Shown here: piece after piece, positions 1-48,709 of the stretch
How the letters are laid out: each line of letters starts with the position of its first letter
Numbering within the stretch: position 1 is the first letter of the stretch
From: an uncultured Pseudomonadota bacterium
GTDB lineage: Bacteria > Desulfobacterota > Syntrophorhabdia > Syntrophorhabdales > Syntrophorhabdaceae
NCBI GenBank assembly: GCA_937862865.1
Contig: CALMFJ010000073.1
Span: 1 to 48,709 of the forward strand
DNA length: 48,709 nucleotides
Reading direction: 5' to 3'
Position numbers and translations under genes: made by a program
The notes under the pieces: generated by a model
Databases searched by the model: none
What the model was told of the DNA's origin: nothing
The model's input: only the letters and a program-made list of their open reading frames with translations

Positions 1-895
1 TGCTTTGAACCACCACGTTGACGGCGGATACCTGCTTGCCGGTCATCTCCTCGAGCGTGGTGACGAACTGTCCCAGGGACACCACCTCGCCGTATTCGTC
101 CAGGAAGCGGGAGAGCTCCAGCGGAGCGATGGCGGTGGCCAGCGTTCCCCGGGGCCCCTCGCCCAGGGCGAAGAGCGAGCTTGAGAGCGACGGCTGTTCC
201 GCCTTCTGGAAGCCGCGGGGGTTCTTGTACTCCTCAAGGATGCGGCACCGCGACAGGATGAGTTCCTTGACGTTGCGCATGACCTTGAGCAGGGGCTCGG
301 CTGCGGAAACGGTCAGCGACGGGGCGACGAAATCGCGCGACAGGACCACGTCCTGCCCGTTGAACGTGAGGACCGCGAGCGGCATCAGATGGTAATCGGC
401 AGCATCGGGGACCTCGTTCTCCCAGAACAGCCTGAGGAGATAATGGAGGACCTTGACGTCTGCCGTCGCCTCGCCCTGGTACAGGTCTTTCATGGTCTCC
501 CCGTCGATGCCGTAGCGGGCCCGCCCGTCCGGCGCGCCCTCCTCCAGAACGTTTTTCCCTCCCCGGTCCCAGCGGCGCAGGCCTATGTATACCTTAAAGG
601 GTTTTTCCATGTTGGTCCAGGCGTCCTTGAATGAACGCGCTTTGACGACGGCGTTCCCGGCAGTCCTGGCCCAGGTGCCGTCCTGAAACACGAATTCCCC
701 GTCCGAGATCGTAAAGACCATCTCCCTCAAGGCCCCTTCATCGACGGTGTGCCCGCAGGACCCGTAGAAGAAAGGCTGGAGATAATCCCGGAAAGGAGCG
801 AGGGACGATTGATGGTACAGGTCCGTCTGCTGGAAGTGCTGAGACTGAAGGAATAGCCCCTGGTACCAGAATACGGGTTTTGTCGGCTGACTCAT
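1..895 (-). CDS. tssK: Type VI secretion baseplate protein TssK, C-terminus off the left edge
   Basis: TssK is the trimeric baseplate subunit that links the type VI secretion baseplate to the membrane complex. The frame starts MSQPTKPVFWYQGLFLQSQH, and W-x-x-G-L-x-L-x-x-Q-H-F near the N-terminus is typical of TssK/VasE. About 298 codons are present before the window edge, so roughly the last third is missing (family about 440 aa). The ATG overlaps the tssJ stop by 4 bp (ATGA), and an AGGAGGT ribosome site lies inside the end of tssJ, so the two genes are translationally coupled. The tssJ-tssK order is that of standard T6SS operons, so tssL and other T6SS genes are likely to the left. The start is well supported. 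Confidence 0.88.
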   Translation of the reverse strand, partial: MSQPTKPVFWYQGLFLQSQHFQQTDLYHQSSLAPFRDYLQPFFYGSCGHTVDEGALREMVFTISDGEFVFQDGTWARTAGNAVVKARSFKDAWTNMEKPFKVYIGLRRWDRGGKNVLEEGAPDGRARYGIDGETMKDLYQGEATADVKVLHYLLRLFWENEVPDAADYHLMPLAVLTFNGQDVVLSRDFVAPSLTVSAAEPLLKVMRNVKELILSRCRILEEYKNPRGFQKAEQPSLSSSLFALGEGPRGTLATAIAPLELSRFLDEYGEVVSLGQFVTTLEEMTGKQVSAVNVVVQS

Positions 896-1605
896 GGGCT
901 TGGCACCTCCTGTATGCTGCCCGGGCCAAAGTAAAGGTTCATGCCCAGGGCTCCCATCCTGGCCTGGTTTGTCTTGAAAAAAGTCCCTTTCGTTTCGATG
1001 AGAACGGGCAGTTCGTAGCTCCGCGTCACCTGACCGGGCGTCAGGTCATAGTACCCGGCGACTATCCCTACCCATTTTGCATTCTCGTAGCGGTCAAGCT
1101 CGACTTCGTTTACCTCTCCCGGTTCGATGAAGAACCGGTCGACCGCGAGTACGCTCTGGTCGGGCTTTTCGGCGCCAAGCAGGGTCGTGAGGCCCGCCGC
1201 ATCCTTTATATTATTATTGAACCACTTGATATCGGCCAACTGGTATACGACGAGCGTCAGCGTGTGGGGCTTGTCCTCGTACCGGTTGAGGTTCTCGTCC
1301 GCGCGGTACTGGATCTGGATGGCCTTCGCCGCGTAAGGCCGGGCAGGGTTGAGGCCAAGGTCGGCCAGCTTCTGGTTCTGCTCGGGCTTGGGCCCGCTCT
1401 TCGCTATCGGCGCAGGCTGGGGAGCAGCCTGGGACGGTCCATCCTGCCCGCCCCCCTGGGCCTTGCTGCCGGAAGAGCAGGACACAGAGGAAATGGTGAA
1501 TGCAAAAAGGACCACGGAAAGCGCGATGAAGGCAGGCCTCAGGACGACGGCCTTCCCCTGCCCGATACAAGCGCTGTTCGCATCCGGAATGTCCTGAGCA
1601 TTCAT
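892..1605 (-). CDS. tssJ: Type VI secretion lipoprotein TssJ
   Basis: TssJ is the outer-membrane lipoprotein of the T6SS membrane complex (TssJLM). The protein has a hydrophobic stretch ending SSVSC, a plausible but imperfect lipobox, then a Gly/Pro/Gln-rich linker and the family region: IQIQYRADENLNRYEDKPHT, LVVYQL, and a late PGEVNEVELDRYENAKWVGI segment. The start is uncertain. ATG at 1605 is used here and puts the lipobox Cys at residue 43, late for a lipoprotein signal. A TTG at 1656 has AGGAAG just upstream but gives an even longer leader. A CTG at 1542 follows AGGGGAAGG and would give a normal 22-residue signal. The gene overlaps tssK by 4 bp and appears first in this part of the operon. 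Confidence 0.85.
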   Translation of the reverse strand: MNAQDIPDANSACIGQGKAVVLRPAFIALSVVLFAFTISSVSCSSGSKAQGGGQDGPSQAAPQPAPIAKSGPKPEQNQKLADLGLNPARPYAAKAIQIQYRADENLNRYEDKPHTLTLVVYQLADIKWFNNNIKDAAGLTTLLGAEKPDQSVLAVDRFFIEPGEVNEVELDRYENAKWVGIVAGYYDLTPGQVTRSYELPVLIETKGTFFKTNQARMGALGMNLYFGPGSIQEVPSP

Positions 1606-1850
1606 CCGGTGCCCATACCCCATAAACACACCCGATAATTTACTGATGAAACCCAATCAGCTTCCTGTTTACAGCAACATATGAAACAAAACAGACATTT
1701 TTGTTTAGATAATATTTGGATGTTCATATAAAGTCAAGAGGAAAGACAGTCTATGGCAGGCAGCGGCCAAACTTCCGTATCGTACTCCGAACCGTACTCG
1801 TGCCATCGCCACTTTTTTTGTGGCATCGTATTTGCTATCCTTATTTAGTC

Positions 1851-3350
1851 ATGAACATGGACCCGGAGAAGAACTCCCTCACGCTGCAGTCGGTGATGCG
1901 GCTTTTATGCGGGGGCTCCTTCATGATAAGCCGCGACCTCATGATCCAATGGGTCGGTTCCGTGAGCCGCCGCTGGTCGGGGGGAAGGGACACCGACGCG
2001 CTGAAAGGGAGGCATTGCTACGCGGCCATCATGAACAGGCGCAAGCCGTGCGCGAACTGCCCCGTTCTGCGTGCATATGCGACGCACAAGACAGAGCAGC
2101 TCGAGGTCAGGGTGGGTAAAGACCGGTTCAATGCGCAGTACTATGTGCTCACGGCGGCCCCTGTGTCCGACCGCGGCGGGCGCAGCCTTGAAGGGGTGAT
2201 CGAGGTCATACGGGACGTGACCGCATTCCGCAGGGCGGAGGAGGAGCTCAAAGAACTCGCCGAGTTCAATTACGAGATCATCGAGAACGCCCCCGTCGCC
2301 ATCTTTACCATTAATAGACAAGGCGAGTTCTCAAGCGTCAATCCGGCGCTGGCGACGCTCGCCGGCTTCGAAACGGTGGCGAAGGCGAAAGAGAAGCTCA
2401 TCGGCTTCAACTGGATAAAGAACCCGTATACGAAAAAATGCGGCATGGCAGAGCACATAAAGGACGGTCTGAAGGGCAAGCCCTTCCAGCTCTGGGATTT
2501 TCCGTTCATCAATTATTGGGGCGTCCCGCAGCACATCTATTTCAAGGGTGTGCCCATCAAGGACAAGGACGGCAAGGTCGAGAGGCTCCTGTGCATCATC
2601 GAAGAGACGACGGACCGTGTCAAGGCCAATGACCAGCTGATGCAGGAAGCGAAAATGTCCATTGTCGGGCGGCTGACGACGGGGATAGCACACGAGCTCA
2701 ACAACCCGTTGGCGACGATAACGGCCAATGCTGAACTTGCCCTCGATTCCCTCGAAAACATCAGGGGCCGGGAACTGACAGAACGCGACCTTGAGGAGTT
2801 CAAAGAGAGCCTTAAGGTCATAGAGGAACAGGCCTTTCGGTGCACGAGGACGATAAAGACCCTGCTCGATGTCACGCGAAAGAAGGAGCTCGGGAAGACG
2901 AGCATCGATGTGAACGAGCTCCTGGACGACATACTCGATCATATAAACTTCCAGAAGCTTCCCGTACGCTTTATAGAAGAGGTGCCGGTGCGCCTGCCGA
3001 AGGTCAAGGGCGATTTCGATGCGACGCGGCAGGTCTTCATGAATATCATCGTCAACGCCGTGGATGCGGTCGAAGGGGTGGAGGACGCCTCGATCTGGCT
3101 CAAGGCCGGCGAGGTCTCGGGCAATACCCTGGAGGTCCTGATCGAGGACAACGGCCCCGGGATACCCGAAAAGATCCGCAGCCTGATCTTCGAGCCCTTT
3201 TTCACGACAAAAGGCATAAAAAAAGGGACCGGCCTGGGCCTGACTCTGTGTTATGATTTCTTGCAGAGGATGGGGGGCTCGATCGAGGTCAGCCCGCGCT
3301 TTGGCGGGGGGAGCGTCTTCAAAGTCGTGTTGCCCCGGTACGCGAGGTAA
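1851..3350 (+). CDS. PAS-domain sensor histidine kinase (NtrB-like)
   Basis: This 499-residue soluble kinase probably phosphorylates the sigma-54 regulator encoded directly downstream. Residues 15-130 look like a PAS domain with a CANC pair near 67-70, a cysteine pattern seen in many PAS sensors. A second PAS lies at about 137-260. The H-box is AHELNNPLAT with His281, followed by the N-box (NIIVNAVDAV, Asn402), G1 (DNGPGIP, from 433) and G2 (GTGLGL, 459-464). No membrane segment is seen, so the signal is probably cytoplasmic. The frame is open back to 1716, but upstream residues are not protein-like; ATG 1851 is preferred although no good ribosome site precedes it. It is clearly paralogous to the kinase at 19626-21530: both carry IIENAPVAIFT and KPFQLWDFPF/EPFQLWDFPF stretches. 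Confidence 0.88.
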   Translation: MNMDPEKNSLTLQSVMRLLCGGSFMISRDLMIQWVGSVSRRWSGGRDTDALKGRHCYAAIMNRRKPCANCPVLRAYATHKTEQLEVRVGKDRFNAQYYVLTAAPVSDRGGRSLEGVIEVIRDVTAFRRAEEELKELAEFNYEIIENAPVAIFTINRQGEFSSVNPALATLAGFETVAKAKEKLIGFNWIKNPYTKKCGMAEHIKDGLKGKPFQLWDFPFINYWGVPQHIYFKGVPIKDKDGKVERLLCIIEETTDRVKANDQLMQEAKMSIVGRLTTGIAHELNNPLATITANAELALDSLENIRGRELTERDLEEFKESLKVIEEQAFRCTRTIKTLLDVTRKKELGKTSIDVNELLDDILDHINFQKLPVRFIEEVPVRLPKVKGDFDATRQVFMNIIVNAVDAVEGVEDASIWLKAGEVSGNTLEVLIEDNGPGIPEKIRSLIFEPFFTTKGIKKGTGLGLTLCYDFLQRMGGSIEVSPRFGGGSVFKVVLPRYAR

Positions 3351-3377
3351 TACAACAAAGAAAGGAGGGAGGCAGTC

Positions 3378-4733
3378 CTGATCCGCATATTGATCATCGA
3401 CGACGAGGAGCAGCTCGTCGAGGCTTTCAGGAAAAAGCTCTCGCGTGACGGGTTCTCGGTAAGCTCCGCATACACGGCCCGGGAGGCACTCACCCTGATG
3501 AGGAAGCATACGTTCGACGTATGCGTCCTCGATATCAGGCTTCCCGATATGGACGGTGTCGATCTCCTGAAATCCATAAAGAAGAATGAGCCCAACCTCG
3601 AGATCATCATGCTCACGGGGCATGCCTCCGTCGATACGGCGATCCAGTCGATGAAGCTCGGGGCCTACGATTACCTGAGCAAGCCGTGCAAGTTGACCGA
3701 GCTTTCCAATGTCATTCAAAAGGCCTATGAAAAGAAATCCCTCAGGGAGCGTACCATCGTTCTCGAACAGCAGCTCCAGAGGGTGGAGGCGCACGATTCC
3801 TTTATCGGTTCCAGTGAGCCGATGAACGAGGTCAAAAGGCTCATACGGCTCGTTGCCCCATCGGACGTGCCGGTCCTTGTGCTGGGAGAGACGGGAACGG
3901 GCAAAGAGCTCGTCGCCCGGGCCATCCATGCCTTGAGCCCCCGCTCGGCGAACCAGTTTGTTGCCGTCAACTCGAGCGCCCTCCAGGAATCTCTCCTCGA
4001 AAGCGAGCTCTTCGGCTACAAGAAAGGGGCGTTTACCGGGGCGCAGTCCGACAAGATCGGTCTTCTCGAGCTGGCCGACAAAGGCACATTTTTCATCGAC
4101 GAGATCGGCGATATGGGCATGGCGATACAGGCAAAGTTTTTGAGGACGCTCGAGACAGGCATTTTCCGGCGGCTCGGCGATACCCGCGAATCAAAGGTCG
4201 ACGTCAGGTTCATATTCGCAACGAACAAGGCGCTGGAAAACGAAGTCAAGGAAAAGAGGTTTCGCAAAGACCTGTTCTTTCGCCTCAACACCTTTATCAT
4301 AACCCTGCCCCCGCTTCGCGAACGCAGGGACGACATCCCTCTCCTGGCTGACTATTTTCTCGGCAAATTCGCGCGCGGAGCGCCGAAGAAGCTCCTGTCC
4401 CGGGAAGCTATGGACATCCTGAGAAACTATCGCTGGCCCGGCAACGTGCGCGAGCTGGCGAATGTCATGGAGCGGGCGGTCCTGCTCAGCGCGGCCCGCG
4501 ATACGATCCTGTCCGAGGACATGCCCCAGAGCATGACGGACGGAAAGGCGACGGAGCGGGACCTTGACCGCCCGGGCCTCTCTCCCGACGAACTCACCCT
4601 GCACCGCATAGAGAGGGAACATATCGAGCGGGTCCTCAATCTTGCGAAGGGCAATAAGAGCAAGGCGGCGAGGATGCTCGGGATCTCACGGCGCAAGCTC
4701 TACCTCAAGACAACAGCAAACAGCAAAGAGTAA
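3378..4733 (+). CDS. Sigma-54-dependent response regulator (NtrC family)
   Basis: Receiver domain (1-115) with acidic pair DDEE, phospho-acceptor Asp52 in LDIRLPD and Lys102. The AAA+ domain has Walker A GETGTGKE (170-177), the sigma-54 contact loop GAFTGA (217-222) and Walker B FFIDEIGD. A Fis-type helix-turn-helix sits at the C-terminus (NKSKAARMLGISRRKLY). It should activate sigma-54 promoters such as those at 4904, 10932 and 21666. The start is odd: a strong AAAGGAGGGAGG at 3361-3372 points to CTG at 3378, giving (M)IRILIIDDEE, which matches MIKVLVVDDE of its paralogue at 18276-19622. The next start, TTG 3390, would remove the first beta strand. The final residues (TANSKE) and the stop codon lie inside a heptad repeat array. 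Confidence 0.9.
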   Translation: MIRILIIDDEEQLVEAFRKKLSRDGFSVSSAYTAREALTLMRKHTFDVCVLDIRLPDMDGVDLLKSIKKNEPNLEIIMLTGHASVDTAIQSMKLGAYDYLSKPCKLTELSNVIQKAYEKKSLRERTIVLEQQLQRVEAHDSFIGSSEPMNEVKRLIRLVAPSDVPVLVLGETGTGKELVARAIHALSPRSANQFVAVNSSALQESLLESELFGYKKGAFTGAQSDKIGLLELADKGTFFIDEIGDMGMAIQAKFLRTLETGIFRRLGDTRESKVDVRFIFATNKALENEVKEKRFRKDLFFRLNTFIITLPPLRERRDDIPLLADYFLGKFARGAPKKLLSREAMDILRNYRWPGNVRELANVMERAVLLSAARDTILSEDMPQSMTDGKATERDLDRPGLSPDELTLHRIEREHIERVLNLAKGNKSKAARMLGISRRKLYLKTTANSKE

Positions 4734-4801
4734 ACAGCAAACAGTAAACATCTGTGCGAATAAGTATTTTTTACCGTTCACTGCTTACCGTTCACCGCTT
4801 T
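4711..4801. repeat. Inverted array of 7-bp repeats, copy A
   Basis: The left arm holds five contiguous heptads at 4714-4748: CAGCAAA, CAGCAAA, GAGTAAA, CAGCAAA, CAGTAAA. The right arm at 4770-4797 holds four heptads in the opposite sense: TTTACCG, TTCACTG, CTTACCG, TTCACCG. About 20 bp separates the arms. RNA from either strand could fold into a long imperfect hairpin. The TAA stop of the upstream response regulator is inside the third heptad. The same architecture recurs at 7828-7887 and 31818-31903. Confidence 0.8.
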
Positions 4802-4903
4802 ATTGGTCTTTTTTTACACACACATGTATCAATTATGCACATTGCGGTGGTTCATTGTCGTATAGCACCTTGGATTACAGGGCGTTATAGAGTTGAACGG
4901 AGA

Positions 4904-4919
4904 TGGCATCAAAATTGCT
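4904..4919 (+). promoter_or_regulatory. Sigma-54 promoter of the TRAP operon
   Basis: TGGCATC-AAAA-TTGCT matches the -24/-12 consensus (TGGCACG-N4-TTGCA) with GG and GC at the required spacing. It lies about 40 bp before the dctP ATG. The site and its left flank (GAGATGGCATC) closely resemble the promoter at 10932, which suggests a shared regulon under the sigma-54 activators encoded nearby. Confidence 0.82.
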
Positions 4920-4957
4920 CGTTTTGGTTCGATAAATAATATTCAAGGGGGTTGTTT

Positions 4958-5974
4958 ATGAAACGGTCTGTGGTCGGTGTTTTTGTCGTGGTCTTTCTGG
5001 CGGCGACTTTTTGCCTTGTATCGGTTCCCGCAAACGCCCAGGTAAAACTTCGCTTTTCGACATTTTTCCCGGTGAGCCATCCCAACGCGCAGCTCACGGC
5101 AGACTGGTGCAAGGAAGTCGAGAAAAGGACCCAGGGCAAGGTAAAGGTGCAGCACTTCCCGGGCGCAACGCTGACGTCGCCGCAGCAGACGTACGACAGC
5201 ATCCTTTCCGGCGTCGTCGACCTTGGCAACTGTGTCCTCGGGTACACGATGGGCAAGTTCCCGCTCTCGGAGATACTGGATTATCCTCTCGGTTACCCGA
5301 GCGGGGTCGTGGCGACGAGGCTCGCGAACGAATTCTACAAACAGTTCAAGGCAAAAGAATTCGACGACGTCAAGGTGATGTTCTTCCATGCGCAGGGCCC
5401 GGGCATCCTCCACACGAGAAAGCCGGTGAAGTCCCTGGAAGACCTTAAGGGGATGAAGATACGGACATTCGGTTCGAATGCGAAAATGATGTCGATACTC
5501 GGCGCCGCTCCCGTTGCGATGCCGATGGGGGACGCGTACGACGCCCTGTCGAAAGGTGTGGCGGACGGCCTTCTGTGCGGGTACGAGGCATTGAAGGGCT
5601 GGAAACTGGGCGAGGTCGTCAAGTCGACGACGGAGAATTATGGCACGGCCTATACGGCCACGTTCGTCATTGCCATGAACAAGGCGAAATGGAAAAGCAT
5701 CCCTCCCGATGCGCAAAAGATTATCGAACAGATCAACCAGGAATTTATCGAAAAACAGGGCCAGCTCTGGGACAAGATGGATCAGGACGGCAAGGAGTTC
5801 TCCACCAGGAGGGGAAACCAGGTGATCAAGCTCTCCGCGCAGGAGAACGCGAAATGGGTGGCGAAGATCGAGCCCCTCTTCAACGAATACGTCAAGAAGA
5901 CCAGAGAGAAAAACCTTCCCGGAGACAAGGCGCTCAAATTTGTCCGGGAGTACATCAAAAAGAATACGAAATAG
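4958..5974 (+). CDS. dctP: TRAP transporter periplasmic solute-binding protein DctP
   Basis: This 338-residue exported protein captures a small carboxylate in the periplasm for the DctQM permease. It has a clear Sec signal (MKRSVVGVFV... cleaved near ANA-Q) followed by the DctP fold start VKLRFSTFFPVSHPNAQ. The family hallmark region LKGMKIRTFGSNAKMMSILG appears around residues 165-185; the Arg there normally binds the substrate carboxylate. ATG 4958 follows CAAGGGGG. The gene is first in dctPQM and is driven by the sigma-54 promoter at 4904. Acyl-CoA synthetases downstream suggest an organic or aromatic acid as substrate, but the substrate is not determined. Confidence 0.93.
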   Translation: MKRSVVGVFVVVFLAATFCLVSVPANAQVKLRFSTFFPVSHPNAQLTADWCKEVEKRTQGKVKVQHFPGATLTSPQQTYDSILSGVVDLGNCVLGYTMGKFPLSEILDYPLGYPSGVVATRLANEFYKQFKAKEFDDVKVMFFHAQGPGILHTRKPVKSLEDLKGMKIRTFGSNAKMMSILGAAPVAMPMGDAYDALSKGVADGLLCGYEALKGWKLGEVVKSTTENYGTAYTATFVIAMNKAKWKSIPPDAQKIIEQINQEFIEKQGQLWDKMDQDGKEFSTRRGNQVIKLSAQENAKWVAKIEPLFNEYVKKTREKNLPGDKALKFVREYIKKNTK

Positions 5975-5987
5975 CCCCCATATAATA

Positions 5988-6023
5988 CGCTGCCGGGGGG
6001 TCGTCTTTAGAGCCCCGGCAGCG
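5988..6023 (+). promoter_or_regulatory. Stem-loop between dctP and dctQ
   Basis: A perfect 11-bp stem (CGCTGCCGGGG / CCCCGGCAGCG) with a 14-nt loop and no T-run. It lies 14 bp after dctP and just before the dctQ ribosome site. Such hairpins often stabilise the upstream mRNA, which would allow more binding protein than permease. That role is an inference. Confidence 0.6.
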
Positions 6024-6042
6024 GCTCCAAAAGGAGGATCAC

Positions 6043-6531
6043 ATGGACGGCATGGTCGGGGCGATCAGGAAATTCTCAGGGTGGATGAACGGGCTGGCCG
6101 GCATCGTATTATTTCTTATGATGATGCTCACCGTGGTTGATGTCGCCCTTCGCATATTCTGGAAACCCATTACCGGGACATATGAACTTGTGGCAATGGC
6201 CGGGGCCGTGGTGATCGGGTTCGCCATTCCTCAGACGTCGTGGGACAACGCCCACATATTTGTCGATTTTCTGCTCGAGAACAGGTCACGGGCAGTCAAG
6301 ATAGCCTTCGGGTGTTTCAACCGGCTCATGGGGATAATCCTGTTCGTTTTGCTCGGTTCGTACCTTCTCATGAAGGCGAACCACCTTTTCAGAAGCGGGG
6401 ACGTGTCGCTCACGCTCCAGATCCCCTATTACCCCGTAGCGTATGGATTGGCATTCTGTGCGTTTGTGCAGGCGCTCGTGCTTATGCTCCATATGGCTAT
6501 CCTGTTCAAGAGTGGTGAAAACAATGGATGA
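6043..6531 (+). CDS. dctQ: TRAP transporter small membrane subunit DctQ
   Basis: A 162-residue protein with four hydrophobic helices, the expected size and topology for the small DctQ subunit. Recognisable stretches are LTVVDVALRIFWKPITGTYE (family: D-V-x-x-R-x-x-F-x-x-P-I-x-G-x-x-E) and IPQTSWDNAHIFVDFL. It forms the permease with DctM in the inner membrane. AAGGAGG precedes ATG 6043. Its end overlaps dctM by 8 bp, indicating coupled translation. Confidence 0.92.
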   Translation: MDGMVGAIRKFSGWMNGLAGIVLFLMMMLTVVDVALRIFWKPITGTYELVAMAGAVVIGFAIPQTSWDNAHIFVDFLLENRSRAVKIAFGCFNRLMGIILFVLLGSYLLMKANHLFRSGDVSLTLQIPYYPVAYGLAFCAFVQALVLMLHMAILFKSGENNG

Positions 6532-7825
6532 AATAACGGTTGGGATCGTAGCGGTCATCATTCTTATGGGGCTTTTCCTCACCGGGCTCGAGCTTGCCTT
6601 TGCCATGGCCCTTATGGGTGTGGCAGGCTATGCTTACGTGGTCGGGCCCGGACAGGCGCTTGCCATGCTCGCGAACGACTTTTACGATTCACTCGAATCG
6701 TACGGCCTCACCGTCGTGCCGCTCTTTGTCCTCATGGGGCAGATCGCGTTCAACGCAGGCATCGCAAAGCGCCTCTACGACAGCGCGCACAAGTTCCTGG
6801 GCCATATCCCCGGGGGCCTTGCCATGGCGACCGTGGCCGGCGCCACGGTGTTCAAGGCGTTGTGCGGGTCTATCGTCGCGACGAGCGCGACATTCGCAAG
6901 CGTTGCCGTCCCGGAGATGGACAGGTACAATTACAGCAAGAAGCTGTCAACCGGCATCGTGGCAACGGTCGGTACGCTCGGGGTCCTTATCCCGCCGAGC
7001 GTCACCCTGATCCTTCTCGGGCTCATCACGCAGCAGTCGATCGGGAAGCTCTTCATGGCAGGCCTCATCCCGGGCCTCATGATCTCATTCTTCTTCGCCC
7101 TTGTCATATTCGGCTGGGCGCGTATAAACCCGGCGATCGGGCCCAAGAGTGAGAAATACTCCTGGCCCGTGCGCGTGAGGACCCTTCCCGAGGTGATGTG
7201 GCCCCTGGTGATCTTTCTCATCATCATAGGCGGCTTGATGAACGGGTTCTTCACGCCGACCGAGGCAGGGTCGATCGGCACCTTTGCCGTGCTCGTGCTG
7301 TGCCTCGTGAAACGCGACATCGGGTTCCGCGGGATTTGCCAGTCGATCAGGGAGGCGCTGAGGACCTCCTGCATGGTCCTCGTGATCGTGGCCTCATCTA
7401 CCGTTCTCGGCCATTTCATAGCGGTCACGAACATTCCGAACGAGGTTGCGGCGTGGGTCATAAACCTGCCGCTGAACCGCCACCTGATAATGTCCCTTAT
7501 ATTTATCATCTACCTGATCGGCGGGTCTTTCATTGACGACCTTGCCTTTATGATCCTCGCGACCCCGATCTTCTACCCGGCCATCGTCGGCATGGGATAC
7601 GACCCGATCTGGGCGTGCATCATGATAGCGCTCACAGTGTGCGTGGGCTCCGTTATCCCGCCGGTCGCGATGTGCGTCTTCGTGGTAAAGAACATCACGA
7701 AAGTCCCGATGAACATCATCTACCAGGGGGTCTACCCTTTCCTGATCTCACTGATCCTGTGCGTTATTCTCCTCTTTATCTTCCCCGAGCTGACGCTCTA
7801 TCTGCCGGGGGTATTTATGAAGTAA
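6524..7825 (+). CDS. dctM: TRAP transporter large permease subunit DctM
   Basis: A 433-residue, very hydrophobic 12-helix-type protein of the DctM family, the ion-coupled channel subunit. Family features are the N-terminal MDEITVGIVAVIILMGLFLT segment, SATFASVAVPEM, IPPSVTLILLGLIT and PTEAGSIGTFAVL, and a late GSFIDDLAFMILATPIFYP. The frame is open further upstream, but ATG 6524 inside the end of dctQ (8-bp overlap) gives the normal N-terminus. The stop abuts the heptad repeat array at 7828. Together with dctPQ it makes a complete TRAP system. Confidence 0.93.
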   Translation: MDEITVGIVAVIILMGLFLTGLELAFAMALMGVAGYAYVVGPGQALAMLANDFYDSLESYGLTVVPLFVLMGQIAFNAGIAKRLYDSAHKFLGHIPGGLAMATVAGATVFKALCGSIVATSATFASVAVPEMDRYNYSKKLSTGIVATVGTLGVLIPPSVTLILLGLITQQSIGKLFMAGLIPGLMISFFFALVIFGWARINPAIGPKSEKYSWPVRVRTLPEVMWPLVIFLIIIGGLMNGFFTPTEAGSIGTFAVLVLCLVKRDIGFRGICQSIREALRTSCMVLVIVASSTVLGHFIAVTNIPNEVAAWVINLPLNRHLIMSLIFIIYLIGGSFIDDLAFMILATPIFYPAIVGMGYDPIWACIMIALTVCVGSVIPPVAMCVFVVKNITKVPMNIIYQGVYPFLISLILCVILLFIFPELTLYLPGVFMK

Positions 7826-7827
7826 AC

Positions 7828-7887
7828 GGGGCAATGGGCAAGAGGAGGGCCTTTCCCCCATCGCCTGTAGCCCATCGCCTGTAGCCC
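7828..7887. repeat. Inverted array of 7-bp repeats, copy B
   Basis: Left arm: GGGCAAT, GGGCAAG (7829-7842). Right arm: CCCATCG, CCTGTAG, CCCATCG, CCTGTAG (7857-7884) followed by CCCGCGA. The right arm is nearly the same as that of copy C (CCTATCG/CCCGTAG alternating). It begins three bases after the dctM stop, and AGTAAAC spanning the stop already resembles the copy A heptads. It lies between the TRAP operon and acyl-CoA synthetase 1. Confidence 0.78.
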
Positions 7888-7936
7888 GCGATTCAAATCT
7901 TGTTTTTATCACCATTAACTTCAGGAGGACTCTTGA

Positions 7937-9514
7937 ATGGGCCACAATAATGATTTCCAGACCGTAAGGACGCTCATCGACCGCAATGCGGCGCTGTATC
8001 CGGCGAAGATGGCTATGAAGGAATTTGAGACGGGCAGGAGCTGCACGTTCGCCGGGCTCAAGGAACGTGCCGTGAAGATCGGCAGCGCCCTTTTTGCGCT
8101 CGGGGCGAAAAAGGGCGACAGGGTGGGCATCATGGGCCAGAACAGCTTTGAGTACATGGAGCTGACGCTGGCCGTGAGCGCTGCGGGGTTTATATTCGTT
8201 CCCGTGAATTTCCGGCTGGCGGGCCGGGAGATGGCAGGCGTCCTGTCCGATGCGGAACCCTGCGTCCTGTTCGTCGATGACCAGTATGCAGCCACCGCAC
8301 AGGAGATAAAAAGCGAGATCCCTTCCGTGCGGGAATGGGTCCACATAGGGCCCGGGGCGAATAGGCCGGAAGGCTGGCACGGCTATGAGGACGTGGTACG
8401 GGGGGCCGGGCCGGACGGCTGGAAAGAGCCGGTCTTCGACGACGACCTTGCCCAGCTCATGTATACAAGCGGGACAACAGGGGCGCCGAAGGGCGTTATG
8501 CAGACGCATCTCAACATGTACCACTGCGGCCGCACCTGCGCCTTCAACAACCGTGTCGAAACAGATGACATCGGTTTCACGATATGCCCGATGTACCACG
8601 TCACGTCGTCGACGTCGTTTTTCGGTCCTTTCTACCGGGGGGCCTCGAGCGTGCTGTTCCAGAGATTCGACCCCGACGGCCTGTTCAGGGCCGCCCACGA
8701 GGAAAAGCTCGTAGCGGGGATGCTTGCGACGCCCATGGTGCGGATGCTGCTCGATGTGTGGCCGTCCGTGAAAGACCGGTACGACGTGTCGAGCATGAAC
8801 AAGCTCTGGTTCGCGGGGGCGGGGATCATCCCGGCCGTTTACAAGCAGTTCATCGACACGTTCGGATGCATCCTTGGCGAGCATCACGGCACGACGGAAA
8901 CGACAGGCGTGACCGCCAATCTCTCGGCGGCGGACATCGCAAGGGAACTGACCGATGACCTCAGGATACTCGAATCGTGCGGCAGGGATGCGTACGACTG
9001 CGAGGTGTGCATCGTCGACGACAACGACAACCCCGTGGCCGCCCCGGGGGAAGGCGAGATGAAGGTCCGGGGCCTCGGCACGTCCGCCGGGTACTGGCGC
9101 AAGGAGGAGCAGACAAAAAAGGCCTTCCGGAACGGTTGGTTCTACACGGAAGACATCTGCCACATCGACAGGAAGGGGTACATCTACATCATTGACCGCA
9201 AGAAGGACATGATCATCACGGGCGGGGAGAACGTCTACCCCGCGGAGATCGAGAAGGTCGTCAACGAGCACCCGGCCGTGCGCGAGTCATCGGCCATCGG
9301 CGTCCCGCACCCGGTGTGGGGGGAGGCGATAGTCGCGATCGTCGTTCTCAACGAAGGCGCTGTGGTGGATGCCGAAGGACTGATCAAGTACTGCAAAGGC
9401 AAGATAGCCGGGTACAAGGTGCCGAAGATCGTCCATTTTATCCAGGAGATGCCCCGGAACCCGGCCGGCAAGATATCGAAACCGGAGCTCAGGAAGCAAT
9501 TCGCGTCATCGTGA
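7937..9514 (+). CDS. Acyl-CoA synthetase 1 (AMP-forming)
   Basis: A 525-residue adenylate-forming ligase that should activate a carboxylic acid to its CoA thioester at the cost of ATP to AMP. It shows the phosphate-binding loop YTSGTTGAPKG (about 176-186), GEHHGTTETTG (A5), GWFYTEDI (A7), DRKKDMIITGGENVYPAEIE (A8) and the C-terminal PRNPAGKISK with the catalytic Lys (A10). CAGGAGG precedes ATG 7937. It is followed 40 bp later by an acyl-CoA dehydrogenase. A close paralogue lies at 10984-12564: both open with a TLIDRNA segment. The acid used cannot be read from sequence; fatty or alicyclic/aromatic acids are possible. Confidence 0.9.
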   Translation: MGHNNDFQTVRTLIDRNAALYPAKMAMKEFETGRSCTFAGLKERAVKIGSALFALGAKKGDRVGIMGQNSFEYMELTLAVSAAGFIFVPVNFRLAGREMAGVLSDAEPCVLFVDDQYAATAQEIKSEIPSVREWVHIGPGANRPEGWHGYEDVVRGAGPDGWKEPVFDDDLAQLMYTSGTTGAPKGVMQTHLNMYHCGRTCAFNNRVETDDIGFTICPMYHVTSSTSFFGPFYRGASSVLFQRFDPDGLFRAAHEEKLVAGMLATPMVRMLLDVWPSVKDRYDVSSMNKLWFAGAGIIPAVYKQFIDTFGCILGEHHGTTETTGVTANLSAADIARELTDDLRILESCGRDAYDCEVCIVDDNDNPVAAPGEGEMKVRGLGTSAGYWRKEEQTKKAFRNGWFYTEDICHIDRKGYIYIIDRKKDMIITGGENVYPAEIEKVVNEHPAVRESSAIGVPHPVWGEAIVAIVVLNEGAVVDAEGLIKYCKGKIAGYKVPKIVHFIQEMPRNPAGKISKPELRKQFASS

Positions 9515-9554
9515 CGGAAGGGGGCAGCGTTCCGAATAGCGTACGGAGGACCTC

Positions 9555-10700
9555 ATGGAATTGACAACGGAACAGAAGGACATTGTAAGTGCCGCTCGCG
9601 AATTTGCAGAAAAAGAGTTCAGGGACAGGGCGAAGGAGTTTGACGAGAAAGAGGAGTTCGACCTTTCCATTGTAAGGAGGGCGGCAGAGAACGGCTTCGT
9701 CGGCGTATTCATCAAGGAGGAGTACGGCGGGGCGGGCCTCGGTTTCCTCGAGCACTCGCTCATTACGGAGCAAATGTGGAGGGTCGATCCCGGCTGCGGG
9801 CAGAACATCTGCTCGGCCAGTTTCGGCGCCGAGATGATACAGGCATTCGGCACCGAAGGGCAAAAGCAGTTTTACCTGCCAAAGATAATCTCCGGCGAGG
9901 TCATCATCGGGACAGCGATAACCGAGCCTGACGCGGGAAGCGATGTGACGCTCGTGAAGACCCGGGCCGAGAAAAGAGGGGACCGCTACGTCATCAACGG
10001 TTCCAAAATGTTCATCACGAACGGGTGCACCGCGAAGTACCTGCTCGTCTATGCCGTGACGGACCCGGACGTGAAGGATGTCCATAAACGGTGCAGCATT
10101 GTCCTTCTCGACACGGCAACGGCCGGGTTCGCGGCGACCAGGATACACGGCAAGATGGGCATCAGGGCGTCAAACACCGCCGAGATAGCCTTCAGCGATG
10201 TCGAGGTCCCGGCGGAGAACCTTATCGGGCAGGAAGGCCGCGGCTTTTACCAGCTCATGGATTTTTTCAATATGACGCGCAATCATGTGGCCGCTCAGGG
10301 GGTCGGCGTCGCGCAGGGCGCGCTCGAGATGGCGATATCACACGTGAAGAAAAGGAAGGCGTTCGGCGGGACCCTGTCGAAGCTCCAGGGGGTGCAGTTC
10401 AAGATAGCGGAGATGGCGACCCGCATCGAGGCCGCGAGGGCCCTGTACTGGCGGGCGGCATACCTGCTCGACAACGGCAGGCTCGACCCGGCCCTTGTCT
10501 CGATGGCGAAATGGTTCGCCGGGGAGACCGCGGTCTATGTTGCAAACGAATCGCTCCAGCTCCACGGCGGCTACGGGTACATAGCCGAATACGATATCCA
10601 GAGATTCTACCGCGACGCCAAGATCATCGAGATCTACGAAGGGTCGAAAGAGGTGGAGAAGGCTGTCATCGCGAGCGAACTCTTGCGAAGAATATATTAA
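9555..10700 (+). CDS. Acyl-CoA dehydrogenase 1
   Basis: A 381-residue FAD enzyme that should introduce a 2,3 double bond into an acyl-CoA and pass electrons to an electron-transfer flavoprotein, probably the EtfBA encoded at 22837-24536. Seen: TEPDAGSDV (family T-E-P-x-A-G-S-D), the FAD-contact region RKAFGGTLSKLQGVQFKIAE, LHGGYGYIAEY, and IYEGSKEVEK with Glu362 at the usual catalytic-base position. GGAGG precedes ATG 9555. It forms a pair with acyl-CoA synthetase 1, and a paralogue lies at 14527. A perfect hairpin follows at 10741. Confidence 0.92.
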   Translation: MELTTEQKDIVSAAREFAEKEFRDRAKEFDEKEEFDLSIVRRAAENGFVGVFIKEEYGGAGLGFLEHSLITEQMWRVDPGCGQNICSASFGAEMIQAFGTEGQKQFYLPKIISGEVIIGTAITEPDAGSDVTLVKTRAEKRGDRYVINGSKMFITNGCTAKYLLVYAVTDPDVKDVHKRCSIVLLDTATAGFAATRIHGKMGIRASNTAEIAFSDVEVPAENLIGQEGRGFYQLMDFFNMTRNHVAAQGVGVAQGALEMAISHVKKRKAFGGTLSKLQGVQFKIAEMATRIEAARALYWRAAYLLDNGRLDPALVSMAKWFAGETAVYVANESLQLHGGYGYIAEYDIQRFYRDAKIIEIYEGSKEVEKAVIASELLRRIY

Positions 10701-10740
10701 AAAACACGCAATATCCCGGACATCCGGGAATACTCCCGCC

Positions 10741-10780
10741 GTATCCCCAGGAAACAGTGTTTCCTGGGGATACACTTTTA
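10741..10780 (+). terminator. Rho-independent terminator after acyl-CoA dehydrogenase 1
   Basis: A perfect 15-bp stem (GTATCCCCAGGAAAC with its complement) closed by a 3-nt AGT loop, followed by ACTTTTA. It ends the TRAP/synthetase/dehydrogenase 1 transcript before the sigma-54 promoter at 10932. A smaller TCCCGGACATCCGGGA hairpin lies just upstream. Confidence 0.78.
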
Positions 10781-10931
10781 TCGGTTTCCGTTAAATCACA
10801 CCCGAAACCAGTAAATACGCTATTCCGCGCTAGAAACACGTCATCCGGCACGCTGTTCCAGGGAAATGCACAGTTGTCCCACCCAGGGGCGGCATAGTTC
10901 CAACATCACGAAATCATGGATGAATGGAAGA

Positions 10932-10947
10932 TGGCATCGAAATTGCC
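10932..10947 (+). promoter_or_regulatory. Sigma-54 promoter of acyl-CoA synthetase 2
   Basis: TGGCATC-GAAA-TTGCC has the -24 GG and -12 GC at the exact 12-bp offset. It is 37 bp upstream of the ATG. The core GATGGCATC(A/G)AAATTGC is shared with the dctP promoter at 4904, so both are likely activated by the same sigma-54 regulator. The 10781-10931 stretch before it may hold activator sites, but no convincing shared dyad was found by eye. Confidence 0.82.
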
Positions 10948-10983
10948 CTTATCTTGGGGCAATTCACTTGAAGGAGGGCGCAC

Positions 10984-12564
10984 ATGGGAGGAGAAAGGAG
11001 ATTTTCAACGATACGGACCCTGATCGACAGGAATGCCATGCTCTGGCCGGACAGGGTCGCCATGAAAGAGGTCGAGGGCCACGGCGAATACACGTACAAA
11101 AACTTGAAGGAACGCGTCAACCGCATGGGCAATGCCCTGTATGCTCTCGGCGCGCGTAAGGGCGACCGGGTGGGCATCCTGAGCCAGAACAGTTTCGAAT
11201 ACATCGAATCGGCGTTGAGCGTCCCGAACGCAGGACTGATATATGTCGTCTGCAATTTCAGGCTCGCACCGCCCGAGATCGCAGCCGTGCTGTCCGATGC
11301 GGAACCCTCGATCCTGATCGTCCAGGAGGGGTTTGCGAAGATCGCGCAGGACATCCTGCCCGGTATCCCGTCCGTCCAGAAGGTGATCTACTTCGGTACG
11401 CCCGCGAACAGGCCGGAAGGGTGGTTCGATTATGAGGAGCTTATCGAGCATTCTTCATCGGCGGATATCGGGGTCGATGTTTTTGAGGACGACGTTGCCA
11501 TGCTCATGTACACAAGCGGCACGACGGGGCTCCCGAAAGGGGTCATGCAGACCCACGGCAACTTTTATCATGCGGGCCGGGTATGTTCGAAGAACAATGA
11601 CCTGACCATGGATGACAGGGTTTTTATCGTCTGCCCCATGTACCACATCACCGCGCATTACACGTTCTTCGGCAGCATATACACGGCATGCCCGGCGTAC
11701 ATCTTTGCACGCTGGGACGTCGACCTGTTCCTCTCCATGACCGAAAAACACAAGCTCACGGCGGGCATGTTTGCGACCCCGATGGTCATGATGATGCTCG
11801 ATTCACCGGGTATCGACAAATATGACGTATCGAGCTGGAGGACCCTGTGGTTTGCCGGAGCGGGCATCATCCCGGCCGTGTACGGGAAATTCATCGAAAA
11901 GTTCGGAAATATCCTCGGCGAGCACCACGGGACGACCGAATCGACCGGTGTCACGACGAACCTGTCCGTCCGCGACATCAGGGAGGCCTATGGGAGGGGC
12001 GACAGGAATATCCTCGAGTCGTGCGGCCGTGCAAGCTACGACATGGAGATCCTCGTTGTCGACGACACGGGCAGGCCGGTCGGCCCCAACGGTATCGGCG
12101 AGATGATCATCCGCGGGCCCGGCATGTCGCTCGGCTACTGGCGCAAGAAAGAGGCGACGGAAAAGGCCTTCAAGGGCGAATGGTTCCACACGGAGGACGT
12201 CTGTTCGATCGACGAAAGGGGCTACATACGGGTCATCGACCGCCTGAAAGACATGATCATAACGGGCGGCGAGAACGTCTACCCGGCCGAGGTGGAAAAG
12301 GTCCTTCATACGAACGACAACGTGAAGGAATCCTGCGTCATCGGCGTCCCGCACCCGACCTGGGGGGAAGCCGTAGCCGCCATAGTCGTTCTCAACAACG
12401 GGGCCGAGATCGAACCGGCCGATATTACGAAGTACTGCAAGGGGAAGATCGCCGGGTACAAGGTCCCCAAGGTGGTCCATTTCGTGCCCGAACTGCCGAG
12501 GAACGCGGCGGGGAAGATCTTGAAGAGGGAGCTGCGCGAGCAATTCGCGTCGGTGTCTGCATAG
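10984..12564 (+). CDS. Acyl-CoA synthetase 2 (AMP-forming)
   Basis: A 526-residue AMP-forming acyl-CoA synthetase, paralogous to the gene at 7937. Motifs: YTSGTTGLPKG (about 175-185), GEHHGTTESTG, GEWFHTEDV, DRLKDMIITGGENVYPAEVE and PRNAAGKILKRE with the C-terminal catalytic Lys. GAAGGAGGG precedes ATG 10984. It has its own sigma-54 promoter and is followed by a symporter pair and acyl-CoA dehydrogenase 2, so it begins the second catabolic unit. The two synthetases probably act on related acids or under different conditions; this is inference. Confidence 0.9.
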   Translation: MGGERRFSTIRTLIDRNAMLWPDRVAMKEVEGHGEYTYKNLKERVNRMGNALYALGARKGDRVGILSQNSFEYIESALSVPNAGLIYVVCNFRLAPPEIAAVLSDAEPSILIVQEGFAKIAQDILPGIPSVQKVIYFGTPANRPEGWFDYEELIEHSSSADIGVDVFEDDVAMLMYTSGTTGLPKGVMQTHGNFYHAGRVCSKNNDLTMDDRVFIVCPMYHITAHYTFFGSIYTACPAYIFARWDVDLFLSMTEKHKLTAGMFATPMVMMMLDSPGIDKYDVSSWRTLWFAGAGIIPAVYGKFIEKFGNILGEHHGTTESTGVTTNLSVRDIREAYGRGDRNILESCGRASYDMEILVVDDTGRPVGPNGIGEMIIRGPGMSLGYWRKKEATEKAFKGEWFHTEDVCSIDERGYIRVIDRLKDMIITGGENVYPAEVEKVLHTNDNVKESCVIGVPHPTWGEAVAAIVVLNNGAEIEPADITKYCKGKIAGYKVPKVVHFVPELPRNAAGKILKRELREQFASVSA

Positions 12565-12570
12565 GCTGGA

Positions 12571-12597
12571 GGCCTTACCCTGAGGCGGGGTAAGGCC
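12571..12597 (+). promoter_or_regulatory. Stem-loop after acyl-CoA synthetase 2
   Basis: A perfect 10-bp stem (GGCCTTACCC / GGGTAAGGCC) with a 7-nt loop 7 bp after the stop. An A-run rather than a T-run follows, so it is more likely an mRNA-stabilising or processing hairpin than a terminator. Confidence 0.55.
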
Positions 12598-12621
12598 ACA
12601 CCAAAAAAAAGGGGGTTGGTT

Positions 12622-12840
12622 ATGAGGGAAATAACGAGTCACAGGCCGGGAAAGATATTGATCGGCATACTGGCGATAAGCGCGGTATGCTACGTCTTTG
12701 TCATTCCCTTTATCTTGCAGGGCAGAGAGATACTCCTTTTCGGCTGGATGCCGCTGGCGGTCGCATTCTGGAACATCCAGACGCTCCTGTGGGCCATTGC
12801 GTTCTGGATCTATACGAGCAAACACTGGCCGTACAGATGA
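12622..12840 (+). CDS. Small membrane protein, DUF3311-like symporter partner
   Basis: A 72-residue protein with two hydrophobic helices (about 14-32 and 42-64) joined by LQGREILLFGWMPLAVAFWN. The pattern P-F-x-x-x-x-x-x-x-L-F-G-x-x-x-x-x-x-x-x-x-Q-x-L-W resembles DUF3311 proteins, which often sit just before sodium:solute symporters and may be accessory subunits. Here it is 41 bp before such a symporter. ATG 12622 follows a G-rich site; a TTG at 12616 is possible. The family call rests on size, pattern and context only. Confidence 0.7.
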   Translation: MREITSHRPGKILIGILAISAVCYVFVIPFILQGREILLFGWMPLAVAFWNIQTLLWAIAFWIYTSKHWPYR

Positions 12841-12881
12841 GATAACCTGCGGCAATCCCGCAAGAAAAGGAGGAGAACAAT

Positions 12882-14420
12882 ATGATCTGGTTAGTCGTTA
12901 TACTGGGGTTCCTTCTGGTGCTTATAAGCGCCTACGGATACAAACTGTCGAGCAAGACGGCAGCCGATTATCTTTTGGCCGGCCGGAAGATAGGCACTTT
13001 CGTAATGTTTTTCTACGTTTATTTTGCAATATCCAGTGCATGGACATTCTATGGTTTTCCGGGGACCATCTATAACACCGGGCCCGGGTTCATGCTCTTC
13101 TTTACCTTCGTGTCATTCGCTTTTCTCTACATCTTCCTCGGCCCGAAGCTCTGGGCTGGCGGAAGGAAATACGGGTACCTGTCCCCGCTGCAATACCTTG
13201 GCGAGAGATACCAGTCGACAGGTTTGCGCGTTCTGCTCGGCGTGTCCCTCGTTCTCTTCCTTTTCCCGTACCTTGGGCTCCAGGCAGTCGGGATCGGCGC
13301 CGGAATGAAGGCCGCAGCGGGCCTGCCGTTCTGGTTCGGCGCCCTGTACATGTGCGTGATCATGATATTCATCTGCCTCATCGGCGGGACTCGGGCCGTT
13401 GCGTGGCTCAATGTGTTGCTGGGACTTATCTTTACGATAACATTCTTCGGTTTTCTCTTCTGGATCATGTTCAAGACAGGGAACACGAGCCTCTCGGATA
13501 TGGCGGCGCATGTTCAGCAGGCCCGGCCGGGCTTCCTGAGCGTTCCGGGATCGGCTAATGCCTGGACTCCGGGGAATCTGGTGGGACTCGCCATGGCGGG
13601 CATGACAGTACTGGCATGGCCGCATGTCGTCATAGGGACAATGCAGGCGAAAAGCCTTGTGGTCGTGCGGAAGACCATTATATACATGCTCCTTTTCTCC
13701 GTTGTCTTCTGCAACATCGCGGCAATCTGGGGATACCTCATCGCCCCCATCCTGGTGCCGGGCCTCAAAGGCAAGGCTGCCGACGCCATCGTGCAGATAG
13801 CGATCACGCAGTACCTCCCGCAATGGGCATCCGCAGCGACATTGCTTGCCGTCCTCGCGGCTGCTATCTCGACCGTTGCAACCCAGCTTATGGTGGCCGG
13901 GATCTTCGTATCGCGGGATATAATCTTTGCGGCATCCCCGAATGTGAGCGACAAGAAATTGATCCTCTGGTCGAGGATCGGTATGATCATAGCGGCCGTT
14001 GGAAGCTATGCTCTTGCCATGGCAAGGCCCGCCGAACTGGGGCTTTTGCTTTCCAATGTCGCATCACCCGGTTTTGCCCTGTGGCTTCCGCCCCTCATCG
14101 GCGGTATAATGTGGAAGCGGGGCACCCGACACGGTGCAATTTGGGGACTCCTCACAGGCGTGCTGTGGCTTATTGTCGGATCATTTTTCTATAAGCCTCT
14201 GCTGATGGGTATGCACCCGATCATTGTACCTCTCGCGATCGATGCGATACTCTATGTAGGTATCAGCCTCGTGACGGCCCCCGTCTCGAAAGAGGTGCAG
14301 AGTAAATTCTTCGACGAGATCGAAGACTTCCTTCTCGAGCATACCGCGAGAGAGAGAGCCGAGGCAGCAGCCGAGAGAGGGGAACCGATGGTAAGCCCGG
14401 TACCCTCGGCAACGGAATAA
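12882..14420 (+). CDS. Sodium:solute symporter (SSS family)
   Basis: A 512-residue polytopic protein with about 13 predicted helices and the SSS signature style: SSKTAADYLLAGRKIGTFVM near residues 24-43 (the Y-x-x-A-G-R/N-x-x-G motif), then GLAMAGMTVLAWPHVVIGTM and LAVLAAAISTVATQLMVAG. The polar C-terminal tail is acidic and Ala/Glu-rich. AAAGGAGGAG precedes ATG 12882. It would import a solute with Na+ and sits in the unit with acyl-CoA synthetase 2 and acyl-CoA dehydrogenase 2, so a monocarboxylate is plausible. It gives the organism a second uptake route beside the TRAP system. Confidence 0.9.
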   Translation: MIWLVVILGFLLVLISAYGYKLSSKTAADYLLAGRKIGTFVMFFYVYFAISSAWTFYGFPGTIYNTGPGFMLFFTFVSFAFLYIFLGPKLWAGGRKYGYLSPLQYLGERYQSTGLRVLLGVSLVLFLFPYLGLQAVGIGAGMKAAAGLPFWFGALYMCVIMIFICLIGGTRAVAWLNVLLGLIFTITFFGFLFWIMFKTGNTSLSDMAAHVQQARPGFLSVPGSANAWTPGNLVGLAMAGMTVLAWPHVVIGTMQAKSLVVVRKTIIYMLLFSVVFCNIAAIWGYLIAPILVPGLKGKAADAIVQIAITQYLPQWASAATLLAVLAAAISTVATQLMVAGIFVSRDIIFAASPNVSDKKLILWSRIGMIIAAVGSYALAMARPAELGLLLSNVASPGFALWLPPLIGGIMWKRGTRHGAIWGLLTGVLWLIVGSFFYKPLLMGMHPIIVPLAIDAILYVGISLVTAPVSKEVQSKFFDEIEDFLLEHTARERAEAAAERGEPMVSPVPSATE

Positions 14421-14435
14421 AGATGGTGACCGGCA

Positions 14436-14485
14436 ACGGGCCCTTTCGTACCCCCTGAACCCTTGCCTTTCTCGGAAGGGCCCGT
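14436..14485 (+). promoter_or_regulatory. Stem-loop between symporter and acyl-CoA dehydrogenase 2
   Basis: Arms ACGGGCCCTTT (14436-14446) and GAAGGGCCCGT (14475-14485) pair over ten Watson-Crick pairs plus a G-T, with a 28-nt loop. No T-run follows. It may adjust relative expression or mark mRNA processing. Confidence 0.5.
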
Positions 14486-14526
14486 GCCAGGTTCACAGAT
14501 TCAAAAAATATACGGAGGAGATCGCA

Positions 14527-15669
14527 ATGGAACTCACCTCGGAACAAAAGGACATCAAGCAGGCTGCGCGCGAATTTGCTGAAGGGGAATTCAAGGAAAG
14601 GGCGAAGGAATTCGACGAAAAGGAAGAGTTCGACCTTTCGATATGGAAGAAGGCGTGCGAGAACGGGTTCGTCGGGACCTTCATCAAGGAGGAGTACGGC
14701 GGGCACGGTCTGGGCTTTCTTGACCATTCCCTCATCGCGGAGGAGTTCTGGCGCGTCGACCCGGGCTGCGGCCAGGCTGTCCTTTCAACGACCTTCGGTT
14801 CCGAGATGGTCCAGGCCTTCGGCTCCCAGGAGCTGAAGGGGAAATACCTGCCCCCGCTCGTGAGCGGAGATGCGATCATGGGCTTCGGCATTACGGAGCC
14901 TGACGCGGGGAGCGATGCGGCCGGCATAAAGACCCGGGCGGAGCAGAAGGACGGCAAATGGATCATCAACGGGTCTAAGATGTTCATCACGAACGGGTGC
15001 CTCGCCGACTACCTTCTCGTGCTGTGCGTGACGGACCCGGACAACCCGAGCGTCCATAAGAGGCACAGTGCGATACTCGTCGATGCGAAACAGCCGGGCT
15101 TCCAGGCAACCAAGATTCACGGGAAGCTGGGCATACGAGCGTCGAACACGGCAGAGATAAGCCTCGTCGACGTCGAGGCCCCGCTGGAAAATCTGGTGGG
15201 AAAGCCGGGCAACGGGTTTTACCAGTTGATGGATTTTTTCAACAAAACTCGAAACCATGTCGCGGCGCAGGGAGTTGGTGTCGCCCAGGGAGCGATGGAA
15301 CTCGCGATAGCGTATGTAAGAAAACGGAAGGCCTTCGGCGGGACATTGTCCCGTCTGCAGGGCATTCAGTTTATCATAGCCGAAATGGCGACACGGATCG
15401 AAGCGGCACGCGGGCTCTACTGGCGCGCCGCCTACACGGTCGACAAGGGGGCCCCGGACCCGGCGCTGATCTCGATGGCGAAGTGGAACGCGGGCGATAC
15501 CGCGGTCGAGGTGGTCAACAAGGCCCTTCAGCTCCACGGGGGCTACGGGTACATCGCCGAATACGACATCCAGCGGTTTTACAGGGACGCCAAGATCGTC
15601 GAGATATACGAAGGGTCAAAAGAGGTGGAAAAGGCGATAATCGGCTCGGAACTTCTGAAGCGCGCCTAA
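14527..15669 (+). CDS. Acyl-CoA dehydrogenase 2
   Basis: A 380-residue acyl-CoA dehydrogenase, very close to the one at 9555: both begin MELT-x-EQKDI and contain AKEFDEKEEFDLSI. Motifs include TEPDAGSDA, KAFGGTLSRLQGIQFIIAE, LHGGYGYIAEYDIQRFYRDA and IYEGSKEVEK with Glu362 as likely catalytic base. ACGGAGGAG precedes ATG 14527. It ends the second catabolic unit and is followed by a strong terminator. Electrons should go to an Etf, probably EtfBA downstream. Substrate specificity is unknown. Confidence 0.92.
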   Translation: MELTSEQKDIKQAAREFAEGEFKERAKEFDEKEEFDLSIWKKACENGFVGTFIKEEYGGHGLGFLDHSLIAEEFWRVDPGCGQAVLSTTFGSEMVQAFGSQELKGKYLPPLVSGDAIMGFGITEPDAGSDAAGIKTRAEQKDGKWIINGSKMFITNGCLADYLLVLCVTDPDNPSVHKRHSAILVDAKQPGFQATKIHGKLGIRASNTAEISLVDVEAPLENLVGKPGNGFYQLMDFFNKTRNHVAAQGVGVAQGAMELAIAYVRKRKAFGGTLSRLQGIQFIIAEMATRIEAARGLYWRAAYTVDKGAPDPALISMAKWNAGDTAVEVVNKALQLHGGYGYIAEYDIQRFYRDAKIVEIYEGSKEVEKAIIGSELLKRA

Positions 15670-15719
15670 CAGGCAGGTCAGGTCTTTCTTATCCCGTTGA
15701 TCTGACCGATCATACATAA

Positions 15720-15758
15720 CCCTCATCCCGGACCTCACATCCGGGATGAGGGCTTTTT
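15720..15758 (+). terminator. Rho-independent terminator after acyl-CoA dehydrogenase 2
   Basis: Perfect 13-bp stem (CCCTCATCCCGGA / TCCGGGATGAGGG) with a 7-nt loop, then CTTTTT. It ends the acyl-CoA synthetase 2 unit and isolates the secreted-protein/radical SAM pair downstream. Confidence 0.88.
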
Positions 15759-15914
15759 CGTTCAGTTAGCAGGTAACAGACGGGGTGTCGTGAAAAAGCA
15801 GGTAATATATGCCGCCGGGCAGGCCGGGGCCGGCACGTTTTTTCGAATTTAACCTTGACTGATTCCCGGAATTTGTCGGAAAATGCAACAGAAGTTCACG
15901 GAACAGGAGGGATC

Positions 15915-16352
15915 ATGGGCAAGAAGATAAACGGTGTCATTCTGGCTGTGACGGGGGTCGCTCTCACCGTCGGTACGGCCGGTGCGGTGCCGGCCACTGC
16001 AGCCGGCAGCCAGGCGAAAGCGGGGAAGAACGTCCGGACCGCGGACGCAACGGTGCAGCCGAAGGTGAAACAGGGGCCTGCAGCGACAAGCGTGAGGGTG
16101 AACGCCACACCGGGCGGCGCGGTTTCCGGTTCGACGGCAACCGATGTGAAGATAAAGGGAGGAGCTACCCCGTCCACACCGACAAAGTCGGAACTCGGCA
16201 GCCAGGTCAACCCGACAGTGAAGCAGGGTTCGACGCCCGGCGGAAAAGTGGGCGCGGCCCAGGCAGGGAACGCGGCGAAGGGAACGAATCCCACGGTAAA
16301 GCCGGGTGCCGCGTCCGGAGGCGAGGTCGCACAGTACCTCATCAAGAGATAA
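15915..16352 (+). CDS. Small exported repetitive protein, unknown function
   Basis: A 145-residue protein with a Sec-type signal (KK, then a hydrophobic stretch, cleavage likely near ATA-A). The mature part is low in complexity (Ala, Gly, Lys, Thr, Pro, Val) and has no Cys. It contains imperfect repeats of (N/Q)P-x-VK(Q/P)G...GG-x-V: QPKVKQGPA..TPGGAV, NPTVKQGSTPGGKV and NPTVKPGAASGGEV. CAGGAGGGATC precedes ATG 15915; an upstream in-frame ATG at 15855 lacks a site. The B12 radical SAM gene starts 18 bp later on the same strand, so it could be that enzyme's substrate or partner. That link is context only, and no family was recognised. Confidence 0.75.
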   Translation: MGKKINGVILAVTGVALTVGTAGAVPATAAGSQAKAGKNVRTADATVQPKVKQGPAATSVRVNATPGGAVSGSTATDVKIKGGATPSTPTKSELGSQVNPTVKQGSTPGGKVGAAQAGNAAKGTNPTVKPGAASGGEVAQYLIKR

Positions 16353-16370
16353 AGCTCATACGAAACGAAA

Positions 16371-18245
16371 ATGAAGGTTGCGCTCGTTTCAATGCCGTGG
16401 TGCGATTTTGGCATGCCCTCGGCCGCATTGGGGGCTTTGTCCGCCTATATCCGCACCCGGATGCCCCATATAGGCCTTGCCTGCCACTCGGAGCATCTCG
16501 AGATATACAGGCGTCTCGGGGCTGACGCGTACCTTATTTTCCGCAATAACCGGGTCCTTGGTGAGGACCTCTATCTCTCGACCCTCTTTCCCGAATACCG
16601 CGCAGCCGTCAAAGGCGCCTTTGTCGAACGGGCCGTTGCCGGGGAAGGCGAAACACCCGGGACAGTTGAATTCGGCCGGTGCTGGGAGGAGGTTTTTGAA
16701 AGCGTTCGCGACCGCCTCCTGGAGCACCGGGACGCGGCGGCGCAGGCCCTCGCGGACGGTGCCGATGTCGTGGGGCTCACGACAAGTCTTGCCCAGACGT
16801 TTTCGAGCCTTTCACTTGCCCGCCGCATACGGGAGATATCACCCGACGTGCGCATCGTCCTCGGCGGGGCGGCGGTCGACGGTATGCGGGCCCGCGCGGT
16901 GCTGACCGAATTCCCGTTCGTCGATTACGTCATAGAGGGTGAAGGTGAAATTCCCTTCGAAAGGCTGTTGGCCGCCCTTGAAAAGGGCCATGATGCTGCT
17001 TCAGGGATACCCGGCGTCGTGACCCGGCTGAGCGGCCCGGGGCCCGGGCCGGTGAAGGTTCGCCGGGACGTGCCTGACCTCGATTCTCTGCCCATCCCTG
17101 ATTACGATGAATATGCGCAAAAGGCCGACGACCTGAGCATCATCTGGAATATACCCGTGGAAGGGTCGCGAGGATGCTGGTGGGACCGGACGGCGCGGAC
17201 GGGCAATCCGCTCGACCGGTGTTATTTCTGCAACTACGGGGGCCTGAAACCCCGGGACAAATCTCCCGCCCGCGTCGCCCGCGAGGTTGCCGTGCTTACC
17301 CGGCGCTATCGGAATGTCCGTGTTGCATTCTGCGAGAATGCCGTGCGCCCGCGGGGCATCCCGGAGCTGGCGCGGGCCCTTAAGAGGCGCAGGGGAGAGT
17401 TCTCGATATTCATGAGCCTCCGGGCCAACACGAAGGCGCGGGAGATCCTGGGCCTCTTTGAAGCCGGGATGATGCGCTGCGAATGCGGCATCGAGGGCTT
17501 CTCGAACGCATACCTTTCCCGGCTCAACAAGGGTACCACGGTAATACGCAACTTGCAGGTCTTGAGGGCCTGCCACGAACTGGGGATCTGGAACAACACG
17601 AACCTGATCGTCAACTTTCCCGGGGCAACCGATGCGGAGGTGGAGGAAACGGCGGCCGTGATCCGTGAGTACGCGTCGGCGTACCACCCGCCGGCAGCGA
17701 CGATCCCTTTCCAGCTTACGCCGGGGTGTGCCGTGGACGTGTTCCGGGAGAGGTACGGGATCGAAAATGTCCGCAATATCGTTGATTACGTGTGCGGCCT
17801 GCCGCCCGGGACGGGGGATGCCCTTATCCTGGCGGAACGCACCTTTGACGCGCCCGCACCGGTGGATTGGGGACCTGTCGAAAAGGCATGTGCCGACTGG
17901 CGCGACCTTCACGAGGCTTTAAGGAAAGATGATCGCTTCCCCGTGCCGTATCCCCTCTATTATCATGATGGCGGGGATTTTCTCGAGATAGTCGACAGGC
18001 GCAGCGGGTGCAGGACTGTAACGCTTCCCGGAGACTGGCGCCTGGTTTACCTCTTCTGCACGGAGATATGCACGGAAAAACAGATCGCCGGCCGCTTCCC
18101 GGAGACGGCGCCGCCGTTGGCCGAGATCCTGGAATGGCTTGTTTCGGAGAGGCTCATGTACCGGGAGGGGCGCCTGCACCTGTCTCTGGCGATAGCCTTA
18201 AGCCCGGCTCATGCGATGCGGCGAATGAAGGGCAGAAGGATATGA
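16371..18245 (+). CDS. B12-binding radical SAM protein, RiPP-maturation-like
   Basis: A 624-residue protein with a cobalamin-binding-type N-domain (MKVALVSMPWCDFGMPSAAL, then GLTTSL and IVLGGAAVDG around 140-170) and a radical SAM domain. Opening sequence and length resemble the 'RiPP maturation radical SAM protein 1' family (TIGR03975, recalled, not searched). The cluster cysteines after PVEGSRG are Cys269, Cys284 and Cys287, spacing CX14CX2C, longer than the usual CX3CX2C or the CX7CX2C I recall for this family. Enzymes of this class often methylate unactivated carbons. The start has no clear ribosome site and lies 18 bp after the small secreted protein gene, suggesting coupled translation. 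Confidence 0.82.
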   Translation: MKVALVSMPWCDFGMPSAALGALSAYIRTRMPHIGLACHSEHLEIYRRLGADAYLIFRNNRVLGEDLYLSTLFPEYRAAVKGAFVERAVAGEGETPGTVEFGRCWEEVFESVRDRLLEHRDAAAQALADGADVVGLTTSLAQTFSSLSLARRIREISPDVRIVLGGAAVDGMRARAVLTEFPFVDYVIEGEGEIPFERLLAALEKGHDAASGIPGVVTRLSGPGPGPVKVRRDVPDLDSLPIPDYDEYAQKADDLSIIWNIPVEGSRGCWWDRTARTGNPLDRCYFCNYGGLKPRDKSPARVAREVAVLTRRYRNVRVAFCENAVRPRGIPELARALKRRRGEFSIFMSLRANTKAREILGLFEAGMMRCECGIEGFSNAYLSRLNKGTTVIRNLQVLRACHELGIWNNTNLIVNFPGATDAEVEETAAVIREYASAYHPPAATIPFQLTPGCAVDVFRERYGIENVRNIVDYVCGLPPGTGDALILAERTFDAPAPVDWGPVEKACADWRDLHEALRKDDRFPVPYPLYYHDGGDFLEIVDRRSGCRTVTLPGDWRLVYLFCTEICTEKQIAGRFPETAPPLAEILEWLVSERLMYREGRLHLSLAIALSPAHAMRRMKGRRI

Positions 18246-18275
18246 TGGGGGCCCGCCCCCAAAAAGCCGGCAGGC

Positions 18276-19622
18276 CTAGCTGTCCTTTTTTATCCTGCTG
18301 TACAGTTTTTTCCTGCTGATCCCGAGGAGCCGGGCGGCTTCGGATTTATTCCCGTCAACCGAGGCGAGTACGCTGCGGATGTGTTCGTCCTCCATGCTGG
18401 AGAGGTCCACCGCGCCCGAGGGTGGGGCCTGGCTGACAGTGAGGGCCTCGGGTCGGATCTCCCTGAACAGGCTGTCGGCAAAATCCTCCGAGATTATCTC
18501 GGCCCGTTTCCCGCTGATCAAAACGGAGCGTTCGATCATGTTCACGAGCTCACGCACATTTCCCGGCCAATCGTATGTCATGAAGGTCTGGAAGGCCCGG
18601 CGCGAGAGACGTTTTTTTGCCCCGCCGCTGAATTTTTCGAGGAAATAGTCAACGAGGGGCGCTATGTCCTCTTTTTTGTCGCGCAGGGGCGGCATCGTTA
18701 CAACAAACGTGTTTATCCTGAAAAAGAGGTCGTTCCTGAAATTCTTCTCTTCGATCTCTTCCTTGAGGTCTTTGTTCGTCGCGAAGATGAAACGGACATC
18801 CACCTTTGTTTCCTTCGTGTCCCCGAGCTTCATGAATGTCCCGGTTTCGAGCACCCTCAGGAGCTTCGCCTGTATCGTGAGCCCCATGTCCCCTATCTCA
18901 TCGATGAACAGGGTCCCGTTGTTGGCGATATCGAGAAGGCCGAGCTTGTCTGTCTGTGCGCCGGTGAATGCCCCCTTTTTGTACCCGAAGAGCTCGCTTT
19001 CAAGGATCGTCTCCTGCAGGGCGCTCGAATTGATAGCGACAAAAGGGTGTCCGGCACGCGGGCTCTGATCGTGTATAGCGCGTGCGGCGACCTCCTTTCC
19101 CGTTCCGGTCTCCCCCTGGATCAGGACCGGGGTGCTCGAGGGGGCGACGATCGATATCAATCCCTTGACCTTCTTCATGGCCTTGCTTTCGCCGATGAAA
19201 TTGTCATGGGCCGCGACCCGCATGAGGTGTTCTTTGAGGACGAGGTTGTCTTCGGCAAGGGATTTCTTCTCCGCCGCCTTCGTTATGATCGCCGCAAGCT
19301 CGGATATCTTGCAGGGTTTGGTCAGATAGTCGTATGCCCCGAGCTTCATCGACCGGATGGCCGTGTCGACCGAGGCAAAGCCGGTCAGCATGATGACCTC
19401 GAGGACAGGCTCCACCTGTTTCATTTTGAGGAGAAGGTTCACGCCGTCGAGGTCGGGGAGCCTGATGTCGACGACCGCCACGTCGAACGATTGCTTCCTG
19501 AGTGCTGCCATGGCGTCCGCGGCGGTGTACACGCCCGACACCTTCATGCCTTCCTTCGTGAGCTGCATGATGAACGCCTCGACAAGCTTCGATTCATCAT
19601 CGACGACCAGCACTTTGATCAT
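18276..19622 (-). CDS. Sigma-54-dependent response regulator 2 (NtrC family)
   Basis: 448 residues: receiver domain with DDES and phospho-acceptor Asp52 (VDIRLPD), AAA+ domain with GETGTGKE, ESELFGYKKGAFTGAQTDK containing the sigma-54 contact loop, TLFIDEIGD, and a C-terminal Fis-type helix-turn-helix (NKSEAARLLGISRKKLY). It follows its kinase by 3 bp and is a clear paralogue of the regulator at 3378. It may control the sigma-54 promoter at 21666 next to this pair, and perhaps those at 4904 and 10932. Convergent with the radical SAM gene. Confidence 0.93.
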   Translation of the reverse strand: MIKVLVVDDESKLVEAFIMQLTKEGMKVSGVYTAADAMAALRKQSFDVAVVDIRLPDLDGVNLLLKMKQVEPVLEVIMLTGFASVDTAIRSMKLGAYDYLTKPCKISELAAIITKAAEKKSLAEDNLVLKEHLMRVAAHDNFIGESKAMKKVKGLISIVAPSSTPVLIQGETGTGKEVAARAIHDQSPRAGHPFVAINSSALQETILESELFGYKKGAFTGAQTDKLGLLDIANNGTLFIDEIGDMGLTIQAKLLRVLETGTFMKLGDTKETKVDVRFIFATNKDLKEEIEEKNFRNDLFFRINTFVVTMPPLRDKKEDIAPLVDYFLEKFSGGAKKRLSRRAFQTFMTYDWPGNVRELVNMIERSVLISGKRAEIISEDFADSLFREIRPEALTVSQAPPSGAVDLSSMEDEHIRSVLASVDGNKSEAARLLGISRKKLYSRIKKDS

Positions 19623-19625
19623 ACG

Positions 19626-21530
19626 TTATCCCCCGTCATCGCCTGCCGGCAGCGTCACGGTGAATGTTGTGCCGCTTCCCGGTTCGCTTTTTACGCTTAT
19701 CGTCCCGTTCATGCTCTTTAAGAATTCGAACGACAGGGACAGTCCGAGCCCGATCCCTTTCTCGGTCTCCTTTGTCGTGAAAAAGGGCTCGAATATCTTT
19801 TCAAGGATGGTCGGAGGTATCCCGATGCCGTTGTCGGCGACCTCGATAGTGATCATCCCGCCGTCGAAATATGTCCGCACCCAGATCGTTGCGTCCATCC
19901 TCCCCTCCACGGCATCCATCGCATTGTGTATCAGGTTGACGAGGACCTGGCGCAAGGCGCTCAAGTCGGCCCGGGCCGTCGGCAGGGAAGGCAGCAGTTC
20001 GCACTGGACAACTATCCCGCGTGAATCGAAATTGACGGACTCCACAATGATCTCGACCAGGTTGTTGGCATCGACGTTCACGATCTCGAGGCCGTCCTTG
20101 CGCGACAGGCTCAAGAGGTCGTTGATGACATTCTTGCAGCGGAACGCCTGTTGCTGGATGATATCGAGGCAGTAGGCAAGCTGCCCCGCGTCAAGGGGTG
20201 CATCACTTTTCTGCCTGTAGGACTGCACCATGTCCGTCGCTATCTCGGCAAACGCAACGAGCGTGGCAAGGGGGTTGTTGAGCTCGTGGGCCGCCCCCGC
20301 GGCGAGCCTCCCGATCGCGGATATCTTTGTGTCCTGCATGAGCTTGGCGCGCGTTTTCACCCGGTCCGTCGTCTCTTCAATGATGCACAAGAGGCCGTCT
20401 ATGGCGCCCGTCCGGCTGCGAAGCGGCACGCCCTTGAAGTCCATATAGATGCTCCGGTCGCCCTTGTATGTCATAAAGGGAAAGTCCCAGAGCTGGAACG
20501 GCTCCCCCTTGAGCCCTTTCTTGATATACTTTGCGAGCCCCGACTTAACGGTGTAAGCGTTGGTAAGCCAGTTGAAGCCGAGGAGTTTTTCCGCCGCCCG
20601 GTCGCCGAGGCCGGACAGTTCCGCCAACGCGGGGTTGACGCTCGTGAACCGGCCTTTTTTATCGAGAGTGAAGATGGCGACGGGGGCATTTTCGATGATC
20701 GCCTCGTTGAACTCGTTGAGGCTCCTCAACCTGTCGGCCGCCCTTTTTTGCTCCGTTATGTCCTCTATCGTCCCTTCGTAATACTTGGTCGAGCCGTCGG
20801 GGTTCCGGACCGCGCGGGCGTTCATGACGACCCAGAGTATGTCGCCGTTCTTTTTGTACAGCTGGCATTCAAAGCTCCGCGCAATACCTTCGCGCTCAAT
20901 GGTATTGATGAAGACCTGGCGATGCTCCGGGTTTACATAGTGCTGGTTTTTGAGGTCGGAGACGGACGCGATGTACTCCTCGGGGGAGCTGTAGCCAAGC
21001 ATTGTCGCAAGGGCCGGGTTCGAGGCGACCATCCTCCCGTCGACGGTCGTCTGGAAGATACCCTCTATCGCATTCTCGAAGATGCCGCGATAGAGCTGTT
21101 CCGCCTGCTTAATCATGAGATCGGACTGCTTCTTCTTCGTTATGTCGAGAAGCGTCCCGATGACCGCCGACCTGCCGTTGTACGTGGTGGCGTATCCGTA
21201 GGCCTCTATGTCGATGATGCCCCCGTCCTTCTTGACGCCTCTGAACTCATAATGGATGGATGGGAGCTTGCCCGCTATCCTGCGGTTGATATTTCCATCC
21301 ACGATCGGCCAATCTTCCGGGTAGACCAGACTCTCGGGGCCCATCCTGTCGATGATCTCATCGATGGAATATCCGAAGATCTGGCCCATCCTTTCGTTTG
21401 TGTACCGGAAGAGCTTGTCCTGGATCAGGTAGATGCCGACAAGTGATTTTTCAGCCAGGTCCCTGAACAGGCGCTCATTCCCATGGCTTTTGCCGGTTTT
21501 CGGTCGAGGGGCAGCACGTTTCGATGGCAT
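19626..21530 (-). CDS. Multi-PAS sensor histidine kinase 2
   Basis: About 634 residues with three PAS domains (about 20-130, 140-265 and 275-395), then a HisKA domain with AAGAAHELNNPLAT, an N-box (NLIHNAMDAV) and ATPase motifs DNGIGIPP and GIGLGLSL. No membrane segment is seen. Compared with the kinase at 1851 it has one extra PAS domain, while the last PAS and kinase core are closely related (KGVPLRSRTGAIDGLLCIIE against KGVPIKDKDGKVERLLCIIE). ATG 21530 is used; GTG 21551 is also in frame and neither has a good ribosome site. It is divergent from the Hdr/Etf operon, whose sigma-54 promoter lies in the shared 210-bp gap. Confidence 0.9.
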   Translation of the reverse strand: MPSKRAAPRPKTGKSHGNERLFRDLAEKSLVGIYLIQDKLFRYTNERMGQIFGYSIDEIIDRMGPESLVYPEDWPIVDGNINRRIAGKLPSIHYEFRGVKKDGGIIDIEAYGYATTYNGRSAVIGTLLDITKKKQSDLMIKQAEQLYRGIFENAIEGIFQTTVDGRMVASNPALATMLGYSSPEEYIASVSDLKNQHYVNPEHRQVFINTIEREGIARSFECQLYKKNGDILWVVMNARAVRNPDGSTKYYEGTIEDITEQKRAADRLRSLNEFNEAIIENAPVAIFTLDKKGRFTSVNPALAELSGLGDRAAEKLLGFNWLTNAYTVKSGLAKYIKKGLKGEPFQLWDFPFMTYKGDRSIYMDFKGVPLRSRTGAIDGLLCIIEETTDRVKTRAKLMQDTKISAIGRLAAGAAHELNNPLATLVAFAEIATDMVQSYRQKSDAPLDAGQLAYCLDIIQQQAFRCKNVINDLLSLSRKDGLEIVNVDANNLVEIIVESVNFDSRGIVVQCELLPSLPTARADLSALRQVLVNLIHNAMDAVEGRMDATIWVRTYFDGGMITIEVADNGIGIPPTILEKIFEPFFTTKETEKGIGLGLSLSFEFLKSMNGTISVKSEPGSGTTFTVTLPAGDDGG

Positions 21531-21665
21531 TGCATGAGAGTATACCACCACATCGTATCAAAAGGATACACTTGTCACCAAAAAAGACATATAATAAAGA
21601 GTTATAATTTCCGGACGGACATGGTAACGTGTGATAATGACTTGGTATTTATCGAAGCACCGCTT

Positions 21666-21681
21666 TGGTATCCCCATTGCA
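21666..21681 (+). promoter_or_regulatory. Sigma-54 promoter of the Hdr/Etf operon
   Basis: TGGTATC-CCCA-TTGCA has -24 GG and -12 GC at the exact offset (one change in TGGCA). It is 60 bp upstream of the first operon gene and lies in the gap to the divergent kinase gene. A small dyad GTATC-N5-GATAC at 21555-21569 could bind a regulator, but it is short and overlaps the kinase leader. Confidence 0.72.
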
Positions 21682-21740
21682 TGTCACATTGAAGCCATGA
21701 ATCCAGCAAAAGATCGCAAAACAAGCGGGGGTCGGAAATA

Positions 21741-22835
21741 ATGCCTGAACAGACTGCAACGCGGGTCCTGACGTGCATCCAGTGCGGCAAATGCACGGGA
21801 GGATGCCCCGAATCCGGGAAGACACCCTTCAATGTCAGGATGCTCATGAGAAAAACCCAGTTCAAATCGGACATCGAAGAGTCGCTCCCCTGGTACTGTA
21901 CATCGTGCGGGGCATGTACGATCAGGTGCCCGCGGGATGTTAAGCCGTCCGAGGTCGTTATAGAGCTCAGGGCGAAACTGGTTGAGGACGGCGATATACC
22001 ACTGGCGTTGCAGAAGGCGCTCGAGAACACATTTGTTCAGAAGAACCCGTGGGGCCGCTCGCGCAACAAGCGCGCCGACTGGCTCGAGAAGCTCGATTTC
22101 GAGGTCCCGCATGTCTCCGGGACGGAAAGCAAGAGGCTCCTTTTCGTCTGCTGCATTCAGGCGTATGACCCCCGGTGCATGGTGATACCGGTCAATGTGG
22201 CGCGCCTTCTCAAGGCCGGCGGGATGGAATTCGGCGTGCTGGGGGAAGAGGAAGCCTGCTGCGGCAACGAGATACGGAGGATCGGCGAGTCGGGGCTTTT
22301 CGAGGAACTCCAGGAAGAGAACCTCGGGTCATTCACTGAGTATGGCGTTCAGGAAATAATTGCCCTGTCTCCCCATTGCATGAATGCCCTGAAGAAAGAA
22401 TACGGCGATACGGGCATAAAGGTTGTCCACTACACCGAGGTGCTCGCGAAGATGATCGCGGAGGGCAGCCTGTCGTTTCCCGGATCGTTCGAGAAAAAGG
22501 TGATCTATCACGATCCGTGCTTTCTCGGCAAACAGAACGGTATCTTCGATGAGCCGAGGGCCATCCTGAAGGCCGTGCCGGGCCTCGAGCTCCTCGAGTT
22601 CTCCCGCTCGCGCGAGACGTCGCTGTGCTGCGAAGGCGGGGGCGGCAGGATGTTCTTCGAGGTCGAAAGCGTCTACCAGCGCAACGCCGAGGTCCGGGTT
22701 ATCGACGCCGGGAAACGGGGGGCGGAGATCATAGCCGCCGCGTGCCCCTTCTGCGTCATGACGCTCGAGGACCCGGCGACCGAGAAAGGGCTCGTTGTCA
22801 AAGAGCTGTCAGAAATCTTGATGGAGGTCTTATAA
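21741..22835 (+). CDS. HdrC/HdrB-type Fe-S oxidoreductase (fused)
   Basis: 364 residues. An N-terminal ferredoxin domain carries two 4Fe-4S motifs: Cys12/15/18/22 and Cys53/56/59/63. Two CCG-type cysteine-rich domains follow (EEACCGNE, then YHDPCFLGKQNG ... SLCCEGGGGRMF ... ACPFCVM). This is the HdrC-HdrB arrangement seen in Fe-S oxidoreductases that accept electrons from Etf. It is first in a ten-gene operon and ends 1 bp before etfB, so it probably links the Etf to other carriers. CCG domains in HdrB hold noncubane 4Fe-4S clusters; that they do so here is inferred. No membrane helix is present. Confidence 0.87.
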   Translation: MPEQTATRVLTCIQCGKCTGGCPESGKTPFNVRMLMRKTQFKSDIEESLPWYCTSCGACTIRCPRDVKPSEVVIELRAKLVEDGDIPLALQKALENTFVQKNPWGRSRNKRADWLEKLDFEVPHVSGTESKRLLFVCCIQAYDPRCMVIPVNVARLLKAGGMEFGVLGEEEACCGNEIRRIGESGLFEELQEENLGSFTEYGVQEIIALSPHCMNALKKEYGDTGIKVVHYTEVLAKMIAEGSLSFPGSFEKKVIYHDPCFLGKQNGIFDEPRAILKAVPGLELLEFSRSRETSLCCEGGGGRMFFEVESVYQRNAEVRVIDAGKRGAEIIAAACPFCVMTLEDPATEKGLVVKELSEILMEVL

Positions 22836-22836
22836 A

Positions 22837-23616
22837 ATGAATATCCTTGTGTTTGCGAAGAGGGTTGCTGCAACCCAGGAAGAGGAGCTGAGGATCCGCG
22901 ACGAGGGCGCCGCGGTCGATCTCTCCAAGGTGCCGTTCAAGATCAACGACTGGGACAATTACTCGGTCGAAGAGGCCGTGAGGATCGTCGAGAAGACGGG
23001 CGGGACGGTCACCGCGATATCAATCGGTGACGCCGAATCCGACGAGGTCTTAAGGCGCGCCATTGCCATGGGCGCCAGGGACGGCTTCCTTGTCAGCTCC
23101 GGGGAGATATTCCACGATCCCGGCGTGCGCAGCCGCCTCATTCAGAATTTTATCCGGAAAGAGAATATACCCTTTGACGTCATCTTCACCGGTGTCCAGT
23201 CTGAAGACGACCAGTTCGGCTGCGTCGGCGGCATCCTGGGCGCCTGCCTCGGGCTGCCGTATTCCTCGATGGTCATCGGCATAGACGCCGTGGAGAAGGA
23301 CCACATGATCATCCGGCGGGAGCTCGAGGGCGGCCTGCAGGAGAGGGTGAAGATTGCGGTCCCGTGCGTTCTGTCGATACAGAGCGGCATCAACGAACCG
23401 CGGTATGTCTCGATCATGGGCATCCGCAAGGCGAGCAAGGTCGAGAGGAAGGTGTTCCAGGCTGCGGACTACGCGGCACCCGCATCCGCCGGGATCGAGG
23501 TCGTGCGGTGGACGTACCCGGAGAAGAAGGGAGGCGCGACGATGCTCACCGGCGAACTCGACACCGTGTGCGGCCAGCTTCTCGGCATACTCAAGGAGAA
23601 GGGGGTGTTCCAATGA
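22837..23616 (+). CDS. etfB: Electron transfer flavoprotein beta subunit
   Basis: 259 residues with the EtfB start MNILVFAKRVAATQEEELRI and the family pattern NDWDNYSVEEAVRIVEKTGG, ATSIGD-like AISIGDAESDEVLRRAIAMG, and TGVQSEDDQFGCVGGILGAC. EtfB with EtfA forms the heterodimer that takes electrons from acyl-CoA dehydrogenases. The stop overlaps the etfA start by 4 bp. Whether this Etf is of the bifurcating type cannot be decided by eye. The operon context with Hdr-like genes suggests transfer to, or coupling with, an Hdr complex. Confidence 0.93.
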   Translation: MNILVFAKRVAATQEEELRIRDEGAAVDLSKVPFKINDWDNYSVEEAVRIVEKTGGTVTAISIGDAESDEVLRRAIAMGARDGFLVSSGEIFHDPGVRSRLIQNFIRKENIPFDVIFTGVQSEDDQFGCVGGILGACLGLPYSSMVIGIDAVEKDHMIIRRELEGGLQERVKIAVPCVLSIQSGINEPRYVSIMGIRKASKVERKVFQAADYAAPASAGIEVVRWTYPEKKGGATMLTGELDTVCGQLLGILKEKGVFQ

Positions 23617-24536
23617 GTTACGCATTGATAATAGCTGAAGTGCGGCGCGGCGTGTTCGAAGAGAGAAACCTCGATTCGGCCGGCATTGCGGCCCTTCTCG
23701 GGAAGGAGGCGGTCATGCTCATCCCCGACGGGGCGTACGAGGCCGGGAACATCGCCGAGACCGTCGTGAAGGTCAAGGTCGCCGAAGAGGTTTTCCTGAA
23801 CCCGCTCAACCTGAAAAATATACTGGGCCAGGTCTTTGCCGCGCGCGGCAACCCGGACCTCATCGTGTTCACCCACTCCTCCTTCGGGATGGAATCCGCG
23901 GCATACACGGCGGGCGCCTTCGGGTTCCCGGTCGTGACCGATGTCAGCGGGTACGATAAGGAAAAGGGCGTTTTCCTCAAAAGCTATTACTCCGACAAGA
24001 TCTTCGGCGAGTTCAAGGCGAGCGGCGGGCCTGTTGTCATAAGCGTCCGCAGCGGAAGTTTCAAGGAGTTTGCCGTGGACAAGGCGGCAAAGGCCGAGGA
24101 GATGGAGGGCGCTGCCCCCGTCGAGACGCGGACGTTCGTCGAGTACGTCGAGGAAGAGAAGGCGGACGTCGACATCACGAAGGCGGATTTTCTCCTTTCC
24201 GTCGGCAGGGGCATCGGCAGCAAGGAAGAGATACCGGCATACGAAGACCTCGCCGGCAGGCTCAAGGCGGTGCTCTCCGGGTCGCGCCCGGTCATCGACA
24301 AGATGTGGCTTCCGAAGCCGCGCCAGGTCGGCACGTCGGGAAAGACCGTCAGGCCGAAGGTATACCTCGCCATGGGTATATCCGGGGCGTTTCAGCACAT
24401 AGCCGGCATGAAGGATTCCGAGTGCATCATAGCGGTCAACAAGGACACGGAGGCCCCGATCTTCCAGTACGCGCATTTCGGGATCATAGCCGATATCCAT
24501 AAGGTACGGGACAAACTGAAAGAGATCGTGGGGTAA
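23613..24536 (+). CDS. etfA: Electron transfer flavoprotein alpha subunit
   Basis: 307 residues. The C-terminal FAD domain is unmistakable: VGRGIGSKEE, SRPVIDKMWLP, RQVGTSGKTVRPKVYLAMGI, SGAFQHIAGM and AVNKDTEAPIF. The frame is open further upstream inside etfB, but ATG 23613 in the ATGA overlap gives the normal EtfA start MSYALIIAEVRRG. It partners EtfB and likely receives electrons from the acyl-CoA dehydrogenases in this window. The stop overlaps the next gene by 1 bp (TAATG). Confidence 0.94.
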   Translation: MSYALIIAEVRRGVFEERNLDSAGIAALLGKEAVMLIPDGAYEAGNIAETVVKVKVAEEVFLNPLNLKNILGQVFAARGNPDLIVFTHSSFGMESAAYTAGAFGFPVVTDVSGYDKEKGVFLKSYYSDKIFGEFKASGGPVVISVRSGSFKEFAVDKAAKAEEMEGAAPVETRTFVEYVEEEKADVDITKADFLLSVGRGIGSKEEIPAYEDLAGRLKAVLSGSRPVIDKMWLPKPRQVGTSGKTVRPKVYLAMGISGAFQHIAGMKDSECIIAVNKDTEAPIFQYAHFGIIADIHKVRDKLKEIVG

Positions 24537-25840
24537 TGGACCATAGCGATAAAAATGTGCTTGTCGTGGGCGGAGGGATCGGCGGGATAACCGCCGCCCT
24601 CGAGCTCGCCTCGTGCGGCATTAAAGTAACAATGCTCGAGTCCGGCCCGTCTATCGGCGGCAGGATGATCCAGCTTGACAAGACATTCCCGACGCTCGAC
24701 TGCTCGACATGCACGCTGTCACCGAAAATGGTGGAGGTTGCCCTCAACCACAACATCGACCTCATGAGCGTGTCGCAGATAACGCACATGACACGCAAAG
24801 GCCCGGGGTTTTTGGTCGGGATAAAGAAGAATCCCCGCTACGTCGATCAGGATAAGTGCACCGCCTGCGGGTCCTGCGCCGAGGCCTGTGTGATGAAAGG
24901 CAGGGTGCCGCACGAATTCAACATGCTGCTCGGGAAGAGGGCGGCGATCTATATACCCTTTCCCCAGGCCATACCCCAGAAATACCTCGTCGATCCGGAA
25001 AGGTGCCTCTTCGTTTCCCGGGGCAAGTGCAAGAAGGCCTGCATGGACGCGTGCGAAACGGGCGCGATCAATTTCGATGACACGGGCGAAGAGTTCGAAA
25101 TGTATTTCGACAGCATCGTTCTCGCTCCCGGCTTCGACGTCTATGACCCGACCGAGAAGCAGGAGCTGGGCTACGGGACCCTGCCCGGGGTCGTGACGGG
25201 CCTCGAATTCGAAAGGATCTGCTCGGTCACCGGACCGACGGCCGGGGACATACTTCTCGACGGGAAAGAACCGAAACGCTTTTACTTTATCCAGTGCGTC
25301 GGCTCGCGGGACCGTCAGAGCGGCGCGCGGTACTGCTCGCGCGTCTGCTGCATGTACACGGCGAAGCATGCGTGCATCGTCCGGGAACGGATAAAAGACG
25401 CCGAGATCTACATATCCTATATCGACGTCAGGGCGTACGGTAAGGGGTACGACGAGTTCTACAAGACGACGCAGGAGAACGGGGCCCTGTACATCAGGGG
25501 CATTCCCGGAGAGGTTGTGGAAGGTGACGGATGTCTCATTGTTCGGGTTGAAGACATGCTGTCGGGGGAGATGCGGGAGATAGAGGCGGACATGGTCGTC
25601 CTTGCGACGGGTGTACGGCCGCGCAAAACGACCGGCGTGTTATGCGACATTTTATCTATCGATCGCGATGAATACGGCTTCATCAAGGTGGATGCGGTCA
25701 CGCCGTCGCTGACGAATGCTGACGGCATCTTTGTGTGCGGCATGGGTTCGGGCCCGAAGGACGTTCCCGACACCGTCGCCTCGGGAGGAGAAGCCGCGTC
25801 GCGCTGCATGGAATATATAGCGAAGGGTGCCGGTTCATGA
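24536..25840 (+). CDS. HdrA/QmoA-like flavin Fe-S protein 1
   Basis: 434 residues. An N-terminal FAD-binding fold (VVGGGIGGITAALELASCGI) is followed by the HdrA-type pair C56-STC59 in DCSTCTLSPKM, a 4Fe-4S motif Cys108/111/114/118 and a further set Cys157/165/169/173. Later comes the conserved CVGSRD ... YCSRVCCMYTAKHA region. The length and lack of the HdrA N-terminal and C-terminal ferredoxin parts make it most like QmoA of the Qmo complex. It is coupled to etfA (1-bp overlap) and to the next hdrA-like gene (4-bp overlap). Likely a subunit that passes electrons between flavin and Fe-S clusters in a soluble complex. Confidence 0.85.
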   Translation: MDHSDKNVLVVGGGIGGITAALELASCGIKVTMLESGPSIGGRMIQLDKTFPTLDCSTCTLSPKMVEVALNHNIDLMSVSQITHMTRKGPGFLVGIKKNPRYVDQDKCTACGSCAEACVMKGRVPHEFNMLLGKRAAIYIPFPQAIPQKYLVDPERCLFVSRGKCKKACMDACETGAINFDDTGEEFEMYFDSIVLAPGFDVYDPTEKQELGYGTLPGVVTGLEFERICSVTGPTAGDILLDGKEPKRFYFIQCVGSRDRQSGARYCSRVCCMYTAKHACIVRERIKDAEIYISYIDVRAYGKGYDEFYKTTQENGALYIRGIPGEVVEGDGCLIVRVEDMLSGEMREIEADMVVLATGVRPRKTTGVLCDILSIDRDEYGFIKVDAVTPSLTNADGIFVCGMGSGPKDVPDTVASGGEAASRCMEYIAKGAGS

Positions 25841-27510
25841 AAATAGGAGTATTTATCTGCCATTGCGGGCACAATATCAAGCATACGGTCGACGTCGAGA
25901 CGTTGGCCGAATATTTCAGGAAATACCCGCATGTTGCCGTGTCCGATGATTACCCGTTCCTGTGTTCCGAGCCGGGGCAGAATATGATAACGGACAGCAT
26001 CGAGCAGCATGGCCTCGACCGGGTGATCGTCGCCTCGTGCGCCCCTTCCCTGCATGGCGAACTTTTCAAGGACCTTTTAAGGAAAAAGGGAGTGAACCCC
26101 TTCCTCCTGCGCCGTGTCAGCATCCGGGAACATTGCAGCTGGGTCGGCGACGACGTCGAAGAGAACACGGAGAAGGCGAAACGCCTTATTCTGTCGGGGC
26201 TCTACGGCTCCGCGCATTACGTTCCCCTGGAAGAGAAGCAGGTCGAGGTCAACAAATCCGCCCTTATCCTCGGCGGCGGCGTTTCGGGCCTCAGTGCCGC
26301 GCTTTTTCTCTCCAATATGGGAATGCAGGTCTATCTCGTCGAACAGGCGGCCGAACTTGGCGGTCGCGTCCGGGAACTCAAAAGCGTATGGCCTTCACGC
26401 AAGGCGGGGGCCGATATAATCGCCGGGATGGAAAATGAGCTCAGGGGCCGCGATAATGCCGCGGTCTTCACCTCGTCGAAGCTTTCGAATTTCGAAGGTT
26501 TTTTCGGGAACTACCAGGCGACCGTCGCTACCCCGGACGGCGAAGAAAGGTTCGCGGTGGGAGGGGTGGTCGTCGCTATAGGCTTCGAACCGTTCGACCC
26601 GCAGATAAAGCCGGAACTCTTCTACGGCAGGGACCCGCGTATCGTGACGACCCTCGATCTCGAGCGGTCGGGTGACGGCCTCAAGCTTCCCGACAACCCC
26701 CGGGTAGCGGTCCTCCATTGCGTGGGGTCGAGGGACGAGCAGATCGGCAGGCCGTACTGCTCGCGCATATGCTGCATCAATGCCCTTCGGGCCGCGGAAG
26801 CCGTCAAGGAGAGGTTCGACGGTTCCTACGTGGAATCTTTTTATATGGACATGCGCGCCCACCCGCGGGGAGGTGAGGAATTTTTCGAGGATACGCAGGA
26901 AAAGGGCGTTCTCTTCACGCGCGGCAATATCGCGGAGATCGTGCCCGAGCCGCAGGGCATCGTGGTTCGCGGCGAGGATACCCTGTTCGGGGAGGTCTTT
27001 GAACGCGAGTTTGACCTCGTGGTCCTGTCCATTGGGATGTCGGCGCCGGCCACGGGCAAAGAGGTGGCCAACCTTCTCAAGATCAGCCTCGACAAGGACA
27101 ACTTCTTCCTCGAGGCGCATATCAAGCTGCGCCCTTTCGATACGGCCGTGAAAGGCATCTTCATAGCGGGCTCCTGTTCGGGCCCCAAGGATGTCGAGGA
27201 ATCGATAAACCACGGCAGGGCGTCGGCCCTCAAGCTTTACGGTTTTCTCAATCTCGGGTATGCGTTCGTCGATCCGTTCATCTCGGTCGTCGACCCGAAG
27301 CGGTGCAGCGGATGCCGGGTGTGCGAGCAGGCGTGCGTGGCCAGGGCGATCAAGTTCGACGAGGAAAAGCATATCGCGCACGTCGAAGAGGCGGCCTGCA
27401 TGGGATGCGGATTGTGCAACGCTACGTGCCCGTCATCCGCGATCAGCCTGAGGGGATATGTGGATACGGTCATCGCGGATGAAATAAGCGGCCTTCTGGA
27501 GGCAATGTGA
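25837..27510 (+). CDS. hdrA: HdrA-like flavin Fe-S protein 2 (QmoB-like)
   Basis: 557 residues starting MKIGVFICHCGHNI, the standard HdrA N-terminus, with VASCAPSLHGELF. An FAD fold follows (LILGGGVSGLSAALFLSNMG, near 147), then LHCVGSRDEQIGRPYCSRIC, and two C-terminal 4Fe-4S motifs (RCSGCRVCEQAC and CMGCGLCNATC). The cysteine insert found after the FAD site in HdrA1 is absent, so the two proteins are complementary. ATG 25837 overlaps the previous stop by 4 bp. With the separate MvhD gene next to it, the pair looks like a split QmoB (HdrA fused to MvhD). Likely the flavin centre of an Hdr-type complex. Confidence 0.87.
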   Translation: MKIGVFICHCGHNIKHTVDVETLAEYFRKYPHVAVSDDYPFLCSEPGQNMITDSIEQHGLDRVIVASCAPSLHGELFKDLLRKKGVNPFLLRRVSIREHCSWVGDDVEENTEKAKRLILSGLYGSAHYVPLEEKQVEVNKSALILGGGVSGLSAALFLSNMGMQVYLVEQAAELGGRVRELKSVWPSRKAGADIIAGMENELRGRDNAAVFTSSKLSNFEGFFGNYQATVATPDGEERFAVGGVVVAIGFEPFDPQIKPELFYGRDPRIVTTLDLERSGDGLKLPDNPRVAVLHCVGSRDEQIGRPYCSRICCINALRAAEAVKERFDGSYVESFYMDMRAHPRGGEEFFEDTQEKGVLFTRGNIAEIVPEPQGIVVRGEDTLFGEVFEREFDLVVLSIGMSAPATGKEVANLLKISLDKDNFFLEAHIKLRPFDTAVKGIFIAGSCSGPKDVEESINHGRASALKLYGFLNLGYAFVDPFISVVDPKRCSGCRVCEQACVARAIKFDEEKHIAHVEEAACMGCGLCNATCPSSAISLRGYVDTVIADEISGLLEAM

Positions 27511-27529
27511 CTTTAGCGGCAGAGGTATT

Positions 27530-27940
27530 ATGATGGAAGAAAAGATCGAAAAAAACCCTGAGATCGTCGGGTTCGCCTGTTCGTACTGCACGTTCAAGGC
27601 ATCGGAGATGGCGGGAAGCCTGAGGATGAAGTATCCCGAGGGGGTCAAACTCATCCAGGTCCCCTGCTCGAGCAGGGTCGACCCGGCGTTCGTCATAAAG
27701 GCAATTCTGGAGGGCGCCGACGGGGTTTTTGTCGCGGGGTGCCACCCGGGCGACTGCCATTTCATAAAAGGCAATTTTTTCACGCGCAGGAAAATCGCGG
27801 CCCTCAAGGAGATGCTCGACGCCTTCGGAATGAAGGACAGGCTCCGTTTATTCTGGGTAAGCGCCGCCGAGGCGCGGCGTTTCATCGAAAAGGTCACGGG
27901 AATGTACAACGAGATAAAGGAAAAGAAAAATGGTGGGTAA
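27530..27940 (+). CDS. mvhD: MvhD/FlpD-like 2Fe-2S delta subunit
   Basis: 136 residues. The family core is plain: FACSYCTFKASEMAGSLRMK, VPCSSRVDP and GADGVFVAGCHPGDCHF. MvhD carries a 2Fe-2S cluster and moves electrons between a hydrogenase or formate dehydrogenase and HdrA. No catalytic hydrogenase or formate dehydrogenase subunit is encoded in the window. A second ATG lies three bases after the first (27530/27533). The last 11 bp overlap the next gene. Confidence 0.9.
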   Translation: MMEEKIEKNPEIVGFACSYCTFKASEMAGSLRMKYPEGVKLIQVPCSSRVDPAFVIKAILEGADGVFVAGCHPGDCHFIKGNFFTRRKIAALKEMLDAFGMKDRLRLFWVSAAEARRFIEKVTGMYNEIKEKKNGG

Positions 27941-28931
27941 GAAGGTCACGAACGGTCAGATCGAAAGTGCGCTCAACACGTTTCTCGCCGCCGGCGATTG
28001 CCTTGTCCTGGGTTTCGAGAAAGACGGCACGGCAATGCGCCACCGGGTTTTCAAGAACACACTCGAGAACATGTCGGTTACCAACCATATCTTTGCCCTG
28101 AACGGGGGAATTTACCTGCGGCGCCTTTTTTCGAAGGGCGCGAAGATAATCCTTCTGCTTCGGCCATGCGAGATACGGTCGTACGTGGAACTGGTAAAAC
28201 TCTCCCAGATCGAGGCGGAGAACATCATCGCAGTGTCGGTCGACTGTTCCGGGACGATATCGTCAAAAGCGGACGATGTCCCGGTGGACGGGGGATATGA
28301 TGTCCTGTCACAGGACCCGGGCAGGGCGCGCTTTGCGTGCGCCAACTGCCGCGAGAGAAGGGGCGTCGTCGGCGATGCGGGGATACGGCGGGATGTGAAC
28401 GGCCAATACTGGGTGCTGCCCTACACGGAAAAGGGCGGCACGTTCCTTGCGCTTATCGAAGGCCCCGAAGAGGAAGTGAGCGCGCACATGGCGGTCCCGG
28501 CGGCCGGGAAAGGGGCCGTTTTCCAGGTCGATATGGCCGAATTTGCAAAGGACTTCTCCAGGTGCATCATGTGCATGAACTGCAGGGACATGTGCCCGGT
28601 CTGTTACTGCGTCGATTGTGTTTTTAACGGGGACGATTATCTGCCGAAGGGTGATGCGCTTTTCAACAAGATCTTCCGGACCGGCTCGACCGAGATGCCG
28701 CGCGGCAGGGACCTGTTCCACCTCATCAGGATGTACCACGTGTCGCAGACGTGCGTCGGGTGCGGCGCCTGCGAGGAGGCCTGCCCCCAGGGCATACCCC
28801 TTACGAAATACTTCAAAGGCGTATCGGAGAGGCTTCAGGGAATGTTTGCATACATGTCCGGGCGAAGCCCCGAAGAACCTCTGCCGTTCGTCACATTTCT
28901 TGAGGATGAATTGAAAGATGCCGCAGATTGA
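27930..28931 (+). CDS. FdhB/FrhB-like dicluster Fe-S protein
   Basis: 333 residues. The N-terminal 200 residues resemble the beta subunits of F420-hydrogenase and formate dehydrogenase (GAKIILLLRPCEIRSYVELV, then AVSVDC). Two cysteine-rich sets follow: CIMCMNCRDMCPVCYC (from about 212) and CVGCGACEEACPQG (from about 275), indicating two 4Fe-4S clusters. In related operons such proteins connect a formate dehydrogenase or NAD(P)H module to Hdr/MvhD. Here it has no catalytic partner next to it. It overlaps mvhD by 11 bp and hdrC by 14 bp, so it is firmly part of the operon. The exact electron donor or acceptor is unknown. Confidence 0.78.
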   Translation: MVGKKVTNGQIESALNTFLAAGDCLVLGFEKDGTAMRHRVFKNTLENMSVTNHIFALNGGIYLRRLFSKGAKIILLLRPCEIRSYVELVKLSQIEAENIIAVSVDCSGTISSKADDVPVDGGYDVLSQDPGRARFACANCRERRGVVGDAGIRRDVNGQYWVLPYTEKGGTFLALIEGPEEEVSAHMAVPAAGKGAVFQVDMAEFAKDFSRCIMCMNCRDMCPVCYCVDCVFNGDDYLPKGDALFNKIFRTGSTEMPRGRDLFHLIRMYHVSQTCVGCGACEEACPQGIPLTKYFKGVSERLQGMFAYMSGRSPEEPLPFVTFLEDELKDAAD

Positions 28932-29376
28932 TCACGCCATAGAATTGACTGATTACAGGAGGCAGGATTTTTCCGTGTGCCTCGGATGCAAGATCTGTGC
29001 GTCCGTGTGCACGGTCAATGACATTACGGGGAACACAAATCCCCAGGACATGCTCCAGAGGATATTCCTCGGCAAAGATATATCGGCCGATGAGCCGCTC
29101 GTCAGGTCCTGTACGGGGTGTTACCGGTGTACCGGGGCCTGCCCGTGGGAGATACGGATACCGGATGTCATCCGGGCGCTGCGTCATGAGCTAAATGTCG
29201 AATCACCGTTCGAAAAGGCATTCAAGGGATCGGTCTCGCTCTTCGGCAGGGTTTATGAGCCGTATGTCCTGATGAAAGCGGTGCCTTTTCTCATCAGGGG
29301 CGGATACATGCAGCATGTAACGCGATGGATGGAATACATGGGATTTCACCTGCCGCACAGGGTCAAAAGGACATAA
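28918..29376 (+). CDS. hdrC: Heterodisulfide reductase subunit C-like protein
   Basis: 152 residues with two 4Fe-4S motifs, CLGCKICASVCTVND (from about 21) and CTGCYRCTGACPWEIRIPDV, in the HdrC spacing. HdrC passes electrons between HdrA and HdrB. The C-terminal part (FKGSVSLFGRVYEPYVLMKA) lacks clear membrane helices, so it should be soluble, unlike QmoC. It overlaps the previous gene by 14 bp and is 1 bp from hdrB. Confidence 0.88.
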   Translation: MPQIDHAIELTDYRRQDFSVCLGCKICASVCTVNDITGNTNPQDMLQRIFLGKDISADEPLVRSCTGCYRCTGACPWEIRIPDVIRALRHELNVESPFEKAFKGSVSLFGRVYEPYVLMKAVPFLIRGGYMQHVTRWMEYMGFHLPHRVKRT

Positions 29377-29377
29377 G

Positions 29378-30058
29378 ATGGAATACGGTTATTATCCCGG
29401 CTGTTCGCTTACCGGGTCGGCACGCAAGCTTGATAAGGGCATACGGCAGATATTTGCCAGGGCAGGGCACACGATGAAAGAGATCCCGGATTGGAACTGC
29501 TGCGGCGCATTCGAGTACGGCGACCGGAAGGAACTGGTCAATTTCTCGAAGAAGAACCTCGAAAAGGCACGGGGGCATTTTCATGATATCGTTACACCGT
29601 GCCCGGCGTGCTATAAGAACCTCAAAGAGGCGGACGAGGCGTACGAGTTCGGCGTCATTCACCCGCTCGATGTCTTCGACGAGTCATTTTTCCAATGGAC
29701 GAAGCAGGCGCGGGACCTTGCAGGGCAGGTCTTCACCCCCTATTACGGGTGCATCCTGCTGCGCCCGAAGGAGACCGCGATACGCAACAAGACCATCATG
29801 GAAGAAACGATCGTCCGGTTTGGCGGCGAGGTCGCCGGAGAGGCGGCAAAGGACCGCTGCTGCGGCGGGAACCAGATATTCATCGATAAATCCGTTACCG
29901 AGAAGCTTTCCCGCATCATCCTGGAGAAGTCGAGGGGGACGCTCGTCGTGTTCTGTCCCCTGTGCCACATGGCGCTGAAAACCTTTTCGGGGGAACGGAA
30001 GGTCATCTATTTCACGGACCTCCTCCTTTATATTATGGGAGAGAAGGGCGCATTATGA
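29378..30058 (+). CDS. hdrB: Heterodisulfide reductase subunit B-like protein (short)
   Basis: 226 residues with both CCG domains: YYPGCSLTGSA, DWNCCGAFEYG and TPCPACYKN in the first; PYYGCILLRP, DRCCGGNQIF and VFCPLCHMAL in the second. HdrB holds the noncubane clusters that reduce disulfides in methanogens; in bacteria the substrate is usually unknown. At 226 residues it is shorter than archaeal HdrB (about 290), mostly in the region between the domains. The stop overlaps the next start by 4 bp. It is a second CCG protein in the operon, in addition to the fused HdrC/B at 21741. Confidence 0.88.
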   Translation: MEYGYYPGCSLTGSARKLDKGIRQIFARAGHTMKEIPDWNCCGAFEYGDRKELVNFSKKNLEKARGHFHDIVTPCPACYKNLKEADEAYEFGVIHPLDVFDESFFQWTKQARDLAGQVFTPYYGCILLRPKETAIRNKTIMEETIVRFGGEVAGEAAKDRCCGGNQIFIDKSVTEKLSRIILEKSRGTLVVFCPLCHMALKTFSGERKVIYFTDLLLYIMGEKGAL

Positions 30059-31839
30059 ACGTTCTGATAATTGGCGGAGGCATAAGCGGGGTATCGGCGG
30101 CCAAGGTCGTCCTGAAGGAGGGGCACAGCGCGGTCATACTCGAGAGCACCCCCGAACTCGGCGGGACGATGGCGCGCATCGCCAATTGCCGCATCGGGTT
30201 CAAGACATTCTATGACGAGATAAAGGACGACCCTCGCCTTCGCGTTGTCAGGGGCGCCTCTATCGCGGATGTGAAAAAGGCCGGGGACGGGTTTTCCGTG
30301 ACGCTCACGAATGGTGAAGCCTCAGGCTTCGACAGGGTCATCGTGGCCGCCGGCCTTTCGCCCTATGACCCCGTGGAATACAAGGGGAAACGGGTCCTGA
30401 CGAGCCTCGAATATGACGCGAAGATCGACCAGCGCAACGGTGAACTGCCGGAGGATTTCGAAAAGATAGGGTTTTTCCTCTGCGTCGGCTCGCGGTCGAA
30501 GGAATACCCGCTGTGTTCGTCTGTGTGCTGTTCATACACGATACGCGAGGTCAAGTGGACGCTCCAGCGCGCGAAGCCGGAGATAGCCGTATTTTACAAC
30601 GACCTGCGCCTCTTCGGGCAGGAATTTTACCTCGAGAAGATCTACCGTGACGCCGGCGTCCGTTTTGTCCGGGCGAATTCCCGCTACTTTGAGGAAGATG
30701 AGACCGGCGTCACGGTCCGCTACTTCGTCGACGGGGAATTGAAGGAAGAGCGGTTCAACTATGTCGTCCTCGCCATAGGCCTGCGCCCGAACCCGGGCAT
30801 GAAGGACCTGGGCGCCCTGTTCGGTTTCTCCGTCAACGAGTACGGGTTCGCCGCGGAAAGGTCCCCGCTCGCAACCGATGCCGACGGTGTGTTCGCGTGC
30901 GGCGGGGCCCTTGAGCCCATGAATATCAAGGATTCCATCCTGACAGGCTTCGGCGCCGGCGTGCTGGCCGTCCGTGACGCCGAGGCCCTCATCGCCGAGG
31001 GCCGGGATCAGGGCCTCTTGCGGGATGAAGACCCCCCGGGGATAACGATGCCGCAGGGCACTTTTTCGTCCTGCGCCTTTTATCTCGGCACCGACGACCC
31101 CGGTGAAGCAATGTTCTACGAATACATGTCCGCGCGCTTCATCGAGGCGGCACGGACATTGAACGAGGCCGGAAAGACCGTGTATGTCGTAACGAAGAAC
31201 ATCGTGATGCCGTCGTACGACGAGGTGACCTTTGAAAAGGCCCGCCGGGAAGGGGTCGTCATCATCAACCTCGAGGAAAACCAGTCCTTTGTTCCCCAAA
31301 ACGGCGGTTTCGCGGTCACGGGCGGGGGAAAGGACCTTGCTTTCGACGCTGACCACATCATTTATTTCAAGGATTATGCCGGCAGTTTCGCGGGACGCGA
31401 ATTTCTTTCCGTCCATCGTTCGGAGCCCCAGCTTCGCTGGAACCCGACGCGCTGGAGCCGCAAAAAATATCACGTCGGGTTTCTGCGCCATCCGCGCGAT
31501 AAACGCTGGAAGCCGCGCGAGATCTTAGGCGCTGTGGGTGAGATCATTCTCGACAGGGAAGAAGAGCGCCTTTACCCGACGATAGAGGAAGAGCGATGCA
31601 GCGGCTGCGGTTCGTGCATGGATGCCTGCCCCCAGAAGGCCATAGAAATAAAAGTCGCCGATACAGAGGTTTCGGTCTTTGGCCCGATAAGCAATACCGG
31701 CATCCCGAAAGCGCACATAAATGAAGACTCCTGCGTGGCCTGCGGCCTGTGCGCATCCACCTGCCCGTCAGACGTGATAAAACTGCCGGAACAGGAACAG
31801 AAGATACCGAACTGTACGGCAATAGACAATAGGCGATAG
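30055..31839 (+). CDS. HdrA-like flavin Fe-S protein 3 with extra middle region
   Basis: 594 residues. FAD site IIGGGISGVSAAKVVLKEGH at the N-terminus, LCVGSRSKEYPLCSSVCCSY in the middle and two C-terminal 4Fe-4S motifs (CSGCGSCMDAC near 515, CVACGLCASTC near 561). Residues of about 335-500 form an additional segment (TFSSCAFYLGTDDPGEAM onward) seen in some HdrA-related proteins; I do not know its role. It lacks the HdrA N-terminal domain. ATG 30055 is inside the end of hdrB (4-bp overlap). The last seven residues (TAIDNRR) and the TAG stop are encoded by heptad repeats, so the natural C-terminus may have been replaced. Confidence 0.84.
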   Translation: MNVLIIGGGISGVSAAKVVLKEGHSAVILESTPELGGTMARIANCRIGFKTFYDEIKDDPRLRVVRGASIADVKKAGDGFSVTLTNGEASGFDRVIVAAGLSPYDPVEYKGKRVLTSLEYDAKIDQRNGELPEDFEKIGFFLCVGSRSKEYPLCSSVCCSYTIREVKWTLQRAKPEIAVFYNDLRLFGQEFYLEKIYRDAGVRFVRANSRYFEEDETGVTVRYFVDGELKEERFNYVVLAIGLRPNPGMKDLGALFGFSVNEYGFAAERSPLATDADGVFACGGALEPMNIKDSILTGFGAGVLAVRDAEALIAEGRDQGLLRDEDPPGITMPQGTFSSCAFYLGTDDPGEAMFYEYMSARFIEAARTLNEAGKTVYVVTKNIVMPSYDEVTFEKARREGVVIINLEENQSFVPQNGGFAVTGGGKDLAFDADHIIYFKDYAGSFAGREFLSVHRSEPQLRWNPTRWSRKKYHVGFLRHPRDKRWKPREILGAVGEIILDREEERLYPTIEEERCSGCGSCMDACPQKAIEIKVADTEVSVFGPISNTGIPKAHINEDSCVACGLCASTCPSDVIKLPEQEQKIPNCTAIDNRR

Positions 31840-31903
31840 GCCAGCCAGGGGCAATGGGAAAAGAAAAGGCCCCTATCGCCCGTAGCCTATCGCCCGTAGC
31901 CCG
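31818..31903. repeat. Inverted array of 7-bp repeats, copy C
   Basis: Left arm: GGCAATA, GACAATA, GGCGATA (31818-31838), GGCCAGC, then GGGCAAT, GGGAAAA (31849-31862). Right arm: CCTATCG, CCCGTAG, CCTATCG, CCCGTAG (31872-31899). The right arm is almost the same as copy B. The TAG stop of the upstream gene is formed at the end of the third heptad. The array separates the Hdr/Etf operon from the glycerate kinase gene. Confidence 0.8.
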
Positions 31904-31911
31904 TTCTGTTG

Positions 31912-31917
31912 TATAAT
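31912..31917 (+). promoter_or_regulatory. -10 hexamer directly before the glycerate kinase start
   Basis: A perfect TATAAT ends 7 bp before the ATG at 31925. No good -35 hexamer (ATCGCC at the matching distance, inside the repeat array) and no Shine-Dalgarno sequence are present, so transcription from here would give a leaderless or nearly leaderless mRNA. Confidence 0.5.
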
Positions 31918-31924
31918 GTAATCC

Positions 31925-33253
31925 ATGATCCCATCCGGACGAAAAGAAGCGATACGCGATATTTTTGATGCCGGGGTCCGTGCGGTCGAGCCGGGAACGT
32001 CTGTGCGCGAGTTCATGCCGGATGTCCTCGAAGCCTTTTCCGGGAAGGGCCTGAAAGAGATCGTTCTCATCAGTTTCGGCAAGGCGGCGGTCCCCATGGC
32101 AAAGGCGGCCGTAGACGGGATACCGGCCGGTATCCCCGTGAAAGGTGTGGTCCTCACGAAATACGGCCACGTTATGGGAGCTTCGTTCCCGTCGTCCGTC
32201 GCGGTTCACGAAGCCGGTCACCCGATACCCGACGAGGCCGGACATGCGGCTGCGGACGCCATGCTCAAGCTTCTTGCCGCCGCGGACGAGAACGCTCTCG
32301 TCCTGTGCCTCATATCCGGCGGCGGGTCCGCCCTTCTGGCATCGCCGGCAGAAGGCATATCGCTGGCGGACAAGCAGGCCGTAACGGACCTCCTTCTCAA
32401 GGCGGGGGCGACCATCGGGGAGCTCAACACCGTGCGCAAGCACATCTCGCGTGTAAAAGGCGGGCAGCTGGCGAAGGCCGCGTACCCGGCGCACGTCATG
32501 TCTCTCATCCTTTCGGACGTTATCGGAGACCGCCTCGACGTCATAGCGTCGGGGCCGACCGCGCCCGACCCGACAACGTACGGTGACGCGCTCGGCATCC
32601 TGCAAAAGTACGGCCTTCCTGACAGGGTACCGCCAGCTGTGGCCCGGCATTTACATGCCGGGGCTTCGTCGGAGATGCCGGACACGCCGAAAAAAGACGA
32701 CCCTGTTTTCGGAAATGTCCGGAACATTATTATCGCAAACAACCAGAAGGCAACAGCTGCCGCGCAGCAAAGGGCGTTTGAGCACGGTTACTACGCTGTT
32801 GCCCCGGCGAATAACATCGAGGGCGAGGCCCGGATAATAGCCGAACGCATCGCGCACGCCGCGATCTCGACGAAAAAGAGGCTCGAGGTCCCCGGCAGGC
32901 AGGGCATGTGCTTTATCTACGGGGGCGAGACAACGGTCACCGTCAAGGGCGGCGGTACCGGGGGCAGGAATACGGAGATGGCGCTCGCATTCGCTCTTAA
33001 GATTTCGGGGGTTGACGGGATAACGTTCCTTTCAGGCGGTACGGACGGAACGGACGGGCCGACCGACGCGGCCGGCGCGATCGTCGACGCGGACACGATA
33101 CCGGGTGCCCGCACGATGGGCATCGACCCGGGGGGCCATCTCGAGCGCAACGATTCGTACAGCTTCTTTAAACAGGCCGGCGGCCTTGTGATCACCGGGC
33201 CGACGGGGACCAACGTAATGGACCTGTACATCGCCCTCATCGAAGCAACCTGA
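31925..33253 (+). CDS. Glycerate 2-kinase (MOFRL/DUF4147 family)
   Basis: 442 residues of the GckA/TtuD family, which phosphorylates D-glycerate to 2-phosphoglycerate in the cytoplasm; members are often annotated as hydroxypyruvate reductase. Seen: FGKAAVPMAKA, HPIPDEAGHAAA, CLISGGGSALLASPAEGISL, NTVRKHISRVKGGQLAKAA, LSDVIGDRLDVIASGPTAPD, the glycine-rich GGGTGGRNTEMALAFALK and the C-terminal FLSGGTDGTDGPTDAAGAIV. Full length for the family. It may be transcribed separately from the Hdr operon (array plus TATAAT between them). No Shine-Dalgarno site is seen before ATG 31925. Confidence 0.92.
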   Translation: MIPSGRKEAIRDIFDAGVRAVEPGTSVREFMPDVLEAFSGKGLKEIVLISFGKAAVPMAKAAVDGIPAGIPVKGVVLTKYGHVMGASFPSSVAVHEAGHPIPDEAGHAAADAMLKLLAAADENALVLCLISGGGSALLASPAEGISLADKQAVTDLLLKAGATIGELNTVRKHISRVKGGQLAKAAYPAHVMSLILSDVIGDRLDVIASGPTAPDPTTYGDALGILQKYGLPDRVPPAVARHLHAGASSEMPDTPKKDDPVFGNVRNIIIANNQKATAAAQQRAFEHGYYAVAPANNIEGEARIIAERIAHAAISTKKRLEVPGRQGMCFIYGGETTVTVKGGGTGGRNTEMALAFALKISGVDGITFLSGGTDGTDGPTDAAGAIVDADTIPGARTMGIDPGGHLERNDSYSFFKQAGGLVITGPTGTNVMDLYIALIEAT

Positions 33254-33278
33254 CCAAGCAGAAAAAACATGTCAGGTT

Positions 33279-33322
33279 TCAGGCAAAGACCATCACCTTT
33301 TATTCACTCTTTGGCCTGAAAA
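33279..33322 (+). terminator. Possible terminator after glycerate kinase
   Basis: Arms TTTCAGGCAAAG and CTTTGGCCTGAAA pair with one bulged base across a 19-nt loop. No T-run follows on the plus strand. It lies between convergent genes and may serve either. Confidence 0.45.
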
Positions 33323-33404
33323 TTGAGACGGCTCCCTCGTCTGAGGAGATGCCGGTGTTTACCTCTGTCCGGCCCCATTCTCTTCTCCCTGCCGGACGCG
33401 GTCC

Positions 33405-35477
33405 CTACGGCACCTTGAAAACATCCTTCGTTATTTTTTGTATCTCCGATACGGCGAGAAAGGAATCTTTTAACAGTTGTTTCTGCCGGGTGGTCAGGCT
33501 TCCCGGGTTGACATTATTGCTGAAGTCCCGGCCCTCGTCGAGGTTGCTGAGGTTGTTGCGGATCTTGAGACCAAGGAATGTCTCGAAGGCCTGTTCGACA
33601 AATTCGGCACGATCGACAGGTAGTATTCCTCTTTCAACAAGCCTTCTGATCCTCTCAAGGGTGTTTGCCTCGGCAACCCCGGCATAGAAGGCAAGCAGCT
33701 TGACGCATGTCGTGAGCGGGAGCAGTCCGTTTACCTTTATGTTGACAGTGTTCTTATACCTGCCGCTCTTTTCGACGACGAAGTTCTTGAAGAAACCGAG
33801 CGGGGCCGGGATCTCGACGATCGGGTGGGCGAGGGACCTTAATGCCGCAGGGTTGCGTTCGAACGCACTGACGATGTGGGCCCTCAAGGCTTCGTCGAGC
33901 GGTTCGCTGCCGTAAACTGCCCTGAAATCGAGGAATGTATATATATCAACGAGGTCCTCGCCCCTTTCCGCGCTCACGTTTATCCATTGCTTCGTTTTCT
34001 CTTTCCATGATGCAAGGTCCCCGAAATAACGGGGGTTCGTTGCCATGATGTTCCCTTTGCAGAGCGGGAAGCCGCACCGGTTGAGATTGTCGACGACCGT
34101 TTCCGCAAGGGCCTTGAAATACCCCTCTATCTCAGAGGGGCCCCTGCCCGCCCCTCCCGGGTCAAAGACGATGGCATTGTCCTGGTCAGTAAGCAGGGTC
34201 TGTTCCTTTCTCCCCTCACTGCCGAGCCCGAGCCAGGCAAACGGCACGGGAGGGATGCCCCGTTTTTCCTCCGACAACCGGATGGCCCTTCGTACTATCC
34301 TGTCGTTGAGTTCGCTGATGATCTTGCAGGCGTGCGACGGAAGGGCCCCGTCCGCCATGAGGACGCGCAGGACATTCTCCACGTCCTGGCGCAGCACGTT
34401 GAGCTCGGCGGGGGATCGCGCATCTTCTATGTTCCGTATGAGGGAGAGGACCTCGCGCCCCCGGAATTTCAGAAGGTCAAGGCTGGTCAGAATGCCCGAC
34501 ACCCGTCCGGCATCGACGGCGACAAGGGTCTCCCTGCCCTGTTTCATCATCTGGTGCAGGGCGTCGAAGAAATATTTTTCCCCGTCGATAACGGAGGTGT
34601 CCTGCCTGACGATAGGCCCGACGGCCTCCCGGCGGTCTTTGCCCCTGATGAGCGAGGCCTCGACAAGTTCTTTGAGCCCTACCGTCCCAAGAAGGTGCCC
34701 GCCTTCGTCGAGGACCACCGCCGTTCGAACGCCGCTCCCGATCAGTTTCCCGGCTGCCTCTTCCAGGGTGCTCGCAGGCGACAGGAACAACTGGACCGGT
34801 GAAACAAGGTCCTTCACGCGCTTTGTGTAGAGAAAGGGTTCGGTCTGGGCCACCGCCCCGGTGCCCGTTGCGAGAAGCTTCGTGAATACCCTCTTCGACT
34901 GGCGGATGATGAGCTCGTTGAAATAGGCGGCGAAACGGGGCTGCGACCGCACCATCCCGGCAAAGTCATCCTTGCCCTGAGCAAGGCAGAGGGTCTGCTC
35001 GATCGCAACGACCGTCGACGGGTTGATCCCGTCGGACAGGAGGGCCGTAGCCCCGCAGAAATCGCCCTCGCCCAAAAAGCCGATGACCTTCTCTTCGTGG
35101 TCTTTTTCCATAAAGATTCTGGCCAGCCCGTCCTTGACGATATAAAACAACTGTCCCGGGGACCCTTCTTTCTGAAGGCTCTCGCCCGGATCGAACCGTT
35201 TCCACTCCATGGTATCGCATATCGCTGCGAGGGCCGTCGCGTCGAGTCCGCAAAACGGGTCGATGGATCCCAGGAAGGCAGCCTTATCCGAGAAACGTTC
35301 CGATTCGAGGTCGGATTGAAGGGTGAGCGCCCCTTTGAGCTCGTCGTTCTTTACCGCTCCCATCTCGACAAGGATCTCGCCGATAGGTTTCGCACTGCCC
35401 GCCTGGATCTTCAGTGCCTTCTCAATATGCTCCTCTTCTATACAGCCTTGTTTTCGCAAGATGTCGCAAACCTTCAC
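33405..35477 (-). CDS. cNMP-binding/CBS/DUF294 nucleotidyltransferase-like protein
   Basis: 690 residues. Order of domains: an N-terminal 60-residue helical module (MKVCDILRKQGCIEEEHIEK..), a cyclic-nucleotide-binding-like domain (about 70-190, FLGEGDFCGATALL), a CBS pair (about 220-345), a GlnD-type nucleotidyltransferase domain DUF294 (about 370-520; GLGSEGRKEQTLLTDQDNAI, with G-S-x-x-R-x-E and D-x-D) and its C-terminal helical partner. Family members are putative signal proteins of unknown reaction. GTG 35477 follows GGAGGCGAC. A terminator separates it from the PhoU-like gene upstream. Confidence 0.85.
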   Translation of the reverse strand: MKVCDILRKQGCIEEEHIEKALKIQAGSAKPIGEILVEMGAVKNDELKGALTLQSDLESERFSDKAAFLGSIDPFCGLDATALAAICDTMEWKRFDPGESLQKEGSPGQLFYIVKDGLARIFMEKDHEEKVIGFLGEGDFCGATALLSDGINPSTVVAIEQTLCLAQGKDDFAGMVRSQPRFAAYFNELIIRQSKRVFTKLLATGTGAVAQTEPFLYTKRVKDLVSPVQLFLSPASTLEEAAGKLIGSGVRTAVVLDEGGHLLGTVGLKELVEASLIRGKDRREAVGPIVRQDTSVIDGEKYFFDALHQMMKQGRETLVAVDAGRVSGILTSLDLLKFRGREVLSLIRNIEDARSPAELNVLRQDVENVLRVLMADGALPSHACKIISELNDRIVRRAIRLSEEKRGIPPVPFAWLGLGSEGRKEQTLLTDQDNAIVFDPGGAGRGPSEIEGYFKALAETVVDNLNRCGFPLCKGNIMATNPRYFGDLASWKEKTKQWINVSAERGEDLVDIYTFLDFRAVYGSEPLDEALRAHIVSAFERNPAALRSLAHPIVEIPAPLGFFKNFVVEKSGRYKNTVNIKVNGLLPLTTCVKLLAFYAGVAEANTLERIRRLVERGILPVDRAEFVEQAFETFLGLKIRNNLSNLDEGRDFSNNVNPGSLTTRQKQLLKDSFLAVSEIQKITKDVFKVP

Positions 35478-35540
35478 GTCGCCTCCCCGGACAGCGGGTA
35501 TATTTTTGAATTGTCCTCTAAATCAGGAAAACCTTCAAAC

Positions 35541-35574
35541 AAAAAAAATGGCCCCGGAACAGGGCCATTTTTTT
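35541..35574 (-). terminator. Bidirectional-type terminator between PhoU-like and DUF294 genes
   Basis: ATGGCCC/GGGCCAT stem extended by an A-run on one side and a T-run on the other, with a short loop, so it can act on either strand. On the minus strand it follows the PhoU-like gene by 13 bp and should end that transcript. Confidence 0.85.
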
Positions 35575-35586
35575 CGCTATTTGCAT

Positions 35587-36183
35587 TTACGCGCGGGGCG
35601 GAAGCAGCTCCGCGAAAGCTGAGAGTTCCCGGGACATCCTCTTGAGAGAGTCGGTCATATCGATATAGAGGTACGATGCCTGCGGCATACATACACCTGT
35701 GATGAGCCGGTTCTGGTGGACGGAGTCAAATTCGTTTATCAGGTTTATGACCTTGTGCAGATTGTCCTGGATCTGTTTTTTGAGAACGGGGTTCCTCGTG
35801 GAGCAATAATCTTTTACGTCTACGAATTCCGCGGCGACGGCGATCATCAGCTGTTTGATCTCGTCCAGGGCTTTGTCGGTAAAGAGCAGGTTGTTTTCGA
35901 CCTTGGCTTCCATTTTATCGACAAGATTGTCAAGGGCCAGGGCGATTCTCTGCAGATGGGGCAGGGCTTTGAGGAACATCTGTTCGGCCTCGTTCTTGTT
36001 CGGGTCCTCGATGATCTTTTCGACGCCGGGAAGTGTGGCGACGAGATTCTCCCGGAACTTTGTCCTGCTCTCCTTGAGGAGGTTGATCTTCTGGCCCATA
36101 AACCCTTTATATATATTGTGCAGGATCGGTACAGTGTCCTCGAAAAGCTTGCAAATGCGTTCAGTTATCTCTCGTTCGTCCAT
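35587..36183 (-). CDS. PhoU-like helical protein
   Basis: 198 residues, almost wholly helical and charged, with spacing like PhoU-domain four-helix proteins (KINLLKESRTKFRENL; LALDNLVDKMEAKVENN; DEIKQLMIAVAAEFVDV). PhoU domains bind metals and regulate phosphate transport or signalling, but no phosphate transporter gene is nearby. GGGGAGAG precedes ATG 36183. Its role is unknown; the neighbour is a DUF294 signalling protein that is probably transcribed apart from it. Confidence 0.62.
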   Translation of the reverse strand: MDEREITERICKLFEDTVPILHNIYKGFMGQKINLLKESRTKFRENLVATLPGVEKIIEDPNKNEAEQMFLKALPHLQRIALALDNLVDKMEAKVENNLLFTDKALDEIKQLMIAVAAEFVDVKDYCSTRNPVLKKQIQDNLHKVINLINEFDSVHQNRLITGVCMPQASYLYIDMTDSLKRMSRELSAFAELLPPRA

Positions 36184-36275
36184 GAGCCGTCTCTCCCCTC
36201 GTGATTTTTTTTAATCCATTGCTTTTATATATCATAACGAACGTCCGGTGTTCAATAATTGCCGCTATTTTACCG

Positions 36276-37217
36276 TTATCTTTTCACATCGCCCTGTAAG
36301 ACGGCCTGTTCGCCTGTGTTTTGAAGGCGTCGGTGCTCGTCATATTTCATGTCGAGGTATTCCTGCCGGTCCACCTCGTGAAGCTGGCGCGCGTATTTTT
36401 CCGTGGCATCGTACCACCGGGTAAGCCTGCGCGTCAGCTGCTTGTCGGCGGGCAGGTATGTTGCATTGAGGAAAGCTTCTATCGCCAGGTAATACCGCAT
36501 TGTGTTACGTTCGATAACACCTCTCAGGCCCCGTATGTAGCGCGGCTCGGGTTCCGGAGGGTTGTCAAGCCGGGTGAAGCCCACTTTGCTCCTGCCTAAC
36601 GTCCCCAGATACACCTTCATTGCCGTCCGGGCAGCAAAGCCGTATCCGAGTGAGTAGGAAAGGTGAAGAAAACTGCGGTTCGCATCAATTCCCACAACGC
36701 TGACCGCGATGAGGTAATCCCTTGTGCTGAAAGGCCCGGTATCTGCCTTAAGTTCAATGCGCGTATACCCGGCCCCGGGCACGCTGTTGTTTCTGTAGCT
36801 GAACTCCATATCGTATGCGTCCTCTACAGGCTGCTCATGTTTTCTCCCAATCCTGGCGCTCAGCATTTTCCCGGGTTTGCCGCTCACGACCCGGCAGTAT
36901 TTTGTGTTCGGGTGAAGCATCATTATCTGGCAAAGGCCGGCGGGCCCCCTGTCGGGGTCATTAAAGGCCCTGCCGATGTCAGGATACGGGTAATCGACGA
37001 CCGCGTATATGTCCCCCCGTATGGAGTAATCGAGTTCTGCCGAATTGAGATAGAGGGGCCGCTGGAACTGGTTGTTCTCGAGATGCGGCCTGAGCGCCGT
37101 GAATTTTTGACGAAGGTTCTCGGCCTCGCCGGCCGCATTGACCGCCGCGCCCCAAAGAAGGCCGGACAATACAAGCGCCGCAAGGGACACCACGCGTGCC
37201 CATACGCGTATGTTCAT
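36276..37217 (-). CDS. Exported protein of unknown function
   Basis: 313 residues. A Sec-type signal (MNIRVWARVVSLAALVLSGL, cleavage near VNA-A) leads into an unrecognised mature domain with beta-rich stretches (PLYLNSAELDYSIRGDIYAV; AGLCQIMMLHPNTKYCRVVS) and a helical C-terminus (YDATEKYARQLHEVDRQEYL). The two visible Cys may form a disulfide. ATG 37217 is preceded by GGGGGT at good spacing; an upstream in-frame start at 37271 would bury the signal. Divergent from the RsbRD/PAS sensor gene. I do not recognise the family. Confidence 0.75.
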   Translation of the reverse strand: MNIRVWARVVSLAALVLSGLLWGAAVNAAGEAENLRQKFTALRPHLENNQFQRPLYLNSAELDYSIRGDIYAVVDYPYPDIGRAFNDPDRGPAGLCQIMMLHPNTKYCRVVSGKPGKMLSARIGRKHEQPVEDAYDMEFSYRNNSVPGAGYTRIELKADTGPFSTRDYLIAVSVVGIDANRSFLHLSYSLGYGFAARTAMKVYLGTLGRSKVGFTRLDNPPEPEPRYIRGLRGVIERNTMRYYLAIEAFLNATYLPADKQLTRRLTRWYDATEKYARQLHEVDRQEYLDMKYDEHRRLQNTGEQAVLQGDVKR

Positions 37218-37370
37218 ACAATTACCCCCGATGCTTTGCACAGAACGTCCGGGACGTGAAAAACGCGACACTTAAAGCCGCGTAGAGTATCTTAGCACAC
37301 TTTTAAAGGGTTTCGACATCCTGCGGGCATTTTCTTGACGTATGAGCGTTTCAAAGATAGGCTTTTTATA

Positions 37371-38540
37371 ATGGACCTCGAACATTTGCTGGCAACGTAC
37401 CGGGATGAGATAATAGAAAAATGGGTGATGAGGATCCCCGGACTGAGTGAAAGATATTCCCATGTTCCCGTTGAAGAGCTTCAAGGCACCGTAACGGAGG
37501 CGACCGACGCAAACTTTGCCTTTCTCATAAGAAATGACCGGTCCAAAATGGACATTTTTATCGAAAGGCTGACAGCGATGCGTCTTGGGATCTTTGCCCT
37601 GTCGGAGGTACAGGCGGCTTTCGAGCTTTACAGGACAGTGACTGCGCCCATCTTTCTGGAAGAGCTTGACCCTTCTGAGGTCCTGGACGGGCTCGAAAAG
37701 CTGAACAATTGCATGTCGTACACGATCCACAGGTTCAGCGAGCACTTTGAGTCTCTTCACCACAAAATGATCAGCGATCATGCGGAGCAACTTGAGATGA
37801 CCGTCAAGCAAAGGACATGCGAACTTGCGGAATCCGAGGCAAAATACCGCATGTTCATCGAGGACATCAACGACGGGTACTTCGTAAGCCGGAAAGGAAG
37901 GGTGGCCTTCGCGAATAAGGCGTTCTGCGATATGCACGGCTATACCCTCGAAGAGGTCATCGGTCGTCCTTACATGGATTTCGTTGCCCCGGAATCAAGA
38001 AATGATCTCACGAAGATCTATGAGGAACGCACCACCACGGGGCACGCGCCGGAACAGTATGTTTATATGAGGCTCTGCAGGGACGGAGCCAAACTTTATT
38101 CCGAGAATAGGGTAAAATCGATCGTGTACGAGGGCGCGGCAGCCATAGCCGGGATCTGCAGGGATATCACGGAAAGGATGGAACTGGAGAAACACAGGCT
38201 CAGGCTCGTGGAGCTCGAAAACGAGAGAAAGACTATTGCGCTCACGACACTGCGCCAGCTCATGGTCACACTATCCCACTACCTCCTCAATGCGAACACG
38301 GTGATCGGCGGCATGGCACGGCGCAGCGTAAGGGCGCGCTCCGAGGACGACAGGAAGGCGGCCCTCGACGCGATCAGGGAGCAGACAGCGAAAACGGAAG
38401 GCATCATCGAGGCCCTGAAGAAAGTCAGCGAGATCCGGACCGCGGAATATACCCCCGAAAGCCAGACGCTGATGGTCGATCTGACGAAGGAGATCGAAGA
38501 GAACCTGAGCGCAGCCGAAAGGAAAGAAATATCCCGTTAA
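37371..38540 (+). CDS. RsbRD/PAS sensor protein lacking an ATPase domain
   Basis: 389 residues. The N-terminal 130 residues look like an RsbRD_N/globin-like sensor domain (LEHLLATYRDEIIEKWVMRI). A coiled coil follows (HHKMISDHAEQLEMTVKQRT), then a PAS domain (about 155-275; YRMFIEDINDGYFVSRKG, ICRDITERMELEKHRLRLVE) and a HisKA-like helical segment with TLSHYLLNANTVIGGMARRS. No HATPase motifs are present before the stop, so it cannot be a complete kinase. It may act as a scaffold or regulator. A TTG at 37335 could extend the protein by 12 residues. Confidence 0.75.
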   Translation: MDLEHLLATYRDEIIEKWVMRIPGLSERYSHVPVEELQGTVTEATDANFAFLIRNDRSKMDIFIERLTAMRLGIFALSEVQAAFELYRTVTAPIFLEELDPSEVLDGLEKLNNCMSYTIHRFSEHFESLHHKMISDHAEQLEMTVKQRTCELAESEAKYRMFIEDINDGYFVSRKGRVAFANKAFCDMHGYTLEEVIGRPYMDFVAPESRNDLTKIYEERTTTGHAPEQYVYMRLCRDGAKLYSENRVKSIVYEGAAAIAGICRDITERMELEKHRLRLVELENERKTIALTTLRQLMVTLSHYLLNANTVIGGMARRSVRARSEDDRKAALDAIREQTAKTEGIIEALKKVSEIRTAEYTPESQTLMVDLTKEIEENLSAAERKEISR

Positions 38541-38747
38541 AGATGGTCTTTCACGACAGCATCCTGAAACGCATTGGCCTTCGTGCGGGAATGCACAGGA
38601 AGGCTTTCGAAAAAACGATCGGCCCTTCCGTGGTCTTCCTTACCTTTTGTAAATATAAAGTAATCCATTGTAAGAAACCGCTTGTAGAAACAATCTCCAT
38701 CTGTTAGATTTGTTCTGCAATTACTAAAGTCTATTAAGGAGGCTGGA

Positions 38748-39428
38748 ATGAGAAGGGGATTTATTGCAGCACTGTTCGCGCTGGTGTTGTTCATGCTGGT
38801 CGCGTTGCCGGCATCGGCCGAAAAGACGGTGTTTATCAAGAACGACACAAATACAACGGCCAAAGTGTACATATCCTTTGGCGCAGATTCCCAGATCAAC
38901 ATGAAGAATATAGGCTTCACGTGCACGTTCTTCAACCAGGAACCGAGGGGCCTGAACTGCGGTTTCGACCTGCCCGCCAGGCAGCAGAAACAGATATCCC
39001 AGACAGGCAAGATCCTCAACATGACCGTTTCCTTCAACAAGGCGCCCGGTTGCGGAGTGACCCTTGCAGAGATCAACGCCAACAGGCCGGGGGCCGGGGC
39101 TGATGCAACGAACATCAGTGTCGTCGACGGTTTCAACGAAAAGATCGTTGTCCAGTATGACAATCCATCCAACAAGACCGCCTCTTTCAAGATCGGACCG
39201 CCCTGCGGCCCGACGGGCAATCAAAAAGTGCTCGGCGTTTTCCCGCACGGGTGCAGCGATTGCTGGAGAATGGTCGACGTAAGACAGTGCGGGCCGTATC
39301 CGGTGGGCCAGTGCCATGCGGCGGGTCCGAACCCGTTGTGCCAGATCAACTTTGGGGCTAACCAGAAGGACGGTACTGTAACACTTAAGCTCGTCCCGCA
39401 GACCGAAAAGTGTACCCCGCAGCCGTAA
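38748..39428 (+). CDS. Exported thaumatin-like protein
   Basis: 226 residues with a strong Sec signal (MRRGFIAALFALVLFMLVAL, cut near SA-E) and a Cys-rich mature domain (10 Cys). The start of the mature part, TVFIKNDTNTTAKVYISFG, and the segment GVTLAEINANRPGAGADATN followed by ISVVDGFN match the thaumatin-like pattern (T-L-A-E ... D-x-x-x-x-S-V-V-D-G-F-N). Thaumatin folds are disulfide-rich and in some cases bind glycans; its role in bacteria is not established. AAGGAGG precedes ATG 38748. A good terminator follows, so it is probably a single-gene transcript. Confidence 0.72.
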   Translation: MRRGFIAALFALVLFMLVALPASAEKTVFIKNDTNTTAKVYISFGADSQINMKNIGFTCTFFNQEPRGLNCGFDLPARQQKQISQTGKILNMTVSFNKAPGCGVTLAEINANRPGAGADATNISVVDGFNEKIVVQYDNPSNKTASFKIGPPCGPTGNQKVLGVFPHGCSDCWRMVDVRQCGPYPVGQCHAAGPNPLCQINFGANQKDGTVTLKLVPQTEKCTPQP

Positions 39429-39460
39429 GGCTTAAGATCGCTTGAGATCAGACCGAAGTG

Positions 39461-39489
39461 GGGGTGGAACCGACGTTCCACCCCTTTTC
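39461..39489 (+). terminator. Rho-independent terminator after the thaumatin-like gene
   Basis: Perfect 10-bp stem GGGGTGGAAC / GTTCCACCCC with a CGAC loop, followed by TTTTCTT. Confidence 0.9.
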
Positions 39490-39689
39490 TTATCGGTATT
39501 CTCGTGACACAATTGCAGGCTTTTACGGGTAGGATTGATACGGGTTTAAGGGCCTTTTGCTTCAGGGGATGCCCGCATGCGTTCCTTTTTCCGGAATTAT
39601 TCACATTTGTGTACCATTGGCCCGGACGATCCGGTATATTTTCGTCGCCACCCCGGGTTCATCCGGGGCGATGAAAGAAGGTGATATAG

Positions 39690-41519
39690 ATGAGGGTTGT
39701 TCTCAATGCTCTTCCACCGGCCCGGATCGACACACCGTCGGCCCCTCTTTCCATTCTTAAGGCGTTCCTGGTCCACCATGACGTGAAGACCGAGATCATC
39801 TATTGGAACCTGCTTCTTGACGGGCTTCCGCCGGCCTTTGAAAGAAATACAGACGTAACTCACCTCGACCTTTTGCCGTACCTGTACCTTGTCGCCGGGA
39901 GGCACGACGATGCCATCGCCTGTGCGAAGGCGAATGCGTACATGAAAGCGCAAATTCCCCTTCATGATATCCTCAATGATGCGAGCGACTACCTGGCAGA
40001 GACCGGGAAGGCCGTCGACGAGGCCGTGGCAGGGGAGTTTGCGCGGTATTCCCGCGATGAACGGCTCCTTTTCGGGATATCGTGCAAATACGAGCAATGG
40101 ATACCGGGCATCGTGCTGGCGGGGCACATAAAACGGTATTTTCCCGATTCCCGGATCGTCCTCGGCGGTTTTCGGGATAGCCAGAAGGCGGAGTCGGTGC
40201 TGAAAATGTGCGGTGACTTTGACTTCGCCATCCGGGGAGAAGGCGAATACCCCCTCCTTGAGCTGTGCCGGGCACTCGACGCGCACGCGACGGACCTTTC
40301 AAGCGTGCCCCGGCTCGTCTTTCGTGAGGGAGGCACGGTCCGGTCGTCCGACAGCGAGACCGGGGAGTTTTTCGATATGAACAGCGGGATATTCCCCGAT
40401 TATGACGATTACTTTGCCTGCCGTGAGGCATCGGGAAGGACAGATGCCCCGGCAGTGCTCCCCGTTGAATCGAGCAGGGGGTGTACGTGGAATGCCTGCA
40501 AATTCTGCGTGTATTCCGCCGGCTACGGAACGCGGACAAAAGACGCGGACGTGCTGCTGAAAGAGATCGGTCATCTCGCAAGAAAATACGGTACGCCATA
40601 CTTTGCCTTCATGGACAACGATATTGTCGCGAACGACACCCGGCGGCTCGAGGAGGTCCTCGACGGCTTGATATCATTCAAACAGGACCACGATGCTGAG
40701 TTCATTGCCGAGGTGATCCATAAGGACCTCACGGTGACGCTCATGGAAAAATTCCCCCGGGCAGGTTTTGGCAGGCTCCATTTCGGTTACGAGTCGCTTT
40801 CCGAACGTCTACTGAAAAAAATGCGAAAGAAGACGAATTTCTCGGACAATATATTTTTCGTTAAATTTGCCTGCAAGTTCGGCATACAGCTTCCGTCGGC
40901 GAACATAATCTGCGGCGCCGTGGGCGAGGAGGACGTCGATATCCTCGAGTGCATCGACAACCTCCATTTTCTCCGCTTCTATTATGACAGGGGCCTTTTC
41001 CGGCACAACATCATCCCGTTGAGGATCGCGAACAATTCAGGCTTTTATCAGATGCTTCCGCGGGAAGAACTGGCCAGGTTTGACCGGAACGAGATTTTCC
41101 ACCTCCTCCCTGAGGCTGTGAAACAGGGTGTTGACCGGTTCGCTCTCTTTGATTTTTGTGCGCCGCAAAACGACCTCTGGGAGGTTTTTTCAAAGATCAA
41201 CGATTTTTACTACGACCATGCGTACAGCTACTCCATCTCCCGGGAAGACGGACGCGTGATCTACACGGAATCCTTCGATTCCCAACCCGTTGTCCGCCTT
41301 GAAATAGGAGCGCTCGGGTATCATATCCTCAAGGAAACGAATTCAAAGGTGACGGGCCCTGAAGACCTTGTACGGTCGTGCCTCAAAGGGAAGGCCGGGA
41401 TCGATGAAGGCCACGTGCTTGCCGCCCTCGATCTTCTCAAGGAGAAGCATCTCGTGTATTTCGACGACGGCTATCGGTCGATTATATCCGTGATCGATAC
41501 GGAGCCGGAATTCAGGTAG
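39690..41519 (+). CDS. B12-binding radical SAM protein 2
   Basis: 609 residues, same general build as the protein at 16371: MRVVLNALPPARIDTPSAPL opening, cobalamin-type region (LLFGISCKYEQW, RIVLGGFRDSQ, EGEYPL), then the radical SAM domain. After PVESSRG the cluster cysteines are Cys265, Cys270 and Cys273 (CX4CX2C, one residue longer than the classic motif), followed by VYSAGYGTRT. The C-terminal 100 residues resemble those of RiPP-maturation B12 radical SAM enzymes. A weak ribosome site (GAAGGTGATATAG) precedes ATG 39690. No small precursor gene was found next to it; a GNAT-like gene follows 193 bp later. Substrate unknown. Confidence 0.8.
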   Translation: MRVVLNALPPARIDTPSAPLSILKAFLVHHDVKTEIIYWNLLLDGLPPAFERNTDVTHLDLLPYLYLVAGRHDDAIACAKANAYMKAQIPLHDILNDASDYLAETGKAVDEAVAGEFARYSRDERLLFGISCKYEQWIPGIVLAGHIKRYFPDSRIVLGGFRDSQKAESVLKMCGDFDFAIRGEGEYPLLELCRALDAHATDLSSVPRLVFREGGTVRSSDSETGEFFDMNSGIFPDYDDYFACREASGRTDAPAVLPVESSRGCTWNACKFCVYSAGYGTRTKDADVLLKEIGHLARKYGTPYFAFMDNDIVANDTRRLEEVLDGLISFKQDHDAEFIAEVIHKDLTVTLMEKFPRAGFGRLHFGYESLSERLLKKMRKKTNFSDNIFFVKFACKFGIQLPSANIICGAVGEEDVDILECIDNLHFLRFYYDRGLFRHNIIPLRIANNSGFYQMLPREELARFDRNEIFHLLPEAVKQGVDRFALFDFCAPQNDLWEVFSKINDFYYDHAYSYSISREDGRVIYTESFDSQPVVRLEIGALGYHILKETNSKVTGPEDLVRSCLKGKAGIDEGHVLAALDLLKEKHLVYFDDGYRSIISVIDTEPEFR

Positions 41520-41712
41520 GCCGGGCAGGCTTTGCGTTACCTGTTCGGGCAATAGTTGGCGAATGCGTTTCAGCAGCCGTCGACAGCAGGTTCATCGGGC
41601 GCCGTCTCCGGCTTGTGTTGCGTACTCAGCATCACGCTCGAGAACGATGTGCCCGGTACACGGGGCGCACTTTTTGGCAGCTTCGATAACAGACCATGAA
41701 AGGACGTGCCGG

Positions 41713-42732
41713 GTGAAGACGAACGGCCCGAAACGTGATTACACGGTAGACATGTTCAAGCCGGGCGACGCTGCCGGGGTGACGCAGCTGTTCAGGGATG
41801 TCTACGGGGACGGGTATCCGGTCAAGATGGTCTACGATGCGGAGCAGCTCGTGTCCGCTTTCAAGAACGGCGATTACATCCCTGTCGTGGCCCGGACGCC
41901 GGAGGGCAGGATCGTGGGATACACATCACTCTACCGTTCGGCGCCGCACGGAGGGCTTTACGAGGTTGGCCTGTCGCTCGTTCTGCAGGAGTACCGAAGA
42001 ACACCGATTGCCGGCCTGATGTTCCGGCGCTGCGCAAAGATAGCGCCGACGGTCCCCGGCCTGGATGCGCTCTTTTGCGAAGCGGTCTGCAACCATACGT
42101 TCACGCAAAGGGCGGCGGTCACGTTCAAGCATATTGAAACAGCGATCGAGATCGACCTGATGCCTGCCGGGGCGTATGAAGCGGAGCAGGCCGCCTCCGG
42201 TCGGGTATCCGTCCTCAATATGTTCAGGACCTTTGTCCGGAAACCGCACGTCGTCCATGTCCCGGGCGTGTACGAGGACTATTGCCGCTATGTGCTTGCC
42301 GGTTTTGACGACAGCCGCACGGTGAGCGTGTCGGCAGACCACCTCCCGTCCGGTGTACAGACAGGACTGTCCAGCCGGGTGTTTGACTTCGCCCAACTGG
42401 CGCGGGTGACCGTTTCCGGGGCCGGCGCAGACTTCGAGGAGGTGTTCGATGCGGAGGAAAAGCGCATGCGTGCCGCGCAGTGCACACTCATCCAGGTGTG
42501 GCTTAAGCTGTCGTGGCCGTGGATAGGTGTGGTCGCGGACATTCTCAGGGCCAGGGGATTTTTTGTCGGCGGCATCCTGCCCCGCTGGTTCGGGGAGGAC
42601 GGTTTTCTTATGCAGAAGGCGTTGGTGCGGCCGAACTGGGAAGGGATCGATCTGTATACGGACCGGGCCGCAAGGCTCCTTGACTTCATAAAGAATGACT
42701 GGGAAAAAACACAGGCGGCGGATCGTCCCTGA
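41713..42732 (+). CDS. GNAT-like acetyltransferase
   Basis: 339 residues. The N-terminal half has the GNAT pattern: YTVDMFKPGDAAGVTQLFRD, IVGYTSLYRS, YEVGLSLVLQEYRRTPIAGL (the acetyl-CoA loop region) and FTQRAAVTFKH. The second half (from about 190) resembles a degenerate second GNAT-like domain and ends VKTN-independent with the helix LLDFIKNDWEKTQ. GTG 41713 with AAAGGACG upstream is preferred; the frame is open to an ATG at 41563 but the extra residues are not protein-like. Its place after a B12 radical SAM gene suggests a joint modification pathway, which is inference. Confidence 0.68.
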   Translation: MKTNGPKRDYTVDMFKPGDAAGVTQLFRDVYGDGYPVKMVYDAEQLVSAFKNGDYIPVVARTPEGRIVGYTSLYRSAPHGGLYEVGLSLVLQEYRRTPIAGLMFRRCAKIAPTVPGLDALFCEAVCNHTFTQRAAVTFKHIETAIEIDLMPAGAYEAEQAASGRVSVLNMFRTFVRKPHVVHVPGVYEDYCRYVLAGFDDSRTVSVSADHLPSGVQTGLSSRVFDFAQLARVTVSGAGADFEEVFDAEEKRMRAAQCTLIQVWLKLSWPWIGVVADILRARGFFVGGILPRWFGEDGFLMQKALVRPNWEGIDLYTDRAARLLDFIKNDWEKTQAADRP

Positions 42733-42774
42733 GCCGAAAGGCCTTCGTCGGCTTCCGGCATTGCGCAGGACCTG

Positions 42775-45123
42775 CTATTTCGCCCTGTCCCTCATTGCGG
42801 CATGGAGCCGCTCGGCCGTTACCGGCAGTTCGTTGATCCTGACGCCCGTCGCGTCGTAGATCGCGTTGAGGATGGCGGGTATGGTGGGCATGATCGCGCC
42901 TTCCCCGACCTCCTTCGCCCCGAAGGGCCCGTTCGGCTCATCGCTCTCAATTATAATGGTCTTCACGTTCGGCATGTCGAGCATGGTGGGGATGCGGTAC
43001 TCTCCGAGTGACGCATTGGCCACCCGGCCGTCTTTGTCGAATTTGACCTCTTCGAAAAGGGCCTCGCCTAAGCCCATGGAGAGCGAGCCCTGCATCTGCC
43101 CCTCGACGTTCGTCCTGTTGATCGCAAAGCCGCAGTCATGGGCGTCCGTCATGGAGTCGACGGTGATCTTTCCCGTCTCCCTATCGACTGTGACCTCGAC
43201 GACCTGCGCGGAACAACCGTAGGCCGGGGAGGTGCCGACCGCGGCACCTTTGTATTTCCCGCCCAGTTCGCCGGGTTTGTACGCCCCGTTCCCGACTATG
43301 ACACCGTGCCGCAAAAATGCGAGACGGGCCGCTTCCTTGAATGTCAGCTCTGCAGGCAGCGACGGCTTTTCCCAGCCGCGATGCTCCTTTGCGTAGGCGG
43401 ACCGCACTGCGGAGAAATCAGGCGCACCTTTCTTGAAGACCACAACTCCGTTCTCTATGTCCATATCCTCCCGGGGCACTTTGAGCTCGTCGGAGAGCGC
43501 TTCCAGCACCTGCCGCTTGACGTCCTCTGCCGCGGCCTTGACGGCATGGCCGGACATAAGGGTCTGCCGCGACGAGTATGCGCCGAGATCGACCCCGAAA
43601 TCCGTGTCGCCGGAGTGCACCTTCACATCGTCGAATGAAACGCCCAGGGCTTCAGCGGCTATTTGGGAAAGGATCGTGTCGGATCCCTGACCGATCTCCG
43701 CCGCCGCCGTGTAAAGGCTCGCCGTTCCTCCGTCTTCCGAGAGCCGGATGGTTGCGGTCGAATGAAACGTTTCCGAACGGTAGATCGGGTACCCGGCGCC
43801 GGATACGAAGAACCCGCAGGCGACCCCGATCCCCTTGCCTCCGGGGAGTTTCCCTTTCTTCCCGTTCCAGCCGGAGCCGTCGCGCACCGCTTCGAGGCAC
43901 TCCTTCATTCCGAGGCTCGACATGTTGAAGTCGTTGCAGGTCACGTCGCCCGTTTTCATGATGTTCTTGAGCCGGAAGTCGACGGGGTCCATGCCGAGCT
44001 CCCCGGCGATGATATCGAGCTGCTGCTCCCAGGCCGCCCGGGCGGCGACCCCTCCGTGCCCCCTCTGGGCGCCGCATGTGGGCTTGTTCGTGTAGATGCG
44101 GTACCCGTCGTACTTCATGTGGGCGAGCTTGTATGGTGCCCCGAGAAGGGAGCCCGCATAATATATCGTCGCGATGCCGAAGCTCGAATAGGCCCCTCCG
44201 TCGAGGTAGCACGTATTTTTCAGGGCGACGATCGTCCCGTCTTTTTTCACCCCGGTCGTCAATTCATGGAAGAACTGGTGGCGCGCCCGGGAATGGAGGA
44301 AGACCTGCTCGCGGGAGAAGACCATTTTCACCGGCCTGCCCGTGCGCATGGACATAAGCGATGACGCGAGCTCGATTGTGTTGACCGCCGCTTTCGGGCC
44401 GAAGCCGCCGCCGACGTACGGTTTGATGACCCGCACCTTCCCGATGGGTATGCCGAGCACCATGGAGAGGCTGCGCTGGACATAGTGGACCGACTGGGTC
44501 GACGAACGCAGCGTCAGGTTCCCGTTAAGGTCGAAGTGGGCAAGGCACGCCTGGGGCTCGAGAAAACCGCCGTCCTGCCTCTTGTTGACGAAACGGTCCG
44601 TCCGCACGATGTCGCATTCGTTGATCGCCTCGTCAAAATTGCCGAACTCCTGGTGGACCTCGGCGCTGATGTTGCCCGGATAGTCTTCGTGTATGGCGAT
44701 CGCCCCGTCGCGCATCGCCGACTCGATGTCGAGGTACGCGGGAAGGGGCTCGTAGTCGACCTTGATAAGCGATATCGCCTCTATCGCCGTCTCGAGGTCC
44801 TCCGCGGCAACCGCGGCGATCTCGTCCCCGACATACCGCGCCCTGCCGATGCAGAACATCGTCTCGTCATAGCGTGCCGGGCTCACCCCGTATTTTATCG
44901 GGGGAGCTTCTTTTGCCGTCACCACATCCCTAACACCGGGGAGCTTCCTTGCGCGCGAGGCGTCGATATTCACTATTCTGGCATGTGCCAGGGGACTCTG
45001 GAGGACGGCCCCATAGAGCATGTTGGGCAGGGAAAGGTCTGCCGCATAACGGGCCTCGCCCGTCGCCTTGGCCGCGGCATCAACCCGGGGGATCCGTGTA
45101 TTGATAACGTTATACGTCTTCAT
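42775..45123 (-). CDS. Molybdenum hydroxylase large (molybdopterin-binding) subunit
   Basis: 782 residues of the xanthine dehydrogenase/aldehyde oxidase family. The substrate is hydroxylated at the Mo centre with oxygen from water. Seen: RVDAAAKATGEARYAADLSL, PYVGGGFGPKA (Mo-cofactor loop, P in place of the common G), CGAQRGHGG and WEQQLDIIAGELGMDPVDFR, the late GQGSDTILSQIAAEALGV and GPFGAKEVGEGA with the catalytic Glu. CoxL-type S-Se-Cu motifs are absent, so it is not a CO dehydrogenase. It forms a three-gene unit with the small Fe-S and FAD subunits upstream. The substrate is unknown; N-heterocycles or aromatic aldehydes/acyl-CoAs are possible. Confidence 0.9.
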   Translation of the reverse strand: MKTYNVINTRIPRVDAAAKATGEARYAADLSLPNMLYGAVLQSPLAHARIVNIDASRARKLPGVRDVVTAKEAPPIKYGVSPARYDETMFCIGRARYVGDEIAAVAAEDLETAIEAISLIKVDYEPLPAYLDIESAMRDGAIAIHEDYPGNISAEVHQEFGNFDEAINECDIVRTDRFVNKRQDGGFLEPQACLAHFDLNGNLTLRSSTQSVHYVQRSLSMVLGIPIGKVRVIKPYVGGGFGPKAAVNTIELASSLMSMRTGRPVKMVFSREQVFLHSRARHQFFHELTTGVKKDGTIVALKNTCYLDGGAYSSFGIATIYYAGSLLGAPYKLAHMKYDGYRIYTNKPTCGAQRGHGGVAARAAWEQQLDIIAGELGMDPVDFRLKNIMKTGDVTCNDFNMSSLGMKECLEAVRDGSGWNGKKGKLPGGKGIGVACGFFVSGAGYPIYRSETFHSTATIRLSEDGGTASLYTAAAEIGQGSDTILSQIAAEALGVSFDDVKVHSGDTDFGVDLGAYSSRQTLMSGHAVKAAAEDVKRQVLEALSDELKVPREDMDIENGVVVFKKGAPDFSAVRSAYAKEHRGWEKPSLPAELTFKEAARLAFLRHGVIVGNGAYKPGELGGKYKGAAVGTSPAYGCSAQVVEVTVDRETGKITVDSMTDAHDCGFAINRTNVEGQMQGSLSMGLGEALFEEVKFDKDGRVANASLGEYRIPTMLDMPNVKTIIIESDEPNGPFGAKEVGEGAIMPTIPAILNAIYDATGVRINELPVTAERLHAAMRDRAK

Positions 45124-45136
45124 GGTCGCCTCCCCT

Positions 45137-45610
45137 TTATCCCTTCTTCATGGCCTTCGCGGCCTGCTCAACTGCCTCGACGATCTTCTGGTAACCCGTG
45201 CACCGGCAGAGATTGCCGGACAGCGCCTGCCGTATCTCGCGCTCCGTCGGTTCGGGGTTGCCATCGAGAAGGCTCTTTGCGGAAAGCACCATGCCGGGGG
45301 TGCAGAAACCGCACTGGATGGCCCCGAGCTCCACGAAAGCCTTCTGGATGGGATGCAGCCCCTGCGCCCCGGCGACGCCTTCGATGGTCGTCAACTCGCT
45401 GCCCGCCGCCTGCACGGCGAGGATGAGGCAGGAATTGACAGGTTTGCCGTCCATGATGACCGTGCATGCTCCGCAATCGCCCACGCCGCAGCCTTCTTTT
45501 GTACCGAGAAGGCCGAGGTCGTCACGCAAGGTCTGTGTCAGCGTCCTGTTCGGCGCAACTGCCAGTTCGTATTCCTTTCCATTCACGTTCAGGGTTATCA
45601 GCCTTTTCAT
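45137..45610 (-). CDS. Molybdenum hydroxylase 2Fe-2S subunit
   Basis: 157 residues with the two 2Fe-2S sites typical of CoxS/XdhC-type small subunits: EGCGVGDCGACTVIMDGK plus NSCL, then QCGFCTPGMVLSAKSLLDGN and NLCRCTGYQKIVEAV. It carries electrons from the Mo centre to FAD. It overlaps the FAD-subunit gene by 4 bp and is 13 bp from the large-subunit gene. Confidence 0.95.
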   Translation of the reverse strand: MKRLITLNVNGKEYELAVAPNRTLTQTLRDDLGLLGTKEGCGVGDCGACTVIMDGKPVNSCLILAVQAAGSELTTIEGVAGAQGLHPIQKAFVELGAIQCGFCTPGMVLSAKSLLDGNPEPTEREIRQALSGNLCRCTGYQKIVEAVEQAAKAMKKG

Positions 45611-46506
45611 AAGGCACCTCCCGCTTCGCGCCCGCGCGCTTCTTCAAATGCCCTGCGGAGCGTTCTCTTCGTCAATACCCCCACCATCTCCCGGCGGTAT
45701 GCGGCCCCGCCGCGGATATCGTCGATGGGGGATGCGTCAGCCATGGCCCGCTGTGCCGCCCCGGCGAAAAGCTCGTCCGACGGGCGCTGGCCTAGGAGGA
45801 AGCTCTCCGCGGAAACCGCATGGACGGCCTTCGGCGCGACCGAGCTCAGGACAATGCGGACATCCTTTATCGACCCGCCGGGCTTATCGAGGGTGATCCT
45901 CGAGGCGACGGCCACGATGGCTATCTCGAGGGCCGCCCTGTGCCCGAGCTTTACGTAATCGGCGCCCGTAAAAGCGGGTACGCCGGGTATGACGATCTTT
46001 GTCAGGACCTCGTCCTCGTTCATTACCGTGCTCCCGGGGCCCTTAAAAAACCCATCGAGCGGGACCGTCCTTTTCTTGCCTCTGCCTTTGAGTTCAACCT
46101 TCGCCTCGAGCACCATGAGGGCCGGCGGCAGGTCGGCGGCCGGCCGGGCGGTGACGATGTTGCCCCCTATGGTCGCGCGGTTCCTGATGAGCGGAGAGCC
46201 GAGCGATGCCGCCGCCCTGGCGAGGACGGGCGCCGCTGAGGCTATAACGCCGGAGGAGACGAGCTCCGATACGGTCGCATGGGACCCTATCTCGACGGCG
46301 GTCTTTTTCATTCCCACCGCTCTGAGCGGACCTATCCGCCTGAGGCTCACAAGGCAGCGGGGAGCGAGGACGCCCTTTTTCATGTTCACAATGAGATCAG
46401 TGCCCCCGGCGATGACCTTCGCGGTGCCTTTGAGTTCCGAAAGTATCCGGAGGGCCTCCTGCAGGCTCTTTGGTTCCTCGTAATCAAATTTCGGCAGCAG
46501 CAGCAT
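45607..46506 (-). CDS. Molybdenum hydroxylase FAD subunit
   Basis: 299 residues of the CoxM/XdhB type. FAD loops: AGGTDLIVNMKKG and TIGGNIVTARPAADLPPALM. No Cys is present, so the 4Fe-4S insertion that marks the beta subunit of 4-hydroxybenzoyl-CoA reductase is missing; that enzyme is therefore unlikely. It is first in the unit, with AAGGAGG 6 bp before ATG 46506. A hairpin at 46533 separates it from small genes upstream. Confidence 0.92.
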   Translation of the reverse strand: MLLLPKFDYEEPKSLQEALRILSELKGTAKVIAGGTDLIVNMKKGVLAPRCLVSLRRIGPLRAVGMKKTAVEIGSHATVSELVSSGVIASAAPVLARAAASLGSPLIRNRATIGGNIVTARPAADLPPALMVLEAKVELKGRGKKRTVPLDGFFKGPGSTVMNEDEVLTKIVIPGVPAFTGADYVKLGHRAALEIAIVAVASRITLDKPGGSIKDVRIVLSSVAPKAVHAVSAESFLLGQRPSDELFAGAAQRAMADASPIDDIRGGAAYRREMVGVLTKRTLRRAFEEARGREAGGAL

Positions 46507-46532
46507 TACAACCTCCTTGTAGTCCTGAAAAC

Positions 46533-46565
46533 AGGCGCCTCGTTGCCGACGAGGCGCCTTTCTTT
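46533..46565 (-). terminator. Hairpin between small genes and the molybdenum hydroxylase operon
   Basis: Perfect 11-bp stem AGGCGCCTCGT / ACGAGGCGCCT with a TGCCG loop. On the minus strand it follows the 62-residue ORF and is trailed by TGTTTTC; on the plus strand TTCTTTA follows. It may end the small-gene transcript or act as a leader structure for the operon. Confidence 0.62.
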
Positions 46566-46568
46566 ATC

Positions 46569-46757
46569 TCATTGATTGTGCTCAAGTTCGTACAGGTCGC
46601 ATATGTTGAGCTCAAGCATCCTGACGCTCGCAAGGACCCTCTTGGTGTTGCGCCTTACCGCCTCGACCCCGCCGGCCGCGTCGAGAAGCTCCCGGGCCGT
46701 CTGCCCGAGGGCCCCGATCTTTGCATCCGTCTCTCTTATATCGCTGTGTGTGCTCAT
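46569..46757 (-). CDS. Small helical protein, unknown
   Basis: 62 residues starting MSTHSDIRETDAKIGALGQT and mostly helical (RRNTKRVLASVRMLELNICD). One Cys. The frame is open farther upstream but the residues before this ATG are not protein-like. The ribosome site is weak (GAGCGGAACGGC). It lies 11 bp after the stop of another small ORF and is followed by a hairpin. No family recognised. Confidence 0.55.
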   Translation of the reverse strand: MSTHSDIRETDAKIGALGQTARELLDAAGGVEAVRRNTKRVLASVRMLELNICDLYELEHNQ

Positions 46758-46768
46758 TGCCGTTCCGC

Positions 46769-46912
46769 TCAGTGCCCCTTCCTGAGGTCCTTGAAACGTT
46801 TTGCCTTGACCTCGAAGATCACGGTCCTTCCCGACAACCTGTTCAGTGCGGCGCTCGTGCATCCGGGCAATGCGAGCGTGAAAAGGACCGATGACAATTG
46901 CTGGTCTCGCAT
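46769..46912 (-). CDS. Very small possible lipoprotein or residue of a longer gene
   Basis: A 47-codon frame, MRDQQLSSVLFTLALPGCTS followed by a basic C-terminus (IFEVKAKRFKDLRKGH). LALPGC would fit a lipobox, and AAAGGG sits just before the ATG. The basic tail looks coding, but the frame is short and also open upstream for a few codons, so it may instead be the remnant of a longer protein. The next small gene starts 11 bp after its stop. Low certainty. Confidence 0.35.
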   Translation of the reverse strand: MRDQQLSSVLFTLALPGCTSAALNRLSGRTVIFEVKAKRFKDLRKGH

Positions 46913-47006
46913 ACCCTTTCGCGAGATCAAAGAATTGCTTGGAAAAGATTTCGCGTTTTACGCAGAGGGCAAGCCCGGCCCTCCGGGTGCACAAACCCCT
47001 CCCGAA

Positions 47007-47038
47007 CCGTCATCCCGCGCTTGACCCGGGACCCAGGG
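47007..47038. repeat. REP-like palindromic intergenic element
   Basis: CCGTCATCCCGCGC followed by TTGACCCGGGACCCAGG. The core TCCCGCG...CCGGGA is an imperfect palindrome of the dispersed type common in proteobacterial intergenic DNA (CGTCATCCCGG...GATCCAGG form). Only one copy is in this window, so the family call rests on resemblance. Confidence 0.45.
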
Positions 47039-47079
47039 TTTTCTGTTTGTCTGTCCCAATATTGATGATGCGGGGCCTT

Positions 47080-47412
47080 TTACTTGTTCACCTGGCCCTG
47101 ACCGGCCGTGGTCCCGACATCTTGTTTCAGCTTGAGCTGGTTGCTTTGTTTTTGCTGCAGCTTGAGCTGGTTGCTCTCCTTGTATTGTTTCGAGCCCCTC
47201 ACTTTTTCCTGGTCCGTTTGACTTTTAAACTTGCCCTGCTTGCTGTAGGCAGGCGGGCTCCCGGGGCCGTCGGCGGCAAGGGCGTCGACCACGGGGACGC
47301 CCAGCGATACGCCCAGAGAGGCCGCCATGGTGGCAACAGCCAGGTATTTCGTGATGGAACGACGACCTCCGCTTTTTTCATCCGATGACTGTTTCTGCAA
47401 TTCCGGCTTCAT
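47080..47412 (-). CDS. Small exported protein with Tat-like signal and QLKL repeats
   Basis: 110 residues. GGRRSITKYL followed by a hydrophobic stretch ending DALA-A resembles a twin-arginine signal (RR-x-x-x-K), although it lacks the usual aromatic residue after RR. The mature part is short, very polar and Lys/Gln-rich with a repeat NQLKLQQKQ / NQLKLKQD. No Cys. A GGAGGAG site favours ATG 47412 over the ATG six bases earlier. It is 19 bp downstream of the YkgJ-type gene. Function unknown. Like the protein at 15915 it is a low-complexity exported protein. Confidence 0.68.
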   Translation of the reverse strand: MKPELQKQSSDEKSGGRRSITKYLAVATMAASLGVSLGVPVVDALAADGPGSPPAYSKQGKFKSQTDQEKVRGSKQYKESNQLKLQQKQSNQLKLKQDVGTTAGQGQVNK

Positions 47413-47431
47413 GATCATCTCCTCCGTAAGG

Positions 47432-48124
47432 TTATTCCGCCCACGTTTGGACGGCTTTGATGTGCATCCTCATTCTCTCTTCCAGGCTTTCGGGAATGGT
47501 TGCGCCCGACCGGGTGGAATAGTCGGCAAGCGCCCGGTCCATGTCGATCCACGACAGGTCATGGCCACCCTCAGGCCTTTCGGCAACGGCACGCACCGTG
47601 TCGAGAACGGTTTCATACCGGGAAGGCTCAAGCTCCTGCTCCTTGATCACCTCGAGCAGGCTCCACAGAAGGTTCAAATAAAGGTCGGCGGCGCGCAGGA
47701 AGTCGGCGGCGCCCTGCTCCTCCAGGTAGCCTTCGACCGTACCCCTCTCGTGAAAAGTCCCCCGGCACCCTTCTTCGCATTCCATGAGCGAAAAGTTCTC
47801 GACGCCCAAAAAATCGACGTGACGCCCGAGCGGGTACAGACGGCAGACCAGCGGCCGGTCTGCATGGACCCCGCAGCCTTCGGCACCGAGAAAGACACAC
47901 GCCCCATCCTCTTTCGACCGCAGTACGGTCCCTCCGTTCGTCGTGAACCGGTCGATGAACCCGGTCGTCGAAACGCCTTGATTTTTGGACAAACGAGCTA
48001 TCTCGTAAGGATTGAGATGTATGGTCTTAAAACGGCAGCACACCAGGCAGCGCCCGCACGAATACCCGAACACCGACTGGCGATTCAACCCGGACCTGCG
48101 CAGAGAAATTTCCATAGAAACCAT
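47432..48124 (-). CDS. YkgJ-family cysteine-cluster protein
   Basis: 230 residues. The YkgJ (UPF0153) cysteine pattern is clear: GYSCGRCLVCCRFKTIHLNP, then DGACVFLGAEGCGVHADRPL and VCRLYPLGRH, with a later Cys pair in MECEEGC. The family is thought to bind zinc or an iron-sulfur cluster; its chemistry is unknown. The C-terminal 100 residues are helical and not conserved in my memory of the family. ATG 48124 has GAGGT just upstream. It forms a two-gene unit with the small exported protein that follows. Confidence 0.85.
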   Translation of the reverse strand: MVSMEISLRRSGLNRQSVFGYSCGRCLVCCRFKTIHLNPYEIARLSKNQGVSTTGFIDRFTTNGGTVLRSKEDGACVFLGAEGCGVHADRPLVCRLYPLGRHVDFLGVENFSLMECEEGCRGTFHERGTVEGYLEEQGAADFLRAADLYLNLLWSLLEVIKEQELEPSRYETVLDTVRAVAERPEGGHDLSWIDMDRALADYSTRSGATIPESLEERMRMHIKAVQTWAE

Positions 48125-48254
48125 TTACCTCATGCGTTAACAAAATTTATACAGGGCCGAACGTAACGTGTCAAGCGGGTAAACGGGCCAGCCGGGATGC
48201 TGTTCGTCCTTCATCTCGATATCGGGGCGATTCCGGGGAAGAGTTCTAACACAA

Positions 48255-48304
48255 TGCGAGAGAGGGGACTTGAACCCCTATGGTGTAACCCGCTGGATCC
48301 TAAG
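48255..48304 (-). pseudogene. 3' fragment of tRNA-Leu(UAG): integration attachment site (att)
   Basis: Read on the minus strand, CTTAGGATCCAGCGGG forms the 3' half of the anticodon loop (anticodon UAG) and stem, followed by a class II variable arm (GGG-TTACA-CC), a T arm (AGGGGTTCAAGTCCCCT) and the acceptor end TCTCGCA. The 5' half is absent; DNA at 48305 onward does not match one. A 3' half that begins in the anticodon loop is what a tyrosine-recombinase integration into a tRNA gene leaves behind. Since the missing half lies to the right, the element is to the right and the chromosome to the left. Confidence 0.8.
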
Positions 48305-48709
48305 GGCATAAATCGGCAAATGTCGCATTGTCTGTTGCAAGCTGTAATCATTCACAAATCAGGTACTATCAAGGGCTTTCCGGTTTTCCTTGTGTCGGCA
48401 AGAGTCGGTAAGAATCGGCCACAACCCGATAGTCTCGGTTATAAAACGGACATAAGAAGGCAAGAGAAAGGATTCTTTTTCCCAGGCATCCCCACTACAC
48501 CCCTGAAATTCAGTCTGTGCGGATTACTCCTCATCTATATTATAAGAAACTATGCCGGCTTCCTTCTTGAAACAAACGTGGCGAGGGTCTTTGATTTCAT
48601 ACTGACTTCCGCATTTTAATGAATTATATCAACTCTCTTGCCCGTAAGTATGCTATAGATATACTGTCAATTATTTCGATGTGGCGGTGTTGTTCATTGC
48701 TGGAGGGGG
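48305..48709. other. Start of a probable integrated element; arm-type repeats, no gene seen
   Basis: No convincing gene is present in these 405 bp. Ten-base repeats GTCGGCAAGA, GTCGGTAAGA and ATCGGCCACA stand directly side by side at 48394-48423, and a further copy AATCGGCAAA is at 48311-48320 next to the att core. This is the look of integrase arm-binding sites. ACAATGCGA (48251) and TCGCATTGT (48323) form a 9-bp inverted repeat around the tRNA fragment. A possible sigma-70 promoter, TTGCCC-N16-TATACT, faces right at 48638-48665. An integrase gene may lie beyond the edge. Confidence 0.5.

Follow-up and report, generated by a model that had tools for sequence, protein, structure and literature searches.

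The inverted 7-bp repeat arrays of this genome are probably dispersed, bidirectional hairpins at gene 3′ ends, serving as predicted terminators or mRNA 3′-end elements, with repeats that turn over fast. In their roughly symmetrical layout an A-rich cap is followed by an arm of degenerate 7-nt units with an A-rich inner end, then by a spacer of variable length and a mirror image with a T-rich end; RNA from either strand can form a strong predicted hairpin, and between convergent genes one array would serve both. Because the arrays lie at stop codons and can form a hairpin from either strand, they most likely end or protect transcripts, and we infer both this termination or stabilization of RNA and selection that keeps hairpin formation. 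The unit sequence would be a genome-level dialect that some copying process distributes over the loci and in time replaces, with ectopic conversion and movement of whole arm-spacer-arm units as candidates.

The window, a stretch of 48,709 nt, contains three arrays (A–C), all found where the original prediction had placed them:

Array A, left arm: 4712–4750, + strand; AACAGYR-type heptads, including the stop codon (TAA, 4731–4733) of the upstream ORF (3390–4733, a response regulator with sigma-54 interaction and Fis-type domains)
Array A, spacer: 4751–4767, no strand
Array A, right arm: 4768–4797, − strand; heptads with a reverse complement of the GTGAACR / AACGGTA type, then CTTTATTGGTCTTTTTTT
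Array B, left arm: 7829–7845, + strand; RGGCNAY type, about two units; the array begins 3 nt past the stop codon (TAA, 7823–7825) of the upstream DctM-family gene
Array B, right arm: 7857–7888, − strand; RGGCNAY type, about four units as a repeated 14-bp doublet
Array C, left arm: 31817–31844, + strand; RGGCNAY type, including the stop codon (TAG, 31837–31839) of the upstream gene (pyridine-nucleotide oxidoreductase and 4Fe-4S domains)
Array C, spacer: 31845–31871, no strand; an extra GGGGCAATGGG segment faces the CCCC that opens the right arm
Array C, right arm: 31872–31905, − strand; RGGCNAY type, about four units as a repeated 14-bp doublet

The predicted plan of heptad arms in opposite senses is present, but the left arm of array B has only two clear units. 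Array B is intergenic, as all three had been described, but the left arms of A and C encode the last codons and stop of the upstream proteins (ending ...TTANSKE* and ...AIDNRR*, respectively). The orthologue of the protein upstream of A in the relative G009, and those of the protein upstream of C in G009 and a second relative, G004, have different C-terminal ends. The heptad sequence was said to differ among arrays, which is true of A, while B and C share one dialect. Each array sits between codirectional genes (gaps of 224, 111 and 85 nt, respectively), and these positions do not establish the operon ends that had been proposed. In a self-match scan of the window (lags 3–24, at least 22 self-matches in a 28-nt window), array A passed at lags 7 and 14 and array B at lag 14, with no passing segment at the other lags; array C fell below this threshold but was detected with Tandem Repeats Finder, at periods of 7 and 14.

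Beyond the window, the arrays form a family of 98 called loci, a few of them false, in 755 kb of the 2.64-Mb genome. A lag scan of 417,641 bp gave 51 segments at lag 7, 34 at lag 14 and 9 at lag 21, and at most four at each of the remaining lags from 4 to 35. Across the whole genome, GGGCRATRGGCRATRGGC (up to two mismatches) gave 163 + 189 overlapping matches versus 2 + 1 for the reversed pattern, and GAACGYRGAACGYRGAACG gave 242 + 222 versus 1 + 0. Arms of at least three units numbered 189, versus 37 in reversed sequence, and those of at least four units 124 versus 8; a permissive scan for two-unit arms was dropped (487 hits versus 466–496 in reversed sequence). The 98 loci and 72 pairs derive from arms of at least three units plus two-unit partners (same dialect, opposite strand, within 120 bp), a rule that favors pairing in this set, and the calls include some that are spurious or overextended, array C having been fused with chance two-unit matches into 31734–31961. 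A genome scan had been named as the test that could refute the prediction, and it found both an excess of arrays and a preference for stop codons.

Several dialects coexist in the genome, including RGGCNAY, GAACGYR and AACGGCN. The arms are made of degenerate 7-nt units of fixed polarity and are mostly 32 to 34 nt long, with modal lengths of 34 nt for RGGCNAY and 32 to 33 nt for GAACGYR; GAACGYR arms have three complete units as the mode (26/31, only arms with at least three being counted) and partial units at both ends. The outer cap is A-rich and ends in AGAC or AAAC in about one-third of arms; this A-rich outer flank is common to the two best-sampled dialects, and A-rich caps also recur across dialects of different unit length. 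Among 69 neighboring arm pairs (at least three units each, up to 300 bp apart, counted without the added two-unit partners), 60 faced each other in one dialect, 8 pointed the same way and 1 mixed dialects; back-to-back pairs within one dialect were absent (0/69), and the chance expectation of same-dialect neighbors is 37%. With arms of at least four units, 39 of 40 neighboring pairs were facing. Single-direction loci are a minority (19/91), and those near a stop were not clearly oriented with respect to it (7 in the expected direction, 4 in the opposite one).

By gene context, 52 of the 98 loci are codirectional, 24 convergent and 10 divergent, with 5 inside predicted genes and 7 at edges; the background of all gaps is 495 codirectional, 85 convergent and 85 divergent. 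The 10 loci between divergent genes speak against the hairpin reading. Codirectional arrays begin −25 to +10 nt from the upstream stop in 44 of 52 cases (median +2.5) and overlap that stop codon in 18, and 20 of the 24 convergent arrays fill the stop-to-stop gap, with both ends −26 to +16 nt from both stops (all counts for arrays of 7-nt units). The RGGCNAY layout occurs in several phyla; Geobacter sp. AOG1 and Herpetosiphon geysericola, for instance, carry at least one array each. Across named genomes from several phyla, an outer end lay close to an ORF stop on the proper strand in 84 of 114 arrays, compared with 17.5% of boxes placed at random.

The 72 array pairs folded at a median of −44 kcal/mol and a median z score of −5.5 (40 shuffles each), with 64 of 72 below −2, although strong folding is partly built in because the pairs were chosen as inverted same-dialect pairs. 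Median z was −5.05 for the G-rich dialect and −7.75 for the non-G dialects. A stable predicted RNA hairpin at or just after the stop is a feature of intrinsic terminators, and the arrays, as inverted pairs so chosen, have it. The 3′ flank of codirectional arrays is 45% T versus 25% in intergenic sequence; at least five Ts within 8 nt 3′ of the array were present in 18 of 52 cases and absent from 34, versus a frequency of 6.4% in intergenic 8-mers. The terminator-like role suggested originally is compatible with these data. The 34 arrays without five such Ts count against the hairpin reading, as does the spacer of some arrays, which by eye holds an ordinary hairpin and T-run, so that the arms themselves may not be the terminator but flank it.

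Comparison with relatives suggests that a hairpin at the gene end matters more than a particular repeat sequence, because the architecture persists, in many cases in the same place, although the repeat sequence can change. Periodic arms above threshold, some of them single arms, were found at comparable sites in G009 and G004, and by eye the dialect is the same or a near variant at 4 of the 8 periodic sites in G009 and 2 of the 4 in G004. That only 8 of 15 and 4 of 10 comparable sites, respectively, reach the periodicity threshold counts against the hairpin reading. At L035:10129 the site is kept and the dialect changed (GGGCGAT in this genome, G009 having GTAAGTC and G004 a related type); site B is also kept in relatives with its dialect changed, but in G006, as a point against the hairpin reading, unit length there differs between the two arms. 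Relatives carry 8- and 9-nt units; in G002, the 9-mer matched 320 times (control 3) and GGTNATR 260 times (control 52). Median arm lengths of 31 nt for 7-nt units, 35 nt for 9-nt units and 31 nt for 8-nt units (n = 9, wide spread) are suggestive only of a constant arm length in nucleotides across unit sizes. The original proposal that structure rather than sequence is conserved thus finds support beyond the window, in the several dialects of one genome with a common facing polarity, in the likeness of the two best-sampled dialects in arm length and A-rich outer flank, in the placement of arrays as a class at stop codons and in some orthologous sites that hold other dialects in relatives.

The two arms of one locus share a dialect and are otherwise interchangeable with arms of other loci. 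Within-locus complementarity was not above cross-locus complementarity for RGGCNAY (n = 31; p = 0.08 by matches, 0.46 by duplex energy) or GAACGYR (n = 17; p = 0.91 and 0.87), and because arms are matched no better within a locus, locus-by-locus pairing selection does not explain the fixed unit positions. Hairpin-selection and template-switch ideas both predict an excess within loci, which was not found. We think it unlikely that the arrays are passive tandem repeats, with slippage making functionless, non-coding 7-nt repeats and template switching in hairpins making the inverted copies. Among longer simple repeats heptads form the most frequent class, for which a polymerase-contact explanation has been proposed (Mrazek et al., as summarized in PMC4679880 and PMC4692102), two-unit (14-bp) likeness is in excess (lag-2 identity 0.213 versus 0.127 in within-arm shuffles) and neighboring units of the smaller AACGGCN set are slightly more alike than chance (8/42, 0.19 versus 0.134). 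However, the two large sets lack such neighbor likeness when compared with units of different arms (0.067 versus 0.079; 0.20 versus 0.23 for GAACG), arm ends are phase-locked (66/103; 39/47), and in RGGCNAY GG and A are fixed at 97 to 99% while two other positions are near random, a contrast inflated at the fixed positions by the detection rule of 6/7 matches. Template switching should also make the two arms of a locus resemble each other, which they do not. A G-quadruplex element, the explanation put forward for G-rich heptads in Xanthomonas and Nostoc, whose preference for four units was tied to four G-tracts (PMC4692102), is very improbable here. RGGCNAY arms do carry G-tracts at 7-nt intervals, most often with four complete units (47/88), but A at the first position of 220 of 415 units breaks the three-G tract, GAACGYR lacks such tracts although its modal arm length is similar and its arms follow the same facing rule (17 of 20 same-dialect neighbors), and 9-mer GCTTGAAYS arms also face each other (10/10 in G006, 6/9 in G002). 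Both the quadruplex and simple slippage are disfavored because dialects with or without G-tracts, with units of 7 to 9 nt, have facing arms, and because the two best-sampled dialects also match in arm length.

REP and BIME palindromes are adjoined by a GTAG-type tetranucleotide. A comparable element here, or a retroelement, with a dedicated transposase (RAYT) or reverse transcriptase placing the units, seems improbable to us. One convergent site in G004 is cleanly empty, with four bases between the aligned flanks and the whole arm-spacer-arm unit absent, so the array is dispensable there, which also counts against the hairpin reading; dialects are patchy and common to several phyla, and this genome has one Y1_Tnp match. 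Against this, no target duplication was apparent by eye at that single clean site, the repeat-rich genome of G002 (98% complete) had no PF01797 match at E 0.001, nor had G007 (74% complete), and PF00078 matched in only 1 of 12 genus genomes and not in this one. These searches, covering PF01797 (Y1_Tnp) and PF00078 (reverse transcriptase), led us to reject both enzymes as the explanation, and the mobile-element role raised originally is not established by one clean presence/absence for which no mover was found. Also unlikely is a signal code in which a trans-acting protein or RNA reads each dialect, as with DNA-uptake signals, and inverted gene-end placement is secondary. The fixed and free positions do resemble a recognition motif, with C rare at the free position also in other phyla (16/415; 32/639), arms are interchangeable between loci, and dialect spectra are species-specific. 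However, several dialects coexist in this genome and dialects of different unit length have A-rich caps in common, neither of which one reader would require, and few loci are single-direction. More tentatively still than our preferred reading, it is conceivable, if doubtful, that a hypothetical, horizontally shared trans-acting machinery, at work in several phyla, writes a degenerate heptad code with position-specific bases into gene 3′ ends: it would build or recopy inverted arms at stop codons in a few alternative dialects per genome and, without changing the sites, convert older arrays to a new dialect.

The family is a variant of published heptad repeats, its relatives including the inverted GGGAATC heptads of Xanthomonas (PMC4692102), although the original prediction knew of no named family, and the Nostoc P6b repeats. 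Rehm et al. 2015 (PMC4692102) describe the Xanthomonas heptads at 183–186 sites per genome, 70–75 of them inverted pairs that point toward each other; the sites are mostly intergenic, lie closer to the 5′ neighboring gene and coincide between two species in 83% of cases. That source gives the mixed form as GGGNATC in its abstract and (GGGANTN)n in its results; in the latter form the first free base coincides with that of RGGCNAY. Degenerate heptads, inverted pairs, mostly intergenic positions and about four units are common to both systems. As reported there, the Xanthomonas and Nostoc units are GGGNATC and GGGGA(C/T)T, of one G-rich type per genome, whereas several dialects (RGGCNAY, GAACGYR and others) coexist here, three-G tracts are often broken or absent, and 8- or 9-nt units in relatives, dialect change at some orthologous sites and stop-codon overlap are further differences from that account. 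In the Nostoc tRNA-Leu intron P6b stem-loop (PMC3488679; originally Costa et al. 2002), as here, degenerate heptads pair into a hairpin and alternative motifs (Class 1 and Class 2) occur at the same site, but P6b is described as a single site in a tRNA intron and not as a dispersed gene-end element. Paired DNA uptake signals (TransTermHP, PMC1852404) share short inverted motifs, enriched between convergent genes and proposed as terminators with an A-tail and T-tail, but are presented as two copies of one fixed motif per species (a 10-mer in Neisseria) without tandem arrays, whereas genomes here have several dialects. The TAACTGA repeats of Beggiatoaceae, Cyanobacteria and Bacteroidetes (MacGregor 2015, PMC4679880) are likewise tandem, intergenic and patchy across phyla, but in that account the unit is near-invariant, almost only direct and, in the genome studied, mostly just upstream of start codons. 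Heptanucleotide units also predominate among long simple sequence repeats (Mrazek et al. 2007, via PMC4679880 and PMC4692102), which are of the slippage type; as summarized there, they are described neither in inverted arms nor at gene ends.

The change of dialect where a site is kept, together with arms that are interchangeable between loci, points to a genome-wide copying process, of a kind not described in the heptad-repeat literature compared here. Heptad repeats are known from unrelated bacteria, without an agreed function. Our data separate their architecture from their sequence, which makes a role as a 3′-end hairpin directly testable.

The three inverted heptad arrays of the window (A, B and C) that formed the core of the original prediction were borne out by the window sequence, where self-similarity, among the lags tested, was confined to lags 7 and 14. 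Over 417,641 bp of this genome, we detected 51 segments at lag 7 and 34 at lag 14, and at most 4 at each lag outside the multiples of 7; under one shared threshold, the real sequence gave 68 lag-7 segments and a Markov-simulated copy gave 1. Two types of repeat unit ("dialects") were counted genome-wide as overlapping matches with two mismatches allowed: RGGCNAY with 352 matches (3 for the reversed pattern) and GAACGYR with 464 (1 for the reversed pattern).

Arm anatomy was analyzed in 755,186 bp (about 29% of the genome, made up of the window and 40 further stretches), in which array density is possibly inflated because the contigs were chosen from the genome-wide pattern match list. Arms of at least four units numbered 124 in the real sequence versus 8 in the reversed sequence. 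Among 69 neighboring pairs (arms of at least three units, at most 300 bp apart), 60 were facing and of the same dialect (35 RGGCNAY, 17 GAACGYR, 4 GTRAACR/AACAGYR, 3 AACGGCN and 1 GTRAGGA), 8 ran in the same direction, 1 was of mixed dialect, and none was back to back within one dialect; chance agreement in dialect would be 37%. A looser partner rule gave 72 facing pairs, with spacers of 0 to 121 nt, and 47 facing versus 5 back-to-back RGGCNAY pairs. Arm ends are phase-locked in RGGCNAY and GAACGYR, with modal arm lengths of 34 nt and 32 to 33 nt, respectively, and the 10 nt flanking the arms externally are A-rich (39–60% A, depending on the set). The motif A[AG]AC marks the outer end of 29/89 RGGCNAY and 16/53 GAACGYR arms, as compared with 7 inner ends in each dialect and 4% of random positions; its outer-end frequency ranges from 1/7 to 9/9 in other genus sets, and it is weak in 80 loci from other phyla (outer 35/205 versus inner 27/205).

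Placement was assessed against 706 genes (91% coding) called with a purpose-written, simple codon-usage gene finder.

Gene context of the 98 array loci and of gene gaps (arrays themselves enlarge the gaps of at least 80 bp)
Codirectional: 52 array loci; 495 of all gaps; 161 gaps of at least 80 bp
Convergent: 24 array loci; 85 of all gaps; 37 gaps of at least 80 bp
Divergent: 10 array loci; 85 of all gaps; 73 gaps of at least 80 bp
Inside predicted genes: 5 array loci
At edges: 7 array loci

Relative to the stop codon of the upstream gene, 44/52 codirectional arrays start between −25 and +10 nt, and 18 overlap that codon, one by as much as 106 nt (the gene is perhaps miscalled); both ends of convergent arrays lie −26 to +16 nt from the two stops in 20/24. 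Arrays A and C substitute for the final codons of their upstream genes. The 72 paired arrays have a median fold of −44 kcal/mol and a median z of −5.5 (40 dinucleotide shuffles each), with z below −2 in 64, strong folding that is partly by construction, as these arrays were pre-selected as inverted pairs. T makes up 45% of the 3′ flank (read along the upstream gene), but at least 5 T in 8 nt occur in only 18/52 flanks. By eye, the spacer of several convergent arrays contains an ordinary hairpin and T-run, and arms and terminator can thus be separate things. A distinct hairpin repeat (L042:4928-4965, CCCGG...CCGGGATGACGGG type; about 40 bp), also dispersed, has similar copies in stretches L045, L103, L037, L091 and others, and partial matches in the congeneric genomes G009 and G004.

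In 415 RGGCNAY units, the GG next to the purine and the consensus A are fixed at 97–99%, values inflated by arm detection with this consensus (6/7 matches per unit). The spread at the free fifth position (A, G or T, with C rare at 16/415) is not affected by this; the first base is A or G in about equal shares. In the two large sets, neighboring units resembled each other no more than units drawn from separate arms did; in AACGGCN they were slightly more similar (8/42). The left and right arms of one locus were no more complementary than arms of different loci. Units therefore act almost like independent draws from a genome-wide dialect. Units two apart were more similar than different-arm units, an excess that persists here under other rules; in the 80 other-phyla loci it is not clear.

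Five repeat patterns were counted in the 12 genus genomes with two mismatches allowed, so low counts are partly background. Every genome had more matches than its reversed control for one or more of the patterns, and the spectra differed. The other genomes have 3 to 24 RGGCNAY matches, and GAACGYR falls to 39 in G004, 21 in G009 and at most 10 elsewhere. The 9-mer GCTTGAAYS is absent here and reaches 333 in G006, GTRAGRC has 171 matches in G004 and 32 here, and GGTNATR spans 44 to 476, with reversed controls reaching 72. G004 also carries long one-direction GTAAGGC-type arrays of about 11 and 21 units (L082:22-100 and L084:7113-7262), whose merged segments include no inverted partner, in contrast to the short facing arms.

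For 18 called loci in four stretches, both flanks were found for 15 in G009 and 10 in G004; the intervening gap had a period of 7 to 9 nt at 8/15 and 4/10 of these sites. By eye, the dialect clearly differed at 4/8 and 2/4 of these; the remainder had the same dialect or a near variant. Some of the 8 and 4 are single arms, and some sub-threshold gaps still contain short inverted arms. Both relatives have another dialect at L035:10129, where the flank alignment reaches to within 2 nt of the arms. In G004, the 134-bp array that lies between convergent genes at L104:9584 is absent, and the aligned flanks lie four bases apart. By eye, site B carries GTAAGGA, GGTAATG and CAGGTYT types in relatives, and in G006 (L073:8870-9173), a left arm of 9-nt units and a right arm of 7-nt units, about 230 bp apart, apparently place two dialects at a single locus. 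Site A showed no periodic arms by eye in G009 and G011, and site C none in G009 and G004; in G005 and G006, for which alignment at site C was limited to the left flank, this site has 9-mers.

A sequence scan across phyla found the inverted RGGC layout in at least 107 stretches, including MAGs deposited as Deltaproteobacteria, Nitrospirae, Verrucomicrobia, Burkholderiales, Betaproteobacteria, Planctomycetota and others, and also in Herpetosiphon geysericola and Geobacter sp. AOG1. In the 107 listed stretches, one or both outer ends of 84/114 arrays lie −30 to +15 nt from a proper-strand stop of an ORF of at least 80 codons, versus 598/3420 (17.5%) length-matched boxes at random positions; in a subset of 80, the figures were 61/85 and 18.8%. 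Lag 7 dominates (265 versus at most 33 at lags not multiples of 7), as expected for stretches selected for the layout. In a Verrucomicrobia MAG (SZAS-18), the right arm of one array (L113:7884-7999) has about ten near-identical units.

As far as excerpts of these papers indicate, the nearest precedents are the G-rich heptads of Xanthomonas and Nostoc (PMC4692102), TAACTGA repeats (PMC4679880), Nostoc P6b (PMC3488679) and the TransTermHP paper (PMC1852404). A literature text search for six dialect strings found only one, in unrelated yeast work, and no published description of dialect replacement at orthologous sites was found in a literature mostly outside subscription journals. We considered transposase family PF01797 and reverse transcriptase family PF00078 as copiers, and the occurrence of neither tracks the arrays among the genus genomes. 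This genome (G000) has one Y1_Tnp (RAYT-like) match (C92:27541-27864, in L223; open frame of 333 aa), and eight other genus members have matches in frames of 290 to 371 aa.

Given the placement, the layout and the indifference to dialect, the best-supported function would be that of a bidirectional 3′-end hairpin. Such a hairpin does not explain the 7-nt unit size, the dialect spread, or why fixed positions are kept although arms of the same locus are unmatched. Unit size, fixed positions and dialect spread point to a putative genome-wide copying or reading process.

What the first reader, a model, noticed from the sequence alone, without database searches (positions are those of the whole stretch)
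21741..31839. Ten-gene Etf-Hdr operon with three HdrA-like proteins and no catalytic hydrogenase
EtfBA is embedded between a fused HdrC/B-like protein and a full soluble Hdr set (HdrA-like x3, MvhD, FdhB-like, HdrC, HdrB). All ten genes overlap or nearly touch. Etf-Hdr coupling could let electrons from acyl-CoA oxidation reach low-potential carriers, a key problem in syntrophy. No hydrogenase or formate dehydrogenase catalytic subunit is encoded in the window, so the terminal partner is unknown.
Basis: partly seen in the sequence, partly recalled or inferred. Interest (0 to 1): 0.72.

Follow-up and report, generated by a model that had tools for sequence, protein, structure and literature searches.

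The report
Soluble Etf–Hdr electron-transfer gene cluster
Ten neighbouring genes, kept in the same order throughout one order of uncultured anaerobic bacteria, appear to build a soluble enzyme that takes electrons from fatty-acid-type substrates and passes them through a methanogen-like Hdr core, which may explain how these anaerobes handle electrons that are energetically hard to get rid of.

Summary
Ten co-directional genes (21741-31839; gaps -14 to +19 nt) encode an HdrCB fusion, EtfB, EtfA, two complementary HdrA proteins, MvhD, FdhB-like, HdrC, HdrB and a third, divergent HdrA. The order is identical in 31 complete loci from three families of the same order (identity down to about 48% for the least conserved subunit), while flanking genes change. 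A dedicated EtfB is present in 36 of 37 good-quality genomes of the order. The cluster was not seen in other families sampled. Fe-S cysteines are essentially invariant. g1 resembles the soluble part of EtfD, but is nearest to BamD and has no membrane domain. g5-g6-g7 match the HdrA-MvhD-FdhB arm of Fdh-Hdr and Elp-Hdr. Relatives partly answer the 'missing partner': in 27 of 34 loci the first HdrA carries an NfnB/GltD-like NAD(P)H module (HdrL type). The window's copy is the plain form, and gene trees suggest in-place exchange of the two. The genome encodes several [FeFe]-hydrogenases and a selenocysteine formate dehydrogenase elsewhere. Best reading: a soluble Etf:Hdr bifurcating/confurcating complex, a new variant of known modules. 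Activity and physical association are untested.

The parts
21741..22835 (+). g1: fused HdrC/HdrB-like Fe-S protein (364 aa), soluble, EtfD/BamD family; two [4Fe-4S] motifs, one complete CCG motif (C260, C296-C297, C335xxC338) and one atypical CCG motif
   Evidence: Pfam CCG and Fer4; best PDB match mycobacterial EtfD 9ojn_A, E=5e-53; ~39% to the BamD-like gene next to BamBC-like genes in the same genome; 19 Cys invariant in 32 loci
22837..23616 (+). g2: EtfB (259 aa), most divergent of the genome's four EtfB; lacks the CarD-type beta-FAD loop
   Evidence: Pfam ETF; best PDB match ETF of Methylophilus W3A1 1o94, E=1e-37, ahead of the bifurcating Etfs; alignment; four Etf pairs in the genome
23613..24536 (+). 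g3: EtfA (307 aa) with the alpha-FAD domain
   Evidence: Pfam ETF_alpha and ETF
24536..25840 (+). g4: HdrA core with inserted two-cluster ferredoxin domain, lacking N- and C-terminal domains (434 aa, 'plain' form); in most relatives carries an NfnB/GltD-like insert of ~440-470 aa (HdrL form)
   Evidence: NCBIfam HdrA2 positions 139-563; PDB HdrA 8rvv_A residues 140-564; insert in relatives
25837..27510 (+). g5: HdrA with N-terminal domain, flavin core and C-terminal two-cluster ferredoxin domain, lacking the inserted ferredoxin domain (557 aa)
   Evidence: PDB 5odc_A residues 5-234 and 320-648; NCBIfam
27530..27940 (+). g6: MvhD/FlpD (136 aa), five invariant or near-invariant Cys
   Evidence: Pfam FlpD E=1e-43
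27930..28931 (+). g7: FdhB/ElpB-like Fe-S protein (333 aa), 15 invariant Cys
   Evidence: PDB 9t1s_M, 7bkb_E, 8rvu_E; Foldseek top matches 7bkb_E and 8rvu_E
28918..29376 (+). g8: HdrC-like, two [4Fe-4S] motifs (152 aa)
   Evidence: Pfam and NCBIfam
29378..30058 (+). g9: HdrB-like, two complete five-Cys CCG motifs (226 aa)
   Evidence: Pfam CCG; PDB HdrB; C9/41-42/75/78 and C125/161-162/193/196 invariant in 37 loci
30055..31839 (+). g10: third, divergent HdrA-like protein (594 aa): HdrA-type flavin domain, a middle domain with no Pfam match, C-terminal 2x[4Fe-4S]
   Evidence: PDB 5odc_A; Foldseek top match 6tjr_A sHdrA plus archaeal HdrA, model pLDDT 83

Best explanation
The ten genes encode one soluble electron-transfer complex in which a dedicated EtfBA hands electrons to (or takes them from) acyl-CoA dehydrogenases. 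It exchanges them through g1, a soluble EtfD/BamD-type HdrCB fusion, with a heterodimeric HdrA core (g4 + g5). The HdrA flavin couples three potentials: Etf/acyl-CoA (high), the g5 terminal domains-MvhD-FdhB arm (middle), and ferredoxin at the inserted ferredoxin domain of g4 (low), or NAD(P)H where g4 is the NfnB-fused HdrL form. g8/g9 (HdrCB) and g10 form a second HdrCB arm, possibly for a disulfide or protein partner. In fatty-acid or other acyl-CoA oxidation it would run as confurcation (Etf-red plus Fd-red to NAD(P)H, feeding formate or H2 production); in reverse, as bifurcation. Shown: gene content, order, conservation, cofactor motifs, fold matches, HdrA/HdrL exchange. Inferred: that all ten form one complex, the electron path and the direction.
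For: Identical ten-gene order in 31 complete loci across three families while the flanks change; dedicated single-copy EtfB in 36/37 good genomes of the order; invariant Fe-S ligands in every subunit. g1's best solved relative is EtfD, the Etf:menaquinone oxidoreductase, but with no membrane domain and nearer to BamD, which in these genomes sits in BamB-BamC-BamD-HdrA clusters. HdrA functions are split: g5 has the terminal domains that carry the MvhD/FdhB arm in Elp-Hdr (PMC12350162) and g4 the inserted ferredoxin domain. g7 = FdhB/ElpB. NAD(P)H module in 27/34 g4. g2 lacks the bifurcating-type EtfB loop, so the HdrA flavin is the likelier bifurcation site. Acyl-CoA dehydrogenases, acyl-CoA ligases or TRAP transporters like the window's lie beside about half of the loci.
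Against: No biochemistry and no complex prediction. Gaps are larger in some relatives (g5-g6 up to 557 nt), so translational coupling is not universal across g5-g6. HdrA cofactor binding was judged from motifs only. The genome also has a membrane EtfD-type protein (710-aa frame on C20) and three other Etf pairs, so this is not the only Etf outlet. The neighbour association with acyl-CoA genes has no background control.
Confidence: 0.55

Rival explanations
1. Two machines in one operon: EtfBA-g1 is an Etf oxidoreductase, and g4-g10 is a separate FdhB-MvhD-HdrABC bifurcating complex. They share electrons only through diffusible carriers.
For: g1-g2-g3 are always tightly coupled (median gaps 1 and -4), as are g6-g7 and g7-g8 in most loci, while the g5-g6 gap varies up to 557 nt. 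EtfBA beside an HdrD/HdrF-type protein alone is known (hdrF3-etfBA in D. autotrophicum, PMC2702500), and separate EtfBA-EMO loci exist in this order.
Against: The two halves never separate in the 31 complete loci although the flanks reshuffle. g1 is soluble and would have no quinone outlet of its own.
Confidence: 0.25
2. Disulfide route without bifurcation: Etf electrons pass via g1 and the HdrA relay to g8/g9 HdrCB, which reduces a protein or low-molecular disulfide, as proposed for DsrC with Flx-Hdr.
For: g9 keeps both complete five-Cys CCG motifs, as in catalytic HdrB.
Against: DsrC (PF04358) was not found in the window genome, nor in G002, G004, G008 and G009 of the genus. Three flavin-type HdrA plus an FdhB/MvhD arm or an NfnB module would be superfluous.
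Confidence: 0.12
3. Aromatic-ring reduction accessory: a Bam-like DEF module that serves a BamBC-type benzoyl-CoA reductase, with Etf as its high-potential partner.
For: g1 is ~39% identical to a BamD-like protein, and these genomes hold BamB-C-D-HdrA clusters.
Against: No BamBC-like gene in any of the ten-gene loci; BamB clusters in the same genomes have their own BamD and HdrA.
Confidence: 0.08

Closest known systems
FdhAB-MvhD-HdrABC and ElpABC-HdrABC of methanogens (PDB 7bkb, 8rvu; PMC12350162)
   Same: HdrA, MvhD, FdhB, HdrC, HdrB modules; g5-g6-g7 reproduces the donor arm
   Different: No FdhA or ElpA; HdrA split into two complementary proteins plus a third; EtfBA and g1 added
EtfD/EMO/FadF/HdrF membrane Etf:menaquinone oxidoreductases (PMC13083937; D. 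autotrophicum hdrF3-etfBA, PMC2702500)
   Same: Adjacent EtfBA; HdrCB-type Fe-S region of the same family
   Different: g1 begins at its Fe-S domain, has no membrane/heme domain, and has Ser where EtfD has Cys581; electrons would enter a soluble Hdr core
BamDEF module of class II benzoyl-CoA reductase
   Same: BamD-like protein with HdrA and MvhD
   Different: No BamB or BamC; EtfBA instead. Bam comparison beyond the BamB-C-D-HdrA order seen here rests on recalled knowledge
HdrL (HdrA/glutamate-synthase-type fusion) of Desulfobacterium autotrophicum (PMC2702500)
   Same: The fused g4 form of most relatives has the same type of NAD(P)H-module fusion
   Different: The window's g4 is the plain form; HdrL was described with MvhD and Dsr or FdhB genes, not in this ten-gene set
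Bcd-EtfAB, CarCDE (bifurcating Etf complexes)
   Same: Etf linked to acyl-CoA redox chemistry
   Different: Bifurcating flavin there is in EtfB; g2 lacks the CarD loop and lies nearer to W3A1 ETF
FlxABCD-HdrABC and MetFV-HdrABC-MvhD
   Same: Bacterial Hdr core adapted to a different partner
   Different: No FlxABC or MetFV; partner is Etf

Membership tests
HdrABC flavin-based bifurcating complexes | HdrA flavin domain with its conserved four-Cys cluster motif | tested here: met
   present in g4, g5, g10; Cys invariant
HdrABC flavin-based bifurcating complexes | N-terminal, inserted ferredoxin and C-terminal ferredoxin domains in HdrA | tested here: met
   met only jointly: inserted domain in g4, N- and C-terminal domains in g5
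HdrABC flavin-based bifurcating complexes | HdrC with two [4Fe-4S] motifs and HdrB with two five-Cys CCG motifs | tested here: met
   g8 and g9, invariant ligands
HdrABC flavin-based bifurcating complexes | bifurcation/confurcation activity | not testable with these tools
   needs enzyme assay
EtfD/EMO membrane Etf:quinone oxidoreductase | N-terminal membrane domain with b heme | tested here: not met
   g1 is 364 aa and its first cluster Cys is residue 12; only the soluble region of EtfD aligns
EtfD/EMO membrane Etf:quinone oxidoreductase | D1 cluster ligands Cys503/538/581/584 and D2 ligands | tested here: not met
   D2 ligands kept; Cys581 is Ser210 in g1, as in the BamD-like proteins; extra Cys137 and Cys174
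Class II benzoyl-CoA reductase Bam complex | BamB (AOR family) and BamC encoded with the module | tested here: not met
   absent from the operon; a separate BamB-C-D set lies on C15
Fdh-Hdr / Elp-Hdr | FdhB + MvhD + HdrA donor arm | tested here: met
   g5-g6-g7
Fdh-Hdr / Elp-Hdr | FdhA or ElpA subunit encoded with it | tested here: not met
   none in the window; FdhA-type fragments on C109/C155
HdrL (NAD(P)H-module HdrA fusion) | NfnB/GltD-like domain inside HdrA | tested here: not met
   absent in window g4 and six relatives; present in 27 of 34
Bifurcating Etf (CarDE/Bcd-Etf type) | EtfB binding a second FAD | tested here: inconclusive
   CarD loop DGDTAQVG replaced by EDDQFGCV; nearest solved EtfB is W3A1; no structure or binding test

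The most novel reading that the evidence does not exclude
An asymmetric Hdr complex: a g4/g5 HdrA heterodimer carries two different HdrCB arms, the fused g1 arm docking Etf and the g8/g9 arm docking another acceptor. Its low-potential port is interchangeable in evolution between a ferredoxin port (plain HdrA) and an NAD(P)H port (NfnB-fused HdrL) by in-place gene replacement. It would be a soluble, Hdr-based acyl-CoA:ferredoxin:NAD(P)H oxidoreductase, a type not described in the papers searched.
Probability: 0.35. Interest if true: 0.8.

Novelty: new variant of a known kind. Interest (0 to 1): 0.62.

Why it matters
How anaerobes re-route electrons from acyl-CoA oxidation (about -10 mV for crotonyl-CoA/butyryl-CoA, PMC5861303) to H2, formate or NAD(P)H is an open question, and the usual answer is membrane reverse electron transport through EtfD/EMO. 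A conserved, fully soluble Etf-Hdr unit would be a second answer, with a natural comparison between ferredoxin-type and NAD(P)H-type versions in sister species.

Tried and rejected
Naming the order: the genome-contig scan gave 'Deltaproteobacteria' titles only for the close relatives (UBA5329, Ja1-D5_bin-237, RA.bin14) and no paper names those records; not pursued. Calling g1 a plain EtfD: best solved match, but signature residues and identity place it nearer BamD, and the tree gives four separate clades. Loss of the NfnB insert from the window's g4: rejected as the simplest account, because window g4 groups outside its own genus' fused forms in the g4 tree but inside the genus in the tree of six other operon genes, and it has a canonical HdrA-like segment at the insert site. 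DsrC as partner: not found in this genome. Rnf: no RnfC over cut-off in the genus. Paper searches for 'Etf-Hdr' type names found nothing; the library lacks most subscription journals. The Syntrophorhabdus aromaticivorans genome paper and the HdrA(BC) review of Appel et al. were seen only as references in other papers, not read.
Full report
Check of the observation. The ten open reading frames are present on the + strand between 21741 and 31839, with distances of -14 to +19 nt after choosing homology-supported starts. PDB comparisons sharpen this: g4 aligns with archaeal HdrA residues 140-564; g5 aligns with HdrA residues 5-234 and 320-648; g7 with FdhB of Fdh-Hdr and ElpB of Elp-Hdr, which are also its best fold matches (model mean pLDDT 72.5, C-terminal third low); g10 with HdrA-like folds.

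It is conserved. In 60 relatives, full-length or split g10 orthologues occur in the window's genus, in all twelve other genera sampled in its family and in two further families of the same order, and not in the 16 more distant genomes of the phylum. I fetched the loci: 31 complete loci have g1-g10 in the same order and strand, with identity down to about 48% for the least conserved subunit in the most distant family. A dedicated EtfB orthologue is found once per genome in 40 of 46 genomes of the order, and in 36 of 37 that are at least 90% complete with at most 5% contamination. Among 395 genomes drawn from the phylum, g7 relatives of about 48% identity or more over the full length occur only in this order; the next full-length ones are 38% or less and sit in other Hdr loci. 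Neighbouring genes change between loci, but acyl-CoA dehydrogenases, acyl-CoA ligases or TRAP transporters related to the window's own recur beside about half of them; no background control was available. Every Fe-S cysteine of g1, g7 and g9, and nearly every one of the other subunits, is invariant in 32-37 loci.

What g1 is. Its best solved relative is mycobacterial EtfD (9ojn, E=5e-53), the membrane Etf:menaquinone oxidoreductase whose soluble part is homologous to HdrBC (PMC13083937). But g1 begins at its Fe-S domain, so has no membrane part; it has Ser in place of EtfD Cys581 while keeping the ligands of the noncubane cluster; and within its own genome its nearest paralogue (~39%) is a 383-388 aa protein encoded next to an AOR-family BamB-like and a BamC-like protein. 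In a tree, g1, BamD-like, EMO/EtfD and a fourth group are each one clade. The genome also has a membrane-type EtfD homologue (710-aa frame on contig C20) and four Etf pairs in all.

The missing partner. In 27 of 34 loci, g4 is about 900 aa: a Fer4_20 + Pyr_redox_2 domain of the NfnB/GltD type sits inside the HdrA, at the second cluster of the inserted ferredoxin domain, and nearly all carry a GGGN...YRR..EMPA motif, which by recalled knowledge of GltD/NfnB points to NADP(H). This is the HdrL type named in Desulfobacterium autotrophicum (PMC2702500). The window's g4, and those of G009, G015, G022, G030, G038 and G040, are the plain form. Fused forms are one clade in the g4 tree (100/100), yet on a tree of six other operon genes the two forms need four changes, and the window nests among fused members of its own genus. 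The simplest reading is in-place replacement of g4 between lineages.

Genome context. The window genome has seven [FeFe]-hydrogenase-domain matches, pieces of a TGA-containing FDH-type subunit on C155 and C109, no [NiFe]-hydrogenase beyond a weak NuoD-like hit, no DsrC and no RnfC over cut-off. C155 also holds MvhD- and HdrA-like frames next to the FDH fragment, so FDH-Hdr coupling may exist elsewhere in this genome. The assembly is fragmented, so absence is not proof.

Mechanism. In Elp-Hdr and Fdh-Hdr, FdhB/ElpB and MvhD ride with the terminal domains of HdrA, and the inserted ferredoxin domain is where polyferredoxin docks (PMC12350162). Here those two halves are on different proteins, g5 and g4, which suggests an HdrA heterodimer. 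Canonical Hdr is an (HdrABC)2 dimer, so two different HdrCB arms, g1 and g8/g9, could attach. Etf would enter at g1. g2 lacks the loop of bifurcating CarD and is nearer to W3A1 ETF, so the bifurcating flavin is more likely in HdrA. These last steps are inference.

Novelty. Separate pieces are known: HdrL, HdrF-EtfBA, Fdh-Hdr, Elp-Hdr, Bam. The ten-gene combination was not found in the open-access papers searched, with the limits of that library. I rate it a new variant of a known kind.

Noticed in passing
window 18276-21551 (-) and 1716-4733 (+): Two PAS-domain sensor kinase / sigma-54-type response-regulator pairs; relatives of the divergent pair flank the ten-gene cluster in several other genomes.
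   Followed up: partly
window 4952-15669: TRAP transporter (DctPQM-like), two acyl-CoA ligases, two acyl-CoA dehydrogenases and a sodium:solute symporter; a likely source of electrons for the cluster.
   Followed up: partly
window 42775-46506 (-): Three-gene molybdenum hydroxylase of the xanthine dehydrogenase type (large, Fe-S, FAD subunits), judged from sequence only.
   Followed up: no
window 16371-18245 and 39690-41519: Two B12-binding radical-SAM-like proteins, judged from sequence only.
   Followed up: no
L098 (genome G080, another family of the phylum): An EtfA gene next to a 780-aa CCG protein with a cytochrome c7 match, HdrA, and two FdhB-MvhD sets around a 1016-aa HdrA: a second, different Etf-Hdr neighbourhood.
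   Followed up: partly
L104 (G000 contig C113): 1477-aa HdrA with NfnB/GltD-like domain beside HdrB and HdrC in the window's own genome: an HdrL-type complex separate from the ten-gene cluster.
   Followed up: partly
L021-L057, g4: g4 gene tree conflicts with the other operon genes; in-place exchange of plain HdrA and NfnB-fused HdrL inside an otherwise fixed operon.
   Followed up: yes
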